64,000 nt of DNA. Source: Owenia fusiformis. Taxonomy: Eukaryota > Annelida > Polychaeta > Sabellida > Oweniidae. Each line of letters starts with the position of its first letter. Within the stretch, counting starts at the first letter, position 1. The DNA lies in contig CAIIXF020000003.1 in the NCBI GenBank assembly GCA_903813345.2, positions 6,843,815-6,907,814 of the forward strand, given 5' to 3'. Below, piece by piece: positions 1 to 64,000 of the stretch. A program made the position numbers and the translations under genes. The notes beneath the pieces were generated by a model that ran no database searches, was not told where the DNA came from, and worked only from the letters and a program-made list of their open reading frames with translations.

Positions 1-2095
1 GCTGTACACATCTTCTTTACACTCTTTTGCATTTTTAAACATGACCATATACATGTCATGTTGTTGTACCATTGAAATCCTACTTCTTTACAATATCTGA
101 TCTTGACCATACCCCACTTATGATGAATGTCTAGCATGCATTGTACATTCATAAGTATGGCAGGTGGAACTGTCATGCATCACAGGTTATAGATGATTTG
201 GTAATGTAGACTCTTCAGCAAGTTCAGTGCTTTCTACCCTGAGTGCAAAGTTTAGTTCCAAACTAACCTCTTCAGTGATAGGTTAGTCAATTTTATAGTT
301 GAGCAGCCCCACCTGGCCATCACATCTTGGGCCGTGATGTTCAAATGTTGGTCAATATTAGGTCAATGATGACATCAAAGGAAATTACCTTGTTTAGAAA
401 ATTGTGTAATGGCTTCCTCTAGAAGAGGGAAATGCTCTACCACCTTAGCTGTCTGAGCATGCAAATTAACTCAAAAACATCCCAAACTAGTGAATAAAAA
501 GAATCAAATATGCGTTTACACAATATCATTTGGGTGCAGTTCTGTTTTCAACTGGGTGCTAAGCAATTTTCAGTATTTCAACTGAAGTTTCAATGCTGAG
601 GACATCATCACACCATACCACCATACCAACATTTCATTATTTTGATTTTTGAATGGTTTCTGTTTCCGATGCATGTGTTCTGATGCTGTCCTCCCAGGCC
701 CTGTGTCTGCAATGTAGTTTGTCACAACAAAGGTATTATGTGGTATCTTATAGCCACTGTGTTGAATTAGACTGATCAGTTTTAGAAAAAGCGAGCGACA
801 TTTGACACGGCACACTTGTCCAGGCCAACTTCCTATTCACCTGTTACTCCTTGAAACAATAGATGCACACTTTGGATGGATCGTCTCCAAATAATCATCT
901 CAGTCTTTTGTTATTCTTGGAGTGTCATGGTTTTCCACCAATGTATAACCCCAAGGATCATTGATTACATATTCTTCATGGTGTCCATGTACATTGAGAC
1001 ATTCTGCAGTTCATATCTATGTATGGGATTTTTGTCCTTGTTATTAGTTTCACTATCTCAAATTTCTTAAGTTGATCTTTCTTTTTTTTCATATCATATG
1101 TACCATGATTCAATTAAATTGGATTAATGTGTTCTTGTCATCCATCAGGTCTCTTCAACCCTCTCTCACCTTCACCTTCCGAGTTTTTGAGGATTATGGC
1201 AACAGTTAAATATTGTCACATATGATCACTTGAGCTGGAAACAAGTTGTCTGTTTAGAACATTGGACTATTTAGTATCAATACACCAGACTGATGTGATT
1301 GAATCGAGGGTAACATTTATTTTCAGTATTCCGAAACAATATCTGATTGATAGAGGATGACAAGTCAAGGTCAATGTGAATAAAGTGCAGTGATGAAGAA
1401 TTTCATTTTTGGTGTCAACTTAATTTCAAAGCTGTGACTATTATTGGCCATGGCACATACTATCTACATGCTATTTTGTGTTCAAGAAAACTTACACAAA
1501 ACCAAAAGTCGTTCATGACATGATCCCATATTGAAATCACACACTTGTTGTGGCAAGTGTTCATACATGTGCCCAATACATCAACCTCCTCGCTTGAGGA
1601 CAGTTGCTTTCACAATGATAACTTATATCCGGTTACAGGCCTCCATTAAAAGTTGTTATTTAAGACACTGTCTTTTGGGACACATGGGGTGCACAACCAT
1701 TGTGATTCTTGATGATAAGGACAACTCAAGGTTGAATCTTAAGAAGGGACAGATTTTTGTCTATTGTGTGGATCATGTATCCACTATCAGATTCATCCAG
1801 ATCATCTGTCTTGTAATTACATATGCTGTTTATTTCATTGTTATTTTGAGATTAAGATCATCGTTTTTAGATGCTGGGGTATGTTTTTTGTGACCAGTCA
1901 AAATCTGAAATTTATGGTTCATTCCAAATTTTTAACATTTTTCGCTCTTGACCTTTTTAGCACTTATGCTTCCTTAAAGTATACCCATTTTCATTGAACC
2001 ATAGGCAGTTTTATTTCCTTTAGCACCTCGGTCTGTCATAAATGAATACTCCAAACATTTCTGATCCTGATTTCCATAAGTAGTCCATCAGTAGT
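1..2095. other. Gene-free AT-rich stretch
   Basis: No gene is recognised. Bases ~10-55 resemble the 3' end of a family A repeat. A 120-codon open frame at 1531-1893 has no recognisable domain, splice context or relative. An acceptor-like CATCCATCAG at 1140-1149 is followed by about 90 bases of higher GC that stay open in one frame, but no donor or poly(A) signal supports an exon. Confidence 0.5.
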
Positions 2096-2106
2096 CCATA
2101 ATACAC

Positions 2107-2602
2107 GTCTTTGTATAAAAAACCTCCTACCTCATACCCACCTACCCACCTACGTGGAACATGATACAGTCATTGAAAGGTTCAATTTTAAAGATTATTA
2201 AATTTCAAAATAGCTCCAATTATTATTATTTCTACAATTCCGGCTTTATCTTATGACTAGACAGATGACAGATCCCTAAATAAAGGCATATGGATGCATT
2301 TTAATGTGTAATGACCCTAGGGCGCCCCAGGGGAATAAATAACTAACGACCGCGAGCATAGGTCCAATAAGCCAGATAAAGAAATTGAAAGAAAGTGTGC
2401 TAAATTTGATGCTCCAAGTGGGAATCAAACCCAGCTAGGATGTAGTAGCAACTTGCTATCAAGGGTTGTTACAAATGCATCTATGATTCATCATGAACTA
2501 AGATTTAATAAAGTAAGATCTTTAAATTGAACCCTTCAAAGACTGCATCATGTCCCACGTACGTGGGTAGGTGGGTATGAGGTAGGAGGTTTTTATACAA
2601 AG
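2107..2602. mobile_element. Long-TIR MITE with 11-bp direct repeat
   Basis: Two arms of about 95 bp, 2109-2205 and 2508-2602, are near-perfect inverted copies. The outer ends read CTTTGTATAAAAACCTCC and then run through ACCTCATACCCACCTACCC. The 11-mer CCATAATACAC sits directly outside both ends (2096-2106 and 2603-2613), as a target-site duplication would. The ~300-bp centre has no transposase. It includes a GGGAATCAAACCC block at 2420-2432 that resembles a tRNA B box on the minus strand, without a tRNA fold. Element size, long TIRs and duplication length suggest a non-autonomous DNA transposon, possibly Mutator-like; that assignment is inference. Confidence 0.8.
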
Positions 2603-2613
2603 CCATAATACAC

Positions 2614-3518
2614 ACATACATGATGCATGTTTGTACAGGCTTCACAATAAAGACACAGGCACAGGACCATTTCTGCTATTCCATGAAGAAAAAATATATA
2701 GATATACTACATTTTGTAACATAAAAGTGGATTAATTTCTAGAAAGATAACTTATATAAAAGTCGACTATAAGCTTCATCGATTAACCCTAAAATTGTCA
2801 GGTCACTTATATTTACAAATTAACCAAAGACAAGACACCAACACACATGTGCTAAAAAAGAAAAAGAAGAGTGTAACCCTCATTGACCTTCACAAAAACA
2901 TCCTTTGAAGAAATTGCTAACCACTCCCACTCAATGATTGCCTTCTTTGAAGACACTCAGATCATCAGAACATTAGTAGACAGATAGTAAATAATGAATG
3001 CCATGCATTTTGAAAACCACACATTTGTTTCACCAAGATATGTTTTTTGGTAAATAGCCTGGTCAAATATTAATCAGAAAAAAGTACAAAGAATATATAC
3101 CTCAGATGAACAGAGAGACAAATGGTTAAATAATCAATGCCAGCAGCCACACATTTGGAAGATGGTTGTCCTTGTTGTGCACATAATGAAGGATGGACAG
3201 GTTCATTGATACAATATAAAACATTAATAAGCCATGAATAAAACCAATAGACAAATAGTAAAGTAAAAAAGAAAATGATCAATGACATGTAACTGAATAA
3301 AAATGTGTATCAAGCCTTGAATAGAGTTGCATTAATATGAAATAGCACAAAGACATTTAAATATACAAGATCCAGTTAATTCAATACAAAAGAGAACATG
3401 TGTCGATTCAAGTTGTATACAATTACAAGTATAAGCAGAAAAATTCTGGATTGCCAGTGTTTAGGCACCCTTAGAAGTGATGTATAAAAAGAATGCTCAC
3501 AAAATTATAATATCAAGC
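2614..3518. other. Gene-free stretch
   Basis: AT-rich sequence in which I see no gene, splice-flanked open frame or named repeat. Confidence 0.5.
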
Positions 3519-3577
3519 AATCTTTCTTGATATATCAAAAACTAGAAAGTAATCTTTCTTAATATATCAAAAACTAG
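3519..3577. repeat. 27-bp tandem pair
   Basis: Two 27-bp copies (3519-3545 and 3551-3577), AATCTTTCTTGATATATCAA and the same with one G-to-A change, each end AAACTAG. They are separated by 5 bp. This is a simple local duplication. Confidence 0.85.
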
Positions 3578-3729
3578 CAATATGTTCAAAAATAATCTAG
3601 ATTGATAATCCAAATAATGACATCCATGTGTTCATATTTTGTGACCCCCTTTTTCTTTGATCTGTCTTCAAAGAATTGTCCTTTTTGAGACAAAAGTAAA
3701 ACCCACACATCCATTTTTTCTGATCTTGC

Positions 3730-3890
3730 TAAATATGCCCATTATTCCCCGTAACTTCAATAAATTGCCTGATTTTCTAGAATTTATTTATAATGTAGAG
3801 TGTCAACCACAAGTGACTGTCTCTTTACATTATTCCTTGCTAATTCACTTCTTTTTGCTGAACTTTGGATTTAAAACATGACCTCTGTGC
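3730..3890 (+). repeat. Family A interspersed repeat
   Basis: First clear copy. The family core reads, in order, TTTCTCTCTAAAATTTGAAT, AAGTGTCTGATTTTCTTGCA, TTTCTATACAATTTAGAGTG, a CTACATGCCTGT block, TTTATTCCTTGCTAATTC, CACTCTTTTCCACTC, then ATTTTGCATTTTAAAACATG. A full copy is about 170 bp and starts with GTCGTCTGCTCATGC. No terminal inverted repeat, poly(A) tail or target duplication is evident. This copy lacks the 5' CGTCTGC block. Its class (SINE, MITE or Helitron derivative) is unknown. Confidence 0.75.
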
Positions 3891-4720
3891 CAGTTTTTTG
3901 AGGGAGCCGTATTAACACCTGTGAACAATGTTTCTTATAACAGTTGTCAGTATGGTTTAAAATCATGATGCATCTTATGTGAAAGTAAAATACAACACAC
4001 ATGTAATTGAACATGTTTCTGAAACACTTTATGGATGGTTTATGAATGAAAACAGTTGTAGGAATTCTGTGACGCCATGCGCCAAGAGTGTGTCTCTGTC
4101 ATCTTAACTTTAAGATGTGGTAACTATATTTAGTGTCCAATTTCAAAGGCACAAGCCTTTAATGTGGAACTATAAAGGAGGCATAAATGGAGTAGATTAT
4201 TTTGACATAGATCATGACTCCAATGGATTATTTCTGTCAAGTACAATTACAGAATGCAAAGGTTGTTAGGCAGACTTTGCAGGCTTATGTGGCTCGCTCT
4301 TGCCCAAGCAAATCCTTGCTACAGATATAACTGACCACTATCTCTTTTTATTATTCTGAGGAAGCAACAAAACTATTCTTCATAGTGTCCAAAAACTGGT
4401 CATTGATGTACTTTTTAGGAGAAAACATTGTTGCCCAATTCAGTTATAGTAAAAGACCCTATAATATATGTAGAGATTGACAACTCAACATCAAAGTACA
4501 ATTAACACTAAGTTAGCTCATCCCAAGACAACTCATCCCCTAGTACAGCTCATGTCAACTCATCCCTTTTCATAGAAAACTGATATGCATCTATTGTTTT
4601 AATGTGGGGTTTTTGTTTCATATGATGAGTTCACACAAAACTTATTAAATGACATGTCAAGTCATGCTTTACTTTTACATAAAGGTATCCCCCCCTCAGA
4701 TATTGCCATTTTTACCAACC
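3891..4720. other. Gene-free stretch
   Basis: No gene or named repeat is recognised. The region ends at the left target duplication of the hAT element. Confidence 0.5.
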
Positions 4721-4902
4721 AATACAGGTAGAGGCTGGCGGTAATTCCGGTTATACGGTTTCGGTACGGAATTGAGCATTTACCGGTATTGAAATTATTA
4801 ACCGGTTAACCGACGATAATCCCCGGGGAAATAAAAGACACGTCGTTTTTTAATTATTTCGTTTAATTTCCACTTTCACGATGCGTACATTTACATAGAC
4901 AT

Positions 4903-5045
4903 TTAGATGTCCATGTTTGGCAGTTCAAGTGTGATTTCCATGTTTGGCAGTTCAGGTGTGATGTCCATGTTTGGCAGTTCTGGTGTAGTAGCTTCATGCT
5001 CAGGCTCAGATTTGGTTGTGCTTATGTTTGGCAGTTCCGGTGTAG
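4903..5045. repeat. 27-bp minisatellite in hAT tail
   Basis: Three consecutive 27-bp units share TCCATGTTTGGCAGTTC; a fourth, diverged unit follows after a 33-bp interruption. The unit is a multiple of three, so the transposase frame stays open through the array. Confidence 0.85.
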
Positions 5046-5202
5046 TTGTAGTGTCAACGTCAGATCCAGAAACTGAATTATGTTTGTAATAGTCATTTAC
5101 GAACAACAAGGCATTGAGAACCTCAGGTTGAAGTCGTGCCCGTTTGGAAGTGATGGTGTTGCCAGCTGCACTGAACTGACGTTCATTTGACACCGCGGAT
5201 GA
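4903..5202 (-). pseudogene. hAT transposase C-terminal remnant
   Basis: The minus-strand frame carries SSAVSNERQFSAAGNTI followed by TSKRARLQPEVLNALLFVND. This is the typical C-terminal hAT dimerisation signature (SSAxSERxFSxAG...KRxRLxPxxxxxLxFxx). An in-frame stop lies just upstream near 5213-5215, and a neighbouring frame continues with DCLEFIMRHP, so a frameshift and loss of the catalytic N-terminal part are likely. The tail after the dimerisation domain is expanded by a 27-nt repeat encoding (T)PELPNMDI-like nonapeptides (about four copies at 4903-5050). The stop codon at the end is natural. Located inside the hAT TIRs, it fits the element that carries it. Confidence 0.85.
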
Positions 5203-5632
5203 CGCATGATGAACTCAAGACAGTCAATAAAACTTGGATGATGATGACAGATAGCTGTCCAATTATTAATTTTCCTACCCCACCCCCATGTATGCTGCAC
5301 GTCACTTGCTAATAATTGATACAGTTGCGAAATGGTTAGAAATGTGCAATACATTTAATTTAAAACTAAAAATACATCTTGATTCGTAAGATAGTTACAT
5401 ATATTATACTATTTCGTGAAGTTCATCAGCTCAGTATGGGTTCAAATCGGTCTTGCACCATGTATGCATATAGACTTAAGAAGCTACAAAGAGAGTTAGA
5501 AACAAAGTAGGGTTGGCAGCGAATTGGCATTTTATCTTACATATTTTTACCGGTATTTCGGTAACGGTACGGTTATTAGCGTGACGGTTACCGGTACTGG
5601 TTTTCAGTACTGTTGCGACCTCTAAATACAGG

Positions 5633-6647
5633 GCTCAAGACATTATCTACTCTGTTCTTTCCTTCCTTGCATTCTGAGAATGTTGCCATTTGTGTTTGAA
5701 TCAATTTCATTGAATACTTTTAATGTGGTCTGCTCGTTGTACATTGTGGCTTTTAATACATTTATTATGACAAGACATCAGCCATGACCATGCTTATCTC
5801 TTGTGCTACTGTCAACTCTCATTACTCCATTGAAATGATGGTGTGGATGAAAGATTTTATTTTTGGTAAAGCATTTGTGGATGGGTCTGTAAGATAAGGT
5901 TTAGGCTTCCAAAATATGGAAAATATAAGAACTGTCTGAACTCTTAATTGAATAGGACCCTCTAATTTCACCCCTGTTTACATAATCAACTAAATTCATT
6001 TGTTACTCAGAAATGATTCCAAAATTACTAGTGTTGCATTTTTGAGTCACTCCTTATGTAAGGACTCTGATACTAAGACACCTCTCTTTTTAAGTACATC
6101 TTCATTTATTTCTGGGTTTATTAAAGCAACAGAGTCAGTATTTGAAATCAAGTCAATACAAATCCCTAAAAGTCATGTGTGCCTTCAAAGCCATCGCAAA
6201 ATGTATGATATTTCTTCAAAGCTATATGCATGTATTGAAATTAAGAAGAGTACATTTTGAATAAATTGTTATTGCATTTTTATCAAAGTGCTTTTCTCTA
6301 TAACAAAAAAGGTTGCAAACTTGCGGAGTCTTTTTTAAATTTAAGTTGGCTTATAATAATAAATTGCATAAGTCTATGACTACACCCAAACACATCTGGT
6401 GAGCCAAATCATTGTTCAACCAGGTTCACTGTTTATTTTTTTCTTCCACACGGAGGTGCCTTCAGATTTACCACAAAGTGTTTAACAGAATAAGCAGGGT
6501 ACTTAGGCTACTTTGCCATTGATACATCTTCCATTTCCAAATATTGACACACGCCTCTGGTATGTTTTCCATCTGGCTCGCCTGTTCAAACAACAATAGA
6601 CAAAATCTTTGCAAATGTATAAAATTCCATTGACAGTAGAATCTGAA
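5633..6647. other. Gene-free stretch
   Basis: An 86-codon open frame at 6000-6260 has no recognisable domain. An exon-like segment 6522-6572 before GTATGT is open, but joining it to the next candidate exon at 8876 creates a stop. No gene is called. Confidence 0.45.
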
Positions 6648-6800
6648 TATGTCCGTCTGCTTATGTTTATTTCATTTAATTTCTCTCTAAAATTTCATTG
6701 AAGTGTTTTATTTTGGAAGATTTTTATACAATTTAGAATGTTTTCTTCATCTCAACTTGCTTATTTGGTCTTTATCTATTTTGTTCTGATTTGTAATTAA
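6648..6800 (+). repeat. Family A copy
   Basis: Begins CCGTCTGCTTATGTTTATTTC. The ATTTCTCTCTAAAATTTCATTG and ATACAATTTAGAATG blocks are clear; the 3' third is degraded. Confidence 0.8.
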
Positions 6801-7394
6801 AATGGGATATCTATTGTTAGTAGTTTTCTGTTAGGATGCACATCCACATTTGATAAGATGATTATGTTCCATGCATCTCCTAACTTTTAATAATATATTT
6901 TGCTGTAATTTGCAAAATATATTTCCATGGATTTACCTCCACTTTTCCATAGAGAATAATTGTTAAACATTAAAAAAATGACGTAGATTTCAGACAAAGT
7001 AGTTGGTATGCTAAAATTGTTCCACTGTCAGAAAACAGAAATGTTGTATATTGATGAGGTTGTTGAACTTGAATGCAATTGGCTGCCATTTTTAGAAAAA
7101 TGTTTCTGTTTTGAAGAATTTACAATACTTGTGGTACTACCTTATTAATATTTGTGTTATGTCTTACATGTTTTTTGATAATTGTTTTTATTTAATTTCT
7201 TTCAAATGTCATCTTGACTTTTTGACTCAATTGTGTTCACATTTTTCATCTTGTGCTTTGTTCATTCAGTAATTAATGATAATGTGTCAAAGGAAGCAAA
7301 AAGAGATCAAAGATAAAAAACATCAAAGAAAATGACCATCTATGAGTACAAGCATTCATAAGGAGACCAAACCTCAAAGATCTCAAACTATGAT

Positions 7395-7690
7395 GGTCTT
7401 GTATATAAAAATGACAACTCCCTCCATTCAGGATCCATCATCATGACCAAAATTATGAGATTAAGTTTTATGTATTCTGTAAAAGACCATTCCCATCATT
7501 CAGGAACTATTTTCATGATCGAAACTAGGAGATTATGGGACATTACATACGCATTACATACATACTGAATTCATTCATTTATTTTGTAAAAGACAACTCC
7601 CATCATTCGGGAACTGATTTTTATGACCGAAACTACGAGATCATGAATTCATTAATGTATTCTGTAAAAGACCACCTACGAGTCCAAAAA
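7395..7690. repeat. ~95-bp degenerate tandem repeat, 3 copies
   Basis: Three imperfect units share AAAAGACMACTCCCATCATTC, GGAACTRWTTTTATGACCG and AAACTASGAGAT, then TTMATGTATTCTGTAAAAGAC. The middle copy contains an extra CATTACATACGCATTACATAC stretch. The array keeps one frame open (7535-7777), which is not evidence for a gene. Confidence 0.7.
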
Positions 7691-7860
7691 CACAGAGTGA
7701 TGTTATTACATTATAAAACAGATTCCAATTCCAAAAACATCTACATATTATACCCTGTCCACAGGTCCAGATTATAAACAAAATGAACCATCTTCATGTT
7801 TTGCATTCTCTCCACAAGAAAGAAAAAATAACTGCAAATAAAAAAGCAAACATCACTGTT

Positions 7861-8044
7861 CAGTAAAACTTGTATATATAAACATCTCTCTAATTCAAAT
7901 ATTTCTCAATATGAACACTTTTTTGGTTTTAATATTGTTTTCTTCCTTTGATTCACAGATTAAGAAACCTTGACATGTGAACACCTGCTAATCCGAACAC
8001 TTTCGACTGGTCCAGGAGGTGTTCACATTAGACATGTTTTACTG
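7861..8044. mobile_element. Family C MITE
   Basis: The ends are CAGTAAAACTTGTATA and, inverted, ACATGTTTTACTG, with GTGTTCACATTAGACATG just inside the right end. It has no coding capacity. It belongs to the TACAGTRAAACCTGT / GTGTTCCAC family seen repeatedly in this window, and resembles Tc1/mariner-type MITEs. Confidence 0.75.
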
Positions 8045-8539
8045 TATAACATATAGGCTCCATATCAATTCCAAGGACTGCATTTTATATTGTAATATTA
8101 AACATGATGGCCAACTTTATACTTTGCATTCAAAGTTTTGAGTTTTCCACATTCTTGTTTTGTTTTATGTTCTCATATCCTCTTTCTGGACTTGTTTTTG
8201 GCCCTGATCAGTTACATTTTCTACAAATCATAGAATTATTAGCTACCTCTGTAAGGTCTGGATAAAAAGATATATAATCCTAGTATTTCCTGTAGATTTT
8301 TTGGCTTTTCTCAGGTGTGTGCAATCTTCATATTTTCAAATTTCTGACCAAAGTTTGACATAATACTGTCTGTCAATTAGTCATCATTTTCTCATCCTCA
8401 AGTGGGTGTAAATTATATTTTAGGTTAAATCAAACCTATTTTCAAAATCTTAAGTTGATGTTGCCCCCACCTTTTTCAGTGCTGGGAGAACACTGCTTAT
8501 GGTGCTCAAAACTCTGTATTTTTCTCTGACAATCACATT

Positions 8540-8752
8540 AATACTGTATAAGTGGTAATTTTGCCTAATCATTTAATTTGCCTATTTCCTAATTTTTGCC
8601 AGGTTCGGAAAATTAAATGTCGGAAATATTGTCTTTATAATGTTATCCAATGGGAGGTTTCCTGTCATTAGGAAAATTAAAATTAGGAAAATGATGAAAT
8701 TTGACCATTCGGAAAATTAACCACTCAGATTAAATACCACTTATACAGTATT
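8540..8752. mobile_element. 213-bp MITE
   Basis: Perfect terminal inverted repeat AATACTGTATAAGTGGTA at 8540-8557, mirrored by TACCACTTATACAGTATT at 8735-8752. The interior is AT-rich with reiterated GGAAAATTAA and CCTAATTT motifs and no ORF. No clear target duplication beyond the AT context. Confidence 0.8.
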
Positions 8753-8875
8753 GTCTCTATTATTCTCAGGCTACCAAATAGGATGGTTATAGTAATACAG
8801 TATGCTGACTATAGTTTGAGATTTGCATGTAGTTCCATAAGTTAATAAACTTTAATACCTGTTTTATACTTGCAG

Positions 8876-8918
8876 AATAACAATGGAAGGGACACATGTG
8901 CAAACATTAAACGAAAAG
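8876..8918 (+). CDS. Candidate small exon 1 (MEGTHVQTLNEK)
   Basis: The segment has a good acceptor (CTGTTTTATACTTGCAG) and a near-consensus donor (GAAAAG|GTAAGA). ATG at 8883 gives MEGTHVQTLNEK and ends in phase 0. Upstream of the ATG the frame is also open within the exon, so it could be internal. It can be joined in phase to the candidate exon at 18353. I do not recognise the protein. The 43-nt length and 9-kb intron are plausible for an invertebrate gene, but chance is not excluded. Confidence 0.35.
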
Positions 8919-9348
8919 GTAAGACGTTATCTTGTACTTATTATGTTCAAAAGTGCTACAGCTAGGAATCGGGTATTTCGTATGGGGTTTGTGAATTTTA
9001 CCCCTATTAGGGCACTATGTCATTTAAGTCACCTGAGAAAAAAGCCAGGTCAGATTTGTGAAGATGCTCTCTCCAAATGGGTGGCGATGAATACCATGCT
9101 TTACATTTTGAACTTGTAAAATCAAGGATATCTTAGAAAATTGTTTATAGAGTAGATCTATCAGTAATGGCAAGTGTATGAATCAAGTGAGAATCTTTTA
9201 CATTTATGACTTCAGTTTCACCTGTATATTGGTGTAGAACCATTCCTTGATGGTAGAAACACAAACCAAGAACCTTAGAAGTGGCGTCCACTTACTGTAA
9301 CAATATCAGGTAGAATGTCCACTCATTCTTCTGAAATGCCAAACTGAA

Positions 9349-9522
9349 ATGTCGTCTGCTTGTGCTTATTTCATCCAATTTCTCTCTTAAATTTGAATAA
9401 AGTGTTTAATTTTCTTGCATTTATATACAATTAAGAGTGTTTACAACAAGTATGTTTAGTTTATATCTTGTTGATTCCTCTATTTTGCTCTCAATTTTGC
9501 ATTTGAAAACATCACCTTTGTG
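9349..9522 (+). repeat. Family A copy (near full length)
   Basis: Runs from ATGTCGTCTGCTTGTGC through TTTCTCTCTTAAATTTGAAT to TTGCATTTGAAAACATCACC. One of the best-preserved copies. Confidence 0.85.
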
Positions 9523-9524
9523 GT

Positions 9525-10860
9525 ATTTTTGGTGTTGGATTCATGGTTTTGACTTACTGTATCAACATATTGACGAGTTTGGCTCACTTTTCTATTAGTC
9601 CTGTTATGATATAGTGTTGATACAGTTGTGGATCTAATGAGTGAATCATTTGGACTTATTTGAAATAATTATTGTTACATATCTCACTTACTAAATTACT
9701 GATTGGCTTTGTGGTAAGATTTTTTTACTTTGTTTCCATGCTGCCCTTTGCTTTTTTCATTTTAGAAGCAATATGTCAGAAATTATTTCTCTAAGAAAAT
9801 GACTAAAAAGAAAACAACCCGTCCCATACTATAACACTACTATAGTTTATTATCAATTTTCTCCAAGATGATAGACAAGCTATTTACGTATGACCCAAGT
9901 TTAATTTCCTAACTGATAATTAGAATCGTACTAGAATTGCACTTCATTGAAACACCTTGACTCACAGGTGTTCAACAAATCAAATTCTGGCAGGTATTTC
10001 CAATTTCCAATCCACAATTCCAGGAACAGCCGTAATGAACAGTAATTCAAACCCAGGTCCATTAACTCATTACAAGATGGTTTGAAATAATCTCCATTTG
10101 GTCTCTGTTTTCTGTTTTGTTTACCAGGGGTTCACTGGTAGCATCAGTTTGTGAAATTAATTCATCTTAGATTGATTTGGCTCCTTGGAGGTATATTATA
10201 TTTTTGCATAGGAATGTGTTTTCTTATAAAAAGGGTAGTTTTTACATTTCCATAGAAAGGAGATTTTTAGGAACCAGAACTCCCATAAGCTAGTATGGTA
10301 GTATACAGTCTTCAATAGGCAAAGGTGATTATGTGATTAATACATGTAATAATGTAGAAAATTGGACATGTATAAAATACAAATCTTGAAAATCTCACCT
10401 TTTCATAATATTATGACCAATGTTATTTTTTATTTAGATGCATCTTAAGAAGAAATGGTTTTCCTGAAACATGTATTTTTAATAGTAAATGTGCAAAAAC
10501 TGTGGACAAGGTAAAGATTTAAGAGCTTGAAAAGCTGGATAGATCTTCATTCTCAAAACATGTTCCCACTGATGCATACCCAATCAACAAGGAGTTCACC
10601 CCCTGAATTTGTTTCTCTGGTAAGTCTCAAGGTGTTGAACATGTAAACAACCATGAATCAACCTTTACTTAGATTGATGATCTTGAGATTGCATTAAAGG
10701 AAACATTTGATGAAGACAAACAAATTCAGGGAAATATCATTAGCCATATTTGGTTGAAATAGATCAGCCGTAACAAACTGTTAAAGGCTCTTCTTAAAGG
10801 GATAATAACCTCAAGTAAAAACTATGATTCATCAGAATAATAAGTCTATAATCAAAAACA
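9525..10860. other. Gene-free stretch
   Basis: AT-rich, with no named element and no splice-flanked coding segment that stays open. Confidence 0.45.
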
Positions 10861-11017
10861 TGACCCGGGTATGAGCGACGATCTTCTAATGCATCGGCAG
10901 ATATATTGGAATTAATTTTGAGGTATTGGATCTTCACCTGGATTATGGAGGTCGCCATAACCTACCTATGAATATTCATGAGCGGCGTCACTGCGACTCG
11001 GCAAATTCCAGCATTTT

Positions 11018-11059
11018 GATTGGCCCGAAAAATGCGCATGCGCAATTGTAGCGGGGCGG
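11018..11059. promoter_or_regulatory. Promoter-like cluster: CCAAT, NRF1, GC box
   Basis: An inverted CCAAT box (GATTGGC, 11018-11024), a perfect palindromic NRF1-type site TGCGCATGCGCA (11033-11044) and a GC box GGGGCGG (11053-11059) lie within 42 bp. The local CpG content is far above the surrounding sequence. This combination is typical of animal housekeeping promoters. It lies 33 bp upstream of a short ORF. Confidence 0.5.
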
Positions 11060-11091
11060 CCACATTGAAAATACGAACTTCTTAACAAGAA

Positions 11092-11205
11092 ATGGAGCAA
11101 TTTGAAGATTTTGACGATGTATTTGGCATATTGACATACTATAATATGATATCACCTGTTCGAGAAAAACATGACCATGTTCACATCAATACTTACAATT
11201 CATAG
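11092..11205 (+). CDS. Short ORF next to promoter motifs (37 aa)
   Basis: ATG with a purine at -3 (AAGAAATGG) opens a 37-codon frame, MEQFEDFDDVFGILTYYN then MISPVREKHDHVHINTYNS and TAG. The N-terminus is acidic. It resembles the ORF at 12242 in its acidic start and in an E-K-(K)-H segment, and both follow an inverted CCAAT box plus a GCGCA-type site. It could be a uORF, a first exon, or the remains of a transposon gene. No donor consensus is seen inside it, and the family is not recognised. Confidence 0.3.
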   Translation: MEQFEDFDDVFGILTYYNMISPVREKHDHVHINTYNS

Positions 11206-11609
11206 AATTAACTCCCAAAGTGCCAATCAAAACCAAAAACTGACCAACTCGTGAACGTTGGTTACCGACATGACAGGAAAATGCGTTAATTTTATGTTGA
11301 CAATCAATTATCTCTCGATCGTTTTGCTTGAAGATTAAACATATTCGGATCTTTTATTTAATAAAATGACGAATGGCAGATTTTAATTGGATTTTTGACA
11401 CTCTGTTATAAATATAAGGCAGAACTGATAATGTATTCCCCGTCATGAATGATCGCGATCGATGACGCAAGGTTCGTCATTTCGATCACCATGGAGGTGT
11501 ATTTCTGTTGTATTTACAGTAGACAACAAACAATTTAAAGGCTCGTAGACCTAGTATGTTATATTTATTTCACAAATATGGTATTAAGTTATAAAGCTAT
11601 TAAAGACAT

Positions 11610-11636
11610 ACGATACGATACGATACGATACGATAC
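11610..11636. repeat. (CGATA)n microsatellite
   Basis: Five perfect CGATA units followed by CGATACAATT. A simple pentanucleotide repeat. Confidence 0.9.
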
Positions 11637-12129
11637 AATTCAAAAGGTTTTTTCAAAATGGCGTCGACCTAACCGGCACATGGCCTGGTTCAGTTCTCTT
11701 TTTGGGACCGGATTGCTCGCCTTGAATCCGTTTTCTTTGGTTTCTTGTGAGAGAATATGTATGGTATGGCAACTGCCCGAACGACAGTGAGATTCCATTG
11801 TCGATAACGACAGTGTTTTTTCTGTTGCCGATAGCAAACTGTCGTGGGTAAACCCGGAAGTAAAATTGAGTTCAATCTACGCCGTTTGAGGAGAAAATCA
11901 GCTAAAACAACTTGCCCCGCGTGTCTAGAACCATCATCACTGTAGCCAATACTTACTTGAAATATCCTGACATCGAATTAAATAAACCACTCTAACTTCA
12001 GTTGTTATTAATTTTTATTCACCAATCTATTTTGAAGAGCTTTTGAAGAGCGATTTCAGCATTTGAGGCAATCTGCGCCAGTTCCTCTTGATTCGGAATC
12101 TAGTTCATGCGCATTAGAATGAATAATTT

Positions 12130-12159
12130 GATTGGCTTCATTCCAAAAACACATGCGCA
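12130..12159. promoter_or_regulatory. Second CCAAT + GCGCA cluster
   Basis: GATTGGC at 12130-12136 and ACATGCGCA at 12151-12159 repeat, in the same order, the arrangement at 11018-11044. They are followed 83 bp later by the ATG of another short ORF. This suggests a duplicated and diverged promoter unit about 1.1 kb apart. Confidence 0.35.
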
Positions 12160-12241
12160 CTTGTAAATTATTTCAAACTACTAGGCATGCGTGAAGAGTT
12201 GAAGCAAAAACGAAACTGCTGCAGATTACCCTACTTATTTG

Positions 12242-12340
12242 ATGGCGGAATTGGAAAATTCTTTATTCAAAATGTTTTCCCGTATTGGGGAGAAAAAACA
12301 CAACCCCAGGATAGATATAGGACGACAAACAAGACAATAA
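12242..12340 (+). CDS. Short ORF related to 11092 ORF (32 aa)
   Basis: ATG in a GATGGCGGA context encodes MAELENSLFKMFSRIGEKK then HNPRIDIGRQTRQ and TAA. Compared with the 11092 ORF, the start (M-A-E-L-E-N / M-E-Q-F-E-D), the V/M-F position and the EK(K)H segment align with one small gap, suggesting a shared origin. The function is unknown. The repetition of both promoter-like motifs and ORF makes a duplicated element or first exon the likeliest explanation. Confidence 0.3.
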   Translation: MAELENSLFKMFSRIGEKKHNPRIDIGRQTRQ

Positions 12341-12390
12341 TAAGTAGGAATCTTTGATTGTTAAAAGCCGTGCATGAAACTTTTCAGAAA

Positions 12391-12603
12391 CTATAGTAAG
12401 TGACACTGTTTTAAATGTGTTCTATTCCCCGGGGATTCGGTCCACGACAACGACAGCTGGTTTGAACTGTCGACAGATTTTAATTCTACCGTCACCAGCC
12501 GACTGTCGTACTGTCGTTCAGGCATTTCTTTTAAAGTCCTTATCCCAAGTCTAGCTCTATCAGAGGAAATATTTGAACAATTTATCGCACAACACATAGG
12601 CAT
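12391..12603 (-). CDS. ORF starting like a THAP zinc finger
   Basis: On the minus strand the ORF begins MPMCCAINCSN. This matches the usual N-terminus of THAP domains (M-x-x-C-C-A-x-x-N-C-S-N in THAP4-like proteins), where the cysteines bind zinc. The rest (ISSDRARLGIRTLKEMPERQ...) does not show the expected SFHxFP block, AVPTIF motif or C-x2-H pair. Only a first exon or a decayed copy could therefore be present. THAP domains occur in host genes and in P-element and Kolobok transposases. It starts 27 bp from a YY1/ETS/CRE cluster in divergent orientation. Confidence 0.3.
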   Translation of the reverse strand: MPMCCAINCSNISSDRARLGIRTLKEMPERQYDSRLVTVELKSVDSSNQLSLSWTESPGNRTHLKQCHLL

Positions 12604-12624
12604 TTTCCTTTGTTGTGAATGCTT

Positions 12625-12681
12625 TCAAGATGGCGGCTCAGGTCGCAGAAACGTCACACTTCCGGTCTACATCCGGGTCTC
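12625..12681. promoter_or_regulatory. YY1 / CRE / ETS promoter-like cluster
   Basis: CAAGATGGCGGC (12626-12637) is a YY1-type initiator motif whose ATG often serves as a start codon. It is followed by ACGTCA (CRE half site), ACTTCCGG (ETS) and CATCCGGGT. The density of CpG motifs is unusual for this window. It sits between a minus-strand ORF starting at 12603 and a plus-strand ORF at 12630, so it could be bidirectional. Confidence 0.4.
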
Positions 12682-12740
12682 TGAGGGAAATATGGCGAGC
12701 CCCGTCCAACAGACAACTGGGTCACTGGGTCAATTTATAA
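12630..12740 (+). CDS. 36-aa ORF from YY1-type ATG
   Basis: The ATG inside AAGATGGCGGC opens MAAQVAETSHFRSTSGSLR then EIWRAPSNRQLGHWVNL before TAA. It is GC-richer than the background. No good splice donor is seen. It may be a first exon, an upstream ORF or chance. Not recognised. Confidence 0.25.
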   Translation: MAAQVAETSHFRSTSGSLREIWRAPSNRQLGHWVNL

Positions 12741-12744
12741 TTTT

Positions 12745-13878
12745 TATTTTCAATATTATACAAAAACTAACACATAACAAGATTTTCAACTTATTGCATT
12801 TTATTCAGTAGTATTGTAACTACATATAATGATGATTAGAATACCTGACATTATTTCCGCTTTAAACATTTCCTATTTTTCTGTAATATCAATTCTGTTG
12901 GGAAATAGTCTATGAAATGTTACAGTTCAGAGCTCATAATCTCCAAAATCAAAAGGAGAACAATTACACCAAGTCTGCAGACAGTTAGTCAGAAAGGAGG
13001 TAGAACAGAACCAATTGTGTATATTGATCAACTTAGCATTGATGGATATAACTTTTAATGAATCTCATATAGAGAATCTCAGCCCAGGTAATTGACATCT
13101 CTAAAGGAATGTGATTCCAGGTAAGCTGTGGAACTATTTGCAAGAATGTTCCACACTTGCTCAAGATGTTACCTGTTCAAGCACCAGATGCAAAAATAAA
13201 CAAAGCTTAGTTGCAAAATACCTGAATCTCTTGGAATAATGCAAGACTGTAGGTTGGGATGAATACCTGGAATTATTTTTAATTTTTTCTAAGTGCGATA
13301 ATACCTTTTCATAAAAAAATTTAAGAGATGAAATACTTTTTGAATCATTTTTGGGTTGTAATTTACTATTTATAAATCATTTACAACTTCTGTCCTTCTC
13401 TCTGTTTTATAAATCTATATTGGAAAATGGGAGAGAACATCACAAGGCTTGATATTCTAGACCACTTGATAACAAATCAAAGCAATATCAGAACAGGGAC
13501 AATTATCACCCTCATTTCTTTTGAAAAGTTACATTTCAGGACCATCCAAATGACTCATTAACATGTGATCAACTTGTTATTGCTGATTAATTAAGGGATG
13601 CACCACCTGGATAAGATGAAAACAAAATGCTAAATCACAAAAGAGATACTCATGCCCCAACATATGAAATATATGAAGCCAGTATTAAATCACAAAATAC
13701 AATTTATGTCATAAACAGACATTTGGCACACATTAAATTTGAAAATATTTTTATGCATTCTCAATCTGGTGATTTGAGTTGCATGAAGCCAGATGTGACT
13801 TTGTGATGGTATTACAAAGGATTGGGTTGACAGAGACAATATGGTCCCTCACTACACACAATAAACATTTCCATTGTC
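12745..13878. other. Gene-free stretch
   Basis: AT-rich sequence with no gene or named repeat seen. Confidence 0.5.
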
Positions 13879-13879
13879 A

Positions 13880-14052
13880 AAGTGTCGTCTGCACATGATT
13901 GTTTCACTCATTTCTCTTTAAAATTTGAATGAAGTACTTCATTTCTTGGCATTTCTACACAATTTAGAGTCTCCACTATACCCCTATGTATTTAATTTCT
14001 TGTCAGTTCTTCTGAATTTTCTCTATTTTACATTTTAAAACATGACCATGTT
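13880..14052 (+). repeat. Family A copy
   Basis: From GTGTCGTCTGCACATG to ACATTTTAAAACATGACC, all blocks present. Confidence 0.85.
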
Positions 14053-14054
14053 GA

Positions 14055-14998
14055 CATTTTCATCTCAGGCCCAGCACACTTGTATATTTTTCTCCACCAT
14101 TAGAAGCTTTAAAGTGATCCCATGTATCTGTTTACAGGATGAGTCTGATAAACAAAGGAATTACAGTGGATCATTGATACAGATCAGGTTGTCTCCATTA
14201 CATATGGTCACATTCTAAACCCTCCAAAGGCACCTTAAAAATAAGATATTCATTTGAGATTGAGTATCTGATAAATACAGAATTTAAATCACCAATGTAG
14301 ATCTCACACGGTAGCATTTTTCAGAATATATTTTTGTATATGTTCCTGTCTTCATGTTGTTTTCTGATTTCTTATATCACAACTGTAGATAGAATTTCAA
14401 GTTCTAGGGGTTTCATAAGTTTTACCATGGGCTTTCAATTTAGATATTATGTATTTCTGAACAGGGTTCTCAATAACATTTGTCTCATTGCCAATATCAA
14501 TGTCTGAAGCATCATCCAGATCACCCTGTCCCTTGTTCTGTGATGTAACCAACAGACCCCAATGTCACTCTTAGCATCAACAAAAGATGAATGGAATAGT
14601 CAGATTGTGGATGTTTTGTTTGGTCCAACTTTCTAAGATACTCCATTTTGTCTCTAGTTTCTAGATCATTTGATCATTCTTGGAGTTCGATGCATTTATC
14701 TTATTCATTTTCATTTTATTTATTTATTTATGTGCCTCCTAATGGAATTTATATTCTTTCTTTTGTTTTGGCTGTATCAGTATGGGATTCAGACAAAGAG
14801 TGGTGGCAAAGTACCATTGTAATTTTCTTTGGCCATATGAAAGATTGAAAGACGTTGACTGTTCCAGATGAAACATCTAAGCATAAAACAAACCAAGGAG
14901 ACACTTCCTGATTTCCTAAACCCATTGCATCAACAAGGAGAAACCACATGCCCATCATGTAATATACCATGATGCAAGACCAGCCCCTTCACTTGAAA
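14055..14998. other. Gene-free stretch
   Basis: No gene is recognised; short open frames at 14648-14970 overlap on both strands and lack domains. Confidence 0.45.
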
Positions 14999-14999
14999 A

Positions 15000-15190
15000 C
15001 AATAGTCAAGTTTTAAAATGAAAAATTCTCATCAATAGAGAGGAGTTGACCAGGATTCGAACATACAGGAATATAGCATATACTCCAAATTGTATAGAAA
15101 TGTAAGAAAATCATATACTTCATTCAAATTTTAAAGAGAAATTCAGTAAAATTGAGAGAAGTATGAAATGATAGGAGCAGACGGACAGGT
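15000..15190 (-). repeat. Family A copy, minus orientation
   Basis: CTCCAAATTGTATAGAAATG, AAATTTTAAAGAGAAATTC and the terminal GGAGCAGACGGAC are the reverse complement of the family core. The 3' part (15000-15060) is diverged. Confidence 0.8.
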
Positions 15191-15194
15191 CCAT

Positions 15195-16258
15195 CCTGTT
15201 GATGTTATATAAGAGCAAGCTGTTGGATCAGGTGGTGATACATACACAAGTGTGCCAGTGTTTATTTTCTCTTAGATTGTTTATTTATTTTCAACTGGAC
15301 ACACTTTCTATCTGTTGCCAGTATGTTCTTTGTCAATTGTTGTTTTCCTTTTGATATTTTGGCCTACAACTCTGCTTTGTTGTTTTGTGTTTTTCAGGCC
15401 TGATTGATGCATTCATATAATGTTGCCCTTTGTGCTTTAGAAATCTTTAAAAAATTAAATATCATGATATCTTACCAAAGTATTTTTATTGTTTCATTAC
15501 CATTGTGCATGGGTGTAGCCAGGAGGATCCTTAAATGCCAGTTATATGGATACATTTGTTACAGTTTTAATTATAAAAGTCACATTTGTGTACCTGTCTC
15601 AAAGCTTGCTTTAAAACTGAACCCCCTATCTACTTCACCAAGACATCATTGTGGGGAAGTGTGTAGAGGGGGAGGGGTGGGGGGGGGGTCACAAGGACAT
15701 GTAGCTAGACTACAAAGATAGCCATGTTATGTTCTTCTCAAAACCATGCACTATTTATTTTAAAACCAACATATTGGTGTGAGTCTGTAATTGAGAGTAG
15801 ATCATCCATGTACTCCTGTATTATCATAACATCTGATATCATCTCTTAACATAATCAATTTAATTAGTGACTAAATGTGTGTAGGAGTGGATCTTCTTGT
15901 TTCTTAAATCTGTCATATTCATCTCAAAACCATCCATTATTTGTTTAATACCAGCATGTAGGTGTGCAGTCGGTAAGTGAGAGGGGATCATGTAGTTCTG
16001 TGTTATCTTAATACCTGATAGCATCTATAACATAATCAATTTAATTGGTGACTAGTGGATTAAAAGTGGCTTACATAAGTGTGAGGATCATTCTGCAAGT
16101 GTGGCAAACCACTAGAAGATCATGTTGGGGGGGGGGGGTAAAATGATGAATCAATGGGAAATGAATGGAAATAAAGTATATGGTAATAAACAAGAATAAA
16201 TATAGGTATTGGATGGTGATGACCAGGTAAGATTTCTAAGGCCAATCCTCATTTCAAA
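15195..16258. other. Gene-free stretch with two G-tracts
   Basis: Contains G-rich runs at 15669-15688 and a pure G run at ~16128-16138. The open frame at 15404-15721 reads through the first tract (GGGVGGG) and is not a credible gene. The unit ATATTGGTGTGAGTCTGTAA / TAGGTGTGCAGTCGGTAAG with downstream ACATAATCAATTTAATTRG repeats at 15770-15880 and 15955-16055 as a ~180-bp imperfect duplication. Confidence 0.45.
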
Positions 16259-16261
16259 TTA

Positions 16262-16395
16262 TCACATTTCTCTCATATTTTGGAGATTTGACTGCATGAT
16301 ATTTCTTTAAAATTTGGACTATTCACTAAATGGCTGTTTACTTTATTTCTTGCTGATTCAGTCTTACTTATATTGGCTTCAAAATGACCACCTTC
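16262..16395 (+). repeat. Family A copy, degraded
   Basis: TCACATTTCTCTCATATTTTG, TTTCTTTAAAATTTGG and GTTTACTTTATTTCTTGCTG preserve the block order; it ends at TTGGCTTCAAAATGACC. Confidence 0.6.
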
Positions 16396-16639
16396 ATTAT
16401 AATCAGGGTCTCTTGCTGTAGGTTGTTTCAGAGAGTCTTGGAGTGTGGCTGTGTTTATATTACTAATTGACCACATCCCCATATTACAGGATATCTCTGC
16501 TTCTGAATTAATTTTAGTTTATTTTATTTTCTCATCTTCAACTGTTTCATTAATGACATTTATATACATGTGGTGATGCTGGTCAGTCTTTTGATTAATC
16601 ATAGAGGTTTCATCATTACCAATTTTAACTGGACTTGGG

Positions 16640-16815
16640 GCTGGCCAGTAAATTACCTCAATTTCTGGTTTTGGTGGGCAGATTGGCATGTGTTCACATT
16701 TTAAGTTTTTTTTTAAGAATACTGATCAATAGCAAATTAAAAATGGGACCAAAAAGTGTTCACATTGAGATGTGTTCAAGTTAAAGAGGTGTTCAGAAAT
16801 ACAGGTTTTACTGTA
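16640..16815. mobile_element. Family C copy
   Basis: GTGTTCACATTGAGATGTGT, GAGGTGTTCAGAAATAC and the terminal AGGTTTTACTGTA match family C. Its interior (AAAATGGGACCAAA) matches the copy at 44.4-44.6 kb. Confidence 0.65.
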
Positions 16816-16819
16816 TTTA

Positions 16820-17918
16820 GGAACAGGAGCCTCGACTTTTTTTTTCAATTGAATTTGGTTGTTACTAACTCAGCCATTTGACATTAATTTCATTTACGAT
16901 GATAATGTTCAATCCTGTATAAGCTCATATCATTCAAGTATATATATAACTTTTATTGACATATTGTATCATTACATGATTACATTAGTCAGTAAAACTC
17001 CTATCAAATAGTACTTATCCAAAGGGAATACAGTAGTGCCAAAATCATGATTCCCCATTCCCATAGCTTAAGTGGCGGCATTTTCCAGATATTTTAGATA
17101 TTGATTTAATATTACATTAATATTTATTCTGATTATGATAACTCTTAATTATTATATCTTGACATTAAGCCTTTGGATTAGCTAGTTAGTGATCTACCAA
17201 TTATTACTGGTGTATATGACATCTATATGCCATTTATTAGAATTAAGATAATATTATCTGTGAAAATGCAGATTTGAGATAATAATATATCATATTAAGC
17301 ATAGTTCAGTGAGGAAGGGGAGGGGAAGAAATCTTGGGGTATGGTCATAGTATAATTTGAGTGGGGATTTTTTGGTTTTCTCTTTGTTGCTTTTTTTTGC
17401 TCATTTGCAACGGTTAATTATGAACAAGGCTTCTGTCCCAAAGAATTCCTCCTTTGTTTGTCAAATCTAATTGATAATTACGAAGTTGTATGAAAAGCAT
17501 TATTTAAAATCAATTCTTTAAATGATCAATAAAAAGTGTTTGAGTCGGAGGGTAAACATCAAATGGAATGAAAAACAAAGATGGAGCTGATAATCAAAAT
17601 GACCATGAATTCCTTAACACTCTGTAAGATTAAGGAGTCACTGAATAAAATCTGGATAATACATCTCACAAAAACATGTGAAAATATAAAATGACCTGTT
17701 AAGCCTTGATGTCCTTGCAGTAATGGGGAGAAGACATTAAACAGGGCAGGAAGACAGACCAGTCTGGCCTTGCAATAATTTGTTGCCCTTTTAATATTCA
17801 AAACACATGTTTCCTTTTACTATACTTTCATAACTTAAGACAATATCCATGTTTTATAACCTATATGGTGAGTGAGAGTAGAGATGAGAATGAGGGGAAG
17901 TCAAGAATAATGTCATGG
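16820..17918. other. Gene-free stretch
   Basis: Very AT-rich, with no gene seen. The minus-strand open frame at 17559-17801 has no recognisable domain. Confidence 0.45.
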
Positions 17919-17919
17919 T

Positions 17920-18092
17920 GTCATATTTTAAAAATGAAATTGAGTAAAACTGATGTAAGATAAGCAGTAAAAGAAATACACAGGCAGATAGTCAACATTT
18001 TAAATTGTATAAAAATGTAAGAAAATTACATACTTTAATCAAATTTAAAAGAGAAATAATGAAAAATTTAAAAACCATCGGCAGACGGCTTT
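17920..18092 (-). repeat. Family A copy, minus orientation
   Basis: ATTTTAAATTGTATAAAAATG, AAATTTAAAAGAGAAATAAT and terminal GGCAGACGGC; full length but diverged. Confidence 0.75.
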
Positions 18093-18352
18093 GTTTTTTC
18101 TCATGTGATTCCATGTATTATCTCTCTGACCACTTGATAGCTACTTAACCTGTCAGCAAGTAAACCTTTATTTATTGAACATTTGTTAAAACAGATCTAA
18201 ACTTAGCAGTTTGATGTTGGGGAGCTTCCTTGTTATCTGATGTGAAAATAGCATTGGGCTAATTGTGGTATTTGATATTTATAGTATATTTGCTCTATTT
18301 TGATATTCATCACATCCCTTTCCTTTTTTTTGTTTTTTGTGTTGTGCTATAG

Positions 18353-18392
18353 ATTGAACTGATAATTTACAATGGAGAAAGAGGAGGCCATG
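18353..18392 (+). CDS. Candidate small exon 2 (IELIIYNGERGGH)
   Basis: A strong polypyrimidine tract and acceptor (TTTTTTGTGTTGTGCTATAG) precede 40 nt ending CCATG|GTAAAT. Read in phase 0, as required after the exon at 8876, it gives IELIIYNGERGGH plus one base. Exon 3 at 47780 starts with the two bases needed to complete that codon. An alternative frame has its own ATG (MEKEEAM), so it could instead be an alternative first coding exon. The protein is not recognised. Confidence 0.35.
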
Positions 18393-18395
18393 GTA

Positions 18396-18826
18396 AATCA
18401 TCATATTTTTGGTCATACTTACATATTCAATTTTACTATTTCACCTACATGACAAAGAAATCATGATTTTTAAACAATTCTATTGATATTGAAGGTATCA
18501 ATGACAATATAATTTGCTTGAAAATCATGATATACCCACATTTGGATGTTACACAAAATAAAATAAATAGTAGGTGACATATTAGCTGATCCTTCAAATA
18601 ATCCTCTCCCATGATGAAAGCTAACTTTGGGCATGTTGTCTAAGATATTGTTTTTGGTTTAATTTCCCACAAATAGATATTATTTTTGGTTTAATTCCCT
18701 ACTGGACCTGTGACTTATGCAACTGTGCAAGATCAACACATGTGGCTGTGTGGTCAAAGTGTCACTTTGTACTTTGACACAGATATTAGCCAGTCTCAGC
18801 AAGTTATCTTGTCTTTTCCTGCTTCA
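18396..18826. other. Gene-free stretch
   Basis: The phrase TTTTTGGTTTAATTYCC with ATAGATATT is duplicated at 18650-18700. Nothing else seen. Confidence 0.4.
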
Positions 18827-18827
18827 A

Positions 18828-19020
18828 ATATCCGTCTGCTTGAACGATTTTGTATTTTTCTCTCAAAAATTTGATTAAAGTATCAAAACTTATAGCATTT
18901 CTCTATAATTTGAAGTCTATACTACATGTCTGTATATTTCATTCCTCTCAAATTCCACACATTTTCACTCTATTTTTCATTTCAAAACATGACCCACATG
19001 AAATTTTGTCCCTTGGTTTT
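18828..19020 (+). repeat. Family A copy
   Basis: Starts ATATCCGTCTGCTTG, has TTTTCTCTCAAAAATTTG and ends TCATTTCAAAACATGACCC; similarity continues as ATGAAATTTTGTCCCTTGG, a 3' extension shared with several other copies. Confidence 0.85.
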
Positions 19021-19449
19021 CATGTCTTGCTCAGTATGTATACCTCAGTATAAATAAACATACAGTAAGGAACCATCCTAGACTTCCTGTTAGTCTTATA
19101 TAGTCCTAGACAAGTCCAACAGGTAGGCACTGGGAACTGAATAGAAAAAATGAGGAAATAACCTGCCGTTGCCCTACCATGAGACTATCCTATGCGGAGA
19201 TCTATTAACTTTAGCCAATGACAAACAAAATTTAGTTTTGATGTTCTTGAAGAAATCATTTAGATCTCAAAAGAAAAAAGTATGTAATCAAGGCTTTTCA
19301 ATAAGGAGGAAAATACTAAATGTTTATTCAAATCTAGTATTTTTATTTCTTAGGGCTTCCAAGCAAGTATAATCTTTGCTTGCCCCAACTACATTTTTGA
19401 TTCAGTATGCCCTGTATGAAAATGCTTCCATTTTACAAATCCATATATA

Positions 19450-19953
19450 CACAGGCTGTTATCGAAAGATCTGTCCGCTGTGACGGAGCATGCAATTTTT
19501 CATAAAAACATTAAGAAGACTCCACAATTTATTTTTTAACTCATATTTTTCGTTGTATCAAAGAAAATTACCTACTTTATGCAATGGATATATCATTTGC
19601 AGGTAACCTTCAGTTTTATTTGAAGTCCAATAACGTTAGGAACGAAAGCTATTGAAAACAGCGTCAGAGTATCAAACTCTAAAATGTACCATTTCTTTTT
19701 CAACTTTTTAATGGCATGATGTAGCGACATGATAATATTTACATATGTTTTAAGCATAACTCTGAATGCGTCGTGGACTTCATACAGAAGTGAAGGTTAC
19801 CCGAAAATGATATATCCATTGCATGGAGTAAGTAATTTTCTTTGATATAATGAAACATATGAGTTAAAAAATAGATTGCGAAGTATTCTTAGTGTTTTTT
19901 TAAAAAATAACATGCTCCGTCACAGTGGACAGATCTTTCGATACCAGTCTGTG
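19450..19953. mobile_element. 504-bp long-armed MITE
   Basis: The ends CACAGGCTGTTATCGAAAG and, inverted, CACAGACTGGTATCGAAAG continue inwards as ATCTGTCCRCTGTGACGGAG. The arms are imperfect inverted copies for roughly 170-180 bp each. ATAT-like sequence flanks both ends. The short centre (~19640-19775) contains no ORF. The arms could form a long stem if transcribed. Confidence 0.8.
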
Positions 19954-20004
19954 ATATAAGAATGTGGGATGTATGACATTTGATAGTGCAACTGTTGTGG
20001 TCAT

Positions 20005-20160
20005 GGCTTTTTATTTCATTCAATTTTTCTCTGATTTAAACAAGTGTCTGATTTTCTGGCATTTTATCCGATTTATCGTGATCATTACACCAGTTTACTT
20101 CATTCCTTGCTAATTCCCACTTTTCTACTCTGTTTTGCATTTGAAAATGTGATAGCCATC
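20005..20160 (+). repeat. Family A copy, 5'-truncated
   Basis: TTATTTCATTCAATTTTTCTC, AAGTGTCTGATTTTCTGGC and TTACTTCATTCCTTGCTAATTC are clear. Confidence 0.7.
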
Positions 20161-20219
20161 CTTTTATTGTGGCTATGGTTTGTTTCAGGAATCTTTTTGA
20201 TGATGATTTTCGTCCATTT

Positions 20220-20312
20220 TGTTCAATTTAGATAGTTGGCTAAATGTCTGCACTACATTTCTTATTGCTCGCCTATCACTCTATTTTGCATAAATTTAAA
20301 ATATGCCCATCT
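20220..20312 (+). repeat. Family A fragment (3' half)
   Basis: GTTCAATTTAGATAGTTGGC, TTTCTTATTGCTC and CACTCTATTTTGCATAA match the second half of family A. Lying 60 bp from the previous copy, it may be a partial tandem duplication. Confidence 0.5.
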
Positions 20313-20314
20313 TT

Positions 20315-21235
20315 GTATTTTTGTGGTTATGGTCTATTGCATGATTTGTGGATACAACTGTTGTGGGGAGGACATGTGTTAGGTTATGGTCGAGACGTGT
20401 GGCAGTGGTGGATGTGGGCGGTGTGGTGGTCAATTGTGGTATTTTAATTGGATTAACATAATAATTTAAACATACATACCTGTGTTGGAATAATATGTAA
20501 AACATACGAGGATAAATGTGAAAATCAATTTTTCACACAAAGCAGAAAATACCAATTCTATAGATTTAATATGCATATTGTATTAGAAATCATATTTTTT
20601 AAAATGTATTTTCAAATATACTGTAAATTCAGAATTTCAATATAAATGAGTTGAAGCCTTTAAATTAAGTATGAGTTAAATTCTGCAAAAAATGTTCAAA
20701 TGTTGATATTTCTGAGGCATTATATTGCATATATACGTATAATACATACATCATATGGATGGATATTTTTAGGGAAGTTTGTTAGATTAGCATCTACCTG
20801 GTATATCAATTGGTCTTAATATGATAAGGATCTTGTATAATTCTCCTTTTCGCGGTTCGCTCTTTGAATCAGAACGTTCGCAAATATGCACTGAAAAAGC
20901 ACTCAAAAAGGACAAAATTGGATTGGTCAATATTTTCCCACTATGCATTTCGCGTAGCTATTTGCGTGACACGAAAGTTCTAAATAAAACTAATTACTCA
21001 ATTTTGTTTTTACACCCGCACGCTAAATAAAACAATGACACCATCGTAAGTATTCTTCTTTGTCATAACTTTCATAGTCAGTATACCGAGTTTAATCAAT
21101 AAAAGATTGTACAATGAACAACAAAATTCGGAAACGAGTACTATAGATTTGCTTTCGGACCACTGAACAGATTGACCTAGATAATAGCGACGCGTCTTCT
21201 TTGGTCTACTGCTCAGTTGTTTGTGGGTTTTCAAC
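20315..21235. other. Gene-free stretch
   Basis: No gene recognised. From ~20840 the sequence becomes CpG-richer (TTTTCGCGGTTCGC, GCATTTCGCGTAGC, GACGCGTC), grading into the promoter-like patch at 21.3 kb. Confidence 0.4.
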
Positions 21236-21354
21236 ATAACTCTATAATGTAATTTGAAGATGAATACTTTTATTCAGTTGTTGCATCGATGTCGCAGTTT
21301 GAAGTGCGGTAAGATTGGCATAAAAGTATTGAAAGTCGGATGGAATTGGTTTTT

Positions 21355-21400
21355 CCAATATGGCGACTAGTCTACTGATCACGTGACCTTCTCTTCCGGA
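21355..21400. promoter_or_regulatory. E-box / ETS promoter-like patch
   Basis: AATATGGCGAC (YY1-like), GATCACGTGACC (palindromic CACGTG E-box) and CTTCCGGAA (ETS palindrome) lie within 46 bp. CpG is enriched from 20.84 to 21.70 kb. No ORF with a recognised product starts nearby, so the patch may be an orphan or transposon-borne promoter. Confidence 0.3.
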
Positions 21401-21764
21401 ATATTTTCTCACTTTTCAATCATCGTTTTCACCACGCTATGAATTAATACAATGAAAAAAATAGCTGTTATATTAAGATTAATGAGAGATCAATCGTTTC
21501 TAATAATTTTTTCTGTACTCTCGTACGGGAATATGAACGAATATATCGTTTGAAAAATTGGTGTGAAAATCCCCATGTTAAGCCTATTAGGGAAAATAAG
21601 GAAGTATAAATTTGTTCCTCCGCGAACTGCATCGTGGGAAATATTTTGCCCTTATAAGGAAAGATTTTCGCGTCTTCTCTTTTGAAGAGGGAACAACGAT
21701 TTCGACAATTAATAGGGGCCTTTGCATAGTTGTTTGTGCCATCAGTCAACTTAAAATGCACCAA

Positions 21765-21940
21765 AATGGCTGTCTGCCCATGCTTATTTCTCATCATTTC
21801 TCTCTAAAATTTGAATGAAGTGTCTGATTTTCTTGCATTTCTTTATTATTTAGAATGCTAGCTACATACCTGTTTACTTTATTTCTTGCAAATTGCACTC
21901 TTTTCCACTCTATTTTGGATTTTAAAACTGACTCCTGTAA
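21765..21940 (+). repeat. Family A copy
   Basis: GGCTGTCTGCCCATGCTTA, TTTCTCTCTAAAATTTGAAT, GAAGTGTCTGATTTTCTTGC and CACTCTTTTCCACTCTATTT; among the closest copies to the consensus. Confidence 0.88.
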
Positions 21941-22234
21941 AATTTCTTACTGGGTTTTAAATTGCCTTCCAGTATGGATGATATCAGATTGTTTATCATG
22001 AGCCTTATCTTGCAGGCAACAGTACATTTGTTTCTTCATTCTTTATTTTTTGTCATTTTTAGTTTTTACAAAGTATTTTTTTACAATTACTGAGCTAAAT
22101 TTGTTGCACATTGGCTATTTTGGATAAACATTTTTTAAGGTGATCTTTATCAGTTGACTTATTGTTTCTTTGATGATGAAGAATCTTTTTGTTTCTCCTT
22201 GTGTATCTGTCTATCAAAATGTCTGTGGCTTTCC

Positions 22235-22405
22235 CAGTCTGCTAATTATCCCTACTTCAAATTTTGCTCTCTAAAATTTGAATAACCAATCTGATTTTCT
22301 TGCAATTACATGGAGTGTCGACTTCATACCCATTTTTTTTATTTCTTGCTGATTTTACCATAAATTGTACTTTATCTGATTTTGGGTTTTAAATTATTTT
22401 TCCCC
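22235..22405 (+). repeat. Family A copy
   Basis: GCTCTCTAAAATTTGAATAA, CTGATTTTCTTGCA and TTTATTTCTTGCTGATTTTAC are retained; the middle ATACAATTTAG block is lost. Confidence 0.7.
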
Positions 22406-22409
22406 TTTT

Positions 22410-23248
22410 TTAGAACCATCGTATTTTACTTTGCCAAACTGAGTAGATCTATACCTAGTAATTACTTTCAAGGAGACATATTCTGGATGTACAACACATT
22501 ATGATGCTATTTGTATGGGCTGGATTTGCTAATTATGGGATCCTGAAAATATTATGGGAGATTCCCATAGGACCTTTTATTCTTGGCATTCCAGGGGGAG
22601 GGGTGGCATCAGATAAATTGCAATTTTATTCTCATGGCATGTTGTATTGTTTTCTGTTCATAATTTAGTGATGGGAAAGGACATATATTTTATTTGTTAA
22701 AGATTAAAAAGGGTTTGATTACTTGACTTCTTGTGGCTTGCTTTACTGAATAAAATAAAGAATTGGGATAATATACATGATATAAAATCAAAGGTATAAT
22801 TTTGTTCACAAATACTCATTGTTGTACATACAACTCTTTCTCCATACTAAAGATGTCAGAATGATGAAACTCATTTAAAGACATACTCTAGTATCCGAGA
22901 GTTTTGATTGGGATTTTTGTTAATAAATTTCATTTCCACTGAATGTTGTCTGATATTTATCAATTTACTTTTGTAAATTGATTTCATATTATTTCCAAAA
23001 TGAATGTTCAAATCACACATCGATAGAGTAAGCCACAAATATTCAAGTAAATATTATACCATTGTCCTAGTGAATCTTTAAATGACTTGAAATAAAATGC
23101 AAGTTTCCAAGACTTTGATTGATATTTTTTTAATTATAACATTTCCACCAAGGGTCATCTTATCTTCCATTCTGGTCACTGTCATCACATGGTGCATTAC
23201 AGAAACAGTTGCTTCACACAATGCCAGATATCCGTCTGCTAAAAAACA
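22410..23248. other. Gene-free stretch
   Basis: AT-rich; nothing recognised. Confidence 0.45.
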
Positions 23249-23425
23249 CGATGGTGCATGTTTTGAAATGCAAAATACACCAAAATAGAGTGGAATTTGC
23301 AAGAAATAAAGACATAGATATAAAGAGTAGACACTAAATTATATAGAAATGCCAAAACATAAGACACTTTTCTCAAATTTTAGAGAGAAATTGAGTGGAA
23401 TAAGTGTGAACAGGCGGATTATTTT
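23230..23425 (-). repeat. Family A copy, minus orientation
   Basis: GAAATGCAAAATACACC, AATAGAGTGGAATTTGCAAG, AAATTATATAGAAATGCC, AAATTTTAGAGAGAAATTGA and AACAGGCGGA reproduce the family in reverse. Confidence 0.85.
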
Positions 23426-23427
23426 TA

Positions 23428-24735
23428 TGGGGATTCACTATTTTCCCACACTTAGTTTCATCTGAAGCTATTAAACTTGGATTGTGTTTGACACTAAGAG
23501 ATTGTACTACATATCTTAGTCTAGTACAGTGATCACATTTTGAGGGAATCGTCATAAATAAAACATTGTCTTGACTAATTAGCTCTGGGTAACTTTTGGG
23601 GATAGGGAAATATGGATTTTTGAAAAATAAGTAATGATTAAATATTTTCAGCTTTTTACATGATATTATGATCGTTGATGCATGCTTACTCCAAAATTTG
23701 ATATATGGTATATGCATTGATTGACATTTTGGATAAAGCATTTTTTTATTTTAATTTTTAATAATCTCGTTATAATCTGATTGCGATTTTTAGGTGCGTT
23801 TTTTAATGCTACTTGTATAGGAAAGTTCTGACTGGTTATATTGTATATGGTTTCAAATTGTTTGTAGGTCTTTTCTTACATAATATTCACCAGAGAATTT
23901 CTTTCTTGCAATTCTTGTAAAGATAATTTTTTGGGTAAGTGCAAGAAGGTCTTAACTGAGTCCAGTGCCCACTCGTTTGGCTGCTGTGTGCAACACCCAC
24001 TTACTTTAAAGACCACTGATATATAAATACTGTAAAAGAGCTTAATGCTAATTAAGTGATGCTGATTTCACCTTTATAGGAAAAAAAATTGTCACTTGAA
24101 AAAATTAGACAAATATTTTCTTTCATTTACATGTTACTTTTAATGTTCCTTTTAGGTAACTTCATGTGAACATGGACTAATTGAAAGATAATCTTGCCCC
24201 ATCAATGTCTTGATTCTTGGGCCTTCTGCCCTCGGTCCAATATTTCACTATTATGCCCGCAGAAATGACGTTATTAGTAGTATTATTACCACCGTTAATG
24301 ACCAGGACCTGTCTATTGTGATTCTTCAATTTAATGAGATTTATCTATTATTGTTTTTTTCTGTATTTGTTGATATTGTTTATATGACTAATTCAGTTTT
24401 TTATTTAAATCATTTTCGTTTCACCATGCTGAATTATTTTGTGGCTAACACTTGTAATCACTGTTAAAAGCCTGTGGTAGTCAAGTTAAGATCTTCAAAT
24501 TAAGTGTTTCCTTTTTAAATCAATCAAAAAACTCTTGACATGTTCCATGAATGAAAAAAGATTCATGAATGAAAAAATCTTTTTCACAGGGCTAAGTTGT
24601 AGACTGTATATTTTGTGTTATCTCCAGTGTTGACACAAATCCTTCCACTTTGCAACACCAGTGAACATTAACTGATAACAGTGGATAACCTCCCTATGGG
24701 TGATAGCCTGTAGTCTCAGCATTCTCGAATAACAA
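23428..24735. other. Gene-free stretch
   Basis: Minus-strand open frame 23373-23741 runs into the family A repeat, so it is not a gene. Plus-strand frame 24210-24467 has no recognisable domain. Confidence 0.45.
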
Positions 24736-24737
24736 GA

Positions 24738-24912
24738 GGGTCTATTTTTAAAATGAGAAATACAGAGGAATAAAGAGGAATTAGCAATGAAAAAAGTAGA
24801 TAGAAATGAAGATAGTACTCTAAATTGTATGGGGATGTTAAAAAATCAGACACTTTATTCAAATTTTGATGAGTTTTGACAGAAAATGTGAATTTAAGCA
24901 GACGTAGATTTG
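24738..24912 (-). repeat. Family A copy, minus orientation
   Basis: AATTAGCAATGAAAAAAGTAG, ACTCTAAATTGTATGGGGATG, CAGACACTTTATTCAAATTT and AAGCAGACG. Confidence 0.8.
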
Positions 24913-24914
24913 AT

Positions 24915-25918
24915 GAGAAGTGAATTTGAGGCAAGGGTGATAGCCCTTAGTGGTAGCATTTTCTTTCAACACTATTAGAGATCAAATCTTGGATCAGTTC
25001 TAGATTTGCAAATTGGATTAAGAAAAAACATTCAACAGAGTTTTTTGCTACAATTGTGGGAGAATTTTCAATTTGAAAACCATACAATCAAAATGGCCTA
25101 AATCTTGACTCCCAATCCATTCTGAATGTTGGGCTTTTTGACTTTCTTAGTTTTATGAATTTATTTAATTTTTTTTTCTGAAATGTTTAATAAATACCAA
25201 ATATTGAACATTTATCTTGAATATGTATGATCATGGTACTTTCTTGGGTTTGTTTGTATTTTCTTAATGTTGCCTTTTGTGCTGGATAAGTCAGTTTCAT
25301 CCCGCTTGAATCTCACGGCTGGATGAAACTTAATGGTCTGAAATGTTTTAATTATTTCTACAAAAAGTGATTTATTTGGAAAAATCCTCCCAGTAAGTTA
25401 GGTGACCCATGAACGCATTCAAGGTGGTCTGATTTTCATGTTTCTGATATGAAAAAGAATGGAAAAGAGAAAAATTAAAATGAAAAGATGAGTTTCTATG
25501 GATCATTATCATCCTCACACAAACATAGTTTATTTCTAATTTGAGAGAAAAATGGATCAGACAAAATGAAGAGTGACACTTTTATATTAGGGAGATCATT
25601 TGCTATCTTGATGGCTGTTCCCAGTTTCACAATTCCCACAGGACCTTCTGATCCTAACCCCTAAAAACAATATTCATTTTTTATTCCAATTAAAGATTAA
25701 ACCAATCTTGTACAATTCAATATCTTCGAAAACAAGAAACTGTATCAGAATCTATAAATGATCAGGTTTCTGTAGGATTTGGGGAAAATTTGGATACAAA
25801 AAGATGAGAAAGTGATGATTGTTTTTCAATGATTTGAAGGGTCTGAAGCTATCTAACATAGATTAAATGTTCTGTCAGATCTGTGCATTGTCTTGTAGCA
25901 CTTAAAGTAGTCTGCTAA
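24915..25918. other. Gene-free stretch
   Basis: A short acceptor/donor pair at ~25366-25391 (GATTTATTTGGAAAAATCC before GTAAGT) is exon-like but isolated. Nothing else seen. Confidence 0.4.
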
Positions 25919-25919
25919 A

Positions 25920-26110
25920 ATGTTGTCTGCTCATGCTTATTTCACTCAATTTCTCACTAAAATTTGAATAAAGTATCTGATGTTTTAGTATTTTTATACA
26001 ATTTAGAGTGTTCACTAGATACTTGTTTATTTTATTCCTTGCTTTTTCCCCACCTTTTCACTCTACTTTCCATTTTAAAACATGCCCATCTTCAAATTTT
26101 GCTCATAGGA
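25920..26110 (+). repeat. Family A copy (reference-quality)
   Basis: ATGTTGTCTGCTCATGCTTA, TTTCACTCAATTTCTC, ATTTGAATAAAGTATCTGAT, TTTATACAATTTAGAGTG, TTTATTTTATTCCTTGC, CCATTTTAAAACATGCCC and the CTTCAAATTTTG extension. Confidence 0.9.
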
Positions 26111-26111
26111 A

Positions 26112-27058
26112 ATGATCTCAACACCAAAACAGGTTGCTCACCAAGTTTAATGTTTTTGTTACATTGGAAAGATCTCATGGGCACTCTCACATTTCCACAC
26201 TACAGTAGCCTAAAACATTTGTTTGTTTAGTTGCTTGTTTTTTGCTTGATTGTTTGTTTGTTTGTCAAAGAATTTGGTACAAAATTGTATACCCTTTGTT
26301 AAGTGTTTCACTTTTCATTTCCAAAATATTTTCTACTATTATCATTCAACATTTCATAGCGAACTTCTAAGATAAGAAGTGTTTGCAATTGTTTGATTGC
26401 ATTCTGATACTCATAGCATCTTTCTGTTTCACCTGAAACATTTCGGGGATGAGAAGAAATGAGATGTCATTGTTTATCACGATGGTTTGATTGCCTGTTT
26501 GGTTATTTGCTCTCTTGCTTGTTGCCTTATGTGAGTACATTATCTGGTCTAGTCCAAATAAATAAGTTTATATGATTTCTCCAATATTTTATAATACTAG
26601 TTAAGCGTTAAGAGCCATCTTCATTATAAAACCACTGGACCAATATTCAATAAAACTCTATGTTTCTTGAGCCATGACTATTTTCACGAATAATTTGTGC
26701 AAATAACGGTGATTTTAGGTGTCAATAGTCCAGAAAATGAGGTATAAGGGCTATTTAGAAAGTTATATATTTGATGTATGACACTAGCTTGGTACAATAT
26801 GAACAGAAGCTGGGCTCTAAATCTTTGAACCTTGTTTGATAAATGTTTGTATTCTTCAGCCAACTGCTTTGAATAGTCTCAAACTGACCTCAGACTTGTT
26901 TTATTATGTTGCATGCTCATAGGGATCTCATCTACAATGTTTCAGTTGTTGTATATCTTGAAATTAGAAAATAACTCAGTGAGGCATATTTCTATAATAA
27001 ATGTTACAGTAGTATAGCAGGCAGTTGTAGCATGACCTCCCCACAAATTTGTTTTCAG
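26112..27058. other. Gene-free stretch
   Basis: Contains (GTTT)n-like runs near 26220-26265 (TTGTTTGTTTAG, GATTGTTTGTTTGTTTG) and a second GTTTGATTGC patch near 26390 and 26485. No gene seen. Confidence 0.45.
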
Positions 27059-27059
27059 T

Positions 27060-27385
27060 ATTAGCCCAAAACTAGTTTGAGAGGGATATAGAGAAGCTGT
27101 CAATCCATTCGTCTATCCATTCTTTCATCTGTCTGGGCAATAACTCAAATACAAGTTAGTTTGATAGGCTAATGCCTTATGAGAAGAGGACCTCTGGTCG
27201 AAAGAAATTTTCAATATGGCCACTAAATTCAAAATGGCTGCCATTTTTCGTAGAAAATGATGAATCATAGAATTTTATATACTGATGCCTTAGGGACATA
27301 AGGACCCTCCTCAAGTAGAATTTTTTAAGATGGCCACTAAATTCAAAATAGCTGCCATTTTTCAAAAAAAATAGCATCATTTATA
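27060..27385. repeat. Family D repeat (AATATGGCCACTAAATTC)
   Basis: Two ~113-bp subunits share GATGGCCACTAAATTCAAAA, TRGCTGCCATTTTTC and a preceding ACTGATGCCTTA/CTAATGCCTTAT block. AATAACTCAAATACAAGTTA and CATTCGTCTATCCATTC lie upstream. The same architecture recurs at 60.66-61.06 kb, so it is a dispersed repeat with an internal duplication. Confidence 0.75.
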
Positions 27386-27591
27386 TGTGAGCTTTTTATG
27401 ATGTTGCTAACTGGAAAAGAACGAGAGCGATTTTGATGAAATTATGTGTGTGAATACTTAAAAGCATATTACACTTTCCAATGACAGTTTTGTTTGTACA
27501 AGTAATAGAATTAGTTAATTGCTTCAATAAAATGCAACAGTTATGATACATGTACATAAGTTTAACATTATAGTTTTCTTTAAATTAATAG

Positions 27592-27678
27592 TACAGTAAA
27601 TTAATTCTCAGTTAAATCAAATCGTTTAATTAAAGTGAATAGGTGTTCCACTTTCAGAGGTGTTCCATATTTTACTGT
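27592..27678. mobile_element. Family C miniature copy
   Basis: TACAGTAAATTAATTCTC at the left and GAGGTGTTCCATATTTTACTGT at the right enclose only ~50 bp with AGGTGTTCCACTTTC, a strongly shortened member. Confidence 0.6.
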
Positions 27679-27759
27679 TTCTCTTAACATTTGCTTTAAT
27701 CTTTAGATTCCCCTATATCTAATTAATAACTGTAATCAATCATATGTGAGAAGAATTAT

Positions 27760-27968
27760 TTAAACAATAGCAAAGGGTAGAAGAACAAATATGCTTTGGA
27801 AATTAAAGAAATGTGGGACAAATTTCCAAATAAGGTGTATTTTTGAAAAGGAGGCTATAAGGTTCCATGAACTCATCAGTTCATCTTTTAAGATAATTAT
27901 AAAAACAGGATTACTGGTTGACATAACAAGACACCTCAGAGATCATTTTCATTTCAACTGTCATTTAC
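27760..27968 (+). other. Open segment before strong donor
   Basis: From an acceptor-like ACAATAG (27765) to AACCTGAA|GTAAGT (27968) one frame stays open, giving NMLWKLKKCGTNFQIRC and on to FHFNCHLPNL. The donor is good, but the acceptor has no polypyrimidine tract and the phase does not fit the other plus-strand candidates. No domain is recognised. Confidence 0.15.
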
Positions 27969-28216
27969 CTAACCTGAAGTAAGTCCATTTTTTATTACAT
28001 CCTTATTTCTCATTTGCCAATAATATAGGGAATATCTCCAAAATCCCAAGATGGCAGGACAGGGTGAACATTCCCAGGTGTCCCAGCTACTATTTTGACC
28101 AATTGCAACATAGCATTTTGCAATGAATGCTGGGATGGTGAAGATGTCTCCCTTGAAGGTGATAGTAAATCAAAGAAAGACATGTTAAATTGTTAACCAG
28201 TAGAAATCCCATACTA

Positions 28217-28395
28217 GAAATGTTATCTGGTCATGCTGAGTCCTCTCTATTTCTCTCTAAAATTTGAATAAACAACCTGACTTTCTGATATTTCTATACG
28301 ATTTGGAGTATCAACTACATGCCTGTATACTTTATTGGTTATTCTACTCCTTTCTACTCTTTTTATTTGAATTTCAAAACATGACCCAAATGATA
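28217..28395 (+). repeat. Family A copy
   Basis: TCTCTATTTCTCTCTAAAAT, TTCTATACGATTTGGAGT, AACTACATGCCTGTATACTT and AATTTCAAAACATGACCC. Confidence 0.85.
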
Positions 28396-28397
28396 CC

Positions 28398-29270
28398 CAC
28401 TTTAACAGATGCCTGTTCCAAGAACAGTTTAGACAATTTGGTTAATTAAAAGTAAACTGTGGAATTGGATTAGTGTGTGGTTTTGGAATGATCTGTCTAA
28501 GATTTTATGTCCAGAAAATTGAATCTACCCTGAATTCAGTTGAGCTATCCACATATACCCTCTAACTTTTATTGATTGTTTTTTAACCGAATTCTGATGC
28601 AATAATGCAATCTTATTGATCTCACATGTAACTTTTTGCATATAAATGCCTTGTTTGATTGTATATTCTAATTGGATATAGCCTTGATAAAATAAATTTC
28701 TCATTTAAAAAGTTAAATGAGGATGAGCTTCTAACAAGGGTACAAAGCATTATATCCTTGTAAATATTAGGCTTGTCTTTTATCTTACCAGTCAATTTTA
28801 AATGGATATTTTTTAATCTATCCTCTGGAGGAAGGGAGGGTGCTAAAGGGAGTGCCATTACCCTCCACCCTCAAATCAAGTAGTAAAAATGTAATGGCCA
28901 TTGGAGAATATAAATATATTTAAAGTCTAGAGACGAGGATGTCACCTTTCAATTGAAAGAATTTGAACATTTTCTGACACATTACTTCCATACTTGATCA
29001 GGATATCTCAAATATTTTCCAAAAATTAAATTCTAGCTGGTACTATAACCCACGGGGGCACATCGGCAAGCATATTGAAAAGCCTTTGCTAACAGCATAT
29101 TTCCTTTACTTATCAAGCTGCCACAATACGAAACTATGCATTGAATGTGATAGTCAATTTAAAATGCTCTTGTCACAGGTAGGTTATTTTCTTGCTTTTT
29201 GAAAACAGATTCTTCTCTCCCATATGGAACAAACTGCCTCAGCATTCTCAGTAGGATTATTTGTACCAAT
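28398..29270. other. Gene-free stretch
   Basis: AT-rich, no gene seen. Confidence 0.45.
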
Positions 29271-29273
29271 TAC

Positions 29274-29385
29274 TTTACCTATAAGCCTACCAGCGTGATG
29301 TCCACAAACGCGCTTAGCATTAGTGTTTTCTATAAACCTATCAGTGTGATATCTACAGTTAGCGCTAAGGCCTATAACACTCCCC
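29274..29385. repeat. ~52-bp tandem pair
   Basis: CTATAAGCCTACCAGCGTGA and CTATAAACCTATCAGTGTGA start two imperfect units, each followed by TGTCCACAAACGCG / ATCTACAGTTAGCGC. The array keeps frames open on both strands (29184-29525 minus, 29199-29402 plus), which explains those ORFs. Confidence 0.65.
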
Positions 29386-29501
29386 TCCCTGATCACATAT
29401 AGGCAAAAATGGAAATCTGTGGTGTTGGTAGAAAGGGTAGGATCAGGGTAAGTTCCTTGCTCCACCCCTGCAGATAAGGGGCCAAACATAGTGGCAGGGG
29501 T

Positions 29502-29886
29502 GAAATTGTCTACCCTTTGCATCACTTCTTCACTTCTTAAAAGAGAGCTCCGTCTTCACTCTTTCAAACTAAAATAAACCTGTGAACTCACCGCGCCAAT
29601 CAGTGTCGTCGGCCAAATTTGACTGACGTTCTATATATGGTCATTCCTTCTGACGTCATCGTTGAGCCAGGGATTGACCAATGACATGCGCATATTTAAT
29701 TAGAACGCTTTTGGCGTATGTTTCTTCAAGCTCACTGATTGGTGGAAGGTCAGCGCGTAGGTCAAAAGTGATTTACCCAAACTGTCACGGGTACCCGTCG
29801 TGGGGGCGGGGCTACTAAACTGTAATATGGTCTCTACTAGGCAGAGCGTAGTTTAACTAGACTCTGCACGCAGGGTAGAAATTGTC
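29502..29886 (-). mobile_element. Family B transposon, 367 bp, 9-bp TSD
   Basis: The element is 29511-29877. Its ends are TACCCTTTGCATCAC and, at the other side, TCTGCACGCAGGGTA. The flanking 9-mer GAAATTGTC is present on both sides (29502-29510, 29878-29886). There is no ORF. The interior carries CGCCAATCAG, TGACGTCATCG (CRE), TCTATATATGG, ATTGACCAATG and ATGCGCATA, so it looks promoter-like. Its opposite-orientation sister is at 31849. The 9-bp duplication suggests a Mutator- or Merlin-type transposase acting in trans, but the superfamily is not proven. Confidence 0.92.
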
Positions 29887-29967
29887 ATGTTCTGGGGAAA
29901 CTAGGTTCACGTTTCCTAAAAAGTACCATGGTCTACAGATGAGGGAACAAGCCTTATAAAAACACTT

Positions 29968-30108
29968 TTTGACATATTGTTATGGTCTTCAACTTTTTTA
30001 TGGATGGTGTTCAGCAGTTGGTGTTTGGATTAGTTTGATGGTTGGTGTCCGGAGTTTGGCATCTGTAACAAATGGCAGGTGGTGACATCTTGCAAGTTAA
30101 TGCCTTGT
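29968..30108. repeat. Family E repeat
   Basis: GACATATTGTTATGGTCT, ATCTGTAACAAATGGCAGG, GGTGACATCTTGCAAGTTA and ATGCCTTGT match 41109-41214 in the same order and orientation. The middle has GTTGGTGT reiterations. Class unknown. Confidence 0.75.
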
Positions 30109-30109
30109 T

Positions 30110-30652
30110 TTTGTTTATATTGCATGCATCAAAAGCAAAATATAAGAGAATTATCAGGGGGGCGTATTGTGGTTTAGATGATGGTAGGGTTCACTCAACC
30201 CGTAACCCTTCCTGCAGTGAGATCTCTCTAGGTTGAACAGATCTTGTCAAAACATTAATGACTGAATGAAGTAGACCCATAGGCAGATACACTGAAGGGG
30301 GAGGTGAGTCAGTCAGCAGGGAGAGAATTACTTCAGGGGCCCTCAATCTAATATGACAATTCAATTCAAAAGACACGTACAAGAAATTGACACTGCTATA
30401 CTAAGTGAGGGTTGCTGTCCGGGGTTGCTGTTTATAAATGAATCAACTGGAGATCAACCAACTTTACATGAAGATATGTTTATCTTTGAATTCTGGCTCT
30501 ATTTCCTTCCTAAGTTTGCAACAATATATTGAATTGTTTATAGTGCTTTGGTTGTGTTTTTCCTATGTTGCCTCATATTCTTAATAGACAGTTATGTGTA
30601 GAAATATTTGGTAGCATGTACAGGTATGTCATTCCCAACTCTTGAAATTACA
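30110..30652. other. Gene-free stretch
   Basis: No gene recognised. Confidence 0.4.
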
Positions 30653-30655
30653 GGG

Positions 30656-30818
30656 TGGTCATGACTTAAAATTGAAATTTCCATGGAAAATAGTGAAATT
30701 AGCAAGAAATAAAATATACAGGCATGTAGTTAATACTCTAAATTGTATAGAAATGCTAGAAAATCAGATAGTTCATTCAACTTTTGGAGAGAAATTGAAT
30801 GAAAAAGACATGGAGAGA
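30656..30818 (-). repeat. Family A copy, minus orientation
   Basis: GTGAAATTAGCAAGAAATAA, CAGGCATGTAGTTAATACTC, AAATTGTATAGAAATGCTAG and GGAGAGAAATTGAATG; the CAGACG end is missing. Confidence 0.85.
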
Positions 30819-31124
30819 GATTAATCTTAGATGCCGGGTTCTATTAATAAATGTGTCATGTGTTCGTATTAATTAAAGCAATTATGAAAGGCACACTTTT
30901 CATGTTCATTGAATTTTAATTCACTTTTAATGTAGCCCTTTAAAGATTTATTTCAATTTCCTTGACCTCTTCATTTTTTTTTTTTTGCTGCTGAAGAATT
31001 TTTATATTCAGAATTGTTCTGAGTTTTGCATTTCCACTGTTTGTTTTCTTAATTTTCTTTTCATTTTATGTGAAGACATGATATGTGAAGGGTTGCTAAT
31101 TGCAGAAGTGTGTCTCCTGACATG

Positions 31125-31298
31125 AAATATGCGTCTGCTCGGGCATACTTCTTGCCATTTCTCTCAAGAATTTGAATGAAGTATCTGATTTTCTTATATT
31201 TTTATACAATTAAGAGTGTCCACTACATGTCTATCTAGTTTATTCCTTGCTGATTTCACTCTTTTCTATACATTTTTTGATTTGAAAACATGTGATGA
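31125..31298 (+). repeat. Family A copy
   Basis: ATATGCGTCTGCTCGGGC, AATTTGAATGAAGTATCTGA, ATACAATTAAGAGTGTCCAC and TTTATTCCTTGCTGATTTC. Confidence 0.88.
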
Positions 31299-31752
31299 TG
31301 AGATGATAGAATTCAAGACAGGCCAAATCAAAATTCTGATCATTTTCTGACCCCTGATAACATCTAATATATCAGAGGAGTTTGAATTTGTTTGGGAGAA
31401 AATATTGCTCCCTTGCATTACCCTTTGAATCCATTTGAGAGCTAGACTCTGCTCTCTTCATATATTTTCTTGGCAATTTTTTATTTTCAAGAGAAATGAC
31501 AAGTAACACTTAAACATATTTTTCGACTGGTTGTAGTTATGTGTATATGTGATGTTGAGGGGGGTTGTAATGATAATTTGGGAAACTTATGCATTAATCA
31601 CAATTTTGTTGCTACTTGAAAAGTTAGAAACTCCTTTGATTCCTTTTTTGAAATGGCTTGCTATGCTGCATATTTGTTTCAACAGAATACCTATTAATTT
31701 CTTTTGTTTTATTGAAATACTGCCATTGGCTCACTAATTCAATCATATAATC

Positions 31753-32285
31753 TACAGAAAAACCTGTTATGTGGAACACCTCTGTAAGTGGAACATTTTT
31801 AGATCTCCATGATTAATTGACTTAATGTTATGAACCTCTATTAATGACTACCCTGCGTGCAGAGTCTAGTTAAACTACACTCTGCCTAGTAGAGACCATA
31901 TTGCTGTTTAGTAGCCCTACCCCCACGACGGGTACCGGTGACAGTTTAGGTAATAAATCACTTTTGACCTACGCGCTGACCTTTCTTCCACCAATCAGCT
32001 AGCTTGAAGAAACATATGCCAAATACGATCTAATTAAATATGTGCATGTCATTGGTCAGTTCCGGGCTCAACGATGACGTCAAAAGGAATGACCATATAT
32101 AGAACGTCGGTTAAATTTGGCCGACGAACACTGATTGGCGCGGTGAGTTCACAGGTTTATTTTAGTTTGAAAGAGTGAAGACGAAGCTCTCTTTTAAGAA
32201 GTGAAGTCAAACAAATGCAAAGGGTAATTAATGACACATATTTAAGAGGTATCAAAAGTGTTCCACTTATACAGGTTTCACTGTA
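31753..32285. mobile_element. Family C MITE split by a family B insertion
   Basis: The left half begins TACAGAAAAACCTGTTATG with GGAACACCTC. The right half ends GTGTTCCACTTATACAGG then TTTCACTGTA. The TA at each end fits Tc1/mariner-type insertion. Between the halves lies the family B element at 31849-32226. Removing it together with one copy of its 9-bp duplication leaves a continuous ~146-bp MITE, giving a clear order of insertion. Confidence 0.85.
31840..32235 (+). mobile_element. Family B transposon, 378 bp, 9-bp TSD
   Basis: Element 31849-32226, ends TACCCTGCGTGCAGAGTC and AAACAAATGCAAAGGGTA. ATTAATGAC flanks both sides (31840-31848, 32227-32235). It is highly similar over its length to the 29.5-kb copy in reverse orientation, including CGATGACGTCA, CCATATATAG and TTAAGAAGTGAAG. 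No ORF. Confidence 0.93.
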
Positions 32286-32289
32286 CTTC

Positions 32290-33058
32290 TTTGATGGTAG
32301 GACACAACTGTGAAGTAAGATGATCAGATTTATTGCCCACAATTACACGAATCATTACAACATAGTGAGCTAATTACTTCCTAATTGTCATTAAAATGTA
32401 ATTAAATCTGGTAGAACTTTATGGTAGGAGGATCAACCAAATATGGCATGTTTTCCGAAAATATTGTCTTACCTTTCATTTTCAATCTATTCTTAAAAGA
32501 AATCACAGGTGATTGGGAATGAATTCCTTGAAACCCAGATGCTTAATTTTGTTAACGAGTTTACCTGTGCGTACCTGTGGCTCATCTGGCTCAGGTAAGG
32601 GGACGTGTCAATATGTTGATGTATGATAAAAATGGTAACAAAGTACCTTATACTGTATAGTGTAAGGGGCCAATTTCAGTTTGTTTTGTTTAATATAATT
32701 TCAAAAAATATACTTGTCATAAACAATACTGAATAAAGGATTGTTATATGTCGATTTATATGTGAATATTACTCAAATGTTTGTACATGTATCATTGAAT
32801 GTCATATAAAAGACCAGAATGTCTCTATAGAATAAAACATCCAATAATTGTCATCATTCCTTATATGGAGGAGGGAGGAGGGGGTCAACCCAAAGTCTTA
32901 GGGAATTTGAGATATTGATATGGTCCCCGAGTTCAGGTAAATACAGGTACGGCAGGTAAGTGATATGAAGAACAGGTAACATTGTTTATTGTATTGATAG
33001 GATCTATCCAGGTGATGTGTTATACGTGCTAACCCATTTAGAGAATCTCATAACGGGT
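32290..33058. other. Gene-free stretch
   Basis: Exon-like scraps before GTAAGG (32557-32591) and GTAAAT (~32900-32937) are open but mutually inconsistent in phase. No gene is called. Confidence 0.4.
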
Positions 33059-33061
33059 ATT

Positions 33062-33220
33062 TTTTAAATTGTAGTTTTGAGTAGAAAAGAGCGAAATTGG
33101 CAAGGAATAAACTACAAGGTCATGAAGATGTTACTCTAAATTGTATAGAAATGCAAAAAAATTGAATAGTTCATTCAAATTTTAGAGAGAAATTGAGAGA
33201 ATTGACATGACCAGGTGGGT
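33062..33220 (-). repeat. Family A copy, minus orientation
   Basis: GCGAAATTGGCAAGGAATAA, TACTCTAAATTGTATAGAAA, GTTCATTCAAATTTTAGAGA and GACCAGGTGG. Confidence 0.85.
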
Positions 33221-33617
33221 TGTTATTTGAACTAATTTGATTTAGTTCACTTAGAACCCTGTAGTTTAAGCCAGGTGAAAATAAAAGGTGGTACAAATCT
33301 GGCCTGAAACATTAATTTTTATAAGTTATTTTGTCTATCTAATACATATATTTACTCAGTTATTATAAAGTCTAGTTTTTTATATAATCTTTCCACTCCA
33401 AGTGAATGTAAAATGTTGTTTTCATTTTAAACAAGAATAATTTCAAATAATATAAGTCCGTCAAAATAGTTCTAAAGAGTCCGGCACCATATCCCATAAG
33501 TTTCAGCTGGAATGTTTAATTTATTAGGGAATAACTTCTGGAAATGAGCATTATTTAACCATATTTTGTCTAAAATTCGTATTCTGTCTTCATGACGGCT
33601 TTACCTGTGAATCAATC

Positions 33618-33768
33618 TTCTATGGAATTCTCTCATTTTCTACTCTTTTTCACAATTATTTGAATGATCAGCACTACTTTCTTTCATTTATTTACACTTG
33701 GGTCTGTTTACTTTTTTCCTTGCAGATTCCTCTCATTTACAGTATATTCCATTTTAGTTTAACACGAC
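33618..33768 (+). repeat. Family A copy, diverged
   Basis: ATTTGAATGATCAGC, GGTCTGTTTACTTTTTTCCT and ACAGTATATTCCATTTTAG show the block order; similarity is weak in the middle. Confidence 0.45.
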
Positions 33769-34157
33769 TGGCTGACTTTTTTTTCTCATGGCTATTTTGA
33801 TTTCTTTGTTGTGTAATTGAATCCAGATGCTGCTTGTTCATTTGTTAAAGTCACACTTAAGGGATGTTTCTATTTTTCTCTATCGTTTTCAAATTATTTT
33901 AAGCAATCAAAGGTGCAATGTTTTAAGTTTATTTGACAGTTTTTTCTTTAATCTCTAACTACACTTTCAGATGTGTTTCATATTCTCATGTTTGAATTGT
34001 GTTTGGTTGGTTGTGCTGAGGTCATGTGGCATCAATTATATCCCATTGTCTCCTAAAGGAGAAGCCTCTCCCTTAGATAGAACACCCCGCCCCCAAAAAA
34101 AAGGTCATTGACCAAGTTGTCCTGTATGTTTCTTTATTTATATTGTGGGGATCTGAA

Positions 34158-34310
34158 GAAAATGTTGTCTCCTCTTACTTATTTCATTTCTCTCTAAAAT
34201 TTACACTCTCAGATTTTCTGATATTTTTATGCAAATTAGGATCCCAATTATGTGCCTTTTTACTTTATTCCTTGCTAATTCTACTCTTAAAAATATTTAA
34301 AATGCAATGA
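34158..34310 (+). repeat. Family A copy
   Basis: ATGTTGTCTCCTCTTAC, TTTCTCTCTAAAATTTACAC and TTTACTTTATTCCTTGCTAA with the CACTCTATTTTGC block lost. Confidence 0.75.
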
Positions 34311-34725
34311 TCAGGGACATTTTCCTTCTGGGCAAGCACTGATTCTGATTGGATGAAAATCTCTTTCATGTTTCCTGGACCATAACTAACAAAATCTCTA
34401 ATGAATCATCCTTAAATGAATAAACATTTAAACTGAGATAAGCAAAATCCCAAATAATCCCAAAGAAAACCCTATTTATTTTTCGGGTCACAGGCCCCTG
34501 GCCCACTCAGGTATAAGTCCACTTTAACAAATGGCAGGATATATCAAGATGAAATTTCACTTATGTTTTGCCTGTTAAATTTTTCAACTGGAACTTCTAT
34601 TTAATTCCACCTAGTCTCTTTTTGTTACCTTGGTTACATGCCAAAACAACAGTTGCCGTTTATGTTACATGTCTCAAAGAATAGCTGGTTTTACCTGCCG
34701 ACCCATAGCTAAAATAGCAGAGCTC

Positions 34726-34865
34726 ATATTTTAAAATGCAGAATAGTGAAGAAAAGGGTGCAAAATGCAAGGAATAAAATAATCAGGCATGTAGTTGATA
34801 CTTTAAATTGTATTGAAATTCTAGAAAGTCAGATATTTATGAATTTTTGAGAATTATGGAGCGTA
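34726..34865 (-). repeat. Family A copy, minus orientation
   Basis: ATTTTAAAATGCAGAATAGTG, ATGCAAGGAATAAAATAATC, GGCATGTAGTTGATACTTTA and AATTGTATTGAAATTC; truncated at its CGTCTGC end. Confidence 0.8.
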
Positions 34866-35630
34866 ATCAAAGCACCACCCATTGATAATTTAGAAATTGA
34901 TCCCTTCAGAAAATCATTGAAGTTACGTTTTTCATCTTGTCAGCATCAATTAAAAAATCAGTGAAATTTACTTCACATATTACACAACCCGGAAAATTAA
35001 ATCAGATAATAAATTTGTAAATTTACTGTGAATATTTGGTGTTATCGACACAGGAAGAAAAGAAATGTTTTGAATATTTTAAGGTTCGAGTTGCCCTGAG
35101 TTTCCTGTCTACCTGCCCTTTATACCTGTTCGGGTTGCCGTGGGAAACCTCCCACCTTCTTGCCAAAATCTTGTTCGCATCAATCACATAATGTTATATC
35201 TTTGACGTGCATCTAATGCAGCCTTACTTTGTAAATCCAAAACTATAATTCAGCATATTTGGAATAGACCAATAAGGATGCAGGACTCAAGTGTTTACTA
35301 AATACAAAACTTTACCCTAGTTTTACTATTTTTCATCAATGCTGTTCAAACTCTCTCAAATTAAGATAATTAAACATATATTTTTTATTTTTCCACATAT
35401 ACATTCAAACAATTAGTCCTCTCAGTTACCATAACCATTTTCTGACTTCACTTTCCTTTTGGGCCAGAGTACCTAGAATTTTTGTCTAATCTTTTTAAGT
35501 GGAGCAAAGTTTTAGAGAGTTGAAAAGTCAAGCTCTTTTGAATCTCAAATTATTAGAACATTGCATTATAAAAGAATAAATGTGATTGGTTGAATCCACT
35601 ATATGGTACAAATGATTACTACAACTGCTA

Positions 35631-36190
35631 GTTTCCATGGTAACAACATAAATCATTATTATATATATGCTTTTAAACTTACAATTGTTAATTGAGCTAC
35701 TCTATACTATTTATTATATCTGTGTTAAGAATATTATGTTTCCATAGCAATGATTTAGTATTTAATTACTATGGTTACACATCATTTAAATCAGTTTATC
35801 TAAGTAATTGTCAAAAGTATTAAACAATCTAAGGTTTTGGCTCAAACAAAATCTTTGAACATAATTTGAACACATTTTCAAATTCAATATAAACAACTGT
35901 ATAACAGATAGTAACCAATTTTGTTGAACTTATAATTTGGGAAACTGTGACATCTCATTTCTTCTCAGATATGAGATACCATTATGAGTTTGATTTTGTG
36001 AACGCAATACAAACAACAGAAATAACATTAAGATTGATTGCTATAGTAACCCTTTGCTTTTCTCTTAATTTGAGAGCAAATAAACTGAACATTTAGTCGA
36101 TCATATCAAATAAACAGGACAATATTTCATCAGATGCAAACAACTGTTTGTTACCATAGCAACAATGGAATGATTCATTGCTATAGTTAC
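35631..36190. promoter_or_regulatory. Cluster of RFX X-box-like motifs
   Basis: Six sites fit or nearly fit the X-box GTTNCCATRGYAAC: GTTTCCATGGTAAC (35631), GTTTCCATAGCAAT (35738), a reversed GTAACCATAGT (35768-35778), ATTGCTATAGTAAC (reversed, 36037), GTTACCATAGCAAC (36150) and ATTGCTATAGTTAC (reversed, 36177). The last two face each other around a near-palindrome. RFX factors bind such sites in cilia-related and other promoters; here the sites could equally be the remains of an old tandem repeat. No gene starts nearby. Confidence 0.35.
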
Positions 36191-36194
36191 CCAT

Positions 36195-38352
36195 TGTTAC
36201 ACCTGGTTTACCTTTGGTTGTCAAGTTCCCACAGTTAAACATCATTACTACTAAAAATATCTCGCAGGTAGGCTCGTTGGAAATACCTTGGAGATGAATA
36301 ATCGCGGTAAGGTGCACGAAGAATGCTCAGATTGCTCAGATCTCCGTGCAAACATGACTTCTAAAGAAAACTAAATTTCATCTTTATGATATTTTATATG
36401 CTGTTTGTGAATTATTTCTGTATGGTTGGATAATTGAATTGTTTTAGGTGATGATTGTTCTTGCACTGAAAAGTGTTTTCGCATTGAACATTTCAGCACT
36501 ACATATGCCGGTTCTTTAACTTTATTGTATACTTTAAATAGGATATTATATTGTATGATTTAAGCCTTGATCCGTGCTGTATCCATTCTATGTGGTATTT
36601 TTCAGCTTTTAATTGCTAAATAGTTTCTTTGCTTGTTGGATTCTGTAAAGTTGGACACTAGTAGCTATAATGTAGTGTTTTTGTGATAAGTGACTTGCTG
36701 TGGCCATGGTCCAATAATATTTGGTAAATTGCCTCCTTGGATAGGTTTTTAGAATTGCAATTTTTGGTATAAAGAGATATTAAAATTAATATTAAGGTTT
36801 TCATGTCAATAAACTACATTCCCGGTTTTACAGTATTTCCTTTTTTTAGCTTTTTTGAACTCAGACGAATTTAGCACTCTACTCATCCTCATATTGTTAA
36901 AAAAGTATTTACTAATTCTCAAATTGTTGCCATGCCAACATACAAGTATATTCACTTTCTCACACTTTCAAAGGCAGGTACTCTCTGTTAATTGACGTAA
37001 AACCGATTATCGCAAAAGTAAAAATTGAAAAAGGGGTAAAGTTAAACGGTTCCCACATACGTCTAACTTCAGGTGAGCACCTTCAAGAAAAATTCCTGAA
37101 AATCAAAAATTTCCAAATTTCACCTCAGATTTATCTCCTAAACCATGATTTCAACAAATATCTTAGAATATAATGTTTATTTTCTCAATATGGACTCCAC
37201 TTTCCATTTTCTGTCACTGAAATCGAATAGCATGATGATTAATGCTACATTTTTGCCTGGGATATGACAACTGCATTTGATAGGTAGTAAGTTTAGGTGA
37301 TTTTCACCTGTAGATTTTAGAACAAATGGAGAAATTTCGACCTTTATGTTGTTTAAGTTTGCATTCTGTACAGTTTCATCTAGCCTACCTTGCGATTATT
37401 TATAGTTTTTACTGGGTTCACTTTAGGTGTATAGAGCTCTGGAAACTTAACGTTCATTTGTAACGGAGTATTTGAAAAAGAGCTTCATCTTAACTCTTAC
37501 GATAAGAAAGAATCATTAGATTTCACCTTATAGGTAAATGTCAACCCTTTGGTGTTGGTTAAATTTCTTAAATCTTAAGTCTCTTAAAAAATAATTTCTA
37601 TGTTCTGAGATGGTATTTTTCAAAATGTCAACTCCTCCTTCCTTTACAACATTGCTTCTTAACCTCATTCTTCTTCTCCCGACCTTGTCTAGTATTGATG
37701 TCTTTATAATGTTAAAATAGTAATAATTTTTTCTTAAGACTCTTTTAAATCTCCCTTCTCCACAAAACTATTTAACCCTTCCCAAAATTAAGAATCTATC
37801 AACAGTCCTTGTTGCCTCACCATTCCGATTTCCAAATATGGATCCGAAACAATTATTATGTTTTTAAAGATTTGCTTTTTCCTTTGTCCAACTAGCATTC
37901 TTGCTAGTTCTGTACTTTATAAGTAAGTGAGGTAGCCTGAGATGGGATTATAAGTATGTTACTTACTGAGGGCCCCTTCCCTCATGAAACAGTTGGATAT
38001 ATATTATACAAGATGTACCTGTACGATATATTTATTATATGACGTCATATAACCTCACTATACAACTACACAGTACAAAAAAGAATTGTGCCCAAGATTA
38101 AAATTTCTATATGTTCTCATGAGTCTCAACATAGGAAAACCAGTCTTATCACAAAAATTAAAATTTTGCTACAGAGCCAGAAAATGTGTTAAGAGAAAAA
38201 TATGCTAAATTCAAATCCATCTTCTTGGTATATATCTGTAAGGAAAAAATGTAAAGACATAAACCATGGTATCTTTCTGCTTTTTAAGTAACTTCAAATA
38301 AAGATCACAAATCTCTGTGCTATCCTTGATATGTCTATGAAAAACCATGGTA
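36195..38352. other. Gene-free stretch
   Basis: More than 2 kb of AT-rich sequence with no recognised gene or named repeat. Confidence 0.5.
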
Positions 38353-38355
38353 TAT

Positions 38356-38534
38356 TACACTAAGACCTGTGTTTGTGGAACACCATTGATACCCCTAAAA
38401 GGTGTTCCAACTTATGAGGTGTTCCACTATCAGAAGTTCATTTAGTTCATCACCTTGTCATGGGACTCTGAATTGTTCCGCTTTTGAGGTGTTCTATTTA
38501 TAGAGGTGTTCCACATTACAGGTGGTTTTCTGTA
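38356..38534. mobile_element. Family C MITE, 179 bp
   Basis: TACACTAAGACCTGTGTTTG on the left and ACAGGTGGTTTTCTGTA on the right, both joined to GGAACACC/GGTGTTCC blocks, with internal AGGTGTTCCAACTTATGAGG. No coding capacity. Confidence 0.75.
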
Positions 38535-38556
38535 TTTTGTAGTGTTGAAGTTTTTA

Positions 38557-38775
38557 TTAGTTTTTTATAAAATGTTGTATATGTTGGGTTTTAGTCTTTA
38601 TCTTTGCAGCTTCTTGATTCTCTTTAGCTATATCCCTTGCTACCTCTAAGTTAGTCTGTATATCTTGTAGTCTGTCTGTGACTGTACTTTGTCCCATACT
38701 TACTGGTACCATAGTATCTAGTGGCATAAGGGGTTCCTTACCATACAACAAGTTAAATATGCAATCATTACAATT
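38557..38775 (-). pseudogene. Ty3/Gypsy-like integrase remnant
   Basis: The minus-strand frame reads CIFNLLYGKEPLMPLDTM and continues into VTDRLQDIQTNLEVARDIAK with a Lys-rich end before a stop. The LLYGKEP..PLD motif followed by an RD-A-E helix is typical of the C-terminal edge of the integrase core in Ty3/Gypsy-type pol proteins. No other pol domain, LTR or primer-binding site is seen around it, so this is a small degraded fragment abutting a family C MITE. Confidence 0.55.
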
Positions 38776-38779
38776 GTTC

Positions 38780-40475
38780 AGAGCATCTTCAGACTTACAA
38801 ATGTTTCTTTAATTTACATTTAATTTACATTTCTATATCTTGGATTCTAATTAGGATTTGAAGCAGTCTTCCTATTGTTAAACTTTTTACATAACAGATT
38901 TGAAGTGATCATGTGATGTCTGGTTTTGAAGAATATACTATATGCCATGTGAGATTTGGGTCACTTTCGGCCTAGACTTCAAAAAGACATAACTAGATTT
39001 AGCAGTAGCTTAGAAGTGAAAACAAGTGAAATAAATAAAAGATAGAAATTAAAACATCACACTTTTGTGTACAATTAATATAAAGAGAGCCCGGTCATAA
39101 ATACCAAAATATATTTGGGAAGCTCATGCTTGAATCAGAGAAAAGAGGGGAATTTATTTGAAAATTTTGTGGCAAACCTGAAGAAAATGGTACAAACATT
39201 TTATTATTTTTTGCACATCGTTGCTGAAACAAATTTCTTTTGGTGTTATGACCCTTAAAGTAACATCAAATGAAAGACTCAATATTTAGTTGCTGATCTC
39301 TTTCCTGTCAAAAACTAATATGATATTAGTAAATTATCCCTCGGGTATCCCTGACAATTAGTAAATATTACCCAATCAGGAATCTAAATCATTCAGTGAC
39401 AAATGTCATCATAAAATAATCGCCATGAGGCTACTTTTTAGAGCACCTTATATTACTGTGCTAAGGGCACCCTAGGGCCATGCCATGAATTTGAAAAGTA
39501 GGGTACTCATGGCAACAGTTGTGGAAGTGACCATGAAGAAGGTATCATTAGGGGTGGAATAAATGAAGAATCTATATCCTATGATATATACATTTTATTA
39601 GATCATTCTGAAATGAACTTTTTTAACATTTTAACAAATCTTTACTTTTGACAATTTTAAAAATAATGTCCATGGGCATGTAAATTTCATGAGAAATTAA
39701 CTTGTGATATTTTCAAAAATTGCAGGATTATTTATTATTTGCAATATTCATAATTCCCGAATTCGAATTACTCATAAATTGTAAGATAATTCATAAATTG
39801 CAAGATCATTCCTAATTTGCAAGGTTTGATTTCTGACAATTAATGTTAGGACATAACTTTCTACACTTGAATAATTACGACTTGACTAATTACTCTGGAA
39901 AGACAAATCTGATCACCAAAGAAATATAGATAACCATTCCGAAAATAGATAAATCAAGCAAAGTATGACGTGCTAACATTACGGAGATATTGATGACCAT
40001 AGCTACAATACTTTGATTATGCTACTGGGATTGCGATTGGTCTAAAAAGATTAAAGTCGCTGTGATTTTAGGTGTTGTCACGCTCGCAGGCAGCTTTTCA
40101 CTACTATGTACAATTTGTGCAACTCCTCCGAAAACTTAAGTTAAACCTCGATAAATGTTTACATTTTGTAGAATTTAGAATACACTCTCAAATAGTATAT
40201 ATTCAACTCTTTGATAATGTCAATAGTCTCGATGGAATTTCATTTCAAAAATCATGGTGCCGTGAAATATTTGTGAGGGCATATAAATGATTGTGTTTTG
40301 GATGAGAATAAAATCGCTATAGATGATGGAGGGTGGCTTGATTGCTGTATAGGGGATAAAGATAATCCGTGATAATTACCATTTAGGGGATTAAAGGGAT
40401 TAAGGATAATCCACTGACTTCTGCTGTAAACACAGGTGGGAGAAACATCAATCTTAAAATATATAATTGTTTTTT
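38780..40475. other. Gene-free stretch
   Basis: AT-rich, with a small direct repeat of ATAATTCATAAATTGCAAGAT near 39780. No gene seen. Confidence 0.45.
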
Positions 40476-40477
40476 TG

Positions 40478-40985
40478 CCAGAATGCAAAATGGAGTGGAA
40501 AAGAGTGGAATTATTAAGGATTCAAACATGACCGTGCTCTATTCGAATTTCTCAACCAATCAGAATGCAGCATAGCCAATATAGAACGTTCTCTAATTCT
40601 CCATAGATGCACGACCATGCTCTTCTGCAATTTGCATTGTTTTGAGTGACGTCACATCTCAGCTGCACATCTGGGGCTCTGTCCGGGGATAGCTGTTCCT
40701 TCATGCCCGTTCCACAGACACGGCTTTTACTAATTTTTATGTTTGAATCGGAATAAATAATGATAGGCCATTCAATATGGTGAAATTCAGCACTCGTTGG
40801 ACAGAATGTTAGTACAAATGCACTCACCTTCGGTTCGTGCTTTGTACAACATTCTGTCCAACTCGTGCTGAATTTCACCATATTGAATGGCCTATCATTA
40901 TTTATTCCTTAAATAGAGTATACGGGCATATAGTTATCACTAATTAGATCACAAGATATATAGAAATTTCAATTAATTAATCATA
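40478..40985 (-). repeat. Family A copy interrupted by hairpin element
   Basis: ATGCAAAATGGAGTGGAAAA (40483) and AGAGTGGAATTA belong to one side of a minus-oriented copy. After the insertion, GAGTATACGGGCATATAG and TATATAGAAATTTC continue it from 40916. The interruption defines the inserted DNA at 40518-40908. Confidence 0.65.
40514..40912. mobile_element. 391-bp hairpin element flanked by TTAA
   Basis: The inserted DNA (40518-40908) is flanked by TTAA on both sides (40514-40517, 40909-40912), as in piggyBac-type insertion. Its right third is a near-perfect inverted repeat: 40750-40818 and 40841-40908, arms starting GGAATAAATAATGATAGGCC and continuing ATTCAATATGG, with a 22-bp loop. The left part holds CCAATCAG and TGACGTCAC motifs. 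No ORF beyond those forced by the palindrome. Classification is tentative. Confidence 0.65.
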
Positions 40986-41108
40986 TTTTTATTGTTCCTT
41001 ATTTAAATACACTGTATTATTTGAAGGTTCTTGAGTATCAACCAGTTCCCTCAGTACTGTCAAGGTTTGAGTGGTGAACATTTCGTTTTTATGACACCAC
41101 TAAAAAGT

Positions 41109-41214
41109 GGTGACATATTGTTATGGTCTCCATTTTTTATGGCTGACGGCAATCGGCAGTCAGCAATTTGCGTCTGTAACAAATGGTGGTGACATATTGC
41201 ATGTTAATGCCTTG
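41109..41214. repeat. Family E repeat
   Basis: TGACATATTGTTATGGTCTC, GTCTGTAACAAATGGTGG and TGACATATTGCATGTTAATG; shorter than the 29.97-kb copy in its central part. Confidence 0.75.
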
Positions 41215-41514
41215 TATAAGTTTGAAGTAAGTTGACCGCTGACCATATTAATATATTTTTACCTCAGCGATTTTGAAAAATTATTTTTATTTAAAAAGCA
41301 TTTGAAATATTTGGCAATGTGCAATCCTGAAGATCAAATAGTAGCAGAAAGTGTTGATTTTCTTACTCATAATTGATTAATTAACAAAATAGAGACATCC
41401 CATGCATATAAATAGACAGGCTTCATATTTCTGTCTTACTTGGCTGGTTTATATGTTCTCCTTGTCTAAATCCTGTCATAAATAGCTCTCAGTCTGTGCC
41501 ATGGGTCATTATTA

Positions 41515-41680
41515 CAAACGCAAAATAGAGTGTAAACAAGTGAAATTAGCAAGGAATAAAGTAAATAGGCATGTAGAAAACACTCTAAATTGTATAGAAA
41601 TGCAAGAATTTTAGACAGTTTATTCAAATTTTAGAGAGAATTAGAGTGGAATAAGCATGCTGCAGACGACATTTTATGCA
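41515..41680 (-). repeat. Family A copy, minus orientation
   Basis: GCAAAATAGAGTGTAAAC, AAATTAGCAAGGAATAAAGT, CACTCTAAATTGTATAGAAA, CAAATTTTAGAGAGAATTAG, and AAGCATGCTGCAGACGACAT at the end. Full length. Confidence 0.9.
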
Positions 41681-41787
41681 TGATCACTCAGGAGTAAATA
41701 GTTTTATTAAATGACATGTCCTTGGAGCTATGGTCCCTCTTGATTTGGAAAGAGATTTGTTGTGAGTTCATTTTGAAAATCTTATCT

Positions 41788-41895
41788 TTCACTCCATTTC
41801 TCTCTAAAGACTTAATAACCTGCCTGATACTTTGGAATTCTTGCACAATTTTGAATGTTGCCTTTTATTCTGTATTTCCAACAAGGCAATGTTCG
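41788..41895 (+). repeat. Family A fragment
   Basis: TTTCACTCCATTTCTCTCTAA, CCTGCCTGATACTTTGGA and CACAATTTTGAATGTTGCC; the 3' half is unrecognisable. Confidence 0.55.
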
Positions 41896-42256
41896 GTTGA
41901 TGAATGAGAAATTAAGAGTCCAGAATGGCAAGAAATAATGTAAAATTGATAATTCTGCCTCATCTTTAATATGCCTATATATATTGCCAGATTTAGATTT
42001 CAGCAAATTATAATCTGATAAATTGAATCATGAATGTCATTGTTTAAAGTCGAAGAATTACAAGTTTGTGAATTAATGAATTGATTTCCCGTAAAAAGCA
42101 AGAATATACAACAAAATAGTTACTTGGGTTTCATATTTTTCAATGGTTTGATCTAGTTTGTTATTTATGACATTTATCAATTTCAAGGTGTACATGTAGG
42201 TTTGTATCACTGTTCACTTTATATCATTTACTTTCAGAATTGGGTATATGAACACA

Positions 42257-42406
42257 TTTTGAAGGGACTGTTATGCTTTGAAGGGACCATCATGCTTTGA
42301 AGGGACCAGCATGCTTTGAAGGGACCATCATGCTTTGAGGGGACCATCATGCTTTGAAGGGACCAGCATGCTTTGAAGGACCAGCATGCTTTGAAGGGAC
42401 TATCAC
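42257..42406. repeat. 19-bp tandem repeat, 8 copies
   Basis: Unit TTTGAAGGGACCATCATGC; variants CCAGCATGC and CTGTTATGC occur, one copy is 18 bp and one has GAGGGG. The CCATC and CCAGC variants interleave. The unit length is not a multiple of three. Confidence 0.92.
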
Positions 42407-42757
42407 AACATAAAGGAACACATTATAATCCTAAATAGTCTTAAAAGCTCTTGTCTATATTATTTGAGCGATATACTATCCTGTGTTGGAAAATTACTGA
42501 AAGTGGTGGACCGGGATGGTGAAGGGTGGCCATTGGCCAATCCACACTACAAGCAGAGCATAAAGGAACAAAAATTTGAAAATTTATGAGACATTGCATC
42601 TTGACTCAGAAGGTTACAGTTGCTATAACTTCTAGCTTGGAAATTGAGATGGAGATATTGAACAGTCATAACATTATGATACTATGGGATCTATGTGTGT
42701 CATATGCCTTGCTGTGTGGAGGGGACTCGATGATGTCATTCTTCATGTTTGACTTCA

Positions 42758-42849
42758 GTGTAATATTACCCTTTGCATTCGTTTGACTTCACTTCTTAAA
42801 AGAGAGCTTCGTAGTTTAACTAGACTCTGCACGCAGGGTAGTGTAATAT
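42758..42849 (-). mobile_element. Family B mini-element, 74 bp, 9-bp TSD
   Basis: Element 42767-42840 keeps only the two ends: TACCCTTTGCATTCGTTTG with CTTCTTAAAAGAGAGC, and GTTTAACTAGACTCTGCACG with CAGGGTA. GTGTAATAT flanks both sides (42758-42766, 42841-42849). The promoter-like interior of the 370-bp form is absent, so ~70 bp of ends seem sufficient for mobilisation. Confidence 0.93.
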
Positions 42850-43132
42850 CATATTTGATTAGTATGGAGGGGGGTTAGTAGTCTTGAAACAGGCTCCTGT
42901 ATTCCATCCCTTCCTTGTCTGTCTGTAATGAGGTGTTGGAAAGAGAGATGGATGGGCTTTATGCAAGAATACTAGCTCTGGAATGACCCGTCATGCCTAT
43001 CGTATCTGCTATAATATCTGGCTCAGGTTGTAATTGGAATAGGAGGAGTTTTCAAATCTTCCTGCAAAAGAGAGTGCATGAGCTCTTAACAAATGTGACA
43101 TAAAATGTATACCCCTCCCCCATTCCCTCCCC

Positions 43133-43340
43133 TGTATACTTAGGTATGTGTAGAAAGCATGACGATTTTTATATGGGCGGGGATTGTGGCGGCGCTTTCA
43201 CTTTTACATCCGATGAGCTCACATTAGATTCTTTGAAACTATTACAAAAGAATATCTACATTGTGGCTTTCCAATGTATGGAATTCTACTTTTGGGAATC
43301 CGAACATGAAATAAATGGATTTCTTTATGGCATGTTCTGA
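43133..43340 (+). other. Coding-like open segment, unrecognised
   Basis: Following CCTGTATACTTAG (acceptor-like), one frame is open from ATG 43146 to TGA 43340: MCRKHDDFYMGGDCGGAF, then TFTSDELTLDSLKLLQKN and a hydrophobic-aromatic tail. GC is higher than the flanks for the first 80 bases. No domain is recognised and the acceptor lacks a long pyrimidine tract. It may be a relic of an inserted coding sequence or chance. Confidence 0.2.
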
Positions 43341-43514
43341 TGTATGGATGTAATTTTTAAAATACTCATTGTCAATTATGAAAATACATTATTTGATCAA
43401 ATATTTGTAAACTCATATTTAAACATATATTTTGAATATACATTCCACTGTTGTGTCAAGAAGTTTATTAATAGAAAGTGAACAATTTATGAATGTCATT
43501 CATGACAGTGATTT

Positions 43515-43650
43515 ATAATTGCAAATGAGAGTGGAAAAGAGTGGAATAGGCAAGAAATAAACTGTACAGGCATGAGGTCAGCGCTTAAAATTGTATGAAA
43601 AACCAAGAAAATCAGGCAGTTCATTCAAATTGTAGAGACTAATTAAATTG
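43515..43650 (-). repeat. Family A copy, minus orientation
   Basis: GAGTGGAAAAGAGTGGAATA, GGCAAGAAATAAACTGTACA, GGCATGAGGTCAGCGC and CAGTTCATTCAAATTGTAGA; the last block AATTGTAGAGACTAAT is duplicated at 43628-43662. Confidence 0.85.
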
Positions 43651-43902
43651 TAGAGACTAAATAAAACGTACTAGAAATTCAATTATCAATACCATTAATT
43701 ATCAATTAGTACATATTCCATTGTTTTATGTGTTTTAAATAATTCCAAAAATGGCTTATGAGTTCAACAATTTCACAGAAAGTATTTATCTCCATCTTCC
43801 CATGCTAATGCACAATTGGCAGCATAACTTAGAGTGTCGTAAAAATTAATGCGATCTTTTTCTCCTCGTTAAAAATATCCAATCCTAAAAATGAACCTGA
43901 AG

Positions 43903-44062
43903 TCTCATGTATTTCATGTAATTTCTCTCTTAAATTTGATTAAACATCCCAATTTTCTTGGATTTCTATACAATTTAGAGTATCAGCTTCATGTCTTATG
44001 TATTCCATTCCTCATATATCCCTTTATTTTCCACTATATTTTGCATTTTAAAAATTGACCTA
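43903..44062 (+). repeat. Family A copy
   Basis: TAATTTCTCTCTTAAATTTG, TTCTATACAATTTAGAGTAT, CCACTATATTTTGCATTTTA; 5' CGTCTGC block mutated. Confidence 0.85.
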
Positions 44063-44374
44063 CAAGATTTCAATTTACGGGATTGCCAATAAAAATTAGT
44101 TGATGAGTATATTTGAGCATAGCGGACAGGTTTATAATGGTGATTTAATTAAGGAAGTGAAACTATTGACTTATATGGTAACAAGTGGTATAGGCTCCGT
44201 TAAAAAGATTTCATTGCGGAACTTTTCTCAAATGAAAATCATTTCATTGAAAGCTAAGTTCTCGACTTATCCATCAATCTTGTGTCATTCCTCACCCACT
44301 TTGTCTTGAAAGGAAAAAGGGCATCATTGAGTAGGCAAATAAAATGTGATGCCCTCTCTAAGGGGAATGCAAGA

Positions 44375-44602
44375 AAAAGTGTTCATCAGACAAAGGTGTT
44401 CACCAGAACTTTGTGCTTAAATTACGTCTATAGTATAACCTGTCTTACCCAAGTGCCACTTTCACTGGCCAAAAGTATTTGAATTGGCAGGTGTTCATAT
44501 TTCAAGGTTATTAACATCGAAACCTAAGGCAGATTTAAAATGGGACCAAAGAAATCATTCACATTGAGAGGTGTTCGGATACACAAGTCTTTTGTATTGG
44601 AC
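44375..44602. mobile_element. Family C copy, diverged
   Basis: GTGTTCATCAGACAAAGGTG at the left, GGCAGGTGTTCATATTTCAA, ATTCACATTGAGAGGTGTTC and ACACAAGTCTTTTGTA at the right. Shares ATTTAAAATGGGACCAAAG with the 16.7-kb copy. Confidence 0.6.
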
Positions 44603-44604
44603 CT

Positions 44605-45308
44605 TCTCTTGTAAACAGTATCACCTTTACTAGAGTTTCTCTGATGAACAATGTCCTTGTGAACACTTTCTGTTTCATTAAGTGAAGAACTCTTTCTTAT
44701 GAACACTTGGTATTCATAATACATATATGTATTCATAATTTATAATGTTTATGATTATTTGATGTCAATCCTAAGAGAATCAGTTAATCTCTTACAAAGG
44801 GTTATATTATTTCATATCAAGATTTTCATTTCATGATTAAGTTGAGTGGTTTGATCTACATAAATAACTTTCTATGTGGCATTGATATCATAAAATCTGC
44901 AACAATATTTATTGTTCTTCCAATGTGTATGGGTGCAATATGTTAAGTATCAGGGATGAGGATTGTGACTTTTCCATACCATTGGTCTATGGCACTCTCC
45001 CCCTCCCTCCTACTTTGTTTGTTTCTGAGTTTTACCTAATTGAGAAAGTGCTTTATTGCCTTTGAATATTGTGCTGATGTGCTTGTGTTTTTGTGTGTGC
45101 AAGAAGGCACCTCATAAATCTTGTCATCAAAATTCTAGGAATACCACTTATTCGTTCAACTTTTACAGATGCAAGAGCATACTATTTTTGAGATCTGATG
45201 AGGTTTTGGGCATTCTGGGTAAATTACATGGCTGGTATTTTGCTCTTCAAAGTGCAATATATTTCACTGTATGTCTTGTTTCCTTTTTTGTAAGGATTGA
45301 TGCATGAA
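44605..45308. other. Gene-free stretch
   Basis: Open frame 45056-45307 (83 codons) lacks a recognisable domain. GAACACTT repeats near 44660-44710 may extend the family C sequence. Confidence 0.4.
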
Positions 45309-45310
45309 TT

Positions 45311-45340
45311 TGTTTATTGTAATTTGAATTACAATAAACA
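45311..45340. repeat. Perfect 14-bp-arm hairpin
   Basis: TGTTTATTGTAATT and AATTACAATAAACA are exact inverted arms separated by TG. A compact cruciform or stem-loop; no element ends were recognised around it. Confidence 0.9.
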
Positions 45341-45384
45341 TGCTATATTACTCTCGTCTTGTTTTCTGTTATTTAGTAAATAGG

Positions 45385-45425
45385 GAGGTGAATTAGGGAG
45401 GTGTTTCAATATACAGGTTTTACTG
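45385..45425. mobile_element. Family C end fragment
   Basis: GGGAGGTGTTTCAATATACA and GGTTTTACTGTA represent one terminus only. Confidence 0.5.
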
Positions 45426-45429
45426 TATC

Positions 45430-46085
45430 CCTAATGATAGCTATAGTGTAGTATGATGTTTGTTTGTATGTCAGTCAAATTGTATATCTGTGAATAACTC
45501 AAATACCAGTTGACCAGTTTCGTTGATATTTAGTGAAAATATGTATATGATTTTATACAATTTTTAAAATGGTATGTTCTTTGTAAAGTGTTACCATTTT
45601 CTTTGTTTGATTTGTTTAGGTTAATCCGATCAAACATCATTGAGATCAATCCAGATCACCCTCTGGATCAATGTTTGATCTCTTGATCCGTATTTGTATA
45701 TCAACTTGACAAAATTATAAACAAATTCCTGACCCTCATAAGCTGTGACTCACATTTAGGTATGTAAAATACTTTTGGAACTTTATGTAAACTTGTATAC
45801 AATTGTACGCAAATATATATTCAATAGTAAAATCTGTTAAATACCCGCACCCCTTTTCCTTACGGTGCTTATAAAGAATTAAATAACATTGGCGCTGGTT
45901 GGTTTATGCTATGTAAACACTCTAATATATTTTTTGTAATATGCATACCATGTAGCAATAATAATGCAATAGAAATAAATATGTATTTTTGTATGAAATA
46001 AATAGAAATATGACTCCATGTTGACTTGTGAACCATATAATAGCTCAATTCATTTATTTTATTTTTAAATTTTTGTCATACCTCA
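45430..46085. other. Gene-free stretch
   Basis: GTATATCTGTGAATAACTCA and AATACCAGTTGACCAGTTTC at 45482-45530 resemble the upstream part of family D. No gene seen. Confidence 0.4.
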
Positions 46086-46164
46086 ATTATTGTTAAAATG
46101 TTATTGTTAAAACGTTATTGTTAAAATGTTATTGTTAAAACGTTATTGTTAAAATGTTATTGTT
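46086..46164. repeat. 14-bp tandem repeat alternating ATG/ACG
   Basis: Unit TTATTGTTAAAAYG, about 5.5 copies. The Y alternates strictly T, C, T, C, T, giving a 28-bp higher-order period. Confidence 0.9.
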
Positions 46165-46169
46165 CACAC

Positions 46170-46672
46170 CCTTCATTGAGAGAGAAATATACAGAGTCAG
46201 ATTTAGAATTTATGAATGAAGATAGCTTTTTATTTATATATTTTTTACTAGTCTTGCGTAAAGCCCAACTAGTGTCCTTACATGTCTCACATTATAAGGA
46301 GAAGTAGATGGGGAAGGGGTCCAAAGGCTGCAAGAGTACATTTCTACCACCAGTAAATGGGGATTTCCAAGGGCCAGTTTTAATCACTTTTATTTCATTA
46401 CCATCCCTAGTGACAATTTCTATATTGGTACCTTTGGAAAGGGATCAAAGTATTGAAAACACAGACAGAAACTGAACATTTAAAAGTACAGTCAGTCATA
46501 AATAATTCAAAGCCCAAGTATCCCCAACAATGGTCTAATTACATACTATAATACTATCGCTAATACCCCCCCCCATTATCCAGAAATCAGTATAACAGTC
46601 CAATTTGAAAAAAGGGAAATTATGAATATTAATCTTTCTGCATTGAGGACTGCCCCAAGATGAAATGACACA
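46170..46672. other. Gene-free stretch
   Basis: No gene or named repeat; a C run lies at 46566-46574. Confidence 0.4.
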
Positions 46673-46674
46673 GG

Positions 46675-46848
46675 GACCATGTTTTAAAATGTGAAATAGT
46701 GTAAAAATAATGGAATCAGTGACAAATGAAATACATGGGGAAGTAAACAACACTATAAATTGTATACAAATCCAAGAATACCATTCACTTTATTCAAATT
46801 TTATAGAGAAATTGCATAAAAACGGCAAAGCATACGATATTTTGGGCA
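46675..46848 (-). repeat. Family A copy, minus orientation
   Basis: CATGTTTTAAAATGTGAAAT, CACTATAAATTGTATACAAA, TTCAAATTTTATAGAGAAAT; CAGACG end lost. Confidence 0.8.
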
Positions 46849-46849
46849 T

Positions 46850-47382
46850 GGATTGAGAACCACCAGTTGTGCATGATTATGTATTCAACATATGGTTAAA
46901 TCACAACTCCCTTTTGTTTACTCGGCATTTAATTCACTTGTGTCTTAATACTGTGTCTTTTAAAGCAATTAGAATTCAAACACCAGCACACGTTCTGTGT
47001 TTAACTGACATATCCCTGGTGTTTGTTTAGCATTTGTAGTGTTTGTCTAGCGTCAATGAACACCCTAAGCCAGTTGCGCTATTATTTGGCCAAGGAAAGG
47101 AGTTCATATAATATGTTTTTAAACGATCCGGCGTTCATTGTTCTAATGCGGTAATGACATTCGTAGAGATGTAATCGGAGCCCAATCAACACCTTCGATC
47201 ATCTTAAGCCCCTTACAAATACTTTTGGTGCCCCATTGCAATATTTGAACCATTTTGGATAATTTTGATTTATTATATATATTTGTATATTTCTTTCGTG
47301 TGTATATTTAATACATAACTACATTAGGTTCAGGCCCGTCGATATGCGTCACTTTCCCATGCTGTATCAACCCACCTCTTTA
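46850..47382. other. Gene-free stretch
   Basis: Nothing recognised. Confidence 0.4.
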
Positions 47383-47478
47383 AAATTTGAGAGAACAATT
47401 TACAGTATCGTACCCACCCAGTTCTATTTATTTACGTCACTCTGTCTTGGTCTGTTTTTGAAACGTTGCCATTCTCCA
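47383..47478 (+). repeat. Possible family A fragment
   Basis: CTCTTTAAAATTTGAGAGAA, AGTATCGTACCC and CTGTTTTTGAAACGTTGCC follow family order only loosely. Confidence 0.3.
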
Positions 47479-47574
47479 CCAGTGGCCACCTGTTTGTTAT
47501 ATAAGATCAGAGTCTGAAAACATCAGGATTTTATAAGTTGTTAAAGACAAGACTGATTCAACTACTTTTTTAGG

Positions 47575-47652
47575 GTCGAGGACGACATAAACGTGCAGAG
47601 GGGAAGTGTTGCGGCTGACAAAAAACCACACACCGGATAATACTTTTCCCAT
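47575..47652 (-). other. Minus-strand exon-like segment
   Basis: GTTTGTTCTGGATCGCAG is a fair acceptor. Two frames are open after it: WEKYYPVCGFLSAATLPLC to a TAG, and MGKVLSGVWFFVSRNTSPL. GC is raised. No donor or domain supports either. Confidence 0.2.
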
Positions 47653-47779
47653 CTGCGATCCAGAACAAACAGCATGCACACGATAGACCATTTAAAAACT
47701 AACAACATAAAAACGTTCAAAACCAAATAAAAGCCTTTGGAAAATAGACACAACCAGAAAAAATATATTTACCATGCAG

Positions 47780-47826
47780 AACCATCAGAATTCCTTAATG
47801 ATCATGAAAATAATAAATATGCAAAG
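47780..47826 (+). CDS. Candidate small exon 3 (PSEFLNDHENNKYAK)
   Basis: The acceptor ATTTACCATGCAG is weak in pyrimidines; the donor GCAAAG|GTAAGTT is near perfect. Starting with two bases (AA) that complete the codon left open by exon 2, it reads E-PSEFLNDHENNKYAK and ends in phase 0. Together with the exons at 8876 and 18353 this gives a ~41-residue open chain with consistent phases. The protein is not recognised. An alternative frame (NHQNSLMIMKIINMQR) is also open, which weakens the call. Confidence 0.35.
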
Positions 47827-48029
47827 GTAAGTTAGGTCTCGTTGTAAAAATATCTAGTGTTTGGTGCAGTTTTTGAAAGGGGTCCCTGGGGTAATCTTAC
47901 AACCCCCTGCAAGGCCCCCCGGCCCCCCATGCCTCGCTCACACTCCTCCTTACAATTCTTTATCAATATTTACCTCAATTACAAGAGTGCACGTTTTTAA
48001 CAAATATTACGACATATGCTGCCACCAAG

Positions 48030-48165
48030 CGCGATCTCTTTCTCTTTAAGATGTGATTAAACATATTGTTTTCTTGCATTTCTATACAATTTTGAATATT
48101 AAATACGCCTGTTTGCTTAATTTCATGCTAATCCCCCTATCTCTGTTTATCACTTTTGTCATATC
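48030..48165 (+). repeat. Family A copy, 5'-truncated
   Basis: TTTTCTTGCATTTCTATACA then ATTTTGAATATTAAATACGC and TTAATTTCATGCTAATCC. Confidence 0.7.
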
Positions 48166-48169
48166 AATA

Positions 48170-48975
48170 TATGAACACACATCTTATCCGCTTTCTGGCT
48201 CCAGAGAATGTTTCTACTTGTGGTTAATTTTCTGCCTGCTCCGTCCATACTAAGATGATAGACGTACAGTATCAATGACTTGGATCTACAGTCTCTGCTA
48301 TTAAGCTTTAGATAAAATAAAACGTCATGCATGACGACATAAGTTGCAAAGGAACGTACACACAAGCGGACTGAACCTTCTGTGGACACTGGAACTGATG
48401 GATTAAGCGTACCTCTTGTGTTTTATACTACAACAATACAACAGGTGTATGTACCATATAAAATACAAATGACAATAAAACTATCATATTTTCCAAAAGT
48501 TCATCTGGTGTCAGGGCAACATGACTAAAAATCGATGTAGACATTTTAGGCCAATGTAAGATTTGTTTAGCAGGTTTAGCAGGGAGAAATAATTTTCACA
48601 TTAGTGCACCAAGCTATGAACAGGAGAAATAAAATATGTATACACAATTTTCATGTTGGTAAGATCTAGATGGCCCCAAGTGTAACTGTCGTGGCCTTTA
48701 CGAGAGTTTAATTGTGAAATGGTTATGAAAGCATAATATAAAATTCTGTGAACGCTATTTTGATTTGGAAGCTGGATTTGAAATATTGATTGACTGAATT
48801 CTCAGTATTTTGGTTGGTTAAGGCAATATCACATGATTATCTCTAACTCAAAGAGTGTAGAAACATGTTAAAATTTAAAAAAGAAATTCTTCAATACTAA
48901 AACAGCTAGAAAAATCTTTGACCAGAAAATGACATTCCTGGTTTATCAGAGTCTCTCTTTATTTAAAGCTTATTC
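48170..48975. other. Gene-free stretch
   Basis: No gene recognised. CCAAAGGGTA at 48979-48988, just past this stretch, matches a family B terminus and may be a broken end next to the intact copy. Confidence 0.4.
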
Positions 48976-48997
48976 CAACCAAAGGGTAGTAGAGCCT

Positions 48998-49101
48998 GTG
49001 GATCCCTACCCTGCGCGCAGAGTCTAGTCATAAACTACGGAGATGGAGATGGAGCTCTTTTAAGAAGTGAAGTCGAACGAATCCAAAGGGTAGTGGATCC
49101 C
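48998..49101 (+). mobile_element. Family B mini-element, 86 bp, 9-bp TSD
   Basis: Element 49007-49092, ends TACCCTGCGCGCAGAGTCTA and ACGAATCCAAAGGGTA. GTGGATCCC flanks both sides (48998-49006, 49093-49101). The interior is reduced to a short GGAGATGGAGATGGAGCTC repeat. Confidence 0.93.
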
Positions 49102-49104
49102 ACA

Positions 49105-49665
49105 ATGAGAAAATAAAAATGTACTCTTAAATAAGAACCGCTAAACAAACATTTAATTTGTAACAGTCTGTTGATCAATGCCATGTAAATACAAAATTAG
49201 GGTTCACCTTGTCTTTTTGTTATGTGTTCTTTTCTTTTAGTTCATTGAAAGAATTGTTCCAAAAGTTTACCCTTTTCAAGTCTTTATATTGGCGACCTCT
49301 AAAAAATTTATTTTCGCTTTTCTAATAAGAAATTAATCTTTCTTTGCCCTATTATGTTAGGGCGAACAAAATAAAGCTCACCAATCAGAATTGCACTTTT
49401 CGAAATTTGTGCTTTCATTAGTACTGGCACAATATACAAAACAAGTATTATTTGGGTCATGGACCATGAACATCAAAACTAAAATTCTAGTCAGAGGCCA
49501 GTTATCATTTTTAGCCTACGTCAGACTCAGGGTACATAAAAGGGTAATTAATCGAAGAATATGCGATTGTTTTTAATCTGTTGTTCATAATCTATTGTTA
49601 CAAATGGCATTCACCTTCGATTCACCCCATATGACGTGAACTAAGAATAAGATTCAGTCCGAAAG
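49105..49665. other. Gene-free stretch
   Basis: No gene recognised. Confidence 0.4.
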
Positions 49666-49667
49666 AA

Positions 49668-49870
49668 AAATGTCGTCTGCTCGTCCTTATTTCGCGCCAT
49701 TTCTCTCAAAAATTTGATAAAAGTGTTTTGTTTTCTTGCATTTCTATACTATTTAGACTATCGATGCCATTCCTGTTTTTTCAATTCGTTCATAATTTTA
49801 CCCTCTTATGCTAAATTATGCATTTTAAAACATGGCCACCATGGGTTTTTGTTCTTGGATTCCTAATAAT
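49668..49870 (+). repeat. Family A copy (full length)
   Basis: AATGTCGTCTGCTCGTCCTT, ATTTCTCTCAAAAATTTG, TTTCTATACTATTTAGACTA, TGCATTTTAAAACATGGCC and the GGGTTTTTGTTCTTGG extension. The last clear copy in the window. Confidence 0.88.
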
Positions 49871-49871
49871 G

Positions 49872-50630
49872 ATTTCCTATCAAAATATGATTTTATACAT
49901 TTAGATAAAACATAGCCTTCCATAATTTTGCTCATAATATCGGATTTCATTTTTTGATATTTGGAGTTTGTCAAAAAGAATCAGGTCAAGATTTTTAGCA
50001 GGTGTACACGAGGAACAGAATTTGATTTTGAAAATATTTATTTTTGTTTGAATAAAATGTAAGAAAACGCTGTCTGTTATTTAGTCCGTTCAACCATGTT
50101 AAATGGTTTACTTATTTGTTTTGATTTATCATTTTAATGATGATTTATTCATCATTTTATTGATAAGATTTACTTTTTGTGTATATTCTATTCCATACCC
50201 CTTGTATTAACATCGGGTCTTATTTTATTAAGAAACCTTGCCCTAAGTGAACTTAAAAAAGAAAATAGTACGACCCACAAACAGGTGATATTTATTTATT
50301 TATCATTATTTACATATTTAACTACATGCTAATTTCTTATTGTGTGCTAAATTTATTTCTCTATATGAGTTTTAGTTTACAGAAAACCTTGACCTTAGTC
50401 ATTTAACTTTAAAAAAGGAGCCCGACCTAAGAGCAGGTGAAATCTAAACACCTGGCAATATCGATGAAACAATAAAAATATTTTTTGAATAAATCAATGT
50501 TGAAAAGGTAGTTTCATTATCCATAAACATAATGAACAAAATTATATTTTAATGTGTTCAATTAAGAGTGTAATTAGTTGAAGTTTGTCATAAATTCCTC
50601 TAGTCAATGGATGACGTCATAATGGTGATC
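49872..50630. other. Gene-free stretch
   Basis: AT-rich. AGAAACCTTGCCCTAAGTGA at 50231 and GAAAACCTTGACCTTAGTCA at 50381, each followed by GACC and CAGGTGA, form a ~150-bp imperfect direct repeat (50231-50290 / 50381-50440). Confidence 0.45.
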
Positions 50631-50687
50631 ATGCCTATTTCACGCAATTTTCGGAAATTTGAATACACTGCGTGAATTTATACTACT

Positions 50688-51090
50688 TACATTTAGTGCA
50701 ATATATGTATTTATTATGCAATATGCATCTCACATTTAGTGCAATATATGTATTTATTGTAATATTTGTTTTCAACCATATACATTGTGTATTTCACATT
50801 TAGTGCAATATTCATATTTATTGTAATATTTGACCATAGGCAACATGCTACTCACATTTAGTGCAATATATGTATTTATTATGCAACATGCTACTCACAT
50901 TATTAAGTGCAATATATGTATTTATTGTTATATCAGTCTTCGACCATATGCATGATACAATTCACATTTAGTGCAATATTTGTATATATTGTAATTTTTG
51001 ACCATATGCAACATGCTACTCTAATTTAGTGCAATATATGTATTTATTATGCAATATCCATCTCACATTAGGTGCAATATATATATGTAT
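50688..51090. repeat. Composite tandem repeat of 43- and ~60-bp units
   Basis: Eight units begin CACATTTAGTGCAATATATG. Short units (~43 bp: TATTTATTATGCAATATGC) alternate with long ones (57-66 bp that add TTTGACCATATGCAACATGC). A short-plus-long pair of ~105 bp looks like the higher-order unit. Confidence 0.85.
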
Positions 51091-51526
51091 TGACAATATG
51101 ATTCCATAAACTGCTTATTTATGCCAAACTGATTAATCAGAGTTGTGAATTTTTATCATTGGTTATAAATGTATAATTCTTTACCAGAGACATTCCAGAG
51201 ACATTATATGTCTCTGTCTTTATGAATGTTGACCCAAGCTGCCCATTGGGGGTAGTAATGGGTGACACTCAGATATAATGTATACTGTGTCTCATAAGTC
51301 GGCACCGGCTGGTGATGTTACAAAATGTTGTTTTTATTATGTATTTTATATGTATATTGTAATATCAGTGACACAAAAATCACTATTTTAAATTAAACTA
51401 AAACTAAACTAAAACTTTAGCGTTTCTTTTGAAAATTTTGCTATTTTGGGTTATATAGTCAGCATTTCTTTTGAATAACAAATACTCCGATATACTAACA
51501 TCGATTAGTGTTCTATTGATTGTATG

Positions 51527-51699
51527 CCGGTGTAAAAGGGTAGGAGGTCCTATCAAATTATGGTCCTACTTTCCATTGATTTATATGGTGACCTAAATAC
51601 AACTCCTTCCCTTATTATCGTATCCACAATCAGGGTCAGTAAGGGCCTATAAGAAAGGGGACCATAATCCCCAGGGGACCATCATTTCTTTTACACCGG
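51527..51699. mobile_element. 173-bp MITE (CCGGTGTAAAA ends)
   Basis: CCGGTGTAAAAGGG at 51527 mirrors TCTTTTACACCGG at 51687-51699. Inside, GGTCCTATC / GGGGACCAT blocks extend the inverted symmetry. No ORF; target duplication unclear. Confidence 0.65.
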
Positions 51700-51701
51700 T
51701 T

Positions 51702-52150
51702 TTGTGATTATGACCACAGTATGTATTGGGATTATATAATCAGTCTAGGCTCAATACCCAAAGAATGGTATTTGTATGGTTTATGGGAGTTTAACAAACA
51801 TATTTTCACCTGTTGCTATTTTGTTTTAAATAACAAGGGTAATCGGAGCACTTCCTGGTGTAAAACGTTCCTTCATTATTCACGGTGGCTATTTTAATTT
51901 AAAACCCTTCGTAAAATTTCATGACATTCCTATATTTTACGATAAGAAAATTGAAGCGGGTTTCGCCAGAAAATCGTTTAAGCAAATTGTGACACCTTAA
52001 TTGTATTTAGGTTTTTGATTTAGGCGAGGAATGGCGCGAAATTAGCATGGGCAGACGATGTAGGAAGCGTTATGGGAAGGACGATAGAATGCTGATTAAG
52101 TGCGGGGCGGACTTGAGCAAAGAGGGACACAAATGGGTAGTGTGCCTTAA
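51702..52150. other. Gene-free stretch with family A scrap
   Basis: GAAATTAGCATGGGCAGACG at 52039-52058 is the terminal part of a minus-oriented family A copy without the rest. Nothing else seen. Confidence 0.45.
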
Positions 52151-52153
52151 AAG

Positions 52154-52281
52154 CTATTCGGTCCCGTAGTAACCTTCGATCTTGCTGTAAGTGAAGTCAT
52201 TCCGGCACATTAATTGGTTCAAATTGATCAGGTGGTCGTGTAATGCATGATGGGAGTTTGCTTGACAACTTGTTGTTCTTC
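52154..52281 (-). other. Minus-strand exon-like segment
   Basis: GACAATAAATACTTTACAG is a fair acceptor at 52282. After it one frame reads GRTTSCQANSHHALHDHL then INLNQLMCRNDFTYSKIE to a stop at 52154; another reads KNNKLSSKLPSCITRPP to an earlier stop. GC is higher than background. No domain or donor. Confidence 0.2.
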
Positions 52282-52411
52282 CTGTAAAGTATTTATTGTC
52301 CGCCAGGCTTAATGTCCGCTTAACTAATGTCAATAGGCCCCCAGACCCAAAATGCGTATATGTTTGTAAAATTGTACAAAATAAATAAATTGTACTTAAG
52401 TCATTCTTTCC

Positions 52412-52450
52412 TAAGTCTCTTGTCGCCCCCCCCCCCTCCACCCCCTCCCT
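52412..52450. repeat. C-rich low-complexity tract
   Basis: A run of C at ~52427-52436 followed by TCCACCCCCTCCC. It drives proline-rich open frames in the overlapping ORFs. Confidence 0.85.
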
Positions 52451-52779
52451 ATGCGACTCCCAAATGTGCTAGAGAGAATGGGGGGTTGGGTCAACACAAG
52501 ACTGAGATACAGACTATACAAACCCGGGAACCGGTATACAAAAATGACACGTATAGGACGACATGTGGTCGTGGCGGTCTTGGGATATAAATTCAAAGAA
52601 ACACAAAATACTGATTTACAGTAGTTCATAGTTCACTTGAAACTTTATTAAACTCATAATGACTGCTGCGTAACACTATGATAAACTTTGAACTATAATT
52701 ATGGTTTTATATGAAGGGGTTGATAGGTCATCCCCCTCTATTGAAGATACCGGGGAGCGGGTAATGAGGGGTAGGTGTA

Positions 52780-53101
52780 TTATATAAGAAACCCGGGCCA
52801 ATATTGCACCACTGAGCACCTGTCCGTTCTGTTGCAATAAGTAGTACTTTTGAAATATTCTGTCAAGTTTTCTGCCCCTTTAGCTTTATTTTTTTCAAAA
52901 TAAATATTGTATGAACTCAAGTATTCAAAAAATGTTCCCTTCTTCTTGACAATTTTTTGCATTAGTTTCTGCATTAGTGTATAAGACGGTTGCAGAATTT
53001 GAGAATTTCCTCTTCTAGGTATACATTTGATGTGAGTATCATCATTGGTGAAAATTTGATTTGAAAATGAAATTCCTTGTTTCAAGATATTGCAATGCAT
53101 G
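52780..53101 (-). other. 106-codon open frame behind acceptor
   Basis: ATGCAAAGCGTTTCAG (acceptor-like) is followed by C-ATG and a 106-codon frame: MHCNILKQGISFSNQIF, a KKK-rich middle with GTFFEYLSSYNIYFEKNK, and CNRTDRCSVVQYWPGFLI before TAA. It is among the longest non-repeat open frames here and has balanced composition. I recognise no family. An internal GACAG|GTGCTC could be a donor. It may be an exon or a relic of an inserted gene. Confidence 0.25.
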
Positions 53102-53104
53102 CTG

Positions 53105-54045
53105 AAACGCTTTGCATATTTAAAGAGAATTTATCAAAATATTCAAAATGTCACAAAACTGGAAATGTCTTCATTATTTCGTGCCCAGGCATTTTACAGG
53201 GAGGTATAAATATTACCACATTCTATAATGGAAGCCATTTTCAAGAATTATATTCTCGTCAATGAGATTTTAATTGCCCTAACAGGTTAATGTGGAATGA
53301 AAGTTTATTGTATGAAAACTTGAGGGGCCGTTGAGTATAGATGCCCAACAATAAAAGGCTATAATTCAAACGTGAAGTATAAAAGCAGGTGGAACAGTGT
53401 GTTTGTCCCATGATTCTCCAGCCTTTCATTTTCAAGTGTCAATATCAATTGGTTCAGAATGATCACGTGGTATATATTTTAAAGTCGGGTGTCATACCTC
53501 TTTTGTATACACAGGAGACTGAGTGTCTGGGAAGAGGAATATTATTTCTGAAAAGAATAAAAGATGATAAAAGCAAAGTGTGAGGTTTTACACTTACTCC
53601 TTCAATACAAGTTATCTCCCTTTAGAAAAACACACCCTTCATGAGAACACCCCTGGAGAACACCCAATTTCTCTCTTTTAAACTATCACCATGCATGCTC
53701 GTAACTCTAAGCACAAAACATATCGTTTGTGTATATTATCGATATCATAACTTGATTGAGTTCTAAATGGCCATTTCGGAGTTTAGTTTTGTTAAGGGTA
53801 GGTTACATTCCTTATTGACTCTAGCAAGCAATATGTCTTCGATATGTTTACCTACTTGAAGTATATCTATAGAAGTTATAATAGTCGTGATCATGATTAC
53901 ATTCTTCTAATGCTCCATAAAGTCTAGGCACTAAGAGATCAAAAACATAAACCCAAACTTTTTATTGTCTGCGAAAACTAAGTAACAACCGACTATCAAT
54001 ATATAATAATGTTTGCTTGTTTGTTTTGGTTTTGCTTTTTCGGAT
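53105..54045. other. Gene-free stretch
   Basis: GAGAACACCCCTGGAGAACA near 53643 resembles family C GAACACC motifs. No gene seen. Confidence 0.4.
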
Positions 54046-54049
54046 TTAC

Positions 54050-54414
54050 CTATGATCGGTTTGTGGTCGAAGGAGAACTTGAAAAGCGGGAGCACAATAG
54101 AGTATTTCAAACGGAGTCATAGAGTCTGGTTGGAATACTTTGCGGTCAGGCGTCAATAGAATCTTCACACTAGCACCTTGCTTCATATCAACACAGAACA
54201 AAACAGCAATACATTTATTAATTTTTATTTTGACAAGTTTATGCTGTTTCGGTTCCGTGTTTTGTTGTTCTGTTGTTTGTGGGGTAAAATGAAGTTGTTG
54301 GGTTGAATGAGCGTTGTATTCATTATCTGGCCCACAGTGTATTTCACCTGTCCCCATGTCTCTATGTCTGCTTTGTGAACATTGTTCATTGAAGTTCCAC
54401 AAATTCCACACATA
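54050..54414 (-). other. Candidate minus-strand exon, 365 nt
   Basis: The acceptor GGCATATTGCAG and donor GATCATAG|GTAAAT enclose a frame open for its full 365 nt. It reads YVWNLWNFNEQCSQSRH, a Gln/Thr-rich middle (STQQLHFTPQTTEQQN), a Lys-rich stretch and ILLTPDRKVFQPDSMTPFEI then LYCAPAFQVLLRPQTDHR. Composition is protein-like and GC exceeds the flanks. It is the longest non-repetitive open frame in the window. No known domain is recognised. Confidence 0.3.
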
Positions 54415-54419
54415 CTGCA

Positions 54420-55215
54420 ATATGCCTATACACAGTAATGAACCTTGCTGTACACCGCCAACGGTTGTCCTCGTCTAATTATACACGTTACGTCACCACC
54501 AGAGATCATCAAATGCCTCTCCAAAATCAACATGTACGCTATTAGAATTTCACTGTAAACAAAAAGTAATTTCCCTATTGGATTTAATTTCTAATTACAT
54601 ACCGTGGTTACACATGCTCAAAAAGTGTTTTTCTTACTAAATACTAATTAAATTGTCAATCAAGATGTTGTTAAATATACATTGATTTAATTGAAAATCG
54701 GAATGAATTCCCTTATAATCATTGGCATCGTATATCATTAAGTATATGTTGTAATGTAATTGAAGAGAAATAATTGTTTTATCGATTAGTGTACCAAGGA
54801 AGGCATGAACGACATTTCAAAAAACGATCGCAAAACCTTTTTATATTTATGGAACACCTGACTGTATTTCCCGCTAAAGATTCATTGTTTTCATCAACTA
54901 CAAAACGAGACAGGTGAATAGCCTGTTTACATTTTCATCAACATTTTATTATTTATTAATGATGGCCAACAACATGCTTTCTCTTTTTATAGATCCTTCA
55001 AACTAAATATCCTGCCGCGTCCAATATTTTATGTTTTGTTTCCATGGATACGCGTTGCCCATTTGTTTAAGCCAGAAAATTAATGTTTTAAAATAGTTGA
55101 AAATATTTATACGAAATTTTTTGATTAATTCCAATGTCTTATGCGTATCAATTTTGATATGTTTCTAAAAATTGTTCAGTTTTAGATTTTAACAAAACGT
55201 AATACTAATTTCAAA
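54420..55215. other. Gene-free stretch
   Basis: AT-rich; nothing recognised. Confidence 0.45.
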
Positions 55216-55217
55216 TT

Positions 55218-55386
55218 TTAAAAATCAAGATCGGGTATCACTGCTATGGCTGCTATAGAAAGCATCGAAATACCCTCCCCTGGCCTGGACCAAGGATGAT
55301 GATGAGAGTGAGCAGTACCACCATGGTCATCATTGCCTTTTAGAATTTCCGGACAATTAGAATTTCCTTGCCTAATTCTACACTCC
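55218..55386 (-). other. Candidate minus-strand terminal exon
   Basis: GTTTGTCAAACTTTTTGCAG is a good acceptor. The frame after it reads ECRIRQGNSNCPEILKGN, a His-rich DDHGGTAHSHHHPWSR and GEGISMLSIAAIAVIPDLDF before TAA at 55218. No poly(A) signal follows closely. His-rich loops occur in zinc transporters, but nothing else supports that family, so I leave it unnamed. Confidence 0.25.
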
Positions 55387-55391
55387 CTGCA

Positions 55392-56698
55392 AAAAGTTTG
55401 ACAAACATAAGCTCCCTCTCGGACCAATGTTAGAATTTGCCTTGTTATGTTTGACGATTTTTACAAATGCAGCTCATTTTCCAACCTATTGTTATTTAAA
55501 ACAAGATTCTGCTTTAAGACATACTTTAATTAACATATTGCTATCAAGTAGGGCTTCTGACTAGGCCTACCAACCTTAATATGGAGAGGGTGTAGATTTA
55601 GGCCGAGAGCGCAGTCTTTTATTTTCAGTTTTCTGTAGATCGGAATGTGATGATAAGAATCAGGTTTTGAAAGATTCATTATTAAGATGTTCAACCACAA
55701 TGTGGCGAGATATCGGTGTATATGTTACCTCGATCAATATTTAATCATCTGAATTATAAATTAAACTTTTTGAACAGGAAGAAAAGACTTAATTTTGGTT
55801 TCTCAATCGTGGTCCTTCTTTTAACTTAAACACTTAGTTTCATCATCAGTAGCAATTTCAAATATCAATTCTCCCTGTGTATACGTACTTATCATTGATT
55901 GGGGCTCTTCTTTGATTATTTTTTCTGCATCATTTTGTAAGGTATTTTATGTAAGGGCCTAATACATATTGACGACACCTGTACGATCAATTTCTTTAGC
56001 TCTCTCAAGCAACAGGTTTTTCCATTCTTAACTAATTGAAAGCCAACTTCACTTGAAATTAATTAGAAAAAATCGAAGACGGAATATATGCATCTCATTT
56101 TGGACATATGTGGTTTAGAACGTGTACATTAGAGTGCTTGAATAATTAAATTGAAATTAAAATGAACTTGTTGTAAAATCCTTTGTATGGACATGTATGG
56201 ATCCATGGTTATGTGGGTAACAGTTGTTGCAAAAAACAAAAGGCCAATTAGCTACTTAGCTTTCTCATACGACACACCTTTTTACTTCTTACGTATTTAT
56301 TACTGAGATTTTTAATGTTAAGAAATTAGACCGTTTTTTATAAATTGCTGTCATTACAATGTTGGATTAATCTTTTCATTTGTATTAGAATCCGAACACT
56401 TGTGCTGATCCATGTATGGATTTATTCATGTTTTCAAACTTGTATCATGATTGAAATACAAATGAGGTATCAAATAATGAGATGCAAAAAGTGATTTCTT
56501 TTTTATGAATTATTGAAAATGCAATCAATTTGTCAGGTAATTGAATTCAGTAAAACGATGATACGCTGTATTGTTTTCATATGGTTTCTAGGGGTTCCAA
56601 TTATTTCAATTGTGCATTTTCACTTTGGTTTCTTTTGATCTATAGACTTTAATAGTGTATTATCAATATTCTTTAAATCCTAAAAAATTGTCTATTTT
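55392..56698. other. Gene-free stretch
   Basis: No gene recognised. Confidence 0.45.
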
Positions 56699-56709
56699 TA
56701 ATTTTGCAA

Positions 56710-56772
56710 GTCACGTGACTGAAATAAACCAATCATACATGACATTTTAAGATATACGCATGCGCAGTTGAT
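56710..56772. promoter_or_regulatory. E-box / CCAAT / NRF1 cluster
   Basis: AAGTCACGTGACTG (palindromic E-box), AAACCAATCATAC (CCAAT box) and TACGCATGCGCAGTTG (NRF1-type) lie within 63 bp. The order resembles the promoter-like islands at 11.0 and 21.3 kb. A CCAAT box plus NRF1 site suggests a promoter or a transposon-borne one; no clear gene starts next to it. Confidence 0.35.
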
Positions 56773-56774
56773 CT

Positions 56775-58345
56775 TTGACACATCTGAATGGAAGTGGTAT
56801 TATTTCTTCGCCATTAGAACAATAATTAGCAACTAGCGTTATTATTTAATTAATTGGATGAACAGTTGTGTTATATGGGCGGTACCTTGAAGCAATAACG
56901 GCTCTTAATTACAACGATCGTAATTGTATCAGTTAAGATATTAAGATCTGGCGAAGTGTGGAATTTAGATGAAACTCTGAGCCTAATAAAGACGCCCATG
57001 GGCCGGTAGCCATGAGGGGGGTGTTCCAAAAATTCTTTCAGAATGATGCAGTTTTCACCATTCTGAGTGATTTTGGGCCAGAATTGTAAAACGTGAACCC
57101 CCCTGGATTTCTTTTTAAAAAGTGGCATTTTTGCATAGCAACAAGTAGATAAGAGTTAACCCTCTCTGATGAAAGTTGCTGTGTGGTTTCATCATATCAC
57201 CTTGACAATGTGTGCATCACCATGACAATATGTGTAATCACTTTGCAGTATATTGTCCAGCCACCGTTAATAGTCGATGGGACAGCTACTTATTCAGATG
57301 ATGTCTCCATTAACAAGTTGTTAACTAACTGTTTAAATAGCATCTTTTTGTTAGATGTGGGGGGTATAGTGGCCCTCCGTGGGTATTATATCAAGTGACT
57401 TTAATTAATGCTTTTACAACTGGATGTCCATTTATCAAACAGGTTATAAAGAGGATAGATTGCTCTAAACATATTTTTGGGCCCATCACACTTAGGAGTT
57501 TGACAAAATGGCGTTTTCAAATTTTACTTCTGGACGCATCTTGATTTATGTTGATGAAAGTTGATAAACTCTTTTCAAAACCACATTTTAAGATGTAATT
57601 TTACATGTAGATTTCAAATACGACGTTTGCCTGAATTTTGAATGACGTAAATCAAGATTCTTCTTCTCACATCTTGTCTATTAGGCTTATGTAAAATCCG
57701 ACTGAAAGAAAAGGTATGTCCCTTTACCGAAAAAATCAACATATTTCAAGTTCTGATAACATGTCAGATTTGAGCCGAATGTGTTTCGAAAAAGGGACCT
57801 GATTTTCGATTGGGGTCTGTACGATCTGTACACTAACAGAAACACTGGACGCAAGATATAATTTTGTGAGAACAACTGTTATGTAAAAATAGCCTCTCCA
57901 TCTACCATGTCTAAAACAGCGTGTTGTATGTCAGGAACACAGTTACAGAGCAGGTTTATAATAAAAAGCTAATATAGTACCTTTCATCACAGTCTATTAC
58001 ACACATTTCATGATGATAATTATGATCGAATAACAAACCACAGGTTAATTGTATGAATATTTAATGTAACCACTGAGAAAATTGTCTTAATTTTTGTTTT
58101 GAAGTTGTATAATTGTAGTTACTTTTGCATGTAAAGTAATGGGTCGGGAATGTTGGACTTTTTGTAATTATCTAAAAAATTGCACTTATATGTAATAAAG
58201 AGTTCTTTTTATCCTTTTTAGTACCTGTTGATTTCGCATCACCGATAAAGAGTGATAGAATTTTACTGCTAGCGGTTTGATCTCAGAGTGTAAAAGATGA
58301 TAGCTGGCTGAAAATCGTGTCCGTTTAAATTACAAACTGGCTTAA
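56775..58345. other. Mostly gene-free stretch
   Basis: A 29-nt exon-like piece at ~57681-57709 has an excellent pyrimidine-rich acceptor (CTCACATCTTGTCTATTAG) and AAAAG|GTATGT donor, with LCKIRLKEK in one frame, but its phase does not follow candidate exon 3. ATCAYCWTGACAATGTGTG is tandemly repeated near 57195-57245. Confidence 0.4.
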
Positions 58346-58434
58346 AAAGTATTCTACCCTGCGCGCAGAGTCTAGTTAAACTAAGCTCTCTTTTAAAAAG
58401 TGAAGTCAAACGAATGCAAAGGGTTAAAGTATTC
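58346..58434 (+). mobile_element. Family B mini-element, 71 bp, 9-bp TSD
   Basis: Element 58355-58425, ends TACCCTGCGCGCAGAGTCTA and AACGAATGCAAAGGGTT (last base changed from A). AAAGTATTC flanks both sides (58346-58354, 58426-58434). The two ends are joined directly through ACTAAGCTCTCTTTTAAAAA. Confidence 0.92.
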
Positions 58435-58435
58435 A

Positions 58436-59368
58436 GAAATCTCTGATGCCCTCGCTACCCCATAGACCATCCTCCCCTTACCACTTACGTCAAATTGGTA
58501 AATGTAAGACTTACAGGAATTCGAAATACCTCTTGACTCAAGTCTCTGGAACCCCCCCCCCTCTTACCTTCTCCAGCACCATTTGGGGAGGTACGTAGAG
58601 GGGGACTGAAATAAACTGATATAATGAGTCTATAAACATCAAGAATATATCCTGTTCCATTTCCAAAATCATGTTTTAGACGATCTAGAATTTAGGGAGG
58701 GGTTTTGGCTGCAACCGTGTTGTACTTGTTGAATTGATGTAATACTATTTAAAAGACAAAATCTGGAACAAAACCTATTAGAGTCCAACTTAATGTATCC
58801 AACTCGACTTTGTTTATTTGTTTTGTGAGTATTTCCACCACAAATAGGAACAGAAAATAAATTCGCGTGCCGCTGTTAGACATAATGCTTTTACGATTGT
58901 TATTGAAAACTTCCGTTTGTTCGAGAAACATTTGCTTTCACTTACAATGAGTACATATCCACTTATTTTAAGAATTCTTTTTTTTGTCTGACTAAAGTTA
59001 TTTCTGTTTAACTTTTATAAATAGATTATTAAAATCAGCACGTGGTTTCCTTGTATCGCGTGCGCAAACAAGGATGTATCACACAATTACTTGGATCAGT
59101 CTATCAGATTAAAAATCTTTCCGCCAAATTTTTGTAAAACCTGTTTTTGCGTCTATTGTGTCGTTAATTAGCATTTGTCTAAGAGTATAATGTTAATGCT
59201 GGTATGCGCACGCCTATTTGATTAAATGTTGATTAAAATATTAATTAACAACAATTGTTTATTGACATCTTTGAAACTTTAATAAAGTGAAGAAACGTGT
59301 TACACCTTCAAGTTACCACATTGCGCACCAAGACAAGTGATACTACACCCCCAATCCGCATCATCATC
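58436..59368. other. Gene-free stretch
   Basis: A C run at ~58551-58561 and no recognised gene. Confidence 0.45.
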
Positions 59369-59370
59369 TT

Positions 59371-59517
59371 GCAGCGCTGTACAGCGCTGTTTGCAGCGCT
59401 GTACAGCGCTGTATTAACAGTACAAAACAGTACAATTTGAGTACCGCGCTGTACAGCGCTGTAGCTCATACAGCGCTGTACAGCGCTGTACTCAAACAGC
59501 GCTGTACAGCGCTGTTT
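59371..59517. repeat. Palindromic ACAGCGCTGT array
   Basis: Nine perfect AGCGCT cores sit mostly in back-to-back pairs, ACAGCGCTGTACAGCGCTGT, itself a 20-bp perfect palindrome. The pairs are separated by 2-17 bp or by a TTAACAGTACAAAACAGTAC interlude. One unit has CCGCGCTG. The same 10-bp module recurs at 63.23 kb. Confidence 0.92.
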
Positions 59518-59519
59518 TT

Positions 59520-60470
59520 AATTTTTATAGGCTAGGCCCCTTTAGGAATTTATGTTTTTGTTTTCAGGTTGATTCCCTGGTTTTTATTTAGTTGTATTCA
59601 TTTCTATTATATATATATATTAATGGGTATCAAATTCAAAATGCTTTGATCCTAATATTGGTGTATTGTAGGCTATATAATTGCATTTACTACTTGGATT
59701 TTGTATTTAATGATTATTTTGTTGTCCCCATAAATATACAAAACACTCAATATTAAATACTAATACAAAACCTATATTTTATTTAGAAATATACAAAATA
59801 TACAAAATATATCAGATACTATAGTGTTACGGAAGTCTGAGCCTATTGTTAAAAATTACAAATGTCCTAATGTCAAAAAGTTCTATTTTAATTTTATAAT
59901 TCAGTCCTTGTAACGGTTGTGCTTGTATTCGCCGCTCTGGTTGCTTCCTGCTCCCATTTTCGGTTCAGCGTTTCTCTCTCCATTTGTGTGTACCTTAAAA
60001 CAAGAGGAAATAATAAGTCCATTTGTAGAATAGAGCAACTGATAACGCCCAAACAATTACTAGTTATTGAGGAAAATATTGAATTGGAAGCATTTTTTAT
60101 AATGGGATGGTATAGAATAGGCCTATATATATATTTATTTTGTAAGATAAGATATAGGCCTAAGTAGTATTAAAGTGGACACAATATTTAAATTGTATAC
60201 AGTAATAGTATAATGGATGGATAATTAATAATATAATGGGTACACATTCGATTTGATTTGTGACTTTATTATTTTTATTATTTTTTACTATTATATATTC
60301 AGCATTTTGATACAGTTGCATTTTGACATTTAAATCAAATATTTGATTAGAATTATATCTCAATTATTTTTTCAGATACGGGTTTAAATTTAACGTTGCC
60401 ATGATGTTTGGAAAGAACCATTTGGTTTTTATAAACTTGTCTGTACTGGCCCTTAAATATTGATTATGCT
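59520..60470. other. Gene-free stretch
   Basis: Contains an (AT)n run near 59610 and reiterated AATATACAAAATATACAAAA near 59790. The open segment 60374-60455 (YGFKFNVAMMFGKNHLVF in one plus frame) follows a TTTTTTCAG acceptor but has no other support. Confidence 0.4.
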
Positions 60471-60473
60471 AAC

Positions 60474-60580
60474 CTATCAAGTCTTTCTTTGGACTTCCCA
60501 AACAGGTCTACAGGGTTTGCCCCCTTGCTCTTTCTGCCATCTATAACTCCGAAGAGTTTGAACTGTCTGGCTGTTGTAAT
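60474..60580 (-). other. Candidate minus-strand exon
   Basis: The acceptor AATTTGTCTTTTCAG is excellent and GATAG|GTTAGC is a fair donor. In phase 0 the frame reads ITTARQFKLFGVIDGRKSK then GANPVDLFGKSKERLDR, a basic, protein-like segment with GC well above background. In the phase required by the candidate exon at 62541 the frame instead reads YYNSQTVQTLRSYRWQKE and reaches TGA at 60477. I cannot decide between the two and do not recognise the protein. Confidence 0.35.
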
Positions 60581-60654
60581 CTGAAAAGACAAATTGAGAG
60601 ACAAATGTACATAATTATCATTATTATCCCACCGAAGGAAGTTAGATGAAGATA

Positions 60655-61065
60655 TAGAAAGCCGTCCGTCCATTCGTCTGTTTGTCCGTCTGTCCGAACA
60701 ATAAATGAAATACCGGTTGCTGGATTCGGTTCAAAATTTATAGTCTAATGCCTTATCGGTGTAGAACCTCTGACCTCTTATCAATTTTCAATATGGCGAC
60801 TCAATTCAAAATGCACGCCATTTTTTGTAAAAAATTAAATCTTTGATAACTCAAATTTTATATGCTGATGCCTCAGGACAATAGAGCTTTGTTGAAGAAG
60901 ACATTTTGATGATGGCCACTAAATTTCAAAATGGCAGCCATTTTTCATAAAAAATTGTAATCTTTGAAAACTCAAGTACAAGTTGGCGGATTTGGTTCAA
61001 ATTGATTATATGCTGGTACCACAAGCTTTTTGTTGTTATAACTGATAACAGTTACCTGAAAATAT
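60655..61065. repeat. Family D repeat
   Basis: CCGTCCGTCCATTCGTCTG, GTCTAATGCCTTATCGGTG, CAATATGGCGACTCAATTCA, CTGATGCCTCAGGAC, GATGGCCACTAAATTTCAAA and AACTCAAGTACAAGTTGGCG; two ~125-bp subunits like those at 27.1 kb. Confidence 0.8.
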
Positions 61066-61126
61066 AGTTTTCTATGAATATTCGCAGATTTGCTTACCAA
61101 TGTAAATTAAAGTTCGAAATAATATC

Positions 61127-61910
61127 TGGTGATATAACATGGGAGCATGGTGATATGAAATGAACATTGTGATATAACATGGGAGCATGGTGATATGAAG
61201 TGAACATGGTGATATAACATGGGAGCATGGTGATATGAAATGAACACGGTGATATAACATGGGAGCATGGTGATATGACATGGACATGGTGATGTAACAT
61301 GGGAACATGTTGATATGAAATGAACATGGTGATATAACATGGGAGCATGGTGATATGAAATGAACATGGTGATATAACATGGGAGCATGGTGATATGAAA
61401 TGAACATGGTGATATAACATGGGAGCATGGTGATATGATATGAACATGGTGATATAACATGGAAGCATGGTGATATGACATGGACATGGTGATGTAACAT
61501 GGAAACATGGTGATATGAAATGAACATGGTGATATAACATGGGAACATGGTGATATGAAATGAACATGGTGACTGATATAACATGGGAGCATTGTGATAT
61601 GATATGACCATGGTGATATAACATGGGAGCATGGTGATATGACATGGACATGGTGATGTAACATTGAAACATGGTGATATGAAATGAACATGGTGATATA
61701 ACATGGGAGCATGGTGATATGAAATGAACATGGTGATATAACATGGGAGCATGGTGATATGATATGAACATGGTGATATAACATGGGAGCATGGTGATAT
61801 GACATGGACATGGTGATGTAACATGGAAACATGGTGATATGAAATGAACATGGTGATATAACATGGGAACATGGTGATATGAAATGAACATGGTAATATG
61901 ACATGGGGGC
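61127..61910. repeat. 40-bp satellite open in three frames
   Basis: About 19 units of ~40 bp, each two half-units: ACATGGTGATATAACATGGG plus AGCATGGTGATATGAAATGA. A variant half-unit (GACATGGACATGGTGATGTA) recurs four times, at about 61.28, 61.48, 61.64 and 61.80 kb, giving a higher-order period of roughly 160-200 bp. The minus strand has no stop in any frame, which yields three overlapping ORFs of 281-294 codons rich in HITMxPCYITMFISYHH; these are by-products. Near-identical units indicate recent expansion. Confidence 0.95.
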
Positions 61911-61911
61911 A

Positions 61912-62538
61912 CGATTCCAACGATACGCTGAATAAGCAAAATAAATTATTATTAGATTTCCTAAAACTGTTAAAACGTTTACTTTACGCACCTAGCCTAA
62001 ATGGCATAAGTATGTTGCATTCCGGGTTGCATTCCACATTGCTGATACATGGCCCTCCATCCATTGATTATGTATTGTATTCTTTACTGCCTTCACTCCT
62101 CATGATATGCCAACATCTGACCAATAGTGCCAACATCAAGTCTATAAAATAAAAAGGTAGCCTAGAAATGCATTCCCGATAAAAGAAAATGATCTTTTAT
62201 AAAGAATAAAAAATTGAAAAACTGAAATCACTCAGAAATTACATTTTGGCCAGGATTGGCCCATTTCTGGCTTCATTCAGAAGTCGTTATGCATTGCAGA
62301 TTATAAATATATTTTCTATTAAAAACTCCAAAGAACTAGCCTATGCCCTGGACTTTTAAGACAAGACTTTCAGTGACTTTTCAATTTGAATTTTTTTTTC
62401 AATTCCTCCTGAATTTTTATCTTTGAATTTCACCCTAGCCTATCCCACAGAGCCTATCTGGTATTTGAAAGTCTTCTATATAATAGGTGCACCTAACATA
62501 TGCTCATTTATTCATACAAAACAATCAAATATATACTT
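61912..62538. other. Gene-free stretch
   Basis: The plus frame 61898-62152 starts at the satellite edge and has no domain. Nothing else seen. Confidence 0.45.
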
Positions 62539-62540
62539 AC

Positions 62541-62614
62541 AAGTGAAAATTGCAGACAGATGGCAGAGACTGGCACAGAAATCAAAATTTAAAATATGTG
62601 GCTTCTCAAACTTC
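62541..62614 (-). other. Candidate minus-strand exon, 74 nt
   Basis: CATTCTATGACTCATACAG (acceptor) and TTTTCACTT|GTAAGTAT (strong donor) enclose a frame reading KFEKPHILNFDFCASLCH then LSAIFT, with one base left over at each end. It is phase-compatible with the exon-like segment at 60474-60580. Not recognised. Confidence 0.3.
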
Positions 62615-62830
62615 CTGTATGAGTCATAGAATGTGTGACGTCATAGGTCAAAAGTTCAAAGGGATTTCCCAGGGATTTCCCTAAGATGTCAAACTCAATT
62701 GAAGAAATCACAATAATGAATGTTATTTATAATAAAATAGTTCAAACTCTAAATAAGTAATATCAATATTGCTTAAATCAATCAATAATACTGTAATAAA
62801 AGTCAGAAAAAATATCAGTTTTGTTTTATA

Positions 62831-63021
62831 GTGCTAAATCAGCACTAACTTAGCACTAAATTAGCACTGCTAAGTTAGTGCTGATTTCGCACTAACTGCA
62901 GAGGTTTGTACTGATTTGGTACTGATTTATTAGCGCTAATTCCACACAAACTTTATTTGTACCAATTCAGTACCAAATCAGCGCTAAATTAGCGCGAAAA
63001 AAGATTAGCGCTGATTTAGCA
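62831..63021. repeat. Inverted-repeat cluster with AGCRCT and GTAC cores
   Basis: Perfect 20-bp arms AAATCAGCACTAACTTAGCA (62836-62855) and its complement (62868-62887) flank a 12-bp loop. Next to it TTTGGTACTGA and TCAGTACCAAA form a second inverted pair, and TTAGCGCTAA, CAGCGCTAAATTAGCGCG and TTAGCGCTGATTTAGC add further palindromic cores. It lies 210 bp before the 63.23-kb array and shares the AGCGCT and GTAC cores. Confidence 0.85.
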
Positions 63022-63230
63022 TGGAGTTATTTTGGCAGTGTAAATAATAAGAACAATAATACCTGGTTTTCTCATTCTGGGCCTCCCGTTTTGAAAACAC
63101 AAAATTAATGCCTTTTGATAAAAGTGGCCTTTGTAACCAAACATCAATAACAAAACATAAAATACCCTTGACCCTCTATTATAACAGAATATATTATGAT
63201 ATAATATATTTATCATTTTCAAAGTCAAAA

Positions 63231-63452
63231 ACAGCGCTGTACAGTACTGTTTTTACAGCGCTGTACAGCGCTGTTTATCTTACAGCGCTGTACAGTACTG
63301 TTTTTACAGCGCTGTACAGTACTGTTTTAAACAGCGCTGTACAGTACTGTTTTTACAGCGCTGTACAGTACTGTTTTGGAAAACAGCGCTGTACAGCACT
63401 GTTTTTACAGCGCTGTACAGTACTGTTTCAAAAACAGCGCTGTACAGTACAG
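63231..63452. repeat. Directional array of GCGC+GTAC palindrome dimers
   Basis: Nine 20-bp dimers, ACAGCGCTGTACAGTACTGT, joining two 10-bp palindromes, always with the GCGC palindrome first. Dimers are paired by a TTTT spacer, and pairs are separated by 5-8 bp linkers, giving a ~50-bp higher-order unit repeated 4.5 times. Dimer 2 has GCGC twice, dimer 7 ends CAGCACTGT and dimer 9 CAGTACAGT. The ORF 63108-63509 is only a read-through of this array. Confidence 0.94.
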
Positions 63453-63631
63453 TTTGAGATTGGCTGTGTACGATGGCCCGATTCTAAAATCAATAAATAT
63501 TTATCTTAAAAGTTGATATGTGATATTCCCTGTGATCAAAGCGATGCTAAAGGTTTGCTTGTCTCAGCGGCTGAAAAATTCCAAATGCATGTAATATCAG
63601 AAAAATGATTCCCAAATTGTAACTTACAATT

Positions 63632-63783
63632 AGAAGAATCGGTGGATTGTATTTGGGGGACATTGTGGGCCTCCGTAGAAATTTCGGGGACCATGTGTTG
63701 GCACGCGACGCAACCTGTTTTATCCTGGAAGTTGGAACGCCTAGCTCATACAACAGGTCGGGCACCTGTATGTCTCGAATCAT
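63632..63783 (-). other. GC-rich candidate exon (strand uncertain)
   Basis: About 150 bp with GC far above the flanks. On the minus strand ATG 63783 opens MIRDIQVPDLLYELGVPTS, RIKQVASRANTWSPKFLRR and PTMSPKYNPPILLI before ATT|GTAAGT. The plus strand is also open (RIGGLYLGDIVGLRRNFGD...) between CTTACAATTAG and CACCT|GTATGT. The minus donor is the better site, so I prefer that strand. No family recognised. The window ends 217 bp beyond, so upstream exons may be missing. Confidence 0.3.
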
Positions 63784-64000
63784 TTGGCCTATGGTTGCTC
63801 AAAATAAATTATAATTAAATCCACGTCGTGCCGTGTGTAATTTTGCACATAGGGGACTAGTAATGTATACTTTTTTAGTGAATAGGTAATCTATAATCTT
63901 GAGATCGATTTGAAATCACCATGTAATTCATTGTAGAACCCGCAAACTCTACTAACTACTCTCTTATATGCTTTTGATAAAAAGCGACATCAGAGACCTC

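What the first reader, a model, noticed from the sequence alone, without database searches (positions are those of the whole stretch)
29502..58434. A DNA-transposon family with perfect 9-bp target duplications and 71-86-bp minimal copies
Five elements with TACCCT..AGGGTA ends, at 29511-29877, 31849-32226, 42767-42840, 49007-49092 and 58355-58425, are each flanked by a different exact 9-mer (GAAATTGTC, ATTAATGAC, GTGTAATAT, GTGGATCCC, AAAGTATTC). The two termini differ beyond TACCCT (TTTGCATTCGTTTGACTTC versus GCGCGCAGAGTCTAGTTAA), so these are not simple long TIRs. Three copies are only the two ends fused, which suggests about 70 bp is enough for transposition. Exact duplications point to recent activity. 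A 9-bp duplication fits Mutator or Merlin superfamilies, but the termini do not match a family I can name.
Basis: partly seen in the sequence, partly recalled or inferred. Interest (0 to 1): 0.78.

Follow-up and report, generated by a model that had tools for sequence, protein, structure and literature searches.

The report
DNA transposon gutted in place
This is a numerous, non-coding DNA transposon that duplicates 9 bases where it lands, and many of its copies seem to have lost their middle after landing, leaving the two ends joined by repair scars that differ from copy to copy.

Summary
All five elements have exact 9-bp target duplications and two unlike ends sharing a short TACCCT terminus. 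In the 498-Mb genome the left end occurs 4,111 times and the right end 2,327 times at up to 3 mismatches. Sampled copies fall into two size classes, about 378 bp and 64-100 bp.

Short copies mostly differ in their junction: 31 distinct in 35 drawn without regard to it. The breakpoints are pinned just outside two internal ACTCT motifs that resemble the termini, and the joints show trimming, microhomology or filler, as in end joining. One insertion present in 12 duplicated loci is 367-380 bp long in ten and 86 bp in two, same site and target duplication. I therefore read the short copies mostly as scars made in place from full copies, rather like solo LTRs. Cutting by the transposase at these pseudo-ends is inferred, and some spread of short copies is not excluded. 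No transposase was found: none of five Mutator-type loci examined has these ends around its frame, and four partial Merlin hits were not examined. The superfamily stays open.

The parts
29511..29877 (+). long (367-bp) copy, L to R; TSD GAAATTGTC at 29502-29510 and 29878-29886
29558..29847 (+). interior of that copy, between the inner sites CTTC|ACTCTTT and its right-hand counterpart (here with one substitution, GAGCGTAG)
   Evidence: sequence; breakpoint positions
31849..32226 (-). long (378-bp) copy, R at left, L at right; TSD ATTAATGAC at 31840-31848 and 32227-32235
31879..32176 (-). 298-bp interior that short copies lack; bounded by C30|A31 (R, 31878/31879) and C50|A51 (L, 32177/32176)
42767..42840 (+). 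short (74-bp) copy, junction CTTC[GT]AG with 2-nt microhomology; TSD GTGTAATAT at 42758-42766 and 42841-42849
49007..49092 (-). short (86-bp) copy with a changed right end (GTTTATGACTAG) and a complex junction; TSD GTGGATCCC at 48998-49006 and 49093-49101
58355..58425 (-). short (71-bp) copy, own junction CTT[A]GTTT; ends AGGGTT; TSD AAAGTATTC at 58346-58354 and 58426-58434
235..313 (-). old relative: right end and adjoining interior of a long-type element, 68-71% identical to the two long copies; in 226-1100 no second copy of its 9-mer and only a weak, two-error left-end match at 727

Best explanation
A family of non-coding (non-autonomous) cut-and-paste transposons of about 378 bp, moved by a transposase whose gene was not found, inserts with a 9-bp duplication (shown). 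Each end carries the end motif twice, reading inward: at the terminus (ACCCTTT in L, ACCCTGC in R) and again inside (ACTCTTT at L51, ACTCTGC at R31) (shown). After insertion the interior between the inner motifs is lost in place: the DNA is broken at or just outside the inner motifs (C50|A51 and C30|A31), the 298-bp interior is discarded, and the two stubs are rejoined by end joining with trimming, microhomology or filler (breakpoints and scars shown; one insertion seen in both states; breakage inferred). The likeliest cutter is the element's own transposase taking the inner motifs for ends, an abortive nested excision (inferred). The short copies are thus mostly scars, a DNA-transposon counterpart of solo LTRs, rather than a proliferating 70-bp MITE.
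For: Breakpoints: 80 junctions resolved from 77 of 79 short-copy events keep L to at most base 51, 71 of them to 44-51, and R to at most 33 (its printed R numbers are one too high, corrected). None of the 134 events is 101-168 bp. Inner motifs: scanned inward, the only internal ACYCT from R is at 31, and from L at 51 plus one inside the R end; both inner 8-mers match the termini 6/8, reached by 2 of 20,000 shuffles. Three of six partial deletions have one endpoint within 1 nt of an inner site (L056, L066, L154). Diversity: 31 distinct junctions in 35, 72 in 100. In place: 12 loci share flanks and TSD GTATACTAG; ten are 367-380 bp and two, a 99-100% supported clade in the unrooted tree, are 86 bp. 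Interior with no outer end at its left edge not seen: 0 of 15 places lacking a perfect L and 0 of 16 with an unusual preceding base (L041). Long form is old: a 68-71% relative in the window has right end plus interior.
Against: The duplicated-insertion tree is unrooted and nearly star-like, so long-to-short is favoured by simplicity, not by an outgroup, and it is one insertion only. No transposase is known. The L inner 8-mer is only one of three equally good internal matches to the L terminus (also at 138 and 293). The inner motifs also sit at the loop edges of two inverted repeats, so a structural cause fits as well. Free interiors were not seen; the right edge was not searched. Some junctions recur at different insertion sites (eight and six events, partly because I chose them); fillers GTCTT and GTCT recur 15 and 10 times in 100, and only five GTCTT copies lie within 0.7 kb of the passenger sites. 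L029 and L096 share a right-end variant. Templated fillers are not significant in the clean subset (p = 0.41, 11 fillers).
Confidence: 0.55

Rival explanations
1. Abortive gap repair: the long copy excises at its outer ends, the gap is refilled from the sister copy, synthesis stops early from both sides, and the two partial ends are joined.
For: Known in outline for internally deleted DNA transposons (recalled; the listing holds papers using the term). It acts in place and leaves the TSD, as, and gives end-joining scars.
Against: It needs synthesis to stop near 50 and 30 nt again and again, although nothing I found but the inner motifs marks those places; endpoints are pinned within a few bases in most of 80 junctions and one-sided in three partial copies.
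Confidence: 0.17
2. Structure-driven loss: each inner motif pairs with an inverted copy nearer the end (AAAGAGA..ACTCTTT at L; GCAGAGT..ACTCTGC at R), and replication slippage or a hairpin nuclease removes the interior.
For: The inverted arms can be read in the sequence and the breakpoints lie at the inner loop edge of both.
Against: Arms of 6-7 bp with 11-13-bp loops are weak (not folded here); cuts would be expected at both loop edges, but 71 of 80 L endpoints lie at 44-51; fillers do not suit simple slippage.
Confidence: 0.11
3. One reading: the short copies are an active 70-86-bp MITE that multiplies by itself.
For: Exact TSDs; some simple junctions recur at different sites; fillers GTCTT and GTCT make up 15 and 10 of 100 listed, and GTCT was read at three different duplications (L039, L092, L093); L029 and L096 share a junction edge and a right-end variant.
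Against: 31 of 35 unselected junctions distinct; ten other fillers of 4 or more bases each seen once in a 100-of-347 listing, which by a Poisson estimate bounds siblings at about one per copy if GTCT and GTCTT are set aside as self-templated; some repeated junctions are passengers of duplicated host DNA.
Confidence: 0.09
4. Pre-cut end fragments: a transposition complex holding only about 50 bp of L and 30 bp of R inserts into the target, and the open middle is then joined.
For: Explains perfect TSDs with a new junction at each site and fixed breakpoints.
Against: The insertion at GTATACTAG exists in both states, so there the change followed insertion.
Confidence: 0.04
5. Reverse order: short copies are ancestral and the 378-bp form arose by capture of the interior between L50 and R30.
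For: The interior begins exactly where short copies end; L114 has other DNA in that place. No long copy of the older right-end variant is held, but the draws were anchored on other ends.
Against: A diverged relative already has right end plus interior; some short copies keep interior bases next to R (AGTGTAG, GTGTAG); the both-state insertion would need an exact gain.
Confidence: 0.04

Closest known systems
MITEs (miniature inverted-repeat transposable elements)
   Same: Short, non-coding, many copies, exact TSDs.
   Different: Terminal repeat is only about 6 bp; the short forms look mostly like individual in-place scars, not copies of one deletion product.
Internally deleted Ds and P elements
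   Same: Internal deletions or fillers; Ac/Ds and P ends carry repeated internal transposase-binding sites, and the two P ends differ in spacing (PMC3260210 and PMC7776569, passages seen).
   Different: There lengths and contents vary widely (P 0.5-2.8 kb); here the breakpoints are pinned to two internal copies of the end motif; TSD 9, not 8.
Mutator-like elements, including forms lacking TIRs
   Same: TSD 8-11 bp; some groups lack TIRs, e.g. Curupira with 9 bp (PMC6446971, passages seen).
   Different: No MULE transposase found between these ends in the five loci examined; related MULE loci here show repeat-rich ends of their own.
Solo LTRs
   Same: An insertion loses its interior in place and keeps its TSD.
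   Different: Solo LTRs arise by recombination of identical repeats (recalled); here unlike ends are joined with variable scars.

Membership tests
Mutator superfamily (MULE) | TSD of 8-11 bp | tested here: met
   90 of 134 events exact 9 bp, 9 exact 8 bp
Mutator superfamily (MULE) | MULE transposase in an autonomous relative with the same ends | tested here: inconclusive
   8 PF10551 places; 5 fetched with about 3 kb on each side, none carries these ends around the frame (L085 merely has a short copy downstream); 3 not fetched; distant exons may be missed
Mutator superfamily (MULE) | long terminal inverted repeats (absent in non-TIR MULEs) | tested here: not met
   shared terminus about 6 bp, then unlike; not excluding, as non-TIR MULEs exist
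Merlin superfamily | TSD of 8-9 bp (recalled) | tested here: met
Merlin superfamily | IS1016/IS1595-type transposase with these ends | tested here: inconclusive
   4 partial PF12762 hits of 45-55 profile positions; surroundings not fetched
hAT and P superfamilies | 8-bp TSD | tested here: not met
   9 bp in the large majority of duplications; 8 bp for Ds and P
MITE | short non-coding element in many copies with TSDs | tested here: met
MITE | short form propagates as such | tested here: inconclusive
   most unselected junctions distinct; a few simple or self-templated ones recur

The most novel reading that the evidence does not exclude
The transposase of this family treats internal copies of its end motif as ends and cuts there in place, so that the element removes its own interior without reinserting it and leaves dead stubs; 50 of 100 copies with a perfect left end on contig 1 carry such a scar. 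This would be self-inactivation built into transposon ends, and perhaps a thousand natural break-repair outcomes at one defined site.
Probability: 0.4. Interest if true: 0.75.

Novelty: new variant of a known kind. Interest (0 to 1): 0.55.

Why it matters
MITEs are usually explained as a chance deletion that then multiplied. Here the small form seems to be made again and again, in place, at a fixed pair of internal sites. If so, counts of small non-autonomous copies can measure abortive excision rather than transposition, and 'minimal copies' with perfect TSDs are no proof that the minimum is mobile. The junctions would also record how this germ line repairs breaks at one defined place, in many copies.

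Tried and rejected
Nested transposon with a life of its own: not supported. The left edge of the interior always adjoined outer L sequence where I looked (15 of 15, two with badly decayed L; 16 of 16 plus L041, L147 with only part of L). The right edge was not searched, and most of the 1,081 places were not examined. Autonomous long copy among end-to-end pairs: none seen. L041 (2,046 bp) and L111/L122 (1,447 bp) are 378-type copies with another insertion inside; L041 has no frame above 105 aa in the element; frames were not listed for L111/L122, and L119 (588 bp) was not analysed. MULE and Merlin loci as carriers: not found. Distance versus motif as the determinant of the R breakpoint, using the right-end variant 2 bp longer: not decisive. 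Templated fillers as a polymerase-theta signature: the first test over 30 fillers gave p about 1e-6 but was inflated by base changes in L counted as filler; the clean subset gave p = 0.41, so I do not claim it. Rfam: no match in the window. Six copies with one odd junction looked like amplification but share flanks, so they are passengers; the same holds for 5 and 2 of 8 direct-join copies.

Age trend: of 100 perfect left ends on contig 1, 50 are short, 46 have interior (32 of these judged by the interior pattern alone) and 4 have neither or foreign DNA (my tally), while genome-wide 1,081 interiors face 4,111 left ends. This fits progressive loss but is confounded by unequal pattern lengths.

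Sampling limits: several short copies were fetched because of their junction (L086-L100, L127-L140, L156-L160, L193-L200), so only L001-L059 and the window copies count as unselected; the clean subset still holds some selected ones. From the event table I left out L014, L015, L021, L060, L081-L084 and L122 beforehand, and its size limits left out L041 and L111/L122. There the two 86-bp loci of the GTATACTAG insertion sit inside its long group, and L114, with a foreign interior, counts as long. Two short copies could not be resolved (L006, L078); the method's anchor also sets a floor of 40 on L.

Changes made on rechecking: I had written that most GTCTT joins are passengers; only 5 of 15 lie within 0.7 kb of a place. 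I therefore lowered the best reading from 0.60 to 0.55 and raised the MITE reading from 0.07 to 0.09; the other odds were scaled so that the list sums to one.
Full report
CHECK. The copy at 58355 ends AGGGTT. I call the end TACCCTTTGCATTCG... L and the end TACCCTGCGCGCAGAG... R. The genome holding the window has 498 Mb in 525 contigs and no name. With up to 3 mismatches the 28-base L end occurs 4,111 times and the 29-base R end 2,327 times; the reversed-pattern controls gave 0. Of 54 elements drawn by one end, 41 have an exact 9-bp duplication, 9 one mismatch, 4 none. Among 134 insertion events in held loci, 90 are exact at 9 bp, 9 at 8 bp, 1 at 7 bp and 34 show none at zero offset. An empty-site query made from L061's flanks matched across the joint in all 40 listed places, so that duplication is real.

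SIZES. Sampled copies are mostly either long (most often 378 bp) or short. Of the 134 events, 48 are 340-385 bp (one of them, L114, with a foreign interior), 79 are 64-100 bp and 7 lie elsewhere: 169, 189, 249, 250, 294, 322 and 588 (limited to 56-619 bp). An exact gapped pattern finds 1,329 short copies, passengers included. The left edge of the interior, 37 bases with up to 3 mismatches, occurs 1,081 times. Of 100 perfect L ends on contig 1, 50 are short, 46 have interior (three of these with a deletion or extra DNA) and 4 have foreign DNA or no partner.

JUNCTIONS. The short copies are not one deletion product. In the first 100 listed there are 72 different junction strings; in 35 drawn without regard to the junction there are 31. 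In 80 junctions from 77 events L is kept to at most base 51 and R to at most base 33, although 298 bases of interior were available. Of 347 matches that keep both CTTC (L50) and GTAG (R30), 100 rows were listed (two pairs of rows overlap): 21 join directly, 14 insert A, 13 insert T, 1 inserts C and none inserts G alone; 15 insert GTCTT and 10 GTCT. A and T are the next interior bases at L and R, so the break seems to lie within a base or so of C50|A51 and C30|A31. In a clean subset of 46 junctions, 11 are blunt, 20 have 1-2 bases of microhomology and 15 have filler. These counts include passengers: 5 of 8 direct joins examined are one insertion carried by duplicated DNA and 2 another; 5 of the 15 GTCTT copies lie within 0.7 kb of a place in a repeat of at least 91 copies, and the flanks of most others were not read.

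WHY THERE. Read inward from each terminus, the motif next to the break is a second copy of the end motif: TACCCTTT at the L terminus and CACTCTTT at 50; TACCCTGC at the R terminus and CACTCTGC at 30. From R no other internal ACYCT exists; from L the only other lies inside the R end. Both inner 8-mers match 6 of 8, which 2 of 20,000 shuffles of the interior reached at those places. By plain 8-mer match the R site is the single best in the element, but the L site ties with two others (138, 293). Three of six partly deleted copies have one endpoint at an inner site: L056 at L50, L066 and L154 at R31 (for L056 the far endpoint is uncertain, the near one is read from the sequence). A one-sided break is what cutting at either site alone would give.

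IN PLACE. One insertion (TSD GTATACTAG) occurs at 12 duplicated loci. Ten hold 367-380 bp and two hold 86 bp with the junction CTTCGTCTT-TGTCTTC-GTAG, same position and orientation, same duplication apart from one base change in one copy. The flanks align on both sides for part of the fetched length; L183, L189, L190 and L191 leave the shared block at different points. In a tree of the shared block the two short loci form one clade (99-100%), the rest is star-like and the tree is unrooted. One event therefore separates the states. Loss of the interior is simpler than an exact gain of the family interior plus removal of a filler, but this is not polarised by an outgroup. The interior was not found alone where its left edge was examined. 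An old relative in the window at 235-313, 68-71% identical, already has right end plus interior.

DO SHORT COPIES MOVE? Ten fillers of 4 or more bases, other than GTCT and GTCTT, each occur once in the 100-of-347 listing. If each had s siblings, 10 x 0.29 x s siblings would be expected in the listing; seeing none bounds s near 1 (Poisson, 95%). I set GTCT and GTCTT aside because they copy the adjoining L bases and could recur by the same repair route; if they are instead siblings, short copies do move. L092 and L093 with L039 share GTCT at three different duplications.

MECHANISM. Shown: the two size classes, the duplications, pinned breakpoints, unlike scars, one insertion in both states, and the inner motif copies. 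Inferred: a double-strand break at or near the inner motifs, made by the transposase taking them for ends. I put about 0.55 on cutting at the inner motifs followed by end joining, with the transposase as the likeliest cutter, 0.17 on gap repair and 0.11 on a structure-driven cause. That free interiors were not seen needs explaining: inner ends may be cut but not joined to a target.

WHAT IT IS. The transposase remains unknown. Eight MULE places exist; five were fetched and none carries these ends around its frame. Three of them are related to one another and show repeat-rich ends of their own; L085 merely contains a short copy. Four partial Merlin hits were not examined further. Nine base pairs argues against hAT and P. 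Paper searches (listings seen, with passages read in PMC7776569, PMC3260210 and PMC6446971) showed internal deletions and gap repair in general, and no title or abstract start among those listed describes deletions pinned to internal end motifs. That is a statement about those listings only.

Noticed in passing
L060 (G000:C9:2066500-2069200): Seven 81-bp short copies in tandem, most at 231-bp spacing, each with the same CCATTGAAG duplication: a single insertion that became part of a satellite-like array.
   Followed up: partly
L086-L091, L169-L179: A dispersed repeat with at least 91 copies of one flank carries a short element as passenger, in 78-, 82- and 88-90-bp versions, some differing at the junction itself.
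   Followed up: partly
L114 (G000:C1:22954710-22955260): A 361-bp copy whose interior is unlike the family's, between L47 and about R19, with a one-mismatch duplication: possible capture of foreign DNA at the junction.
   Followed up: no
L112 and L126: L end kept to base 50-51, then unlike DNA; no R end with a matching duplication in the 10 kb (L112/L121) and no R end in 0.5 kb (L126): possible misjoined breaks.
   Followed up: partly
L041:4317-6040: Another element with long inverted ends (AGGGGCGATCCATAT...) nested in a 378-type copy, without long frames.
   Followed up: no
L081, L082, L083: MULE-type loci with open frames of 599-617 aa and repeat-rich ends; L081 and L082 are about 97% identical over 3.3 kb, so a likely recent Mutator family.
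   Followed up: partly
window 61127-61911: About 19 copies of a 40-bp tandem repeat (TGGTGATATAACATGG...), giving long spurious open frames.
   Followed up: no
window 31879-32176: The interior contains CRE-like TGACGTCA, CCAAT-like and G+C-rich boxes beside a TATATA stretch, as a promoter might; motifs recalled, not tested.
   Followed up: no
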